Shown here: piece by piece, positions 1 to 64,000 of the stretch
Numbering within the stretch: position 1 is the first letter of the stretch
How the letters are laid out: each line of letters begins with the position of its first letter
Assembly (NCBI GenBank): GCA_963681505.1
Contig: OY811989.1
Span: 5,597,335 to 5,661,334, forward strand
DNA from: Eunapius fragilis
Taxonomy: Eukaryota > Porifera > Demospongiae > Spongillida > Spongillidae
Length of the DNA stretch: 64,000 nt
Direction: 5' to 3'
Made by a program: the position numbers and the translations under genes
Notes under the pieces: generated by a model
What the model was told of the DNA's origin: nothing
The model's input: only the letters and a program-made list of their open reading frames with translations
The model's database searches: none

Positions 1-325
1 TATTTGAAGCAGTACTAGAGCGCACGTGATAATAAGCCTCGTCGGTCTCCACTAATTGCAATAATAATATAGCTAGATTATATAGAATGTGCGTGCGATG
101 GCATGTGGATGATGCACAAGGTTCAGTCAGCGGGTTAGCCATAAATATGAATACATTAAGGCGAGGGTATAAACTGTTCAACCACTTTTTATATTCATAG
201 AGAGAACCAATAATCAGCGCAGTTGTTGTTACTCTGGTCCCCAGACTAGGGGGGGGAGGTGGTCTCGTTGTCTCAATAAATAGGGTCTGGGAACGAGACT
301 ATTTCGGAGCTTAAACGACCCTGTA
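1..325 (+). promoter_or_regulatory. Promoter region of caspase copy A
   Basis: A TATAAA lies at 168-173, about 155 bases before the ATG. The whole stretch is closely repeated upstream of copy D (about 21825-22147), including the TATAAA at 21995-22000, so the promoter was duplicated with the gene. A transposon-end-like motif, gggtctgggaacgagact, ends about 25 bases before the ATG in both copies. Confidence 0.45.
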
Positions 326-3159
326 ATGGAGGGCGTCTCTGCCGTGTGCCGCGCAAACGTCGACGCCTTGGGGCTGGCCGTTATTATTGCGAACAGGAGG
401 GGTGCGCTACCTGGACAAGATGTGCTGGCAAATGTCGTGGTCGACAGGGACAATATGTGTGGTGCCTTCCAGCGGCTGCGGTTTGCAGTGATCAGTGTCA
501 CAGACGTCAGCACGGAGGAAATGATGGCGCTATTTCGCGAAGTGGCCAGCTTTCACAGCTACCCTCCCTCGTATCGGAGAATAGCCATCGTCTTTGCCGG
601 TCACGGGATAGAGGGAAGACTATGTGCACACGACGGAACCATACCCATCAAAGACATTATAGACCACTTCCAGCCCGACAGGTGCCATCCCAGCATCAGA
701 GGCATCCCTAAGCTGTTCTTCATCGATGCATGTCGCGGAGGTTTACATATGAGAGCGGTGGTCGCAGAGCGAGGCGGTACAGCCGTCCCACTGAGGGTCG
801 TACCGCAGTATGGTAACAGCCTAGTAGCTCATTCCACTATGTCCGGGTACAAGTCACACGAAGTTGCTGGAAGGGGAGGCATGTGGATGTCCCAGTTAAG
901 CAGTAAGATACTCCAAGACAAGAGTATATTGGACATCATGACTGACGTGAACCAGTCAATGATGGAGGAGTACCAGGACCCTCGTTACCAGCCCTACATA
1001 CAGCAGCCAACGTGTGAGAACACTCTAAATGAGACAGTTAACTTGTTCAGAGAGTCTCAATCAGGTTAGCTAATACCTTCACTCTTTGTCAGTCACACTT
1101 AACATACTGTTCTTGTACCCAGCTTTTGTCAGAGGACCCCCCTTCCAGGAACCACACCCCTCTCAGGGACCACACCCCTTCCTGGGACCACACCCCTTCC
1201 TGGGACCACACCCCTCCCTTGGACCACACCCCTCCCTGGGACCACTGCACTCTACTGCTGAACGTAGTAGTGGAACAACATCTGATGGATCACTACAGGG
1301 TGAGCTCATGGCATAGTGGGTGTGGTCCACACTGAAGTATTAGCATGTGGGTGTGGTCAGTACATTATGGTGGGCGTGGTCCACACTTAAGCATGGTGGT
1401 GTTAACCCCTAGGAGGCTCTGCCAGTAACTACAGGAAAGTGTTAAATGAGTGGTGCCAGCAGAATGCCATTGATGCAGGATCATGTAGGAGGTTTGCAGA
1501 ACGCTCAAACCCCCAGATGCACCAATGCACCATTACGGTGAGGAAGAGAGAGTTTTCAAGTGAGTGGCATGTGAAGAAGAAGGATGCAGAAGAGGAGGCA
1601 GCCAAGATGGCTGTGTTATGGCCACAGGGGCAGCAGCCACCATCTTTCCATTTGAGAGCAGCTGCTGGTACTGCAATAGGGTCAAAACCTTCATCACCTT
1701 CAGTGAGCCCTAATCTCTGTGGAAGCATCAAAGCAGCTGATAAAGCACTTGTGAGGCAGGGTATGGTGTTGTGCTGTTATTAAACGTTCATTGTTTGTGG
1801 GCTTGAGGATAAACTTAATTAAAGAATGATGTAGCTCACAAATTAAACTTCATTTAATCTACAAGTGCCGAAGGCTACCTAACGTTTGTGCTGGGTATAC
1901 CTAACACACACACTATTGGGTTTACCCTAACAAGGTTTGTGTAGCTCTAGTTAGTTTCTTGGGTGGTAAATCTTGCGTGTCTGAACACATCAGGAAGCTA
2001 TATTTGAGGCAGCTAATACAAATGAGTAGGTGCAAACATTGTTAGGTTTACATAATGCCCAGTACTTGTAGATTAAATACAGGCATCACTAAGGTGTCAT
2101 ATAAGTTGAGGTGTGACAAGGGAATGGATAAGAAAAGTAGGACAACCACCAGGGAAGGGGAGGGGGTTAAGGGGCAATCGTGGTGGTTTGGTACATGTAT
2201 ATACTGGCAGTGGTAAAATCACGCTTCTTGCACACAATTGAGCAACTCAGAGGTGTCGGAATTGGGGAGGAGGTGGAATGTAGGCTTCTGCCCTCCCCCC
2301 ATGTATTCTGATTTTAACTTAAGGCATCATAAATATCCTCCATTTCACTAGTGAAAAGTTAATTAATTAAATAATAATAATTTTATCCATACATACATAC
2401 ATCAAAACCTAAATAATAATAATTAAATAATTAGGAGGTCTCCCGTCGCAAATTAACTTTGACACCTCTGCAACAGGCCAATAACAAGTAAAGGTTCTGC
2501 AAACTATGGAATTTAATTATTTTGATCAAAAGTGGGTCGACCATTGCATCCTGGAATGGCACAGACTGTTGAGAACTTTTATTTTATTTAAAAAGCCAGC
2601 ATGGCATTTTTTCATCATGATTATAGAGGGATATCATTTGTAATGCACATTTATAATAGCCCATATCCTCTCTACTCATACACCAAAGGCTTTGAATTCC
2701 AAGCTTGACAGCATATTGTGTAAACATTTTTTAGGTGCTGAGATGACAATCCATGTCATACTGTATGTAATGGTGCCCAGGGCATGTTGATATATATACT
2801 GTTTGTTCACTGTACGTGACATAACAAGGTATTTATCCTTAGAACAACCCAATTTGAAGGAGCTACTGTCTTTTGAAGGCAAACAGAAGACATTCAATGT
2901 GGCTGAATGTGTGGGAACAAAGTACTCAAAGTTAGGCATCTTCCTTCTGAATGATGATACTGGAGCCATTGTAGAGGCACTAGAGAGACAATACTCACTG
3001 AATTCTGAGGAGATCAATGTAGCCATTTTTAGAAAATGGCTACAAGGGAAGGGAGCACAGCCTGTAGCTTGGTCAACACTGATAGATCTGTTGAGGGAGA
3101 TAGGCTTGTGTACACTGGCTGATGATATTGAAGGTGGTCTGATGTGTAGAGTAGTGTAA
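326..3159 (+). CDS. Caspase-fold protease with dsRBD and C-terminal Death domain (copy A)
   Basis: Four exons fit by phase: 326-1064, 1135-1299, 1413-1760 and 2843-3159, which give 522 residues. Residues 1-246 are a complete caspase fold (p20 plus p10). The catalytic pair is His93 in FAGHGIEG and Cys136 in FFIDACRGG. Exon 2 encodes a Pro/His-rich linker of GPHPFL-like repeats. Exon 3 encodes one full dsRBD (about residues 306-375, ending KKKDAEEEAAKMAV) and a short remnant of a second. Exon 4 reads as a Death domain (WLQGKGAQPVAWSTLIDLLR). The donor CAGG|gtatgg at 1760 and acceptor ccttag|AA at 2842 keep the frame. If exon 4 is skipped, the third exon reads on to a stop at 1783. Known: dsRBDs bind duplex RNA, and Death domains assemble apoptotic or immune complexes. 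Inferred: a dsRNA-responsive protease. The protease and dsRBD are firm; the Death-domain junction is a splice prediction. Confidence 0.8.
1852..2078. mobile_element. Short inverted-repeat element (MITE-like) in intron 3 of copy A
   Basis: The ends are inverted copies of ATTTAATCTACAAGT, at 1852-1866 and again reversed at about 2064-2078, enclosing about 200 bases without coding potential. This is the structure of a non-autonomous DNA transposon. The family is not recognised and no clear target duplication was seen. Confidence 0.5.
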
Positions 3160-3869
3160 TGTTGGTAGGTGCATGTAAGTGTTAATATATCAAACCACTA
3201 CTTTTTAATAATAATTGTTGTGACTGTAAAGTATATTGTTTCACTCCTCATGTCAAGAAATTTTGGACGCACATTAGCAATTCCTGGCCAATTTTGCAAA
3301 CGTCCGTCACATTTCCCACGCACACATCCATAGAAATGGATGGGGTAAAGTTCATTTTTTAATACCATAAATAAGGGAAAGTCGCTATTTAAGTTTTCCA
3401 GAAGCCCCGTGATGGATAACTTGATAACCTATCACTCTGCCAGGTTGATGGAATTTTCAGCCACTGCTGCTGGCTTCCTCATAAGGATTAGTACTCCTCC
3501 ATAGAGATGTATGGAAAATTGCTTTTTATAATGATTTTTTATCACTATTCTTTTTTGTTACTCTGAATGTAAGATAGGAAGGTATTGTTTTCCTCATTTC
3601 AGATGATGCTAATATGATCAAGGCAACTATCTACCGGTTCTCGTGCTCATAGGCTTCTTCCCCTGACTTTCTGGGGCACTTTTGGTCATGAGGGTACCTA
3701 GTTCAGTTGAATAAGGTTAAAAATTAATAAACGCCCGTGACAGTAAATTATTTCTGGCCGCGCAGAGCTGAAAGTAGCGAACTTAACAGCACGCAAATTG
3801 GGTATGTTCTTTGTTTGGAACTATATAAGATTGCATCTTTTTGGATCGATACTAAGCCGTTTGAAGTGT
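3160..3869. other. Non-coding stretch after copy A
   Basis: AT-rich sequence without a convincing exon on either strand. It probably holds the 3' UTR of copy A and spacer. No tandem repeat or recognisable element was found. Confidence 0.4.
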
Positions 3870-3984
3870 AGTCTCGTACCCAGACCATCAAACCCACAGC
3901 TGCGGATGGATTACATCACCGCTACGTGATAGCGGTGATGTAATACATCCGCAGCTGTGGGTTTGATGGTCTGGGTACGAGACT
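3870..3984. mobile_element. Near-perfect 115-bp fold-back element
   Basis: Two arms of about 55 bases, each beginning AGTCTCGTACCCAGACCATC from its own end, meet at a short centre around ctacgtgatag. The element is flanked by the direct repeat gtttgaagtgta (before 3870 and after 3985), consistent with an insertion. The terminal motif GTCTCGTACCCAGAC recurs near 26330 and, in variant form, upstream of the caspase copies. Confidence 0.75.
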
Positions 3985-4546
3985 AGTTTGAAGTGTATGG
4001 TCTGTCAAACACTGTCTGAGCAGTCCTAGGTCTATTCGATAAACAGTATACGTAACTACGTGTGTTTGCTTTCTGAAAAACTAAGGCATCACCGAAGGCT
4101 ACGTGTATAAGTAAGGCCACTATAGGCCTAGAGCTAGCTTTGTATATTCGACCACGTGGTGGCGCTATGAGTATTACATCTGGGAAATTAACGTTCCTTT
4201 TCTTTTGCTACTTTCCCTTTGCATACGTGCATATCCACATTTATAATGCGGTCGTTCTATATAGAATTCGAAGCGGACAATCACAAAGTCGTATATACGA
4301 TTTGCGCGACAGGGACAAGCCTTATAAGGACAGTGCCCAATTATAATCACGTGTGATCTGACTTATGGCTACGTAACTTTGGATGTGTTCTTTTTGGCTC
4401 CCTCTGCAGTGGCAGATCTAGGAGCGCGCGATCTCCTTGTCCGGGTTACTAGGAGCTGACAGCGACCTTCCAGACCCCTACCTAACTACAGAGAAAGCTA
4501 TTATCTATGACAAATCCGCTACTGCTTGAGCCAATAGGATGATGCC
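3985..4546. other. Spacer before minisatellite
   Basis: No gene was recognised. A short open stretch at 4140-4346 has no family resemblance. The segment gcagtggcagatctaggagc near 4407 resembles a hAT-type terminus, but no partner end was found. Confidence 0.3.
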
Positions 4547-4559
4547 ATGTACGTGTTGA

Positions 4560-5500
4560 CCCCCATCACTTTCTGTCTTCTCCCATCACTGTCCCCTCCT
4601 TCCCATCACTGTCCCCTCCTTCCCATCACTGTCCCCTCCTTCCCATCACTGTCCCCTCCTTCCCATCACTGTCCCCTCCTTCTCATCACTGTCCCCTCCT
4701 TCCCATCACTGTCCCCTCCTTCCCATCACTGTCCCCTCCTTCCCATCACTGTCCCCTCCTTCCCATCACTGTCCCCTCCTTCCCATCACTGTCCCCTCCT
4801 CCCCATCACTGTCCCCTCCTTCTCATCACTGTCCCCTCCTTCCCATCACTGTCCCCTCCTTCCCATCACTGCCCCCTCCTTCCCATCACTGTCCCCTCCT
4901 TCCCATCACTGTCCCTTCCTCCCCATTACTGCCCCCTTCTTCCCATCACTGTCCCCTCTCCCCATCACTGTTCCCTCCTCCTATCACTCTCCCCTCCTCC
5001 CTATCACTCCCCTCCTCCCTATCACTCTCCCCTCCTCTCCTCTCTGTCCCCTCCTCCCCATCTGTCCTCTCCTTCCATCACTGTCCCCTACTTCCCATCA
5101 CTGTCCCCTCCTTCCCATCACTGCCCCCTCCTTCCCATCACTGTCCCCTTCTTCCCATCACTATCCCTTCTTCCCATCACTGTCCCCTCTCCCCATCACT
5201 GTTCCCTCCTCCTATCACTCTCCCCTCCTCCCTATCACTCCCCTCCTCCCTATCACTCTCCCCTCCTCTCCTCTCTGTCCCCTCCTCCCCATCTGTCCTC
5301 TCCTTCCATCACTGTCCCCTACTTCCCATCACTGTCCCCTCCTTCCCATCACTGCCCCCTCCTTCCCATCACTGTCCCCTTCTTCCCATCACTATCCCTC
5401 CTCCCCACCACTGTCCTCTCCTTCCCATCACTGCCCCCTCTTCCCATCACTGCCCCCTCTTCCCATCACTGCCCCCTCTTCCCATCACTGTACCCTCTTC
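4560..5500. repeat. 20-bp C/T-rich minisatellite
   Basis: Tandem copies of CCATCACTGTCCCCTCCTTC-like units, at first almost perfect. A larger block of about 180 bp (about 4950-5130) is then repeated at about 5180-5370. The period and composition leave long open frames that should not be read as protein. Confidence 0.9.
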
Positions 5501-5505
5501 CTAAG

Positions 5506-6539
5506 ACGAGGTTCAACTCGATTTACAATATACCGTGGGGAGTGTCTGTCTGCTTTGGAGTTGAAGAATAAAGCAGACCTAGCTGAGTCCCTTGACAGCA
5601 GCTGCTGCTATGTTGCTATTACTGACGAGCTGATAGCAAACTTAGTTAGTGATGTTGAAGAGATGAAACAGAATTGGCATGGATACATGAACTCGAAAAC
5701 AGTGGGAAGGCTATTGATGAGCTATCGATAAGGCAGAGAAAAAGAAAATTGGAGGGGGTGAAAGGGAACGCTGTGAAGGCATTATCCTTCACGGAATCCT
5801 ACGGTCTAACTGCCGATACACTCACTATGCACACGGCGTCCGGTAAGAGTGTTCGCATTTCTCTTTCTGATTCGGATGCGCAAAGAGAAGAAAGGAGAGA
5901 ACTAGAAGTCCTGTATTTATTAGACAAGTATGGTGTGAGCGATGCTTTTTACCAGGCGCTATCAATGGAATGCAATAGCCTTCCGAGAGCATACAAAGTT
6001 AAAGCTGCTAGATCAGAGCTCAACAAAACAGTGGAACTATTCAGTATCCCAACGTTTGATGGGTCTTATAGGCACGTTGAAACGGCAATTCGGGAGGAGA
6101 TAACTAGACTGGTTAGTGTTTTTACAAATATCAGTTATATAATAATATGGTCAGTGTGTCCAGCAAACTCACCTTTGTGATACTTTTCAGGACAAGGAAA
6201 AGAATAGTAACGCTCGCATGGAAATGTATGGCTAACTATAAATTCAGTGCCCAATAACTTTATGATGATAGTCCAACTTTGATACATAATAATAATTTGA
6301 TAGAGGCTCTTTGCGGCTTATGAAAAATAAAAAAAACTCAAAAAAACAACCCAGAAGGGTGATTTTGCATGCTGGACACATCTGCAGCTTGGGGAATGTC
6401 CAACTTTGTTCCAGCCTGGTGAGAAGATTCCTATAAAATTCAGTGGTGATGGTGCTAAATTCTCAAGGACGAGCAACGTGATGATCTTGTCTTTTTCTAT
6501 CATAGTTCCTCAAGGCAGATATTTATCAGGATCTGGTAA

Positions 6540-6572
<33 letters not shown>

Positions 6573-9104
6573 TGTGTGTGTGTGTGTGTGTGTGTTTGTG
6601 TGTGCATGCATGTGTGTGGAAAGGGTGTAATGGTTAGAAAACCTTACATGTAGTACCTACATTACACAATGTTGTTTATTTATTACCACACACATTACAT
6701 GAAGATGCATGGTGATTGCTAACTACTGTAAAGTGTTTTTGTTTAGGGGGTAAACAATGGTTAATGTTTTGATGAAGGGCGAATGGTTGTGCACCTACCA
6801 CCTGCTTATAATTAGATGTAGCATGGGAAAGCATATATGGCATTAAAAGGGGAACATTGTCTAAGGTTAAAGTAGGTCTAGCCACCTGCCTGTCGGCAAC
6901 TCCCCCTTCTAAACATACTATCCCAAACTAGATTGTTCCTTTGTCTGGTTCCAGGTATTGTATTGCTATATATAATGGTGTTCTTGGGGAAAGCAACCAT
7001 TCAGTCTCATAGCCAGCTATTGATGACCTGAACTTTTGCTGACCCACCCACCACTCCTCTCATGCACTGTTTGTACCTGTACACTGATTTTCCTGTCATA
7101 CATCAATGGCAAGCGGCACCCTTCGGGCTTCTACCCTGACCAACCACGTCAAACCCATGACCACGTCATGGTGTGGCACATCTGGTCGCACCCAAGGCAA
7201 GCCAGCGCTACCTTGGTCCCAGTCTTGGCCTGATGGGTACACCCTGTCACCAGGTTGCTGCCTGACCCTTTTTGGGCAAACAGTTATCGTCAACTAGCTT
7301 AGACACATGACAGGGACCTAGATGGGGTATGCATGAGTCAGATATATAGGTTATGCATAAGCACAGAAGGCGCATTCATACAGCATTAAAGCATTAATTA
7401 CAGAGACAATAGCCAATGAAAATTTGGCTGCCCACAGTCAAGTTCTAACATCACTCCTATAGCATGCAGTCAGTACACACCACACAAACCAACGTAACTA
7501 CACACTTGACAAGGAGGGATGCATACATGTAGATCTGTGTACAACATTCTAAATAACTAATTTGTTTCTGAACATGTAGGCAACCACACAATAGCTGTCG
7601 TCAAAGGTCATGAAGACTATGAGACCGTATCAAAGACATTTGCGATACCATTTGGAGAAATACTTATTCGATGCAGGCTGCATAGATGTCAGTGAGAACA
7701 GTTACGAAATTGAACTGTTTTTTGGTGGAGACATGAAGGTACATGAAGGCTAAAATGTCTCTGTGTCAGTGGACTTGACAATGTGTCTATGCAGTTCATG
7801 TTGTTAGTTCTTGGTCGCAATGAAGCTCATGCTATTTATGCGTGCCCTTTCTGCACTGTTCATAAGGATGAGAATACCGTATTTATATGCATGTACGCAT
7901 GGATAGATGGGATACATCAAAGCCAGAAGTACTGTACACAGCCACCAAGGCAAGAACAATTGCATCACTTCGGTACGATAACTGGTTTCAAAGAATATTA
8001 AATTATTATGATTAATTTTCAGCATTGTTGTACAAGGGGAAGGTCTGTACAGTCGAGGCAAGGCTCTGTGAACCTGCCACTGCTAAAAATCCCAGTTGAC
8101 CACTATGCTATTGATGATCTTCATTTATTTCTCCGCATCTTTGATGTTTTGATGAGCAACATCATTGCATTGGCTTTATTAATGGATAGAACTGCAAGGG
8201 ATGGAAGCAAACAATACCTCGATGGCCTAATCACTGCCATCAGAAGCTGTGGTGTAACATTCCATATGTGGAAGGAGCAAGGTAGAGAACAGCTGAAGTG
8301 GACCTCTCTTACTGGTGACAGTAGAAAGGAAGTAATGAAGGTATTTATTATGTACAGCATGCTGTAGTCTGCTAGTGTATGTTCAGACACTGCCATCTAA
8401 ACTAATTGAAGTCCTACCTCATGAAACCATACAAGAAACTGTTGAACTATGGAAGGTAAGCAGAAGGCCTAACTGATTAGTTATGTGGTCATTAATATGG
8501 ATGGCAGGACTTTCAAGAGCTTTGCAACACCTTATCTGCAGAAGTACCAATTTATCTGGACACTATACACCAGAAAGTTAAGGTGTAGGTAGAACTGAGA
8601 ACTGTTACTGATCCTATTTTCTATTAGGCAAAGCAGTGGATTGATAGCTTTCTGTCAATATCTGCAGGAGGTTACGAAAAGAGTCATGTTACACCGTACA
8701 TGCACTGTATGGTATACCATGTATCAGAGTGCATTAGGCGGTATGGTAACATACGAAAGTTTTCAGGCCCAGGTGTGTATATCTGATTCTGAATGGAACC
8801 TGCAGTGCAATTTTTTATATGCTAAAAACACAATGACGATGCGAAGAGGGCGTACTTCTCAAGCAATAAATGGAATGCCTCCATGGGCATCATCAGAAGA
8901 GAAGCCAGGATTGACTGCTTACGAAAGTATGCTACCCCCAAAAGGCATTACACCAAGCACAATGATGCATACTGGCTCCATGGAGGCATTCAGGCAGTGA
9001 GAACATCTAGGAGGAATACAACACAACCAGATAACACCACTCCTCTCTCGTCCTCATCATCTAGCTCCACTTCTCCTTCCTCCTCCACCTGCACACACAC
9101 ATAA
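5506..9104 (+). pseudogene. Decayed copy of an uncharacterised multi-exon invertebrate gene family
   Basis: The pieces match, in order, a protein family I know only as uncharacterised and multicopy in sponges and cnidarians. The N-terminal exon (to 6111) has YLLDKYGVSDAFYQALSM. The next (to 6535) has IKFSGDGAKFSRTSNVMILS, then GNHTIAVVKGHEDYE (from 7580), ELFFGGDMK, and FMLLVLGRN..CPFCTVHKDE (from 7795). The later pieces are HYAIDDLHLFLRIFDVL (8023-8340), 8387-8455, 8508-8582, CMVYHVSECIRRYG (8628-8772) and NDDAKRAYFSSNKWNAS, ending at 9104. Exons are joined by short GT-AG introns. The frame changes inside otherwise conserved stretches near 5670, 7668, 7900 and 8832, so this copy is probably a recent pseudogene, unless these are sequencing errors. 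Function is unknown; the family could be a domesticated or mobile element. Confidence 0.6.
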
Positions 9105-11165
9105 TGTCGCGTTTGTACTGTAACACTACCTTCACATGATTTCTGATTGATTGAGGATAATAATAGTAACATTAATTAGTGAAATTAGCATTTGCCATAG
9201 TCGGGAACATGGTGGATGGGTCGCTTCTGTGTCTCTCTTCCTCCAGCGCTGTCAGGAGGACGAGTCACTCTAACACCTAGTGTCCGCTCCTCCAGCACTC
9301 CCAGGAGATATTCCCCTTATACAGTCGGGAACATTGTGGCAGTCGGGAGTTGGGAACGTGGCGGCAGATGGGGGCGCGGGTCTAAACACCCCCTTTTGAA
9401 AAATCCTGTATCCGCCCCTGAATACTACTACTTGGAGTCTGTGTTTATGGCCCACCGATAAAACCGTAAGATACGTCTTGGCGCCGTGTTTGAGGTGAAG
9501 GTGGCGAACACTCCCCTGCATCGTTAGGCGTTCCTACTACTGGCGTGTGAACAGATCTTCTCTTGGCGGTGCGCGTCCTTTTGGATTTTATTACACAAGG
9601 ATACGAGCCATTTATTCATATTGGCCTACTCCGACTGAAATCGAGAAAGGTTGTTTTCCAATAAGGTATATTCGCCAGGGGGGGCATACGATATCCGGCG
9701 GATTAACAATAACTTAGTTAAATAACAGATCATGTGACCTCTGGAGCGGTTAATGGCAGGGGGACGAGTTACAATCTAACTGACGCGCATGCGCATGGTT
9801 AGATCACTAAAATCGACGATAGCCTTAGTTTGGCAGGATCTATGTAAAAGCAATGGCCTCACCTAACAGACGTGCAATTAATTAATTAAAAGGCGAAAAT
9901 AATAATATATTTTAAAAATTAATTAGCAGTTTTAATAACGTGATAAATGTCTGGTGAGTTTAATGGTGAAAGTGAAATCAGAATTTTAAATCCCAATTCT
10001 AAGTCTAGTTATACACTAATGTCCAAAATTTCTTGACATGTAATGATTACAGTGGGATGGGCACATATTGAGGACTTATCTAACCACTTGAGTACCTGGA
10101 TGGGTACATGTATGTGATCCACTTACTGTTATGCAATGCTTAGTACTGTATATGCTACTGTATGTTGTAACACCAAGTCTTCTGCTACCCAAGCATTTGA
10201 GCCATTTGAAGGACTGTGCATTCAACTGGCTTGTCACTTGGGATGACACTAGGTCAGATGATTAGTGAGGAACCGGCAGCTGAAGCAAGCAGAGAGAAAG
10301 CTTTGGTAACCTTCATTCTAAGATGATGCATGAGACAGGAGCTACTGTGGAAGCACACATGCAGGGTCTACTAAATCTATTGTGTTAGTCCATTTTGCAT
10401 TTTAGCCAGTGGTAAATAAGAGAGACATACACTTTTACGAGACCACGTTGAAGCCTAGGAGATCAGAGGTAGATCTATAGGGAAGGGAGAGAGAGAGGAA
10501 ATATACTGCACGACTACGTGATGCTCCTGCAGAATATTGATGAGGCCAACCAATTGGACACAAGTAGTATGCATCCAAGTACTTTTGTTTGTTGGTTTAT
10601 AATACTAGACCAGGTTTTGACACGAACGGCAGTTAGCTGTTCTAAGGACTAGTACTTATCACTAAAGACGATCAAAAACTTACAGTTGTCTTTTTATTAA
10701 AGAAAGTTCTGATAGGTTGCTACAGCACATACTGATGTAGCCGCATCGACAGGAAAAATAATTATTTATAATGATACGGGATCATTGAAGGGACCAGAAA
10801 CAAGATTTTCCAGGAAGGAGCAAAGTCGACGTTGCTCAGGGGAAAAAAAGGCGTCGAATCATTTAGCGTGATTGGACAGAAAATCGCACAAAAATCAATA
10901 AAGCGTGTGATTTCTGCGTGATTTTCTGTTCAATCACACTAAAATTTCTAAATGATTCCACAGTTTTTTCACTGTGGTTGACGCTAAAATGTACGCATAA
11001 ATAAATAAAAAATTTGGGCCAACACTGTAACTCCACTCCATGATGGACAAACTAATTTCAAGTGCGTAAGAAAGAATGTATAAAAGACATAGGCGTCTCT
11101 TAGAATATACGTTGGGTCCCTTATCGCTGCAACTTATTTCGATCGGACTTATATCTCTGGGGGTC
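9105..11165. other. Intergenic stretch with transposon fragments
   Basis: No gene was recognised. About 9205-9420 ends in aaaaatcctgtatccgcccctg, the reverse of a hAT-style terminus (CAGGGGCGGATACAGG); the other end was not found. The rest is AT-rich except for the imperfect fold-back near 10.8-11.0 kb. Confidence 0.4.
10822..10990. mobile_element. Imperfect fold-back element
   Basis: Left-arm sequence including GAATCATTTAG and GTGATTGGACAGAAAATC is repeated in inverted orientation on the right, with a few mismatches (gattttctgttcaatcac, then ctaaatgattcc). The outer parts (gtcgacgttg against tggttgacgc) also pair weakly. It looks like a degenerate non-autonomous element. Confidence 0.55.
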
Positions 11166-11184
11166 GGGGTACGAGACTCCTGTA

Positions 11185-12812
11185 ATGGAGGGCGTCGTCG
11201 TTCCGGGAGTCCAGGCCCGTAGCCAGGGGGGTGCAAACGGGTGCAATTGCACCCTCCCGCTGGATGTAAGGTCCGCTCAGCTGGCTATGAATTTTATTAT
11301 AAACATGTCATTATTGTTCTCTGTAATCTACACTTATAGTGAGAGAACTGCCAGCTGTATATCTAGATAGTATCATGCACGTGGCCTGTACCAGCCAATC
11401 AAATATCGAGTGCAATACAGACTGTTTGATCTAAAATGGGACGACGTGAACTACGTGAACGCGAAAGAAAAAGAGCCGCTGCTAACTGTTTGTTCAATGG
11501 AGCAATTTCTTCCCCAACGAACAAAAAAAAAGGTTGACACGGCTACCAGCCAGCAGCAGGAGCATGGAACCAGTGAGTTGCAATTAGCTACATGTGGCAC
11601 ATCACTTGTAACAACGGTACAGCTCGTCACTGACGGCGAACCGCCAAGCCCAAATATCGTTCAGCAGCAGCCAACCATAGCAATGGAAATCACGCAACCT
11701 TCTTGCGCTGATAGTGACACTGATAACATCACTACACAATCAGGCACTGCTGCATTTCAGCTAAGCGCTGAACCCAGCTCAAGTAGGCATTGTACAGAGT
11801 GTAACACGGTCACTGAAGAAGTAGAGTTGAAACCAACTGATATTGGTGAGATTTATTATGTTAGTAAATCTTCACATGACTTTTGTGTGGCTTTGAAATC
11901 TCTGTCTACTGCTGAAAGGTATACATTATTAAAACACAACAAACAGCCTTCATCATCGTACATTTACCCAGTCACTTTGATAGGAAAGTACAGGCGTCGA
12001 TTCAGGCAATCGTGGTTGAATCAATACCGGTGGATTGTGTACAGTAATAAGTGTGATGGGGTATTTTGTGCGTTGCTAGGTGACAATCATAGTCGAGCTA
12101 CTACATTCACCTTATATAGTTTTTAAATTGTAATGAAATTGCATGGCTGGTGGGTATCTGATTGTAATAAATTTACAAATGGAAAATTATAAGCAATATG
12201 TATAGCTCACATATACTGGTTTGGGGACATTAAGCAACCTGTTACTTTTCATCTGTGGCCAATAAACGGGGTACCCTTGAGTCCACTGAGCCAAACTTTG
12301 CACCCCCCCCCCCCCCCCCAATACAAAACCTGGCTACGGGCCTGGAGTCTTTGCCGTGTGTCGCACAAACGTCGACGCCTTGGGGCTGGCCGTTATTATT
12401 GCAAACAGGAGGGGCCCAATACCTGGACAAAATGTTCTGGTTAACGTCGCGGTCGACAGGGACAATATGTGTGGTGCCTTCCAGCGGCTGCGGTTTGCAG
12501 TGACCAGTGTCACAGACGTCAGCACGGAGGAAATAATGGCGCTATTTCGCGAAGTGGCCAGCTTTCACAACTACCCTCCCTCGTATCAGAGATACATATA
12601 TTATCTCTGATCAGAGGCATCCCTAAGCTGTTTTTCATCGATGCATGTCGCGGAGGTTTACATATGGGAGCGGTGGTCGCAGAGCGAGGCGGTACAGCCG
12701 TCCCACTGAGGGTCGTACCGCAGTATGGTAACAGCCTAGTAGCTCATTCCACTATGTCCGGGTACAAGTCGCACGAATTTGCTGGAAGGGGAGGTATGTG
12801 GATGTCCCAGTG
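11185..12812 (+). pseudogene. Broken caspase-fold gene (copy B) interrupted by a hAT-like element
   Basis: The start ATGGAGGGCGTC at 11185 matches copies A and D. The protein is then split by an inserted element (11212-12344) and resumes at about 12350 with VCRTNVDALGLAVIIANRRG. The stretch holding the catalytic His (IAIVFAGHGIEG to CHSS) is absent. Around 12590-12611 it is replaced by filler containing the small palindrome agagatacatatattatctct. The Cys box FFIDACRGG survives. Homology stops at 12812, in the p10 part, and no dsRBD exon follows. The surviving DNA is very close to A and D, so the copy died recently. Confidence 0.85.
11212..12344 (+). mobile_element. hAT-like DNA transposon, non-autonomous, inserted in caspase copy B
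   Basis: The ends are inverted CAGGCCCGTAGCCAGG (start 11212, reverse complement ending 12344), typical of hAT termini. They are flanked by gagtc on both sides, shorter than the 8 bp usual for hAT. The open frame 11410-12126 ends with YPVTLIGKYRRRFRQSWLNQ followed by YRWIVYSNKCDGVFCALL, like the N-terminal zinc-finger (TTF-type) region of hAT transposases. It stops before any catalytic domain, so the element cannot move itself. A C-run of about 17 lies just inside the right end. Confidence 0.75.
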
Positions 12813-13140
12813 CGGTTCATGCCTTCCAGGAGTGCCTGGGCCACCATCAGGTCGAACAGAGACATGCTTTTCACTGTTTAGCTGAATCTGCAAATGAAAT
12901 AATTTCCCCTCTCGGCGGGGGGCGGGGGGGTTTGGTTTTTGGTAAGGGCGTGGGGATTGGATTTGATTGGCATGTCTTCGGTGGTACGTGTGTACCTCTT
13001 TACGCAAAAAATACACATATACACGTGTGACATTATTTGCTACTAATCACTCCGCGGGCCGGGCCCGCCCTTGCAGTATTACCGTTAATGATCACACTTT
13101 TATGTGGAGTAAAAAAAAAGTTCAATGTGTGTGCGTGCGC
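12813..13140. other. Spacer between broken copy B and SH3 gene
   Basis: No gene was recognised. The stretch is G-rich near 12915 and otherwise has no structure that I can name. Confidence 0.3.
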
Positions 13141-16100
13141 TCAATTAGGCCAGAACCACTTCCCAAACTGGTCCCAGCTATCCATTGAGGTGAACACAAG
13201 TTCGTTCATCCCGCTCTCCTCAGAGGACTGGAGGGTCCCCTGTTCAACAATCTTCTTGTTCCACTCCACCTCCAGCACCTCGTTGTCCTGCAGGGGCCAT
13301 ATGGTGATGGTCCACCCTGCGGCATCAGTGTGGTGGCAGAGCTCGTCATCTATCCCTCTGATCTGGTCCCTCGGCTTCCCAAAGCATTCGAAGTGCTTGG
13401 ACAGCTCTCTATGGAGGACCTCTGCCTTACCCACATACACCTGGAAAAATATGGAACAACACTGGTCCCCAGATCATTCACATAGACCATACAATTGCTA
13501 TACTCCTCCCCAGACTATACTTTCTAATGACACTCCTCACCAATGGGCCCAGGTAATACCTTCCCATGGATACTCTTCCCCATGCCATACCTCCTCATGG
13601 ACATGGATAGCTTCCCCAGGCCATACCTTCTCATGGACATGGATAACTTCCCCAGGTCATACCTTTTCACATGGATAACTCTTCCCCAGGTCATATATAC
13701 CTTTTCACATGGATAACTCTTCCCCAGGTCATACCTTCTCATGGTTCATATACTGCATCATGTAGACAGCCTGCATGGTGGTCACAAAGTCCTCATATGA
13801 TAAGTTAGCCTTCCTAGCCAGCACGTGGAGCAGAGCCTCCTTAGTTGGGGGAAAGCCAACATGAGAATACCAACCAGAGAGCTTGATAAACTCATCCCGA
13901 TCTGCCAGGGGGGTGGAGAGGAGGGAAGGGAAGGGAGGGGGGTGGAGAGGAGGGAAGGGAAGGGAGGGGGGTGGAGAGGAGGGAAGGGAAGGGAGAGGGT
14001 GGAGAGGAGGGAAGGGAAGGGAAGGGGGTGGAGAGGAGGGAAGGGAAGGGAGAGGTGGGAAGGGAAGGGAGGGGGGTGGAGAGGAGGGAAGGGAAGGGAA
14101 GGGGGTGGAGAGGAGGGAAGGGAAGGGAGAGGAGGGAACGGAAGGGAGGGGAGTGGAGAGGAGGGAAGAGAAGGGAGAGGAGGGAAGGGAAGGGAAGGGA
14201 GGGAGGAGGGAAGGGAGAGGAGGGAAGGGAAGGGAAGGGAGAGGAGGGAAGGGAAGGGAGGGGTTGAAGAGGAGGGAAGGGAGAGGGTGGAGAGGAGGGA
14301 AGGGAGAGGAAGGAAGGGAAGGGAGGGGTTGAAGAGGAGGAAAGGGAGGATAGTTAAATAGATTATTCAATAACATACTTTGTAGAACATACTTTCATAC
14401 AACTGGCTATGACATGCAACCTTTGGAACCCTGAGAGGGGGAGAGAGACAGGGGTGAGGTGGATAGTGGGATAGTGTGGTCACGGTGAGGGTGGATAGTG
14501 GAATGGGTGTGGTCATTAGGAGGTGGATAATGGATGGGTGTAGTCAAGGTGAGGGTGGATAGTGGGATGAAAAGTAGTACACGTGGTATAACTCAACTTA
14601 TAGTTGCCTTCATCGCCTTCTGTGTAGAAAAAGGAAAAAAGTTTAATGAGAGAAGGAAGCTGTGTTTTGTCACCTTCATCTGACACATACACCAGCTTCA
14701 CATGGGTGATGGGAATAGCTCCTCTCTCACTGGGGGCACATGCTTTTTGAGCATAAAACCAGCACAGGTCCTGGGAGGGAGGGGAGGGGGAGGGGGAGAG
14801 AGGGAGGAGGGAAGGAGGGAGGGGAAGAGAGGGAGGAGGAAAGGAGGGAGGAGAGAAGGAGGGAGGGGAGGAGAGGGGAGGTGACACACTTAAATAGCAA
14901 GTGAAAAAGAAATCCTCACTAATCACCATGACCTGCTTACATCCATCGGCTTCAGTAATGTCATCTCTTCATACATATTGAAGGACATATCCTACATTCA
15001 CACACACAAACATACACATACATGTTTCTATGGAAACAATGCATACCTCGTTGCTCTGGGCAACAAACTGGCAGGTGGCAATGACAAGAGTGCCTGGAGG
15101 GAGTCTCCTCTGTGCCTCCCTCTGTTGGGTGTGGAGCAGATCCTGCAAACATCAAGGTCATGTGACCTACTTCCTGCTTCCATCAAGGTCATGTGACCTA
15201 CTCTGCGCCTCAAACATCATGGTCATGTGACCTACTTCCTCAACGCTTCAAGATCACTTCCCCCTCAAACATCACTGTCATGTGATCTAGTCACCTGACT
15301 TACTGCAATTATTTTAATTTCCTTTCTCCTCCCTCCCCTACAGATATTACTCAGATCTTACCCCCCCTCCCCCCAGACACCCCTCCCCATAGATCTTACC
15401 CCTCACCCATAAATATTGCCTCTCCCCCATAAATCATATCCCTCCCCCATAATGCCCCCCCCCCCCCCCCCCCCCCCTCTGTGCAGTACACACCTCATCT
15501 ATTGTGGCCTGCACCTCAAGGAAGTCAGTACCACTCCAGGACATGAAGGATGATAGGTCCAGAGCTGGATCCACCTCTGACTCACTACCAGTAGGACAGT
15601 GGCTGCTTGTGTAGCTGTTTGTTACTATTGTGGAGGGATGATGGAGAAGGGGGAGGGGAGGGGAGAGGGAGGGGAGAGGGAGGGGGAAACGGACACATGT
15701 ATGGTGGTCATAAGGTGGTGGTCATAAGGTGATGGTCATAAGGTGTTCATAAGGTGGTGGTCATAAGGTGGTGGTCATAAGGGTGTTCATAAGGTGGTGG
15801 TCATAAGGTGGTGGTCATAAGGATGTTCATAAGGTGGTGGTCAGAAGGTAATGGTCATAAGGTGGTGGTCATAAGGTGGTGGTCATAAGGGTGGTCATAA
15901 GGGTGTTCATAAGGCAGTGGTCATAAGGTGGTGGTCATAAGGTGGTGGTCATAAGGTGGTGGTCATAAGGTGGTGTTCATAAGGTGGTGTTCATAAGGTT
16001 GATCATAAGGTGGTGGTCATAAGGGTTTTCATAAGGTGGTGGTCATAAGGTGGTGGTCATAAGGTGGTGGTCATAAGGTGGTGTTCATAAGGGTGGTCAT

Positions 16101-19100
16101 AAGGTGGTGGTCATAAGTGCAGCAGTCATAAGGCAGTGGTACACAAGTTATGATAGTGGTGGTCATGTGACCAGACACAAGTGGTGGTCATGTGACCAGA
16201 CACAAGTGGTCTTTCTTTACTCTTTGCACAAGTGATGTGACCCCTGAGATGTGACCCCGTGACCCCTGAGACATCAGCTTCAGCTTACCATGGTGAAGTG
16301 GAATGAGGTAAGTTTTTGGTACTAAGCCAGTAAGTCCAGCAGCGTTCTTCGCCACATACCAGAAAGCCATCTAAGTTCAGAGATTACATCACACCATTTA
16401 GCCAGTAAACTGCAGGTGCTATTTTCCCCGCCGGTGTAGGAGGCAGGATGGACTCTTCCGGTAAGGTGAACTCTAGAGTACTCGTTACCTGCAGGCATCC
16501 TGTACTCTAGAGTACACCATACCTGAGCACAAGGCCAGGTAGAATGGACTCTACCAGGTAAGGTGGACTCTACTCTTTCCACATACACATATTACAATCA
16601 TATAATTAATTAGGAAACAGTTGATGCTGAAGAGATATAATATAATTAATGCAGTGCTGAACGGGTATAAGATAAATAATGCACTACAAAAAAAAAAAAC
16701 AGATGAAGTACATCCTGATTGCATGAAATGAAAGTTACACACCACTTGTGACAGTCTTGACACGGTTAAAATGGTTTCCAGTATTGTGCAAATAAATACA
16801 AATTGATGTGTCAGCATCAGAGCACAAAGGAGAATAGTGATGCCAGAGAGGTACTTTTGCACCAGGAGGATGGTAATAAATGGCAATTGTAGTCTTCAAT
16901 AGAGTTGCCAGTGCAATTACTTCAACTTCAGTCAATGCCAATCTGAATTCCTGTTTCATCAGTATCTTTTTTCTTTACTTCATCTTCCTGTCTATCATGA
17001 AATTTCTTGAGATTGCAACCATTCTGTTTTTGCTTTAACATCTTGCCATTCATAGTTTTCACTTGATATACACCGTTAGGCAGAACCTTATCAATAAAAT
17101 AAGGACCATCATAGGGCAAACATCCTTTACCACCTTTCCTATCTGCTCGCCTTAAGTTGTATAAAAGTACTTTTTCACCAATACTGAATTCTGTTTTTAA
17201 TTGGTGCCTTCTTTCATAATCTTTCTTTTGCCTTTTTTGGGCTTTATCAATGCTCTTTGCAGCTTCTTGGTGAATTACTGATTGTACGTTTAGAATGCGG
17301 CTCAGTTGTTCTTGTAACTCTTTTTCATCAACGGGTGATTCATCTGTGGTTATCACCTCAGCATCTGCACCATCCTGCGGGAAAGCTTCATTTTCAATGG
17401 GAAGGAGGGCTTTGCGACCATATAACATTTCAAATGGTGTCTGACCAGTAGATTTGTGCCGTGCTGTGCGAAAAGCAAACAAAACCCCTTGAAGAGCATC
17501 AGGCCATCTTTGCTGTTCACCTTCAAGGACTTTTAGCATACTACCCTGTATGGTTCTATTTTGACGTTCTACAAGCCCGTTAGCTTGGGGATGGTAGGCA
17601 CTAGTAACCCTTTGTGAAGTGCCTGTAAGTTTTAGTAGAGTATGTGAAACTGCATTGCAAAATTCCCGTCCTTGATCATTGATCTGTATACAGGTACATC
17701 CATGGCGACAAATAAGCTCATACAAGAAGACTGCCACTTCATGTGCAGTCTTGGCCTTCAGAGGCTTTGCTTCTACCCACTTTGAAAAATAGTCTACAAC
17801 AACACAAACACATACAAATCCTTCATCTGTATCGGGTAGGCTGCACAAATCCACTTCAATTTGGTACCAAACCTTACTAGGGATAGGGATTGGATGCAGT
17901 TTAGTTGCAGCCTTATCAAAACGCGTGTTTCCACGTTGGCATTGTGCACATGTTTTGACAAACTGTCTCGCATCAATATTCATTCTTGGCCACCACATAT
18001 TGGCATCCACCAACTTTTGAATCGTTTTATCCCGACCAACATGACCCCCCATGGATTTAGATTGGATTGTTTCCCCAGCACCTTCATGAACAGATTTCAG
18101 TACCTTGTTCCTCGCCTCTACATCCTTTACTACTCCAAGTAGGCAGGGGCTCCACTTTTCCCCTTCATCTTAACCTCCGCATACTTAAAATGCAGTATGC
18201 CTTTCAGTAGAATGTACTTACTGGACACTTTTCTTAAATTGGATTTCAAGTCTGGTCTACCTTTCATTTTCTCTGGGTACAGCCGCTAGATAAATACGCT
18301 TCAATTGCATTGTAATCGGGTTCGTCAGCGCCATTACTTGTGGTGTCAGCATCTTCTACGTCTTTCACTTCTCCATTCATCGTATTATCTACCGTTTCAT
18401 TCTCTTCTCCATTGCCTGTATCTGCCATTTAGAAATATTTCTAGGGCACCACGTGATTGAGATGCTGTTTGCAGCTGTTTGCAGGTTGCGATCAGAGTTA
18501 ACTGATTGATAATTACAGATTCCAAAATTCCAATCGGAGAGTCCATCCTACCTAGGTAGTGCGGACCGTAGATTATATGTTACCTGACTGAGTACACCTT
18601 ACCCACGTAATTGTTTAGGTACCATGGACTGTAGAGTGCACCTTACCTCCAGGCGCGGTGTACTCTAGAGTTCGCGCTATACCCAGGTACCGTGTAATCT
18701 AGATTCCATTATACCTAGAGTACATTGGACCTATTACACCGGCCCGCGCCACGTTATGATGCACACAGATCATTGTTTGCTTTGCAATAACAAAAACACG
18801 CACACACATATTGACACAAACACGACTGCTCCCGGCGGGCCGGCTGCTAATTTATTAATTATTAGGAATTATTACATGCGTACGTACAGTAGTACTACAT
18901 GCACACATGGACTAGGTATTGCGCCGACTTACTTCGGCCTGTCGTACAATAGTCAGGACTTCTCCCTGCGTGAACGTGAGATCCTGCGAAGGTAGAGCGG
19001 TTTAGCACACACCCACAATGCGCACGCTCCACGCACTTACTCCTGCTTCCTGACCATTGAAGTCTTGCTCCGCAACACAGACCTGGTTGGGGAGAAAGGC

Positions 19101-19191
19101 CTCTTCCTAGAAACACGAGCGGCTGCATGAGACAAGACGTCATAACGACAGGCAGTACCTCGTCCCCCACAAGAACAGCTTCTTCGGACAT
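13141..19191 (-). CDS. Two-SH3-domain adaptor-like protein
   Basis: The start ATG is at 19191 (MSEEAVLVGDE). The first four exons fit in phase: 19159-19191, 19041-19106, 18933-18983 and 16289-16370. Together they form an SH3 domain, EQDFNGQEAG / DLTFTQGEVLTIV / FWYVAKNAAGLTGLVPKTYL. Later exons at about 15494-15600, 15040-15144, 14940-14990 and 14650-14770 give a second SH3-like unit (VIATCQFVAQSNEDMSFNMY, then DDLCWFYAQKACAP and GAIPITHVKLVY). Further exons at about 14590, 14390-14440, 13735-13905 and 13141-13440 encode a C-terminal region I do not recognise, ending DQFGKWFWPN. SH3 domains bind proline-rich peptides, so a signalling adaptor is likely; the specific protein is unknown. The gene starts 243 bp from caspase copy C, head to head. 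A Ginger1 transposon fills most of intron 3. Middle exon borders are approximate. Confidence 0.7.
13905..14345. repeat. Polypurine GGGAAGGGAAGG tract
   Basis: About 440 bases of nearly pure purine on the + strand, built from gaggagggaagggaaggga-like units inside an intron of the minus-strand SH3 gene. Such mirror-like polypurine tracts can form triplex or quadruplex DNA. Long open frames here are artefacts. Confidence 0.9.
14775..14880. repeat. Second GGGAGG polypurine tract
   Basis: About 100 bases of G/A-only repeats, again in an intron of the minus-strand SH3 gene. Confidence 0.85.
15700..16130. repeat. 12-bp minisatellite ggtggtcataag
   Basis: More than 30 copies of ggtggtggtcataa-type units with length variants (gggtgttcataag). 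It lies in an intron of the SH3 gene. Confidence 0.9.
16435..18738 (-). mobile_element. Ginger1-type DNA transposon with integrase-like transposase and OTU domain
   Basis: The element runs TGTAGG...ATTACA and is flanked on both sides by CCGG (16431-16434 and 18739-18742), the target duplication known for Ginger1. Both ends carry diverged inverted repeats rich in ACTCTAGAGTA and GGTAAGGTG modules. On the minus strand, 16928-18052 encodes a Gypsy-type integrase: an H2C2 finger, a DDE core, the motif YHPQANGLVERQNRT and a GPYF box (YDGPYFIDKV). A minus-strand segment at 16735-16959 resembles the C-terminal half of an OTU protease (WHHYSPL, TGNHFNRV). Ginger1 proteins are known to combine these domains. 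The coding region appears broken, with at least two interruptions. The element lies in intron 3 of the SH3 gene. Confidence 0.88.
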
Positions 19192-19434
19192 GTGTGTCGA
19201 CTGGTGCAGAGGAAACAGCGTCGCAGTATTAAATTATACAGAAACCAAAACCCAAAGTGACGTCGTCGCATTATCTTTGACCACACCTCCATCCACTTTC
19301 ATAGTGGTGACGCCTGTCACGAAAAATTCTATCCGTCCGTAAAATATTATCCTAGGATAATTTTTGTCGTGACACGCCACTCGGGCGAAGGGGATTCCCC
19401 TGGTTGAGCCCCCTCGTTGACGGTTGCTAGTGGG

Positions 19435-21611
19435 ATGGCTTCATTAGTACAGACAGTGTGCAGTGATCAGCCAGGTGCAAAAGGTCTCTGTGTTATCATT
19501 GCAAACACGCAGGGGAATCGTAGTGGTATGCCATTACTGGAGGGCGTGGAGAGTGACCGCGTGAATATGGAACGAACGTTTAAGACCTTGAAGTTTGCTG
19601 TGTTGTGCTTGAAGAATCGCGGTGTGTACGATATGATGACGCTATTTCGCGAGGTCGCTCGCTATCCCGACTATCCTCCCTCGTATCGGAGGATAGCCAT
19701 CGTCTTTGCCGGTCACGGGATAGAGGGAGAACTGTGTGCACACGACGGAACCATACCCATCAAAGACATTATAGACCACTTCCAACCCCGCAACTGCCAT
19801 TCAAGCATCAGAGGCATCCCAAAGCTCTTCTTCATCGATGCGTGTCGCGGGGAAAGAGAGATGGAGCTGGTCGTCACGGCGCGAGGCGGTACAGCCGTCC
19901 CATCGAAGGTCGTGCCGCAGTGCGGGAACAGCCTTACAGCGTACTCCACCATGGAAGGCTACAAGGCGCACGAAGTGGCTGGGGGCGTTTGGATGACCGA
20001 GCTGAGTGTGAAGTTGCTACAGGACAAGAGCATACTTGATATTATGACGGACGTAAACAAAGTCTTGTTAGAGAAGTTTCAAAACCCTGGCATGAGCAGG
20101 TGTGTACAGCAGCCAATTCTGGAGTCCACTCTAACTGAACACATCAATTTGTTAAAGGAAAGCAGAGGTACTGGTATGTTTATGTGTATGTATGTGTATG
20201 TGTGTGTGCATGTGTATGTATGTGTGCATGTGTATGTATGTGTATGTATATGTATGTATGTGTGCATGTGTATATGTGTGTTGTTTTGCAAAAGTTTGTG
20301 TACACCACTCGTATCCTACTGTTCCATAACTGATTCACACACATGTACACACCCGCTCATAACTGCATGTCCTTAATTAATCAGTGTGTTACACAATCTC
20401 ACACAAAAAAACACTCTCAGATTAACACATTAAATCCCTCCCCTCCCCCCTCCCCCCCCCCCCCCCCATCAGAGGAAAACCCCCCCAACATGTGACTGTT
20501 TGGAAAGTGAAGATGATTGCAGGGAGCAGGTAGCCATGAGAGCAGTCAGTTTCATCCAGGGCCAGATGACTGCACGAGGTGGTGTGTGTGCCCCACCCAC
20601 CTTTTCTGGCAACCAATGTGGGACCGGGGAGGAGGATCTATCATGTGAAGGGGGAGAGGTGACTACGCTAAGTAAGAGTAATGGCTGTATGGTGGGGGAG
20701 GAGGTGGGGAGGGGTGGTGGTAGGGAGGAGGTGGGGGTGGGGAGGAGGTGAGGAGGGGTGGTGGTGGGGAGGAGGTGGTGGTGGGGAGGAGGTGAGGAGG
20801 GGTAGTGGTGGGGAGGAGGTGGGGAAGGTGGGGAGGGGAGAGGAGCATGTGATTGGCATCGTGGTGTTACATATGATGAATAGTTCACAAAATTTTCTTA
20901 GGAGGGAGAACTCACCATCAGGAGCATATATGTGATCTAATTATCAGCATGACTGGTGATGTAATAGCTGCTCTTTACGGCAGCTGCCTCATCACCCGCC
21001 TATTCTAATGGTTGAGGTGATAGTTTTAATGGGGTTAAATTTTGCTCATGAAGTAGACACCTGTTACCATGGATACTTTCCCCCATTGTTACCATGGATA
21101 CCACCCTTGCTCAGCTGCGTCCAGGAATTACAGGCAGGAGCTACATGAGTGGTGTCAACGCAACAAAGCTGCTGCCACTAGAACTTTTGACACAACTGTT
21201 GAAGGCCATAGCTGCTCCATTACAATCAACAACAAAACCTTTAGGAGCAAGCCATGCGCTAGAAAGAGGGAGGCAGAAGAAGAGGCCGCCATGAAGGCTT
21301 TGGGGTCACCACAGAAGGGAGAGGAAGAGGCCGCCATGAAGGCTTTGGGGTTGCTACAGAAGCACCACCAGCTCTCTCCTAGCCAACCTGGTAAGATGCG
21401 TCTGAAGGAATACTGTGACCATCATCCAGAGAAGCAACTAAGGCTGAAATATGATATTACCTCCAATACGACCAATGGACCTTTCCAGTGTACCCTGACC
21501 ATATCAGCACCCTTAGTAATGCACCCTATTGTGGTAACTGGAGATCTCTGTAAAAGCGTCAAAGAGGCTGAACACAGTGCAGCTGATAAGGCACTATTGA
21601 AGCTCAAATGA
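19435..21611 (+). CDS. Caspase-fold protease with two dsRBDs (copy C)
   Basis: The start ATG at 19435 (MASLVQTVCSD) opens a 244-residue caspase fold in exon 1, 19435-20167. It carries the catalytic boxes FAGHGIEG and FFIDACRG and a p10 part with MEGYKAHEVAGG. Exon 2 (about 20475-20671, acceptor uncertain) encodes an acidic linker, CLESEDDCREQVAMRA. The last exon, 21115-21611, has two dsRBDs. The first starts NYRQELHEWCQ and ends with a small internal duplication, EEEAAMKALG twice. The second starts KMRLKEYCDHHPEK and ends HSAADKALLKLK. It is the most diverged member of the local family, yet its catalytic core is nearly identical in DNA to copies A and D. The predicted role is the same as for copy A, but with no Death domain in reach. 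Confidence 0.78.
20175..20285. repeat. GT-rich microsatellite at the exon 1 donor of copy C
   Basis: A tgtatgtgtg run begins just after the exon 1 donor. It supplies several extra GT donors in different phases, so the true exon 1/exon 2 junction is ambiguous. Confidence 0.7.
20690..20840. repeat. GGGGAGGAGGTGG repeat
   Basis: G-rich tandem repeat in the second intron of copy C. It opens spurious frames on both strands. Confidence 0.85.
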
Positions 21612-21824
21612 TACATTTGTGTGACATACATGCATATGAGTCGATCAAAACATTCTATAGTTTTATATTTATTTTTATAATGGTGATCATGCATCCTGAA
21701 CCTTACGTAATAGTAAGCATCAAGTATAAAGACCCCCCCCCTCCACTCTTCCGCCTACGGACACGCTCCTAGCAGAAATAGCTTTGAAACTCTTCGATTG
21801 TTGAAATTGATCACCTCGATCAGC

Positions 21825-22147
21825 GGTATTTGATGCAGTCCTAGAGCGCGTCTCGATCACGTGATAATAAGCCTCGTCGGTCTCCACTAATTGCAATAAT
21901 AATATAGCTAGAATGTGCGTGCGATGGCATGTGGATGATGCACAACGGTTCAGTCAGCGGGTTAGCCATAAATATGGATACATTAAGGCGAGGGTATAAA
22001 CTGTTCAACCACTTTTTATATTCATAGAGAGAACCAATAATCAGCGCAGTTGTTGTTAGTCTGGTCCCCAGACTAGGGGGGGGGGGGGGGGGGAGGTGGT
22101 GGTTTCTCAATAAATAGGGTCTGGGAACGAGACTATTTCGCTACGTA
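21825..22147 (+). promoter_or_regulatory. Duplicated promoter of caspase copy D
   Basis: Near-identical to 1-325 ahead of copy A, including the TATAAA at 21995-22000 and the gggtctgggaacgagact motif about 20-40 bases before the ATG. It differs mainly by small indels and a longer G-run at 22075-22095. Confidence 0.5.
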
Positions 22148-23894
22148 ATGGAGGGCGTCTCTGCCGTGTGCCGCGCAAACGTCGACGCCTTGGGGCTGGC
22201 CGTTATTATTGCGAACAGGAGGGGCCCAATACCTGGACAAAATGTTCTGGTTAACGTCGTGGCCGACAGGGACAATATGTGTGGTGCCTTCCAGCGGCTG
22301 CGGTTTGCAGTGATCAGTGTCACAGACGTCAGCACGGAGGAAATGATGGCGCTATTTCGCGAAGTGGCCAGCTTTCACAACTACCCTCCCTCGTATCGGA
22401 GAATAGCCATCGTCTTTGCCGGTCACGGGATAGAGGGACAACTGTGTACACACGACGGAACCATATCCATCAAAGACATGATAGACCACTTCCAACCCCG
22501 CAACTGCCATTCAAGCATCAGAGGCATCCCTAAGCTGTTCTTCATCGATGCATGTCGCGGAGGTTTACATATGGGAGCGGTGGTCGCAGAGCGAGGCGGT
22601 AAAGCCGTCCCACTGAAGGTCGTACCGCAGTATGGTAACAGCCTAGTAGCTCATTCCACTATGTCCGGGTACAAGTCGCACGAAGTTGCTGGAAGGGGAG
22701 GCATGTGGATGTCCCAGTTAAGCAGTAAGATACTCCAAGACAAGAGTATATTGGACATCATGACTGATGTGAACCAGTCAATGATGGAGGAGTACCAGGA
22801 CCCTCGTTACCAGCCTTACATACAGCAGCCAACGTGTGAGAACACTCTAAATGAGACAGTTAACTTGTTCAGAGAGTCTCAATCAGGTTAGCTAATACCT
22901 TCACTCTTTGTCAGTCACACTTAACATACTGTTCTTGTACCCAGCTTTTGTCAGAGGACCCCCCTTCCAGGGACCACACCCCTCTCAGGGACCACACCCC
23001 TTCCTGGGACCACACCCCTTCCTGGGACCACTGCACTCTACTGCTGAACGTAGTAGTGGAACAACATCTGATGGATCACCACAGGGTGAGCTCATGGCAT
23101 AGTGGGTGTGGTCCACACTGAAGTATTAGCATGTGGGTGTGGTCCACGCTGAAGTATTAGCATGTGGGTGTGGTCCACACTGAAGTATTAGCATGTGGGT
23201 GTGGTCCACGCTGAAGTATTAGCATGTGGGTGTGGTCAGACTTTAGCATGGTGGGTGTGATCAGTACCTTATGGTGGGCGTGGTCCACACTTAAGCATGG
23301 TGGTGTTAACCCCTAGGAGGCTCTGCCAGTAACTACAGGAAAGAGTTAAATGAGTGGTGCCAGCAGAATGCCATTGATGCAGGATCATGTAGGAGGTTTG
23401 CTGAACGCTCAAACCCCCAGATGCACCAATGCACCATTACAGTGAGGAAGAGAGAGTTTTCAAGTGAGTGGCATGTGAAGAAGAAGGATGCAGAAGAGGG
23501 GGCAGCCAAGATGGCTGTGTTATGGCTACAGGGGCAGCAGCTACCTCCTCCTGTGGTCCAGAAGTCTCTGGTACAAACACCTCCTTCCTCTATGATCCAG
23601 AGGCCTTTGGTACAACCATCGTTCCAACGGTCTCTGAGTTCTCCAGCTGCTACTTCAAAACCAGGGAAGGCATTGCTTAAGGAGTATGGTGATCGCCACA
23701 CAGACCTGCAGATGACCCAAGACTTTAACGTTATTGCCACTTCCAATGGACTCTTCCAGTGCATGCTAACAATTACATTACCTTCAGTGGGCACCCTTAC
23801 AGTTACTGGAGATAGCTGCAAGAGTAAAAAAGAAGCAGAACACGACGCAGCTAATAAAGCACTCGTGAGGTTGAGGAAGCAGTATGGAGAGTGA
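22148..23894 (+). CDS. Caspase-fold protease with two dsRBDs (copy D)
   Basis: Exons 22148-22886, 22957-23085 and 23317-23894 join in phase to give 481 residues. The caspase fold is almost identical to copy A (FAGHGIEG, FFIDACRGG, GYKSHEVAG). The exon 2 linker has fewer GPHPFL repeats than copy A. Exon 3 holds two dsRBDs: the first from NYRKELNEWCQQ to KKKDAEEGAAKMAV, and the second from KALLKEYGDRHTDL to EAEHDAANKALVRL, followed by the stop. Copy A has lost most of this second dsRBD, so D shows the ancestral layout. The duplication with copy A covers promoter, exons and introns and must be recent. The likely role is a dsRNA-binding cysteine protease. Confidence 0.85.
23095..23245. repeat. 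32-bp repeat gtgggtgtggtcca
   Basis: About four copies of a unit containing gtgggtgtggtccac and tgaagtattagcat in the second intron of copy D. Copy A has about one to two units at the equivalent place, so the array expanded after the duplication. Confidence 0.75.
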
Positions 23895-24241
23895 TCCATT
23901 AAATGTTTAGTTTAGTTGGTTTGATATGATGAACATGAATCAAGAAGTTCCTGTGCAGAGGGGCTAAGTTCAGCAGTATACCTATGTGGTATAGTAGGCG
24001 TGGCAAGCATTTGTGTAACGTCATGCAGATACTTTAGCCTCTCTTAAGTATCTATGGCCAAGGTTATTTTCATGTGGAGCCTGTTGCCAGTGGTCACCAT
24101 ATCGAGTGCTCTGATCAGGTGGCAATATAACTGTACCTTCATTATCGGTGTACCCTTAGCGGGCGGGAATTCGGCGGCGCAAACCCATTGCAGTGTTAAT
24201 TGCACGCATGTATCATCATTACGACAGAGAATCGATAATTC
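23895..24241. other. Spacer between copy D and RPL21
   Basis: No gene was recognised. It contains the 3' ends of the convergent copy D and RPL21 genes. Confidence 0.35.
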
Positions 24242-24651
24242 TTAAACCACGATTTCGTACGGGATAGGCTCTACAAGTTCGGGTTTCCTTCCTCGTGACT
24301 TCACCAAGTGAGCTGGCCTTGGGCCAACCGGTTGGCGCTTCAAGTCGAAAGTCACGCCCTTCTCACGTGCCTCGAGCTTTTTGCGCTCGTTCTCGCGAAC
24401 ACGGTTCAAGTGATCCTCTCGACAGCTGGAGTGCTTCACGTGCTCGATGCGGATGTTGATGCGCTTAGGCAAGTAGCGGTTCCTACGTTGAAGATAATTG
24501 AACTGGCATGGGAGAGTTCGAAATGCCAACGACTTACCCGATTTGCTTGTTCACCACAACACCAACTGCACGCTTAGTGACGTTGTAAACCCTCCCAGTG
24601 CGTCCATGGTAGAATTTGTGAGGCATACCATTGTGAATACCACCGTGAGCC

Positions 24652-24713
<62 letters not shown>

Positions 24714-24934
24714 GGTCAGCCAGTTTTAAGCTGCATCCCGCGTGGATCCATTACCTTGATGTCAACAATGTCTCCAACTTTGTACACCTTAAGGTAAGTC
24801 GAGAGATGCTCGGGTCCTACAATACAACAAGTGACCCACAGTCAGATAATTTTTTTAGACAACGTACCGTGTTTTCTGTATGGACGGGCAAACATGTGTC
24901 GTGTACCACGACGGTATCCATATGACTTTCCCAT
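24242..24934 (-). CDS. RPL21: 60S ribosomal protein L21 (eL21)
   Basis: Four exons (24868-24934, 24755-24816, 24538-24650 and 24242-24482) join in phase to exactly 160 residues, the length of human RPL21. It starts [20 protein letters not shown] and contains [35 protein letters not shown] and the C-terminal [10 protein letters not shown]. It is a structural protein of the cytosolic large ribosomal subunit. The intron of about 50 bp after exon 1 is typical of this locus, and intron 2 holds a (CA)n run. The start lies 215 bp from that of CCDC22 in head-to-head orientation. Confidence 0.97.
24656..24708. repeat. (CA)n microsatellite
   Basis: An uninterrupted CA run of about 53 bases in intron 2 of RPL21. 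Confidence 0.95.
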
Positions 24935-25148
24935 CGTTCAGTGCCTACCCGTACAGAAGGTAGTTGATAATCCATCTTGGATTTACAAAGGTTTATTTCT
25001 TTACCTGGCCTGCAGCAACAGTACTGAAGAAAAAGGGCAAAAAAAAAGAGGCAGAAGCACGTGCGTGATGCGCCTTACGCATGCGCACAACTACCGATCA
25101 CGCGAGTGTGTATCGGGGCATTTATTACGGTAAAAGTCAAGCAAAGGT
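24935..25148. promoter_or_regulatory. Shared RPL21/CCDC22 promoter
   Basis: A 214-bp gap between divergent start codons. It contains ACGCATGCGCA at 25077-25087, close to the NRF1 palindrome often found in bidirectional CpG promoters, and a cacgtg core near 25059. Confidence 0.5.
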
Positions 25149-28100
25149 ATGGAAGAAGTAGACGGCATTATCGTCACCGCTCTCAAGGACCTCGGCTGGT
25201 AAGGATTACGGTGTAGCAGCTGCCATAACCATCTCGTCACACACCACCAATGATGTGGTAACCTCCGCCCACGCGCACACTCCACCCCTTTGCTCGTGCA
25301 CACACACACACACATACACACACACACACACACGCACGCTCACAGCGAGTATGGGGATTCGGTGGTCAACCTGCAGCAGTTCACGGCCGACATGGTGGTA
25401 GAGGCGTGTGTCCGTTGTCTGAAGATTATCAATCCCGACTTCGATGGCACTACAGTTCTCCCCGAGACTATGTCCGCACGATACAGGATGTGCACTACCT
25501 TAGCCAACGCATGTCAGGTAGCGTGACTTCTTAAACTCTTTACGCGCACCGTGCCTTTGGCCCTGCGAGACAGCACCGTGCTATGCAGAGCGGCGAGGTG
25601 GATTGTTCTTAGCCTGTCTCCGTTCCCCCCCTCAGAGCCTCGGGTACCAGGGAGAGATAGGATACCAGACGTTCCTCTATTCGAGTGTGAAGGAATGGAG
25701 AAAGCTACTCATGTTTGTGTTGGAGAAGCTGCCTAAGGAAAACATACAGTCAACGGACCAACCGACCGGTAAGCCACACCCACCAGTATAACCAACGAAT
25801 AAAAGCACACCTGCACACACGCACATGCACACAGGTGCTCGTGTGCTTTTAAGCAGGACCATAGCGGCAGAGCTTGGTAGTGTGTTGGCCAGTCCATGGA
25901 CACCTCGTGTGTGCAAGAGACTGGGCACTGCATGGAACGGCTCCAAATGGTGGCTTGAGGTAAGGTATCCCTGTAACACCTCCCATGGCTCCAAATGGTG
26001 GCTTGAGGTAAGGTGTCCCTGTAACACCTCCCATGGCTCCAAATGGTGGCTTGAGGTAAGGTATCCCTGTAACACCTCCCATGGTTCCAAATGGTGGCTT
26101 GAGGTAAGGTATCCCTGTAACACCTCCCATGGCTCCAAATGGTGGCTTGAGGTAAGGTATCCCTGTAACACCTCCCATGGCTCCAAATGGTGGCTTGAGG
26201 TAAGGTATCCCTGTAACACCTCCCATGGCTCCAAATGGTGGCTTGAGGTAAGGTATCCCTGTAACACCTCCCATGGTTCCAAATGGTGGCTTGAGGTAAG
26301 GTATCCATTGTCCCTGTTACACCGGTAGTCTCGTACCCAGACCCATGGCTTGCGCCTAGTCATTCTGCTTGTGCCTGCACAGAATGCAGAGCACATCCGC
26401 GATGCCTTAGTGTTACTTTTGGTGCCTTGGGGTCACATTTAGTGCCTTGGTGTTACATTTGGTGCCTTGGTGTTACTTTTGTTGCCTTGGTGTTACATTT
26501 GGTGCCTTGGTGTTACATTTGGTGCCTTGGGGTCACATTTGGTGCCTTGGTGTTACATTTGGTGCCTTGGTGTCACATTTGGTGCCTTGGTGTTACATTT
26601 GGTGCCTTGGGGTCACATTTGGTGCCTTGGGGTCACATTTGGTGCCTTGGGGTCACATTTGGTGCCTTGGTGTTACATTTGGTGCCTTGGTGTTACATTT
26701 GGTGCCTTGGGGTCACATTTGGTGCCTTGGTGTCACATTTGGTGCCTTGGGGTCACATTTGGTGCCTTGGTGTTACATTTGGTGCCTTGGTGTTACATTT
26801 GGTGCCTTGGGGTCACATTTGGTGCCTTGGTTTCACATTTGGTGCCTTGGTGTTACATTTGGTGCCTTGGTGTTACATTTGGTGCCTTGGGGTCACATTT
26901 GGTGCTGAATGTAAATTGACTAGAGCAGATGTATTAGCTCTATGGCAAACGGCGAACTTGATACCTGTGCACTAGTGAAAGGTTTGGGCTATGAGCACTG
27001 ACATTGTGCATCAGGTGACGTGTGCTACACACGAGCATTTTCCCAGACCCACTTACCACATAGTGGTGAAGTAATCCATCCGCATCTGGGTATGGGAGCA
27101 GTACACTGAGCTCTCCATTACACCTTAGGGTGCTAGGGGTACCTGGGTATGGGAGCAGTACACTAAGCTCTCCATTACACCTTAGGGTGCTAGGGGTACC
27201 TGGGTATGAGAGCAGTACACTGAGCTCTCCATTACACCTTAGGGTGCTAGGGGTACCTGGGTATGGGAGCAGTACACTGAGCTCTCCATTACACCTTAGG
27301 GTGCTAGGGGTACCTGGGTATGGGAGCAGTACACTGAGCTCTCCATTACACCTTAGGGTGCTAGGGGTACCTGGGTATGGGAGCAGTACACTAAGCTCTC
27401 CATTACACCTTAGGGTGCTAGGGGTACCTGGGTATGGGAGCAGTACACTGAGCTCTCCATTACACCTTAGGGTGCTAGGGGTACCTGGGTATGGGAGCAG
27501 TACACTGAGCTCTCCATTACACCTTAGGGTGCTAGGGGTACCTGGGTATGGGAGCAGTACACTGAGCTCTCCATTACACCTTAGGGTGCTAGGGGTACCT
27601 GGGTATGGGAGCAGTACACTGAGCTCTCCATTACACCTTAGGGTGCTAGGGGTACCTGGGTATGGGAGCAGTACACTGAGCTCTCCATTACACCTTAGGG
27701 TGCTAGGGGTACCTGGGTATGGGAGCAGTACACTGAGCTCTCCATTACACCTTAGGGTGCTAGGGGTACCTGGGTATGGGAGCAGTACACTAAGCTCTCC
27801 ATTACACCTTAGGGTGCTAGGGGTACCTGGGTATGGGAGCAGTACACTAAGCTCTCCATTACACCTTAGGGTGCTAGGGGTACTCACAGCTATCGGGCTA
27901 CCAGTGTGGAGGCCCCTGAAGGCCTTGGTGTGGTTGGAGCTAAGGTCCCCAAAGGTATGTTTGTTGAAGAGATAGTTTAATGAACTGATATGGACTTCCT
28001 TCTACCCATTGCTTTCTCTCTCCCCTCCCCTTCACTCCCTCCTCCCCTCCCCTTCAGAGGTCAGACATTACTACACACACTACATGCCCCATGTATCAGA

Positions 28101-28732
28101 TCAGCCACACTTGAGGGGAGACATACTGGCCTCACTACTGGAGAAGAATGCAAACAGCCTAGCAGCCCAGCAGGAGTGGGAGGCTGAATGGAACCAGTTT
28201 GGCCTGTCCTCTAGGCTATCTGAACAGGTCTGTTAGTTACTGTTGTCAAGGCTGTAGTCATTTACCCCCCCCCCCCCCCCCCCCACCTTCCAGGAGTACC
28301 TTGCAAAAAAGAAGCAGAAGTTACAGAAACGCTTAGCTGATCAGCTTCGATCGAGTGCCCAGTCTGGTCAAGTGAGGGGCGTGTTTGGGCAAGCCACTGA
28401 TCTTGAACAGCTGCTCAAGTCATTCACAGGTGTGTATGTGTGTGTGTGTGTGTGCATTTATTTATAACATGATTCCAACAGAGAGGAGTGGCCATTATGT
28501 GAAGGGTAGTCGGTTTCAGCATGCAGAGAAGCTGCAGTTTGCCAAGGTATGTGGTGTGGTGGGTGGAGCTATGTGGTGGTAGGTGGGCGGAGCTGTGGTG
28601 GTAGGTGGGTGGAGCTGTGGTAGTAGGTGGGTGGAGCTGTGGATGAAGATCATTAAGTGTGTGAGTGTGACTAACTTAGGAGGAAGCAGACATACCACAA
28701 GTGGAAGAGGCCTCAGAAGAGGTGAGTTCATG

Positions 28733-28768
<36 letters not shown>

Positions 28769-28804
28769 TGCTTACAAAACATACACACACATATGCTTAC
28801 AAAG

Positions 28805-28844
<40 letters not shown>

Positions 28845-30198
28845 CTTAAAAATCTTCATCCGGTATGACCACTTGATTAGGAGCTCCAGCGTCGTCGTGA
28901 GGAGGAGATAAACTCTCTGCAGGAGCAGCTGGATGCCCTCACTGCACAGCTGGAGGGACTGGAGCTGAACACAAAGAAATACGCCACCACAATGCAGCGC
29001 ATATCAGAGCTGCAGGCACAACACGAAGCCAAGAACAGGGATGAAGAGGAGGCATACCAGTTGAAAAAGAAAACCTATGACCTTCTTCCCAATGCCGATG
29101 AAAACATTGCCAAGCTACAGGTAGGTGGTGATGGGGTTAAAACAGAATAGTATGGGGTTAAAGTGGGACAGTATTGAATGGGTTAAAGTGGAGATGTTAT
29201 ATTGTGGGTCCTAGCCCTTGTGTTAGTTACCAGCCATAAAATGTTCACTGGTCCCACCCAGGAGCTTAATCAGTCCAGTGCAGACAAGTTAGAGAAGCTG
29301 GCGGGGAAGTGGGAGGAGATCAGAGCACCACTGGTGGCTAGGTACCGTGACCTGAAGGACAAGAACAAGAACCAGAGTGCAGCTACAACCCTGCTCCTCG
29401 AGGAGATGAAGATGATGAGAGAGAGGATGAAGCAGGTAGCTGATGAGACCAGAGCCAAAGATGATCTCTACAAGCAGCTGGTGAGTGGTGTTGGGGAAGG
29501 GGGGGAGGGAGGGGGGTAATGTGGAGTGTGGGTGTGGCTGGTTTCCTTGGGCTAGCTGGCAAAGGTTTTGTGTATTTTGTCCGCACATGTCAGATCTGGT
29601 TGTGGATTTTTCTGTTCCTCCCTCCACCAGGTAGCTGAATACGGACGCATGACCAAGGACCTGAACAGAAGTGCATACACACGCAGGATAAGTGAGATAT
29701 TGGCCAACATCAGGAGGCAAAAGGAGGACATTGAAAAGATCCTCATTGATACCAGGGCTGTGCAGAAGGAGATAAACCAACTGTCGGGCAAGCTGGACCG
29801 ACTGTTCACAGTGACAGACGAGCAGGTGTTCAAGGACGCTAAGAAGGATGAGGCCAGGAGAGCCGCATACAAGCTACTGGCCAGTCTGAGGGAGGTACGT
29901 GGGGTGGAGTTGGCCTGGGGACCAGTGGTGACCTTCCCCCTTTCTACAGAATTGTGACCAACTTGTTGAGGCCATAAAGGAGAATAGTCAGGTCAGAAGG
30001 GAACAAAGAGACCTCGAAGAGGAGGTATGTTTGCCACTTTCATTGTCAATGTGACAAACACATGCTGAGTTTACCCCTCTGTCCTCACAACAGATTGATA
30101 AGGAAACAAGCAAGAAGGTTGCAGCAAATCTGGAGAAAATTACTTCAGATTTGGAGGAGATGAAAAAAGAGAATTCTCAGCTGCAGAGTCAGTTATAG
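25149..30198 (+). CDS. CCDC22: CCDC22, Commander/CCC complex subunit
   Basis: The start is at 25149 (MEEVDGIIVTALKDLG). The N-terminal calponin-homology-like part follows in 25346-25517 (VVEACVRCLKIINPDFDG), 25636-25768 (LGYQGEIGYQTFLYSS) and 25835 to about 25960. Later exons include about 27880-27953, 28058-28229, 28294-28430, 28478-28546, 28680-28721, 28882-29120, 29262-29479, 29631-29893, 29951-30025 and 30093-30198. The coiled-coil part is very close to human CCDC22 (LNRSAYTRRISEILANIRRQ, INQLSGKLDRLFTVTDEQVF). Known role: with CCDC93 and COMMD proteins it drives endosomal recycling and supports NF-kB regulation through cullin-1. The first large intron is swollen by three different minisatellites. 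An AATAAA lies at 30286-30291. Confidence 0.95.
25939..26310. repeat. 48-bp tandem repeat copying an exon end and splice donor
   Basis: Eight copies of a 48-bp unit: ggctccaaatggtggcttga, then ggtaaggtatccctgtaaca, then cctcccat. The first unit straddles the CCDC22 exon end (...GSKWWLE|gtaagg), so the array repeats the last coding bases and the 5' splice site. The copies are almost identical. Confidence 0.9.
26400..26905. repeat. 20-bp minisatellite ttggtgccttgg
   Basis: About 25 copies of ggtgccttggtgttacattt / ggtgccttggggtcacattt in a CCDC22 intron. Two main variants (tgtta and ggtca) alternate irregularly. Confidence 0.95.
27075..27885. repeat. 57-bp tandem repeat, about 14 copies
   Basis: Unit acctgggtatgggagcagta, then cactgagctctccattacac, then cttagggtgctaggggt. 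Copies differ at one or two positions (g/a in actgagc/actaagc). The period is a multiple of three, so frames stay open on both strands for about 280-315 codons. This array lies in a CCDC22 intron and is not considered coding. Confidence 0.93.
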
Positions 30199-30322
30199 GA
30201 GCTCATCCATTGATGAGTATGTGTGTGTGTGTGTGTGTGTGTGTGATCTTTTTGTAGAAAATATATATTTAAAATTGTCGGTAACAATAAAAATTGGTTG
30301 ACATTAAATATGACTGGTGCCA

Positions 30323-31482
30323 TTAAGAGGACCTTTGCTGTACTGTGATGATAATCTTCTTGATTCCTGGCAGCCACTGGTTGACCTGAGAAGCAGTTCA
30401 ATAATGCCAAACAAACCACCTTCTCCCCAGAACACACCTCTGTGACATGGTCAGCCATCAAAGACACTTGAATGGAATCAGCTTTTGAATAGTTGTGTTC
30501 TTCCAAGGCTAAGGGGGGAGGGGTCATGTACACACACCAAGGCTAAGGGGGGAGGGGTCATGTACACACACCAAGGCTAAGGGGGGAGGGGTCATGTACA
30601 TACACCAAGGCTAAGAGGGGAGGGGTCATGTACACACACCAAGGCTAAGGGGGAGGGGTCACCTGAGACATGTACACACACCAAGGCTAAGGGGGGAGGG
30701 GTCATGTACACACACCAAGGCATAAGGGGGGAGGGGTCACCTGAGACATGTACCAAGGGCACCCCTAAGACACATACAATAATGAATGCAGTGGCAATAC
30801 CTTGAACCAGTGCAGAGACTTCTGCTTGGACTGCTCTTGACAGACTCCCATCAGTCCACTGGGCAGAGAAAATACCAATTCGCTTTCTAATCTCATCAGC
30901 AGTCTGTCTCTGTTCATAAAGAAGAGGTGGAGTCATAGCTAGCAAGGGACCCCCCCCCCATTCTACTGTCCGTTAAAGGAGACCTTTCTCTGCCCCAGAT
31001 TAATTTCCCCTCCTCCCGATCCCTTTCTAATGGTGCTGCATGCCCACAGCCATTGCTAAGTGATGAGCGAGCCTCTTCTTCTACATAAAGCACAGACCTG
31101 CATAGCTCCTGACGTCTCCAGGGCGTGCAGCAAACGCTCAAAGCAGCCTGTTAAATGACTCAAGCTAATAGGACCGGTTGCGTCATTTTCGGACACCCTC
31201 GCTTCATTGTTGGCTATAACAGAAGGGTCAGTGCTACTAACAGCTGACGGGAGGGCCGTGAGGCCAGTAAGAGGAGGAGGACGAATAGGTGGAAGGTTAT
31301 GAGCGGGAAGTTGGATGGCATCGGCGGGATAACCGGGCCTCTTGTTCAGATGGTTGCGCCTTTGACCGCTCTGAAGTGTCTTATACGGTAATGGGGGTGG
31401 ATCATTCCACCCATGCTCTGAGTGCGCATAAATTTGAACGGATGAGGATATCGCAGTATAAAACAAGTAACTTACCGTTCAT
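30323..31482 (-). CDS. SRA1: Steroid receptor RNA activator protein (SRA1)
   Basis: Exons 31476-31482, 31098-31417, 30801-30909, 30438-30481 and 30323-30385 join in phase to 180 residues. The start MNEHGWNDPPPLPYK matches the SRA1 hallmark RGWNDPP. The C-terminal SRA1 domain follows (QTADEIRKRIGIFSAQWTDG, IQVSLMADHVTEVNQWLPGI). The known fold resembles the C-terminal domain of PRP18-type helical bundles; the vertebrate protein is a transcriptional coregulator whose RNA also acts as a coactivator. The first coding exon has only seven coding bases. The gene ends 125 bp from CCDC22 tail to tail, and its start is 67 bp from STIM. An intron inside the C-terminal domain is only about 52 bp long. 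Confidence 0.92.
30500..30760. repeat. About 31-bp repeat caaggctaaggggggagggg
   Basis: Seven or so copies with tcatgtacacacac linkers, plus variants carrying cacctgagaca, in an intron of SRA1. Confidence 0.88.
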
Positions 31483-31549
31483 TGTTTTTGTCGGAAGTGG
31501 GAATTTGAAGGGTTAAAATATTCTCTTTAAAAATAAATAAATAAATAAA
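31483..31549. promoter_or_regulatory. 67-bp bidirectional SRA1/STIM promoter core
   Basis: The two start codons are only 67 bp apart on opposite strands. tcggaagtgg at 31491-31500 is an ETS-family motif typical of bidirectional promoters; the STIM side is an aaataaataaata run. Confidence 0.55.
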
Positions 31550-35474
<3,925 letters not shown>

Positions 35475-35718
35475 CATTGTGTAAATGTGTGTGTGTGTGA
35501 TTTCCCAATGATGCTGTAAAGCTGTGCATTTCACCCATAATAGTGCGATGGGACAAACTGTGCATTATTTAGAACACATGTACAACATTTTGAACTGTTA
35601 CAGACTATGGTGTTACATTGCTATGCTGCACGAAGTATGCTGCCTTCATATGGTGACCAGGAGGGTGGAGCCTGTGGAGTTAGTGGGTGGGGCCAGGCAC
35701 ATACAGTTAGTGGTGTCC

Positions 35719-37547
35719 TCACCTGCTCATCATGTGGTACCACTCTGGTAGTCCCGTGACATCACTCCTCACAACCTCTGCATCTGGTTCATCCTTGTAA
35801 ACCGGTATTCTAAACCTGGTCACCTGCATGTTGTCAAGAGAGACATGTGCCACTCTTTTGGGGATAGGAGGAAAGAGTGCATGTGTAGAAGGGAAGGGTG
35901 TGTGTGTGGAGGGAAGGTGTACATGTGTAGAAGGGAAGGGTGTGTGTGTGGAGGTAAGGTGTATGTGTGTAGAAGGGTGTATGTGTACGTGTGTAGAGGA
36001 AAAGTGTATGTGTGTACAATGGACCAATGGGATAATGGCCTTACCTTATCACATCACGGTAGTATATGCAGCAGCTCATACCACTGCTGGATGGACTTAT
36101 ACCACTGCTAGATGGATTGATGTTCTGTTGCAAAAACAAGATTACATATATATATAAAGTAATACCAACACACCTGACCACCTTGCCTTCAGACCAGCAC
36201 TGGCCATTAGCTGGTTGTAAGCAGGACACCCTAGTGGAGTGCTGACGTAAGCCATAACCACTGAAGGCCTCTCAGTACGTGACAGCAGTTCCACTCCTTC
36301 TACTTGCGCACCCATAACACCACTAGGGGGTGGGAGGGGGAGAGATAACACCAAGGGGGTTGGGAGGGAGAGATAAGACCCCTAGGGGGTTTGGAGGGGG
36401 AGATTTTAAACACCTAACATGCTGGATGTGAGGCCACACCCCCACCCAGCAACACAGTGAGGCCACACCCCCACCCAGCAACACAGTGAGGCCACACCCC
36501 CACCCAGTAACACAGTGAGGCCACACCCCTACCCAGCAACACAGTGAGGCCACACCCCCACCCAGCAACACAGTGAGGCCACACCCCCACCCAGTAACAC
36601 AGTGAGGCCACATCTCCATGCAGTAAAACACACGACCATGGCTACTAAGATAACATTGCACACCTTCCTGGAACACCAACTAACACCCCACTAACACCTC
36701 CAACAGCACCCCCACTAACACCTCACTAACACCTCTTCTCTCACTACCTACACATCATCTTCAAAACGCAAACAGTAGAAGTCAACAATCGAACCAGATA
36801 CATTGATGGTAGCAATCACACCAGATGCATTAATGGCAGCAACAGCAGAAGCTAGAAATAGTACAACTTGTGTAAGCACACAGGTGTCCCTTCTCCTCCC
36901 TAACCACTCCACCTTCTCTTGGCCAAGGGTTAACTTCGACGATGGGATGCTTGGAGAAGACCAAAACACTAAATGGGAAGGCAGTTATTTGGATGGCTCA
37001 GCCTCACATAACACACACACACACACACCAACACACACACCAACACACACACACACACACACCAACATACACACACACATACACACATACACACACATAC
37101 ATACATATACACACACACAAACACACACACACACACACACACACCAACATACACACACACATACACACATACACACACATACATACACATACACACACAC
37201 CAACACACACACACACACATTACATACACAATTACTAGCTCACCTTGGCTTTTCATTACTGTGAGGACCATATTCTACAAACATGTCCAATCTCTGGGAT
37301 AGCTGTAATGCATAGTCATGGCTGCCAAAATATGACACTACGGGTAAGGCAGTTACAACTGCTACAACCTCAAGACCTGTCAAAGGTAAACAAAAGTACT
37401 AATAGTTAGTTATTAATAAGAAAGTGCACACACATACGTGCATCTTGGATGAATTGTGCATTCATTGAAATGGCATAGTCATCGCAGCAGGAAACATCAA
37501 GTTCCCATATTGCACTGCTAAAAATGCCTGGCCATTCCTGGTGTACC

Positions 37548-37589
<42 letters not shown>

Positions 37590-39700
37590 ACGTGTGTGTG
37601 CGTGTGTGTGCATGTGTGTGTGTGTATGTGTGTGTGTAAGGGAAAGAGGAGCAACAGAGAAGAGGGAGAAAAATTGAAAACAATTGAAAACCCCATCGTA
37701 ACTAATTAGATATTACCTTTTTTGGTGGGTTAAGGTGGTGATAGTAGTCATATGTCAGTCCCCAGACTGCAAAAGCAACAATTATGAGAGCAGCTGCAGG
37801 AGTTAAAGGCAATGTTATAGGTCACCACCCGACTGATCCACAGTGCACACCTGATGTGACCTTGGAGTTAAAATGGCGTCCTTCATGCTTCTCAAGAGAT
37901 GCCATTTCTCTCTCCCGCTCCTCATGGACTGTATGAGCTGTGAAGTTTATATCTGATCCCTCCCCCTCCTCCTCTCCCTCCTCCTCCTCCTCCTCTTCTT
38001 CTTCCTCATCCTCCTCGATGGTAGGGAGGCGATGCCTTAGGGCATGGGGTCTGGCAGGATGGAGGGTGGCCTTCTTGTGCAGTGGGGCCTTGCCTCTTCC
38101 CCAGGCCAGTTTCAAAAAAACCTGATGTGGTTTGAAGGTCTCTCCAACCTCCAACATGTTCTGAAATGACAGGACTGCTAGGAAGACTGCCACTACCACA
38201 ACAAGACACTTCCCCTTGGTGTCTGCACTTCCAGGAACATAGCTGTGTGCCATCTGGGCCAGGAATGCAAGAAAGATTACTGTTGCCATGGAGATGCCGA
38301 GTGCCTTCCAAGGTGGTAGTGTGACCAGCTTCTTGACAAGCGGCGGCCATTGTGAAGCCACATAGGTGGCAAAGATGCACCCTCCCATGAGGGCAGTGTG
38401 CGAAGAGAGCAGGAGGAGGGACAGTGATCCCAGAAGACCCACCAAGGCCCAGCTGATATGCTGGACGAGATCCTCACGATGGGAGAGCACTACTAAACCA
38501 GTGAGGAGCGCTAAGAGGACACATGCCCTGCAGATGTCAGGTAAGGGGTGTGGAGATAGTGGGAGGGACAAGCCGCCATTGACCCTTCAGTCAAACAACG
38601 CTGCTCATAGGAACAAAACATCTAAGGAATGCAGCTGCACAGATGTGCTCAAATAAGCCAGTGCACACAGGAACGGTAACACTGGTAGTAACCAAAGCCT
38701 TTCACACCACACATTCAACACATCTTTTCATTCCATGCAGCTCACCACACAGCAGACATGCCACTTCCAACTCACCCCCAAAGGTGTGGCTCCGTCCCAA
38801 GCCCTGCCCACCGCGGCATCACCACGAGGTCCCCAAACGCCAACATTGTCACAAACAGGACCGCACCAAAGCGGGCAGCAAACACACCCACCCCTTGCTC
38901 CGCATGTTCCTGTTTGTCCAAAGTGGAAACCTTGACAACAGGGGTGCGATAGTCACTGCTGTAGAGATACACCACGACCACCAACCCGAGGGCACAAATG
39001 AACTGGTTGTTCCCTACACTGGTGTAAGCTGGGGCAAAGCTGGCTTCCCAGGTGTGCAGGGCAAGATAGAGGAGGTGTCCAAGCATGTGGCAGTACACGC
39101 GACGGTGCAGGTCCAGGCTGGACATGTGCCACCACTTCGCGCACAGAGCGAGCATTGCGCATGCGTTTCCCGCGCTCAGCAGGGCACACCTGACGAGCGC
39201 CGAGGGAGAGCGGGGAGACAGAGATCCCGCCGCTACCACCAGACGCAACAGAAATAGCCCCAAAGGGGTACTAACCATCTTCTGCACCGCACCGACCATC
39301 AACAATAGCGGAGACAGCCAGGTCAGGACCATGACCAGCTCGAGAAGACCAGCAGCACCCATAAACGGGTAGCACCATACCCTCGGAAGTAGCGCGGACA
39401 CCACGCTCCACCAAATGGAGGCTGCATACATATTAGATAAGAGGGGTGATGCCCGGGTGCTTGTTATAGGGCCTACTGCTCTAACCTACCGTAAAGTGTC
39501 TCGGCCACCAGCACGGTTACTCGGCTGCCGAGGGAAAGGTCGACATTTTCATATAGACCTGTGGTTAGTACCTCCGTCTCCAGCTCGTCTAGGGCTTTGC
39601 TTTGGATGATACTCTGCGCTCTGTGGCGGTATTCCATCTTCTGTACAGGCAGCTCGACGTCCTTAAAAATTTCGTCAACAACCTCCTCCTGTTCGTCCAT
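35719..39700 (-). CDS. CWH43: CWH43 / PGAP2-interacting protein homologue
   Basis: The start is at 39700. Exon 1 (39490-39700) joins 38776-39421 and 37851-38527 in phase. These encode about ten hydrophobic helices (LVAETLYASIWWSVVSALLP, FGDLVVMPRWAGLG). Next comes an acidic stretch of about 25 Glu/Asp residues (near 38000), then C-terminal exons of the endonuclease/exonuclease-like domain: LPVVSYFGSHDYALQLSQRL (about 37270-37380), INVSGSIVDFYCLRFEDD (about 36750-36860), AYVSTPLGCPAYNQLMAS (about 36180-36320), CCIYYRDVIR (about 36045-36125) and VTRFRIPVYKDEP, with the stop at 35719. Known role: membrane protein that remodels GPI-anchor lipids to ceramide in yeast. The first 60 or so residues (MDEQEEVVDEIFKDVELPVQ...) extend beyond the human N-terminus. 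C-terminal exon borders are approximate. Confidence 0.85.
36420..36615. repeat. 29-bp repeat gaggccacacccccacccag
   Basis: Seven copies of gaggccacacccccacccag plus caacacagt in an intron of CWH43. Confidence 0.92.
37005..37225. repeat. CA-rich tandem block
   Basis: Cryptically duplicated block of caacacacac, catacacacatacac and acatacatac in an intron of CWH43. Two larger copies of about 115 bp lie side by side. Confidence 0.88.
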
Positions 39701-39893
39701 AGCGACACAGTATGCTCATTATTTGACTTCGGTGTGCAAACAGTTTGCCGACTTTCCAATTTATGGAAGCAGTTTGTCACCCGCGCTCAAGTGTGGTCGA
39801 ATCATTACCGAACGAACGGGGACGAGTTTCGAAAGAAGGGGGACGAGTTTAGCCAAACACAAATACCAATGATGTAACATGATTATAACACAA

Positions 39894-42072
39894 TTATCGC
39901 GACGGTTCAGATGGATATATCAGTTTCTCGTGCTTCGCCTTTCGCAAATGGTGTAACTGTGATAAAGTGGGAGATGAGAGAGTGGAGGGTGGAGGAGAAA
40001 AGATATGACCTACTTTTCTCATTTCTTTAAACCTTGGAATGAAGTCATTGACTGACATCTTATTCTCCAGCCATTCCTCAGCTATCAGCTGATAGAAGAA
40101 AGGTACATTAGGTGGTGGTGCAGGCCACCTTGTCTACTGAGCTCACCTCAGAGTTTGTGTCTGATTCCAGTACAAGAGCCTTGAGTGTGGCCTCCACTCT
40201 CCTGGGACTATAGCGCTGTAGTGGGTACAAGTATGCATCCAGTCACACATGTAACTCGTACATGCAAATGTTACCTCTGACACTATACACTTACACACAA
40301 ACATCATGCACACACACACATACACACACACCGAACATCACACACTTACACTTACATCTAACAATCGTTTATGTTCTCCTGTGAGGGTATTGTAACGTTC
40401 AAGCAGACCACCCAGTTCCATATGCTTAGGTTAGGACAATGCACATCAGAGGTGGGTGGAGCCAAGTTAAGCATCATTCACTCACCAGCTGCTGTAACCT
40501 GACCCATGCTTCATCAAGGTCTGGCTCATGTCCCTTATTGATTACTGCACATAACAGATCACGTAGTGTGGGGCAAGGGGAGGGGATGGAAGATGGGTGG
40601 GTGGGGCAAGGGGAGGGGATGGAAGATGGGTGGGTGGGGAAAGGGGAGGGGATGGAAGATGGGTGGGTGGGGAAAGGGGAGGGGATGGAAGATGAGTGGG
40701 TGGGGCAAGGGGAGGGGATGGAAGATGGGTGGGTGGACTACTCACACGCCTGAGCATGATTCTCTTTGAACTTTTCCTCTTTGTCAGACCACACCTTCTT
40801 GAACTTTTTTATTTTAAAATGCAAATTTATGATGCACATGATAATATAGGGCTGGGCACTCGTATCACATACCACGTCCTGCTGAAGTATCAGTTGGTCA
40901 ATAAGAACAGCTCCCTCCTCTTCACTAAGGTACTGTGTGAGCTCCTCTGTGCTGCACATGCACACACACATACGTCAGACAGGTAAGGACACACCCACTT
41001 ACTTACGGTAGGCTGTGGACCTGGGTAAATGTGGTAGGCACAGGGGGAAGCTGGTAGTGCTGTAGGGGTGGTACGAGGGAAGCATTAAATGTGCACCATG
41101 TGTTAGGTGTGAGTAAGGGTAACTGATGTATGTGGGCATATATAGTGGGGTAACTGATGTATGTGGGCATAGGTGGGTCTGATGTCTACAGCTGGACTCC
41201 TTATGGTGTGAGACAGCGACCACCTGCCCAAGGGTGACGTACTGTTGTGAAACTAGGCCCAGGAGGAGATGGGGGCTTTCTCCTTGGGTTCGGAGCAGGT
41301 AAGGATGTGGGAACAGAGCTGTAGCCATAAGGAGTAAATCCAGTCCTGAAAAGTACCAGCAACCCGCAATCATGTCTTGTAATTTCAACACCCCAACCAG
41401 CTTACCCTCCTGCTGGTACAGAATTGGTTGAACTTGGAGCGCTCATAAGTGTATCTTGGGTACGTGCAACGTCTGTTGGAGTCTCGTTCAAGTCTTTAAT
41501 GACTCCTTTGACGATTTTACCCAAATTTGAATGGACCGAATACTGGAAGCGAGATCATACAACTCAACGCACCAAAGTTGTCATAACACAAGCCCTTACG
41601 TTACGTAGTGATGGACACTCCGGGGTCACAGTCTGGAAGGCAGCCGCAGTAACGCAAGACGCATAAGTTAGGATTTTCCTAACCTGTTGTTCTATCCACG
41701 GATGGCTAACGGCAGGTGTAACCTTGATTGCGGGACCTTCCAAGGGGAACCGTGGCGACAGGAAACTGGGGATTGTGATAGTGAGTTCAGAGAGGTACAC
41801 ACACTATAGGTATGGGGTCTTCGTACATGTCAAAGTGTACTTGTTTATCTCGTACAGTACAAGGAAGGCGGTACTGCTCGTCTCGTTTTATCTCAACAAC
41901 CCTATCAGGATAATCAAAAAAGATCATTAACTTAAAAAGTATCTTGTTTTCCTTACCCTGGTAGCTCCTCCTTAAGCCACTCAATCTGCCTGTTTTTCTG
42001 CCGCTCTCCGTAAGTACTCTCCGGCAATCTTACGGTAGGCTCTTGTGGAGGTGTGTTACGAAATAAAAACAT
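39894..42072 (-). CDS. VPS37A: VPS37A, ESCRT-I subunit
   Basis: The start is at 42072. Exon 1 (41957-42072) has ERQKNRQIEWLKEELP. The following exons give a UEV-like part (VEIKRDEQYRLPCTVRDKQV at about 41800-41905, SPRFPLEGPAIKVTPAVSHP at about 41680-41790). The C-terminal Mod(r)/VPS37 helical part includes SEEEGAVLIDQLILQQDV, WSDKEEKFKENHA, INKGHEPDLDEAWVRLQQL, RRVEATLKALVLESDTNSE and LIAEEWLENKMSVNDFIPRF. It ends with LHHLRKAKHEKL, like the CHCRRAKEEKL of human VPS37A; the stop is at 39894-39896. Known role: with TSG101, VPS28 and MVB12 it forms ESCRT-I, sorting ubiquitinated cargo into multivesicular endosomes. It lies 193 bp upstream of CWH43 on the same strand. Internal exon limits are approximate. 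Confidence 0.87.
40570..40740. repeat. 33-bp repeat ggatggaagatgggtgggtg
   Basis: Five copies of ggatggaagatgggtgggtg plus gggcaaggggagg in an intron of VPS37A. Confidence 0.92.
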
Positions 42073-42298
42073 GACAGTTACGAAATTTCTCGTTGTATTT
42101 ATACGAGTGTATTCATTAAATTATGTAACTCCTTCCCCTCCTCCCCAGGCCCACATTATGTTTTATGAAAATCGTTGCAGCAATTACAAACGGTAAATGA
42201 ATGAATGTAGCCCAGCTCAACAGTTTGCAATGGAAACCGTTATTTGGCATGCACAGGCCAATGGGACCAAGAAAAAATAAGTTTGGAAACACAACCAG

Positions 42299-44347
42299 CT
42301 ATGTCAGGATTAGCCTATCTTCTCCACTCGCAGAGCCCTGCTGTGTGACAGCAGCACTTTGAATTTTTAACTGCTCACTTTGCAGAAAGCATTCCTTTTT
42401 TATTTCAAACAACCTCCTCAAATCCTTCCACATCTTAACTTGCTTCATACTGTCTGCGTGGGTTTCCTTAATTTCCTTCTGTGCAGATTTCAGCTCCTTT
42501 CCAAGGGTCTCCTGCTCCTGAATTTTGCGCGTAAGTTGGTCTCGAAGTGCCTTTCGTTTCTCAGCTGGATCTGTACTTGTGTAGCATTTCATTTCTGTTG
42601 CAAGGCGTCGAGTGTGGAGCTCCATAAGTTTCAGCATACTTTGGAAGTAGTGATAGCGGCCATGTTCACTAGTTATCTCCTCCCAGTATGTGCGCACCTC
42701 TTGCTCCAAAGCAGATCGCTTGCTCTCCAGGCCAACCAGCATGGTGTCATAGGCCAGCTTCTTTTCTGTGTGTGAGGCCAGGAGCTCTTGGTGCCTCTGC
42801 CTTAGTGGCCTTAGTTCCTTGATCATGGGAGCCAGCGTTGCCTTCTTCTCAGCAATAGCAGAGTTGAGCCTTTCTATGGCGCTTGACATCTCTTTGAGCA
42901 CGTTCTCCTTCTGCTCATCAAGACCACTCTTGACTGCTGACACATGTTCCAGAGTCTCTTGTGCCTCGCGGTAACCATGAACACCTTGCTTCTCCTCAAG
43001 TACCACCAACAGCTCCTGGAGGTTTTCATCCCTGGACTTGAGTATCTCCTCAGTGCGTGCCAACACACCATACTCTGCCTTCATGGCAGACAACTCACCC
43101 TTCTTCTGCTTGTACGTGTTGTTGCTGACCCGTAGCTTTGCTACAAACTTCTTGAACTCTTCCTCCCTGAGGATCTCGCCACCGTCTGACTCACTCAGCT
43201 GCTTCTGCCTGATGCTGAGGTCAGACTGCGCAGCTGAGAGCTCATCCATTGCCACCTTGTACTCATCAGCTGCTGTCTCTTTCTTGTGTGCTATGATGGA
43301 AGCCTGCTGCCGGAACAAAGCCAACTTGTCCAGGATTGGATCCATCCCAGGCATGCGCTTCTCCATGAGCCGAGCAATCTCTGCGTTGGCTTCGTCTATT
43401 TGTTGTTGCAAAGCATCGAGGCTTGCCTGGCTAAGGAGAGGCTCAGAGAGAACCTGTTCGATGTCTGCACACTCCTTCTTCTTTGCTGCCAGCTTCTTGG
43501 GCAGGGTCTCTTGTGTGAGGATGTGTTTGAGATGGTTCTCTTCTTCCAGCTGTGCTGTCAACTTCTCTGCTGTCAGGCCCTCACTGGAGACTGCTAGCTC
43601 TGTGAGTTGTGCCTCCAGGTGTTGCATCTTCTGCTGTGTGTGAAGCAGCTGGTTCTTCTGTGCTGTCCGTTGCTCCACTAGTTCATCTTGTCTGTCACGT
43701 TCTTTCCTTAGCTTCCTACATGCGTCTAGGAGTTGGCTCTGCCTTGGTATGCTGCTGGACTTGTTTTTGAGTTTCTCTATACGTTTGGCCAGCTGCTCTT
43801 TCTCCTCCTCCATGGATTTTATGTCACGTCGCACTTCAGCTACACTGAACTTGGATGATCTTTGCTGTTCAACAGTTTTATGGAGTTCCTTAAATTGTTC
43901 CACCATTTGTTCATGCATGGCGTGCACCTCAGAGACTGTGTCATCCTGAAGGAAATCTGGTGGGACGTCTATTTTCACCAGGAACGGGGCCAGGTAGGCT
44001 CGCTTTTTTAGATCCGCGGTTTTTTCAAGCAACCAGTGAAGCAAGGGGTATACGGTAGCTTTGTCCCCCTGGACCAGCCCCTGTCTGAATGCGTTCACCC
44101 CGTCGCCCTGATCTCCTTTTGGTTTATATTGAAGTATTCGCAATAAGCTGAGCATCCGAATGGCCGTTTGGTCTGGCGCCTCTTCGCGTAAGTCAATTTT
44201 GTGATCAGGGCTAATTTCGGCCAGTACATCATTCAGTAATTGCAACAGAGAAAAGGTGTCTAGCGAATCGAAGGTCACCAAATTCAGCCGTTTGTTGTAG
44301 GGAGGTTGGTTGAGAGTGTCTACTATGTACCGAAGTTGCTGGTTCAT
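42299..44347 (-). CDS. IFT81: Intraflagellar transport protein 81 (IFT81)
   Basis: One uninterrupted reading frame of 682 residues from ATG 44347 (MNQQLRYIVDTLNQPPYNKR), close to the 676 of human IFT81. The N-terminal calponin-homology-like domain (about 1-120; LREEAPDQTAIRMLSLLRIL) is followed by continuous coiled coil. Key segments are PPDFLQDDTVSEVHAMHEQM and RMPGMDPILDKLALFRQQA. Known role: with IFT74 it forms the IFT-B tubulin-binding module, needed for cilium assembly, here presumably in choanocytes and larval cilia. A longer frame upstream starts at a non-ATG codon, so 44347 is chosen. Unusually for this block, the gene has no introns. Confidence 0.96.
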   Translation of the reverse strand: MNQQLRYIVDTLNQPPYNKRLNLVTFDSLDTFSLLQLLNDVLAEISPDHKIDLREEAPDQTAIRMLSLLRILQYKPKGDQGDGVNAFRQGLVQGDKATVYPLLHWLLEKTADLKKRAYLAPFLVKIDVPPDFLQDDTVSEVHAMHEQMVEQFKELHKTVEQQRSSKFSVAEVRRDIKSMEEEKEQLAKRIEKLKNKSSSIPRQSQLLDACRKLRKERDRQDELVEQRTAQKNQLLHTQQKMQHLEAQLTELAVSSEGLTAEKLTAQLEEENHLKHILTQETLPKKLAAKKKECADIEQVLSEPLLSQASLDALQQQIDEANAEIARLMEKRMPGMDPILDKLALFRQQASIIAHKKETAADEYKVAMDELSAAQSDLSIRQKQLSESDGGEILREEEFKKFVAKLRVSNNTYKQKKGELSAMKAEYGVLARTEEILKSRDENLQELLVVLEEKQGVHGYREAQETLEHVSAVKSGLDEQKENVLKEMSSAIERLNSAIAEKKATLAPMIKELRPLRQRHQELLASHTEKKLAYDTMLVGLESKRSALEQEVRTYWEEITSEHGRYHYFQSMLKLMELHTRRLATEMKCYTSTDPAEKRKALRDQLTRKIQEQETLGKELKSAQKEIKETHADSMKQVKMWKDLRRLFEIKKECFLQSEQLKIQSAAVTQQGSASGEDRLILT

Positions 44348-44753
44348 TTTTGTTTGTTCGTTGCCTAGCAGCGTAGATGAAGTGTGCAGCAGAGCCGCTT
44401 TCCTCACAAGATTCGCCGCGCATGCGCAAATCGCTACTAAGTATGTACACCGCGTGCTCAAGAGTTGTTCAGGTGAGGACGCAGGACCTCAGATAAAGAA
44501 GTGTAACATTGTTTTCGTTTGCGTACGTCGAATTACTAGGTTGATTAAAAGTTGAGTGGCTGTTGGTTTACGAAACTTTTTAGACGCAGAGAGTTACTTA
44601 GTGACCAGAGACGCGGAGAAACTCATTTTTAGCGTGCTCTAAAAGCGACAGTACGTCAAGCACTTATTAGCTAGCTGGTGAGCAGCGAGTGCAATAAACC
44701 CACCATGTGTTGACTTTTTTCTTCACTGTAGAGTGATTAACGCGCAATGCTTG
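44348..44753. promoter_or_regulatory. IFT81/LARP1 divergent promoter region
   Basis: About 406 bp between divergent starts. GCGCATGCGCA at 44418-44428 matches the NRF1 motif and lies 70 bases from the IFT81 start. Confidence 0.5.
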
Positions 44754-47700
44754 ATGGTTCAAGGAAATAAAGACAAGCCTGCGCCTGTACAAGCGGGTAC
44801 GAACATGACGACGCGAAATGAAGTGACAGAGTCTAAAGACGAGAGCGCAGAAGAAACGAGGCAGGTGAACACTGATAGCAAAGACATGGAGAACTCCCCA
44901 AACAACAACCAGGAGGCATCACCTGGTTCGAGGGAAGGAAAACAGCCTCCTTCCCCGGCAAAAAAGAACCCTTGGACAAAAAATGCTAGTACGAATTCAA
45001 GCGAAGGTCAGAAGACAAACGGCAAAAGTGCTGGAAACGGAGGGGATAACGCCAACCATAATAGCGAGGTATTCAGTGAGAAGGAAACAGTGATGCCTGC
45101 AATCCCAATCAAGATACCAAGAGACGAGGTGTGTAAGGGATGACGGGGTAAAGATAGGATGTTTGTAATGCTTGTAATATTTCTTAGCAGAAAAAGTCCA
45201 CACCAGTGGCAGTGCCAGAGGTAGTAGGAAGTTGGCCTGCTCTGGGAGAGATGGCTGAAAACTTTAGGAGAGAAGGAGACAAGTTGAACTTGCAACCCAC
45301 TCTTCCAAAAGAAAAGGCAGGATCACCACCAGACACAGGGGAAGTGGTTGACCAAGGAGAACAAGGAGACCAGCCAAGAGGGGTTAACAAGAAGAGAGGT
45401 AAACCAAACGAGGCTTCCTTCTCAGTAACCTGTTGTACTGAGTAGTACTCCCCACTTTAAGGTGCAGGAAAGCAGAAGTGGCTTCCATTCACTATTGAGC
45501 CCTCAAGACCATCAACAGTCAAAGGTACTCATCGGGATCGTGACAAGGACAGAAGGGAAAGAGAAGGACCCGAGTTCTACAGAGACAGGGGACATTCTCA
45601 TCGTCCGTGGCGACCAGATCGCTTTCACAATGCTGCTCCTCGCTACAATAACCACTACGACACTTACCCAGCAACAGCTGGTGTGGAGGGGGACTTTGGT
45701 GGTTATGGAGGAGGAGACCGTGGAAGGGCAGTGCGAGGCAACAGGGGGAGAGGGAACTGGAGATACTATCACCACCCTCAGGGGAGTCAAGGTTAGGAGG
45801 ACATCTGTTGGTATAGCCTGCACCCTGTACTGGCTATATGTATTGGTGACAGGTGGTCATGTAGGTGTGTGTGTTGTCTTTATGGCTTAGGCTCAGGGCC
45901 ACTGCAAGGCTACTCACAGTATCAACAAGTATACTACAATGGTCCAATGGCTGGTCTTGTGCAATATAATGGAATGTATTTCGGACCTGCTCCTGTTATG
46001 CCTGTGGATGAGACAATGCTGAAAGATTACATCAAACACCAAATGTAGGTCATGTGCTGTTATTGTTGCAGGTGATTATGACTAGTTAATAACTGATTAA
46101 TAATGTGGGATCTCAGAGATTTTGGCTTCAGATTATTTGTAGCCCCCAAGCATCCAAGCTTTGGTCAATGATTGTGCTTGTGTAATGCTATTCATGTGCT
46201 CATTGCCACAGTGAATATTACTTCAGTAACGAGAATCTCCAGAAAGATATATACCTTCGGAGGCAGGTGAGAATGTTTTGTATATCAGTGTGTGGTTTTT
46301 ATCTCCTTCACTGTGGTGATCCCAGATGGACAAAGATGGCTGTGTACCTCTAGATATTATTGCTCGATTCAATCGTGTGCGCGCGCTGACACAGGATGTT
46401 GGAATGATAAAAGAGGTATTGTGATGAACTAAAGAGACTTCTTGTAAATTATCTTCTCTAATTCAGTCACTTAGGTTCAGCAAGAAGGTGGAAGTACTGG
46501 CAGAGGGTGTGAGACCTAAAGACAACTGGCAAAAATGGGTCATTGGTAAGGCAATCATCTGGTTGGGAGTGTGATGGTGGAGGTGAGGAAGTGCGAATTG
46601 ATACATCTCTTATTTGATGATTCTTTAACCATTGTAAGAGGTTGGATAGTACATTCACTATAGACCATTACAACACATAGACAGGATTGAAAGGAAGTTG
46701 TGGATGGGACCTTGACCACGTCTTCCTAGTTGGTCTGAAAGGTTGTCATTTCAGATGTTTGCAGAGGGGTTACCCATTTTGTCTACCTCTGGGTAGTAAT
46801 TAGGTTTTTACCTTCTCACAAATTGTGACCATAAATCCTTTCTTCCCTCTAGTCACAAACAATCCCCCATTGTTCTTGTTTAGGGTTTGAACTTAATTTG
46901 TTTCTTTGTAATGAGATCATAATGTGTATGCATAAATGAATATCATATTCCTTCCCTCTTGTTGTGCACAGCTGCTGGCCAGGTGATTGAACATCAGACT
47001 GAAAATAATCTCTATGGGGAAGCCAACTACTACGGAGACCAGTATGAGGGAGAAGAGAACAATAGCCCATTGCAGGACTCTCCTCTGTTAGCCTCTGAAC
47101 TGGTTCCTAGTGGGAGCATGCAGATGGCTGAGGTAAAGTGAGCGCCTCTTTACCATCCTAACTTTCATTACCATAATTTGTAAACCTTGTGTGTAGTACA
47201 TACATAGCTTGATGTATTTTGAGTGTTTCCTTTCATGTTTGTACAATTTGTGTTCACTTTTAAAAAAATTTTGAATCATGTTAATTGTCATTGTCATTTG
47301 ATGATACGGGACAGTGTCCAGCAAAATTGGCCTTTTGTGGATTATAATCTTATCACTAAAAGTTGTATGTTACATTCATCAATATATCCTTGCATCCACA
47401 CAATGCTTTCCTCCTAAATTTTGTACACATGTTATCACACCATTTTTCTCTATGGAAACTGATTTGGTGCTCTAGCTATTTCTGTTGCCAGGAGTACGAA
47501 GTTTGCCAACCCGTGGGTTTGAATTCCATGTATCTCAACGAGTCGTAAGCAGTCAAATTTAGTACATTTATAGAGGAGTCCTGTAGCCGTGTGATTGCTC
47601 AGGTGATTGACTTGAATGTTCTCAGTTACGAGGATATAGCTGTGTAAAGTTGTGAACATTTTCCTGCTCAGGTTCAGTTTGCACCAATGATGTAAGCACA

Positions 47701-50700
47701 TACCTACCGTACATTGAACGGTATGTGGTATGTTTAAATCATTGGCGCGAATTGGGCAGGAAAGTTGCACCAATTTGCATACCAATAACAACGTAACAAT
47801 ATTCAAGTGGACTACTATAAATACTTAAGGTCTCCTATAAATGTATCGAATTAGATGCTTGTACTTATAGATACTAACCTGATGGGTTGATGAACTTAGC
47901 TAGAGCACCAAGTAAAAGAAAAATGGAGTGGAAACATGTGCGAGATTTAAAAAGAAAGCGTGGTATGGTTGTGAAGGTATATTGATTAATGTAACATACA
48001 ATTTGTAGTGAATTATAACCCACAAAGTGATTTTACTGGACACTGTCCCATATACATTTAGTCATGGTCAAGGCATGATTTTGTTTTTAAGAAACTTCTG
48101 AATGGGAGAGGCAACAGAAATAAGGAGGGGAGTATGTACTGCGTTCAGAGAGGAACATACATGTATCTTGCTACAAGTGTGCTTTAAAGATCAGTTTCCT
48201 ATTTTCAAAGCTTTCTTCTGATCAGAACACATCACTGAGCACAAATCTGCCACGCAAACATCTGGTGCAGGAAAACGTGACAAGTTCGAAGGAAATCACC
48301 CCGCCAGATGGTATCCTGAAAGAGGAGATGGCTAGATCCTCACTTGCCAATGAGGAGGAATGGAAAGCAGTCACCCAACGAAGACAGAAAAAGATGGCCA
48401 AGGGAGAGAATAAAGTGAGGAAGCGAAGATGATACAAGAGCTGGGGTATTTATCTTCCCCCTCCACTAGTTAGAACTTGCTACACAGGTTCTGTTCCCCA
48501 TGCATTTAATGGTGGTATTGGGTCTACGCATATTTATACTTCCTTATTCCTTGATATGACATTCAGTGCATCTTGTATTAAGAGTTTTAGAGGGGGGGGG
48601 GTGTTGTCGCAGTGTTCTTTTGTTGTTATTTACTTCATTTTGTATTTCCTCATCACCAGGGACCTGTAAAGTCTCTGCAGTTTGAGAACACGGCTGAAGA
48701 ACTCGACTTTGAATTCGATGATACCCCTGATACAGGAGGCAGACGTCCTAATTTCTCCGAGCCTTCCACGTGGTAAGTTTGCTGCCAATATCTTGTGATC
48801 CATCTGTTCATTTGTATTGTATTCAGATTCACAGTTGACATTTTTTACTGCTTGTGCACACACACACACACACACACGCACACAGGCCTGGGTCCGCAGA
48901 CACCTCAGAGGATGAGCTGGATGATCAGGACATTCAGAAGATCCTCATAGTTGCTCAAACACCACCTGTCTCGCGGAGGGCGCAGATGGGAGATAGAACA
49001 GGCAATTTCACATCCAGACAACAGATGAGCAATGAACTGGCTCAGATGATAAACGATGGTTTATACTTCTATGAGCAGGTAATTGCTGGCTGATATGTGC
49101 CTCTTTATAATATAATTTTATTAACAGGACCTGCTTGCAGATACTAATGACGTTAAGACTACACCAAAAAAGGTATCCGTTATAGTCTCAGTTCCCCCCC
49201 TCCATTGTGAAGTTACATCATGACTTACAGGATGATGTTTCGTATCGAAAAGTTGATGTCATCTCCAAGGAGGAGTTTGACCACCAGCGAGGAATGGAGG
49301 AGGAGCAGTTGGTGTTCACTTTGGATGAGGTCCAGACAGCTGTTGGAACACCTGGCAAACCACCTGCTCCAGCTCCCTCATCCCTACAGACTCCTAACTT
49401 CAAGACACCTGTATCGGCACAAAACTCTGCTGAAAGACCCATTAAGCCAGAGAAGAGAGCCAGATTCTATCCAGTACCTCGCAAGCAAGGTTATGACTCA
49501 CAGGTGAGAGGTGGTGATGAAGGCATAGGGAGGGTGTGGAGCCCAGTGATGGTGTGTGTGGGGGGGAAAGAGTGATTATAACCACAAACAAGTCAGCACA
49601 CATGATGTCCGTGATTGCTGTGTGTTTCTTATGTGGTATAGGAAATATTTCTCCAGTATGAGGGAATCTCGTTTTGAGATTGCCTCTAGGAGAAAGTGCC
49701 CACTGAGAGTTGGCCAAAAGAAATGTTCTGTGTTTCTGGCCTTAGACTGAGGGCATACAGTTAACTAGTTTATGCTCCAATGCACTGAGAACCTTTCATA
49801 TCAATGGGGTTCCTGCTATTGAGAGTTTGCAATCTGGTTATCACCACTGTTCCCATGTGTTTAGTATCCACCAAAACAGAAGACAAAGTACAGTTCAAAC
49901 CCTCCTGTTGAAAGTGATGTGGGTTGGGTGATGTCTCCTGTTGTGCAAAGAACGAGGGCAAATTCATTTGGCTCAAAGTGAGGGAGTGAATATGATATGT
50001 GGCACAAAGTTGATTGGCTCCCCCCCCCCCCCCCCCCCCCCCCCACCCATCGGATTTAGTACTTCCGAACCATCCACTTCCCCAGCAGCACACTCCATAC
50101 CACAGTTCCAACACCCTTCACACATGCTTCTAAAGGCAAATGGTTTCCAGCAGCAGCAGTACTCAAAGTATCGCCAGAATTGTCTTAGAGGTTTGCACCA
50201 GTCTTCCACTAGGTTGTCTGTTGTATCACCTTAGTATGTGTCTCAGAACGCAAGCAGTTTGGGGTTGGCCAATCGCAGGAGATGAACACACTCTATCGTT
50301 TTTGGTCTTTCTTTTTGCGGACTCATTTCAATCTGTAAGAGCAAGTCATGTATGTTGTCTGTGTGTTGATGTTTGGAGTAAAATACATTGAGGCATGATT
50401 TTGTGTTTTGCCACTCAACATCAGTGCAGCAGTAAGATGTATAGGATAGTTCTGTTCTATTTACTGGCATGTATATAAAATATATAGACATTTAATTCTT
50501 CAAACAGCTGGTGTGTGGTGGGGTTTGGTTTGTCTTCAAAATAGGTTGGGTATGTCGATGTGTCTATGCATGTTTTTTCTATTATGCAGCAAAATGTACG
50601 ATGAATTCAGGGAGTTGGCCCTTGATGATGCTAAGACAGGATACAGGTATGTATGTATGTGTTGATGCCTTTACCAGTTACACATGAATGCTGCTCCTTC

Positions 50701-51183
50701 CTTTGCTCAGGTATGGACTGGAGTGTCTGTTTAGATTCTACAGTTATGGACTGGAAAAGAAATTCCGTCTGGAAGTGTTTAATGACTTCCAGACGGAGAC
50801 TCTTCGGGACCATGACGATGGTAGTCTTTATGGGCTGGAGAAATTCTGGGCCTTTCTGAAGTATTACAAGGTAGGGAAAAGCATACTGTTCTGTGTGGCA
50901 GCTTCATACTCTGTTGCCATGGCAGGGTAAGAAAACTTTCAGCATTGATCCAGAGCTTGTGAAAAGATTAGCAAATTTCAAGACCCTTGATGATTTCAGA
51001 GAAGTATGTCCAATGCAATCTGACGAGTGTGTAAATGTGTCTTCCTAAATGCTGGGATTGTAGGCTGCTAAGCTCAAGGCCAGTGATGGGGAGAAGGCCA
51101 GGCTGAGAGCATCATCTGCAGTGGCCCACCAAGATGCTGGTGTCTCTAGAGACAGTGTGACTAACGATGTGCTAGTACACTGA
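44754..51183 (+). CDS. LARP1: LARP1, La-related protein
   Basis: The start is taken at ATG 44754 ([13 protein letters not shown]). Low-complexity N-terminal exons (44754-45128, about 45189-45401, about 45465-45790, about 45891-46047) include an RGG-like part. The La motif follows over about 46213-46416 and 46467-46550 ([35 protein letters not shown]). Conserved middle exons contain [13 protein letters not shown] (48660-48772), [16 protein letters not shown] (48886-49078) and VGWVMSP (49866-49980). The C-terminal DM15 repeats are [14 protein letters not shown] (to about 50170), [20 protein letters not shown]-like sequence near 50260-50336, and [20 protein letters not shown] plus [15 protein letters not shown] (50590-50870). 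The stop is at 51181-51183. Known role: mTORC1-controlled binding of 5'TOP mRNA caps and poly(A). DM15 binds the cap-adjacent TOP sequence. Some exon edges are approximate. Confidence 0.93.
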
Positions 51184-51764
51184 AGGTGGCATCAGAAGAA
51201 TAGGTGTTCTTATTCTGCATCACAACCTGAGACAACAGATTGTATCCCTTCTTCACCTTTACAAAAAAGGAAATCCCCCACACAAAAAAAAAAGGAAAAT
51301 CTTCACAAAATCAACCCAAAAAATTTGCTGCATGTTTGTGTATATATGTCTTGACAGTGGACAGCAGAATTACGATCATCTGGATACTTACTGACACTGT
51401 CTTGTGTTTATTTGTGTATTGTATTTTAATGATTTGGTACTAATCTAAATAGTCATTACAATAATAAGGTGTTATTGGAAGTATGCGCGTAACTCGTGCA
51501 ATTGGGCAGGTGTGAACTGCGGTATCAGCACACGTAGGTGCCCTTCCTTGATGGATACGTTCACATTACTAGTGGAAGCTAGCTATAAACGTCCAGCAGT
51601 AGTTGCAGAAATGTTGCACTATTAATATGTCTGGTATTGCACGAGAGAAAGTATCTGCACACGGTTTGCTGTTGAAATGAATAGACGGGGCCATCCACCA
51701 AACGAGTTATCTTTCATGAAGGAAATGAGCCTAATTATTATACGCAGTGCATCTATTGGAATTC
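51184..51764. other. Spacer between LARP1 and RECQL5
   Basis: LARP1 3' UTR and RECQL5 promoter. It is AT-rich with A-runs near 51265-51320 and has no further gene. Confidence 0.4.
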
Positions 51765-57552
<5,788 letters not shown>

Positions 57553-57782
57553 ATATCAAGAACTGACCAATCGACTGTTTTATATATTGTATTGTGTTTT
57601 TGTTTGGTTTTTTAAGCATGTGTGTTTAAAACCTGTATGTATATATTGGAGGGTACTTCTGTGTCTAACATGCATAGTGTGTGTGTTCACATGGCATGTG
57701 TGATGTCATACCACACTAAAAAATATTCTGCAATTTGAAGTGTCACAAGAGAATGCTAGGATATCCTGGGAGTACATATTAG

Positions 57783-59619
57783 TCAGGACATAGGGGGTGC
57801 ACTGCTAGTCACGGCAGCCATGAGCTGGTCCCAGATGGACTGGCACCTTGGTACACTAGTTGAGCACTGCAGCACACTGCTCAAGTTAACGTGTGAGCCA
57901 AGTGCCTGAATACAAATATCCTTCATCTTTGGACTGGACAAAGCCAGTGTCCGGAAGTGTCCAATCAAATTCCCGCAATCTTCACTGTTGCTAAGGTGCT
58001 GCTTTGTCATGAGTAACTCCATCCAGTGACCCAGGAAGGTCAAATATTGATCACAGAACTCATCAGAATGGGACGATACCTCAGTCAGCAATTGGTGGGG
58101 ACTGTCCCTCCAAAATGTGGATCTCTTACTGTCCGTTGTAGGCACTTCCCAGCTTCGCAGAAGTTGTAACACCCAGTTGATGGTAATGACCCCCACCTGG
58201 CCTTCTGGAGCTATCAGGAATGTTTGCAGCGTAGTTATCTGCAAAATTAAAGAGCTGGTCATGGGAAGGCCACCTCGATATATCACTACACACCTCTGTA
58301 TATCACTACACACCTCTGTATATCATTGTATACAATAGGATATCTTTGATACACCACGGTACACACAATAGAATACCTTTGGGCATACTACTGTACACAA
58401 CAGGTTACTTCGTGTCATGTAACATACCAGCCCACCTTCTTCCTGAGATAGGCTCTCTAACCTTCTGCACACTGTGTCCTTAGGGCTGTGAAAATGTTCA
58501 CTGAAGTGTGGTGTGTGCAGATTAAGCCTTACGTAGGAGACTGAAGGCACCACTGCAACTCTTCATACAAACACCTTGCATCTGTCAAGACCAGATCACC
58601 ACCTGATTAAGTATATACGAGATATTAATATTCAAACTGGCATACGCAGACGCACATGCATACGCACATCACCTCTGCTGGAGAGGTTAACAAGTCTTGA
58701 ATGCATGGTCTGTAGTGTGTTGAGTAGGACGCGATCCTTCGACAGCTGTTCAATATGCTTCACGTACGCGTGATTAAAAGTTATCACCACCTCCCTCTCA
58801 CCATCACAACTTACCCTCACCTTCACTACATCCTACACCCTTCACCTTCCTCCTACTAACCCCCCTTCTCACTTGTTCAATACTGAACCCATCCACTTGA
58901 AGGTCATCCAGAACAGCTGCTGGCAAGGCTGGGTTCTCAACTAGTGCCTAAATGATACATGGTTATGTCATATGGGCTGTCGTGGTAACTGGCGTCACGT
59001 GACCACACCCATGTGTTTACCTTGATCAGGTACTCTGAGCTGCGTGAGAGGAAGTGAGCAGTGAGTCCCTCCCCTCCACACCGGAAAGCCATGCTGAAGC
59101 CTAAACTCCGCAGTTTTTCATCGAAGGTTTGGACCACAGATCTCTTTTTTGCGATGCGAACATTGACCTATTGGGAGTAATACGAGTGTGCATGGTGACA
59201 TCCTAAGTTGCGGTTAAAAAAAACGCGTTGAGTGTATAATAAAAAAATTAAAAAAAACAGAACTGCTTAAGTACATGCTTAAGTACACAAAACAATTTTT
59301 TAAAAAATTTCGGTAGGCAGTTCGTTCCCAGCATTGACGAAAATATTATCGCTAACTCATTATACTGAAGTACACGTAGGTGTTTGTATACTTAATTGTG
59401 TGTTGTCGTTGATTCCTTAGATTAATTATGCAGGCAAGCAGGGGAGATACAAACCTCGTTGAAGTATTTACACCACTGTAATGCCCTAGACAAGTCTTCC
59501 TTTCTCCAGCTTTTTACTTCGGGTGAACCACACAGCTTTAAAATGTCTACGTACTGCTTAGCAGCCGAACACAATTCATCCATGAATAATAATATAACAC
59601 GTGCGTGGTCACGTGCCAT
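57783..59619 (-). CDS. FANCF: FANCF, Fanconi anaemia core-complex adaptor
   Basis: The start is taken at 59619 (MARDHARVILLFMDELCSAA). Exon 1 includes LSRALQWCKYFNEV, matching the human VRRALQWARYLRHI segment. Further exons are about 58995-59168 (VQTFDEKLRSLGFSMAFRCG), about 58875-58950 (ALVENPALPAAVLDDLQVDG), about 58670-58800, about 58435-58560 and 57783-58240. The last ends SSPKMKDICIQALGSHVNLS and QSIWDQLMAAVTSSA, which parallels PLKDKVLTALETC and LSIWTDLLLALRSGA at the end of human FANCF. Known role: helical-repeat scaffold linking FANCM to FANCC/FANCE in the FA core complex. Human FANCF is intronless, whereas this gene has about six exons. It converges with RECQL5 and starts head to head with the next gene. 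Confidence 0.82.
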
Positions 59620-59731
59620 TATGGTTGTAAACGTGCCATCGCGTGATTGGCGAGGCGATGTGAAGTAATAAATTATCCCTTGCTTATTAGTTGTTGGAGA
59701 TCGCATTGGGTTTTTATGGCTCAATAAATGA
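59620..59731. promoter_or_regulatory. Compact FANCF/unknown-gene bidirectional promoter
   Basis: About 110 bp between divergent ATGs. It contains two ATTGG (CCAAT-box) cores, near 59646 and 59705. Confidence 0.5.
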
Positions 59732-61644
59732 ATGGAAGACGTAACTCAGGTAAAAATTAATGAACTCTGGACGATCTTTCGGCGGCAGCTATCTGAACTC
59801 CTTACCAACACCCAACTTGTACGTAAAGCTTATCTCTCAAGAAGCCTTGATTTCCTTTATTTGTATGCGTATTACTGCGTGTCTACATATATATTTGAGT
59901 TGTTATGTACTCGTGTTGCTTATTATAGGATTCCGCTTCACGTGACCCAATTGGTGGTGACGGCGGGAGTTTTAGCCCCAGGTGAGACTAGCTGCTGTGA
60001 ATATTTGCGAATTGAATTTTGATTTACACGAACAGCTGGACCAGTGCATACGTGAGGCCAATTACGCAGGCGAATTCAGAGGTAGACCCTCATTCTTTGT
60101 AGGCGACGGCACACAACAATTGCTCTTTCCCTCTTGCCAGGCGTTAGGTAAAGTAAATCCATTGGTCACGCTGGCGAGCCCTCAGGGCTTTTGGAAGTCG
60201 CCCGGGGGCCCCTCGGAACAGGATAATGACACTGAAGCGGCAACAGTAGTTATTGTCGGTCCCCCAGGCTGCTCCAAGCCTTCCACCTCCCCTAAGCACT
60301 CCAGCACAACTGTACCCGTGGTGCATTCAAGGCTCGGGTCGAATCTGTTTCTGCATCACGGAAGACCCTCGAGTGTACCGTGCCTGGCCCCCAATGAGAC
60401 CCCCCGTGATTGTGGGGAGGTGTACATGTCCCCTGCGGAGGAGGAGGAAGGGAAGTACCCTAGGGCAAGGTGGTCGCGTATGTGCAGCCGCTACCTCATG
60501 TCAGCAAAGGAGAGGTCAAGGAGGAAGAGTGGCCACACCCCTTCTCCCACAGAGGATAGGGAGGAGTCGGGAGGGGAGGAGCTGTCATCATCAAATTGCC
60601 TGCTCAGAGCAAAGGGACGTGGCCTGGGGAGGGGGAATTGTACAGACAGCTCAGATAGTGATGGTGAAAACTCCCCTGCTGCGGAGTTGTACTCATCCAC
60701 ACCATCACCTGAGGCTTTGGAGAGTGACGGTGGCACGACTGCAGGGCCATCCTTGGATCGCCATGGGGCTCTCCCACGCTCTGAAGCCAGCTCCTCCAGA
60801 TGCCACCAGGCTGTTCAAAGGAGCAGCCATCTTCGCATGAATGTAGGCCCTAGCATGCGTCGCAAGATTCTTGAGAGGAAACTTGAAGTGTCCCCGTCAC
60901 CTCCAAGAGAACAGGGTACTCCTGTGAAACAGGTGCCTATCAAACCTTGCACTGTCGTTGTTCAACGCGAGTCGGGTAAGACCGTTGCTGAGCAACTGAA
61001 GAGGCTACAAGAAGTTAAAGGTTCCCCCATGAGGGAGGTGCGATCATCATGTACTCCCCTCAGCTCGGCGTCGAGCACACCTTCAAAGGTGTCTCTCTCT
61101 ATGCTTGCAGGCGATGTAGTGAAGGTCCCAGAGGTGATTGCACCTCACCATCACAGAGGACGGGGGAAGCATGACATGTCAGATGGTAGTGATGACACAC
61201 ATTGTGAAGGTGTGGAGGAGTGTGAGGTACCATCTCCAACCACTTCAGTGGCAACCACACCTAAAGCTGATCACAATCAGGTCTCTACTCAGGAAGGCAG
61301 TGCAACAGGTAGTAAAAAAAAGAGCCTCTCTTTGCGCAAGGATGCATCTAGTAAGAGGGTCCTGGTTAAGGAGGTTCCTTCTGGCTCACATGAGACGACG
61401 TATACACGTATGTTTTTGGTGTGTTATGTGGAGTGTGATTGTGATGTGTGTTTAGGTGTGTGTGTGCAGGTGTGCATTGCATGTATGTTGGCGATAGATT
61501 GAAGTAACCCTTGGAACTCTGACCTTGTATGATGTAGGGATTTTATTGCCAGAAGTAATTGTGTGCACAGCCTGTGGTGCTGACATTAAATGGAAGCACT
61601 CTCCCATCCACGAACATCAGCGTCTTCATGTTCTTGTCTGCCAG
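59732..61644 (+). CDS. Unidentified Ser-rich nuclear-like protein with C2HC-type finger (5' part)
   Basis: A likely start at 59732 (MEDVTQ, donor ag|gtaaaa) precedes one long exon, about 60033-61408, of about 455 residues. It has many Ser/Pro/charged stretches (MCSRYLMSAKERSRRKSGHT, MRRKILERKLEVSPSPPREQ, KTVAEQLKRLQEVKGS). The next exon (about 61538-61644) encodes EVIVCTACGADIKWKHSP and HEHQRLHVLVCQ, a possible C-x2-C...H-x3-C zinc finger. I do not recognise the family. Low complexity, basic clusters and the finger suggest a nuclear protein. The gene pairs head to head with FANCF. It continues across the huge 61.7-63.6 kb minisatellite or beyond the window, as no stop was found after the donor at 61644. 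The junction between the first exon and the long exon is uncertain. Confidence 0.6.
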
Positions 61645-61667
61645 GTAAAAATGTGTGTGTGTGTGTG

Positions 61668-63622
61668 GTGGGTACCCAGACTTTGTCAATGGTACCCAGA
61701 CTTTGTCAATGGTACCCAGACTTTGTCAATGGTACCCAGACTTTGTCAACGGTGCCCAGACTTTGTCAATGGTACCCAGACTTTATAAATGGTACCAGAC
61801 TTTACTTTGTAAATGGTACCCAGACTTTTTCAATGGTACCCAGACTTTGTCAATGGTACCCAGACTTTGTCAATGGTACCCAGACTTTGTCAATGGTACC
61901 CAGACTTTGTCAATGGTACCCAGACTTTGTCAATGGTACCCAGACCTTATAAATGGTACCCAGACTTTGTCAACGGTGCCCAGACTTTGTCAATGGTACC
62001 CAGACTTTATAAATGGTACCAGACTTTACTTTGTAAATGGTACCCAGACTTTTTCAATGGTACCCAGACTTTGTCAATGGTACCCAGACTTTGTCAATGG
62101 TACCCAGACCTTATAAATGGTACCCAGACTTTGTCAATGGTACCCAGACTTTATAAATGGTACCCAGACTTTGTCAATGGTACCCAGACTTTGTCAATGG
62201 TACCCAGACTTTGTCAATGGTACACAGACTTTATAAATGGTACCCAGACTTTGTCAATGGTACCCAGACTTTGTCAATGGTACACAGACTTTATAAATGG
62301 TACCCAGACTTTGTCAATGGTACCCAGACTTTGTCAATGGTACCCAGACTTTGTCAATGGTACCCAGACTTTGTCAATGGTACACAGACTTTATAAATGG
62401 TACCCAGACTTTGTCAATGGTACCCAGACTTTGTCAATGGTACCCAGACTTTGTCAATGGTACCCAGACTTTGTCAATGGTACCCAGACTTTGTCAATGG
62501 TACCCAGACTTTGTCAGTGGTACCCAGACTTTGTCAATGGTACCCAGACTTTGTCAATGGTACCCAGACTTTGTCAATGGTACCCAGACTTTGTCAATGG
62601 TACCCAGACTTTGTCAATGGTACCCAGACTTTGTCAATGGTACCCAGACTTTGTCAATGGTACCCAGACTTTGTCAATGGTACCCAGACTTTGTCAATGG
62701 TACCCAGACTTTGTCAATGGTACCCAGACTTTGTCAATGGTACCCAGACTTTGTCAATGGTACCCAGACTTTGTCAATGGTACCCAGACCTTATAAATGG
62801 TACCCAGACTTTGTCAACGGTGCCCAGACTTTGTCAATGGTACCCAGACTTTATAAATGGTACCAGACTTTACTTTGTAAATGGTACCCAGACTTTTTCA
62901 ATGGTACCCAGACTTTGTCAATGGTACCCAGACTTTGTCAATGGCACCCAGACTTTGTCAATGGTACCCAGACCTTATAAATGGTACCCAGACTTTGTCA
63001 ATGGTACCCAGACTTTATAAATGGTACCCAGACTTTGTCAATGGTACCCAGACTTTGTCAATGGTACCCAGACTTTGTCAATGGTACCCAGACTTTGTCA
63101 ATGGTACACAGACTTTATAAATGGTACCCAGACTTTGTCAATGGTACCCAGACTTTGTCAATGGTACCCAGACTTTGTCAATGGTACACAGACTTTATAA
63201 ATGGTACCCAGACTTTGTCAATGGTACCCAGACTTTGTCAATGGTACCCAGACTTTGTCAATGGTACCCAGACTTTGTCAATGGTACCCAGACTTTGTCA
63301 ATGGTACCCAGACTTTGTCAATGGTACCCAGACTTTGTCAGTGGTACCCAGACTTTGTCAATGGTACCCAGACTTTGTCAATGGTACCCAGACTTTGTCA
63401 ATGGTACCCAGACTTTGTCAATGGTACCCAGACTTTGTCAATGGTACCCAGACTTTGTCAATGGTACCCAGACTTTGTCAATGGTACCCAGACTTTGTCA
63501 ATGGTACCCAGACTTTACTTTGTAAATGGTACCCAGACTTTGTCAATGGTACCCAGACTTTGTCAATGGTACCCAGACTTTATAAATGGTACCCAGACTT
63601 TGTCAATGGTATCCAGACTTTA
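61668..63622. repeat. 20-bp minisatellite tggtacccagactttgtcaa, nearly 2 kb
   Basis: About 97 units of TGGTACCCAGACTTTGTCAA with variants (ttataaa, acacag, accagactttactttgtaaa). Groups of variants recur as blocks near 61740-61880, 61940-62100 and 62780-62940. This shows that multi-unit segments were copied as a whole. It lies in an intron of the preceding gene, and all open frames here are artefacts. Confidence 0.97.
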
Positions 63623-63649
63623 TGGCTTGAGCCGCAGATGTATGAAGTG

Positions 63650-64000
63650 TTTGTAGTTACACTATATTACTCAACACACTTAAGGGCAGGCTCCAAAAAT
63701 TATTCAAAATGACGTTGTACAAAACAAGCCTAGTTTTGTGTTCGCTATTTAAGAACACAGGTACATTAGTAGTCATTTAAAAACCTTATCCTGACAATTC
63801 CTTAATACGTTCTACTGGATCGAGTGTTTTTATGGGTCTTTGTTTATGTCCTCAAAGCGGGTGGAATTAACACAACACATGGAAAGACAAAAAGGTGTAA
63901 AAGGAAGGCATTATTTGATTGCAATGACTGGCATGATGTGTACAGGGACGGTCAGAGTACTGCTTAGAAGAGTTCAAAGGTGCCATTTTGTGATGTAACC
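63650..64000. other. End of window, no feature
   Basis: Unique sequence after the minisatellite. No exon, repeat or element was recognised. Confidence 0.4.

Follow-up and report, generated by a model that had tools for sequence, protein, structure and literature searches.

A cluster of caspase-fold protease genes with dsRNA-binding domains in the sponge Eunapius fragilis

Sequence analysis confirms that Eunapius fragilis possesses a cluster of caspase-fold genes bearing dsRNA-binding domains (dsRBDs), and that this cluster is more extensive than first noted. An earlier note on the window, by which we mean the whole 64,000-nucleotide stretch of DNA analyzed, described a family of four copies, each with a His/Cys caspase fold followed by dsRBDs. 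This description holds for the intact copies A, C and D but not for the broken copy B, which has neither the His segment nor a dsRBD match, and the family is larger, with a further copy (Z) upstream and a distant member (E). We give an even chance to the reading that one protein serves as both dsRNA sensor and protease, with clustering on dsRNA activating the protease by proximity. The relevant parts of the window are as follows.

1-1641, forward strand: right end of the Z+A copy of a duplicated block, which starts about 7.9 kb before the window
326-1064, forward strand: copy A exon 1, caspase-fold protease (PF00656, 5.5e-33; splice model, donor phase 1)
1123-1299, forward strand: copy A, putative optional Pro-rich cassette, 177 bp, in frame, phase 1 at both ends (splice model only)
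1413-1783, forward strand: copy A exon 2, dsRBD1 at about 1430-1615 (dsrm 1.8e-6, one stretch; splice model)
12344-12811, forward strand: copy B, caspase pseudogene of the A/D type (two Peptidase_C14 pieces in different frames)
12812-23545, forward strand: C+D copy of the duplicated block (self-comparison)
19435-20167, forward strand: copy C exon 1, caspase-fold protease (PF00656, 3e-32; splice model)
20473-20578, forward strand: copy C, relic of a middle exon that is open in Z (joined as modeled, it reaches a stop)
21115-21611, forward strand: copy C exon 2, two dsRBDs at about 21129-21302 and 21402-21605 (dsrm 4.4e-15, two stretches; splice model)
22148-22886, forward strand: copy D exon 1, caspase-fold protease (PF00656, 7.4e-32; splice model)
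22945-23085, forward strand: copy D, putative optional Pro-rich cassette, 141 bp, phase 1 at both ends (splice model only)
23317-23894, forward strand: copy D exon 2, two dsRBDs at about 23334-23528 and 23691-23879 (dsrm 8.4e-13, two stretches; splice model)

The catalytic His of copy A lies within FAGHG and its Cys within DACRG. Copy A retains dsRBD1 alone; most of dsRBD2 is missing, and the DNA match to D ends at 1641. The two Peptidase_C14 pieces of copy B score 3.6e-5 and 2.9e-7 (Pfam). Its Cys segment is kept, the DNA matching D 22402-22517 (catalytic His) is absent, the p10 end is missing, and genome searches gave no dsRBD match 3' of it. A Death-like ORF at 2791-3159 was rejected as a part of the family, as its score of 0.012 is below the cut-off and it lies outside the duplicated block.

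Peptidase_C14 and dsrm both pass the Pfam cut-offs in A, C and D (Pfam scan) and in Z; the absence of a dsRBD profile signal, which the earlier note had named as grounds for refutation, is not what was observed. The protease match in A, C, D, Z and E (4.4e-30 to 5.5e-33) spans both p20 and p10, running from profile position 1 or 2 to 230 of 233, or to 221 in E. As the earlier note proposed, the genes carry one or two dsRBDs each, with one dsrm stretch in A and two in C, D and Z. A profile search of the whole 219-Mb genome found at least 24 Peptidase_C14 places and at least 14 dsrm places, both lower bounds, and the cluster holds five of the former (A, B, C, D, Z) and four of the latter (A, C, D, Z). 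Given the Pfam E-values and the rarity of both domains genome-wide, chance is ruled out.

In C and D, the dsRBDs retain their basic residues ahead of helix 2 (KREAEEEAA, KKKDAEEGAA, SKKEAEHDAA), which suggests that these two proteins may bind dsRNA, although dsRBDs can mediate dimerization instead. A PDB search with single dsRBD-exon sequences returned no matches, one with a dsRBD alignment gave weak matches (0.0011 at best), and NCBIfam reported an RNase III dsRBD region in C and D that was weak and far below cut-off. Exon 2 of E has no dsrm match in Pfam; its Dicer_dimer (0.004) and DSRM_2 (0.043) scores are both below the Pfam cut-off. Against a home-made profile of 11 dsRBDs this exon scored 0.055, close to a chance ORF at 0.11, it was absent from the matches to a profile of five dsRBDs from elsewhere in the genome, and its comparison with the cluster dsRBDs by hhalign gave a probability of 3%.

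Self-comparison revealed that Z+A and C+D are one duplicated block of 9-11 kb, with co-linear pieces of which the longer are 90-98% identical; the C+D copy holds an extra 2.3-kb stretch (about 16435-18736) that is absent from the Z+A copy. Copy Z (C19:5594682-5597122) lies just upstream of the window, with its end about 0.2 kb away from position 1. By this comparison, there are two types of gene, A/D and C/Z, whose copies arose through duplication of the block. The local duplication, the decay (pseudogene B and the loss of most of dsRBD2 in A) and the transposon traffic claimed for the region are all borne out. The sixth member, E (C19:1290993-1292431), is found 4.3 Mb from the cluster with the same exon plan, and its exon 1 is 32% identical to that of D and 38% to that of C. 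The middle exon of Z (L013:7687-8076) is unproven as a further dsRBD, with no Pfam match above cut-off; its HlyU score of 0.00044, below the HlyU cut-off, was taken as noise. By eye, this exon has a dsRBD-like helix-strand pattern.

The closest other tandem-dsRBD exon in the genome belongs to a gene on C1, where it lies behind a weakly scoring CARD exon with phase-1 joins (CARD 1.5e-5, 25.3 bits against a cut-off of 23.9; dsrm 1.5e-12). All seven of the other genome matches of this dsRBD exon fall within the cluster. A search of the whole genome for CARD listed 25 places, the weakest at 26.7 bits, and did not include this one. Five RIG-I C-terminal-domain matches in the genome indicate that a second kind of dsRNA sensor is probably present. 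An ADAR-like dsRBD gene, so named from reading, is also found elsewhere in the genome.

Under the proposed mechanism, several molecules would bind the same long dsRNA through their C-terminal dsRBDs, of which C, D and Z have two each and A a single one, and the N-terminal caspase-fold domains would thereby be brought together, dimerize and become active. Induced proximity activates initiator caspases and MALT1. The active enzyme would cut host proteins, likeliest after Arg or Lys and not Asp, and cleavage would yield cell death or a defence signal. At the sequence level, the proposal is based on the two domains, phase-matched splice sites, the His/Cys dyad, the pocket residues L/D/E described below, dN below dS and the CARD-dsRBD gene; dsRNA binding, dimerization, Arg/Lys specificity and an antiviral role are what we infer.

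Among the alternatives, the one that survives best is a role in RNA housekeeping, in which the dsRBDs would target the protease to structured RNAs of the cell or to RNA-processing complexes of the Dicer/ADAR type, where it would trim protein partners. The exon 2 sequences of C and D also match Dicer_dimer, a dsRBD-like fold of Dicer, in the dsRBD2 region (3.4e-7 and 1.9e-7, Pfam), and the presence of the ADAR-like gene fits such a role. However, block duplication, decay and copy-number turnover would be out of character for it, and the related dsRBD exon is joined to CARD, a death/immune-signalling domain. We regard housekeeping as unlikely.

A slightly less probable reading is that the caspase fold acts as a scaffold for dimerization, signalling or as a decoy, and that the change in its pocket marks lost proteolysis. 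All three Asp-binding residues are indeed replaced: in the MAFFT alignment, S1 positions R87/Q184/R233 (caspase-7 numbering) are L/D/E in all five intact members. Moreover, little of dsRBD2 remains in copy A, and B is a pseudogene. In contrast, the His/Cys dyad is intact in all five (GHG and DACRG), and E, for all its divergence, has the identical L/D/E, which decay would hardly yield. Exon 1 also has dN below dS: NG86 estimates of dN/dS between C and D were 0.307/0.984 for exon 1 and 0.465/2.76 for exon 2, where silent sites are near saturation, and 0.013/0.079 between Z and C for exon 2.

The same S1 positions keep R/Q/R in three ordinary caspases of this genome (C20a, C13m, C13p), and L/D/E was also seen in pairwise alignments of D to caspase-7 and of E to caspase-3. 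The MAFFT alignment has 15 rows, which represent 16 of the genome's 24 listed Peptidase_C14 places; it omits B, C18:1427088, C20:11621, C2:16455210, C3:10288172, C3:10257451, C2:5427218 and C21:2013321. In the pocket comparison of one published study, R87/Q184/R233 of caspase-7 and D365/D462/E500 of MALT1 occupy similar places, the caspase-7-type pocket being specific for Asp and the MALT1-type for Arg/Lys (PMC4357240). Because the three Asp-binding residues are replaced by L/D/E, the S1 pocket of the five intact members is predicted to be acidic and MALT1-like, with predicted cleavage after Arg/Lys rather than Asp; such a pocket would make these proteins unlike ordinary caspases. The earlier designation as caspase-fold proteases is upheld by the Peptidase_C14 match and the His/Cys residues, but the Asp-pocket residues of an ordinary caspase are gone. 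That the proteins are nonetheless RNA-regulated caspases still cutting after Asp, akin to oyster dsRBD-caspases, would agree with their nearest solved structures by sequence and with the two DSRM described for executioner-type oyster caspases (PMC7836458). Yet none of the five members keeps R87, Q184 or R233, the S1 residues of a caspase proper (C14A, Asp-specific), and the domain order is opposite to that of the oyster proteins, so we consider this quite unlikely.

The MALT1 acidic positions D365/D462/E500 read D/D/E in all five members, in an alignment that holds no MALT1 sequence, and the first D says little because ordinary caspases carry D there too. In MALT1-type paracaspases the protease is accompanied by Death and Ig domains, and the Pfam scan found no match to either domain in the modeled exons of A, C, D, Z and E. 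The best PDB matches by sequence are caspase-7 and caspase-3 (among the best 60 matches out of 146 in one search and out of 192 in the other), which argues against C14B. The five intact members lie on one side of a branch with support of 81/81 in an unrooted tree of 13 rows, which leaves out the two MALT1-like rows of the alignment and carries a long-branch warning. When viral contigs were scanned with the caspase alignment, 60 pattern matches turned up, none of them a relative. A metacaspase was reportedly found in the sponge Amphimedon in 2016. More tentatively, and with a good deal less than even confidence, the family may represent a dsRNA-activated, one-protein sensor-executioner with an acidic, Arg/Lys-type pocket, which arose from the caspase line separately from MALT1 and metacaspases, with a related phase-1 tandem-dsRBD exon shuffled onto CARD as a second dsRNA-signalling branch.

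All of these readings concern a single protein. Phase-1 donor/acceptor pairs tie the caspase exon to the dsRBD exon in all five intact members (A, C, D, Z, E), and in the splice model A, C and D each join in frame over one phase-1 intron. Exon 2 of A and D is preceded by an in-frame TAA, which starts 10 bases upstream of the acceptor, and has its first Met within dsRBD1. The two exons are thus probably spliced into one protein. The idea that the exons belong to separate neighboring genes is highly improbable against the phase-1 pairs, the TAA and Met positions, and the recurrence of the exon pair 4.3 Mb away in E, even with its sub-cut-off dsRBDs.

PKR consists of two dsRBDs and a kinase. The proposed sensor-protease would be similar in logic, with tandem dsRBDs and a dimerization-activated enzyme on one chain, but a protease replaces the kinase and the dsRBDs are C-terminal. 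RIG-I-like receptors convert cytosolic dsRNA into CARD signalling; the CARD-dsRBD gene on C1 is comparable in its dsRNA-to-CARD logic but without a helicase, and the RIG-I C-terminal domains of this genome are located elsewhere. The likeness to MALT1 is in the aligned acidic residues, whereas the Ig and Death matches are missing from the modeled exons, the best PDB matches are to caspase-7 and caspase-3, and dsRBDs are present. Similar to metazoan CARD/DED initiator caspases, the proteins combine a caspase fold with a recruitment module (PMC11251625), but here dsRNA itself would be the recruiter; where that paper treats 160 caspases, the partner domains it gives are CARD, DED and NHR, with no mention of a dsRBD.

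The pairing of caspase and dsRBD has precedent in print. Pacific oyster Cg3C-like A and B are described as caspases with two prodomain DSRM that group with executioner caspase-3C, and their authors propose a role as detectors of viral pathogens (PMC7836458). By that description, the oyster and sponge proteins share a caspase domain and two dsRBDs per protein, and the two oyster genes, like the sponge copies, are closely placed; unlike the oyster prodomain DSRM and legend motif QACXG, the sponge genes have C-terminal dsRBDs behind a phase-1 intron, DACRG and a predicted acidic pocket. Our guess, going by the published description, is that the sponge genes may have originated independently. Sponge dsRBD-caspases were not among the matches listed in the open-licence literature, as judged by titles and abstract starts. 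If the proposal is true, viral RNA would trigger proteolysis without an adaptor, the sensor being the protease. The three pocket-residue changes on a caspase-like backbone would allow a direct test of P1 specificity switching, and the CARD-dsRBD gene would be a ready partner or comparison. The family would also add to the oyster proteins a second case in which a caspase fold is paired with dsRBDs, here in the opposite order and with a switched substrate pocket, so that dsRNA sensing may have joined this fold repeatedly.

As genes, the caspase-dsRBD copies are well supported by their sequence. A Pfam search matched Peptidase_C14 in copies A, C and D (5.5e-33 to 7.4e-32) and dsrm in the exon downstream of each (A, 1.8e-6; C, 4.4e-15; D, 8.4e-13), with one dsrm stretch in A and two each in C and D, which confirms the pairing of caspase fold and dsRBD described in the earlier note. 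That note counted four copies, including a broken B. Copy B is indeed broken, but genome searches returned no dsRBD match for it, and the cluster also holds a further copy, Z, just before the window. The intact members, including a distant one, E, 4.3 Mb away, were modeled as follows.

Copy A: 326-1064 + 1413-1783, 369 aa
Copy C: 19435-20167 + 21115-21611, 409 aa
Copy D: 22148-22886 + 23317-23894, 438 aa
Copy Z: locus L013, 6683-7415 + 8582-9123, 424 aa; ends ~0.2 kb before the window
Member E: locus L015, 4494-5370 + 5466-5932, 447 aa

The cluster (A-D plus Z) holds 5 of at least 24 Peptidase_C14 matches and 4 of at least 14 dsrm matches in the 219 Mb genome (24 contigs), of which the window covers C19:5597335-5661334. 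Profile searches of this genome revealed animal-like gene content, including caspases, 25 CARD matches and 5 RIG-I C-terminal domains, and a gene that reads as ADAR-like is present. A caspase-like group with an FDCC motif (C21:2013321, 2084002 and 2228392) is unlike both ordinary caspases and the caspase-dsRBD family. Paracaspase-like exons at C14:2767966 and C20:11621 have identical translated frames on different contigs, and are either a recent duplication or an assembly duplicate. Beyond the cluster, the window contains a long coiled-coil ORF that reads as IFT81-like (42302-44488, minus strand) and a RecQ-like helicase ORF, also named from reading (51888-52670, plus strand).

The splice plan is conserved, with a phase 1 intron in all five intact members. 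Exon 2 of A and D is preceded by an in-frame TAA that starts 10 bases upstream of its acceptor, and its first Met lies inside dsRBD1; therefore, it needs an upstream exon. The splice models also predict optional cassettes that are phase 1 at both ends: a Pro-rich one in A and D, and a 130-codon middle exon in Z that is decayed in C. A 45-bp tandem unit in dsRBD1 helix 2/linker (L013:8746-8874 in Z, ~21270-21350 in C) is present in 2.9 copies in Z (TRF) and fewer in C (alignment), so that linker length varies between near-identical copies.

The catalytic His/Cys dyad is accompanied by an altered S1 substrate pocket. By alignment, Leu, Asp and Glu occupy the places of caspase-7 R87, Q184 and R233 in every one of the five intact members; according to passages of PMC4357240, the side chains of those three caspase-7 residues bind the P1 Asp. 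Pairwise alignments were made of D to caspase-7 and E to caspase-3, and 15 rows representing 16 of the 24 caspase-like places were aligned with MAFFT. In the latter, R/Q/R is retained by three of the genome's ordinary caspases (C20a, C13m and C13p), and two more rows (C20b and C7) look degenerate. The same passages place MALT1 D365, D462 and E500 similarly to R87/Q184/R233, a comparison made here through published residue positions rather than an aligned MALT1 sequence, and describe recognition of Asp by C14A (caspases proper) and of Arg/Lys by C14B (paracaspases/metacaspases). An Asp at the D365 place is also found in ordinary caspases of this genome, which leaves Q to D, R to E and the loss of R87 as the informative changes. 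Given these changes and their likeness to MALT1, we predict that family members cleave after Arg/Lys. The nearest solved structures by sequence were caspase-7 and caspase-3 (among the best 60 of 146 and best 60 of 192 matches), and a 13-row tree, unrooted and with a long-branch warning, put the five intact members on one side of a branch (support 81/81). Taken together, these suggest that the acidic pocket likely arose inside the caspase line.

The pairing of dsRBD and caspase is already known, whereas the acidic pocket is unexpected. DSRM appears in a legend of bivalve caspase combinations (PMC10967218), and the portions of PMC11251625 consulted have dsRNA-induced apoptosis in cnidarians and bilaterians as title topic and name CARD, DED and NHR as partners among 160 caspases. 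The term 'dsRBD' is absent from the portion of PMC8195603 consulted. Among the matches listed (titles and abstract starts, mostly open-access literature), no paper dealt with dsRBD-caspases of sponges or described a dsRBD-caspase whose pocket is acidic. The unexpected pocket makes a sharp, cheap test possible.

The local duplication, decay and transposon traffic proposed earlier are all borne out. A self-comparison aligned the stretch from ~-7.9 kb to 1641 with 12812-23545 as a series of co-linear pieces (90-98% identity in the longer ones), thereby pairing Z with C and A with D. Exon 1 identity between the two gene types (A/D and C/Z) is ~60-63%, and the types predate the block duplication. 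About 2.3 kb (16435-18736) of the C+D block is missing from the Z+A block and was probably inserted after the duplication; it contains the following feature.

16928-18169, minus strand: integrase ORF (Integrase_H2C2 2.9e-12, rve 3.1e-8), which we label 'Gypsy-type'

Decay is seen in B (12344-12811), a third fragment of the A/D type without the catalytic-His stretch and the end of p10, and in A, which has lost most of dsRBD2. A Death-domain-like ORF (2791-3159, plus strand; 0.012, below cut-off) lies downstream of A, outside the duplicated block.

Both exons look to have been under constraint since the C/D split. For exon 1, NG86 dN/dS was 0.307/0.984 (C-D) and 0.328/1.064 (Z-A), and 0.033/0.073 (A-D) and 0.0115/0.028 (Z-C) for the recent pairs, whose values rest on few changes. 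For exon 2, it was 0.013/0.079 (Z-C, likewise from few changes) and 0.465/2.76 (C-D, silent sites near saturation); the A-D value of 0.259/0.648 cannot be interpreted, given the deletion in A, and pairs with E are saturated. Only 2 silent differences separate copies C and D in C codons 77-126, 50 codons around the catalytic His (~19663-19812 in C, ~22380-22530 in D), compared with 4-8 in other windows of 18-25 codons. Furthermore, over 312 aligned bases the introns of A and D reach 99% identity, though exon 1 dS is 0.07. Both patterns point to likely gene conversion in the cluster, which makes dS-based dates unsafe.

Member E shares the intron phase and pocket of the cluster members, with exon 1 identities of 32% to D and 38% to C. 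Its exon 2 reads by eye as two divergent dsRBDs; no profile scored above its cut-off (Dicer_dimer 0.004, DSRM_2 0.043). With a profile of 11 dsRBDs from the same genome, it scored 0.055 in a set of 1978 ORFs, where the best chance ORF scored 0.11; with a profile of 5 non-cluster dsRBDs it was not listed. We consider dsRBDs here possible to probable.

Outside the family, the tandem-dsRBD exon closest in sequence lies at C1:23179740-23180164 on the minus strand (dsrm 1.5e-12) and belongs to a different gene model.

C1:23179740-23181111 (L047), minus strand: CARD, linker and tandem-dsRBD gene model, 256 aa, phase-1 joins

Its CARD exon matches weakly (1.5e-5; 25.3 bits, cut-off 23.9) and does not appear in the genome-wide CARD search, where the lowest-scoring of the 25 places reached 26.7 bits. 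Apart from itself, its dsRBD exon had 7 matches in a search of the genome, every one of them in the cluster. The gene could possibly encode a dsRNA-to-CARD adaptor without a helicase. A defence role, which we infer for the caspase-dsRBD family, has its best indirect support in a related dsRBD exon standing behind both a protease and a death/immune adaptor domain.

Judging from the domain families, two dsRBDs per chain could allow several molecules to load onto one long dsRNA. Dimerisation is a common way of activating caspase-fold domains, and such loading may dimerise them and switch on the protease, whose cleavage would then lead to cell death or a MALT1-like signal. In its logic, this proposed scheme follows PKR.
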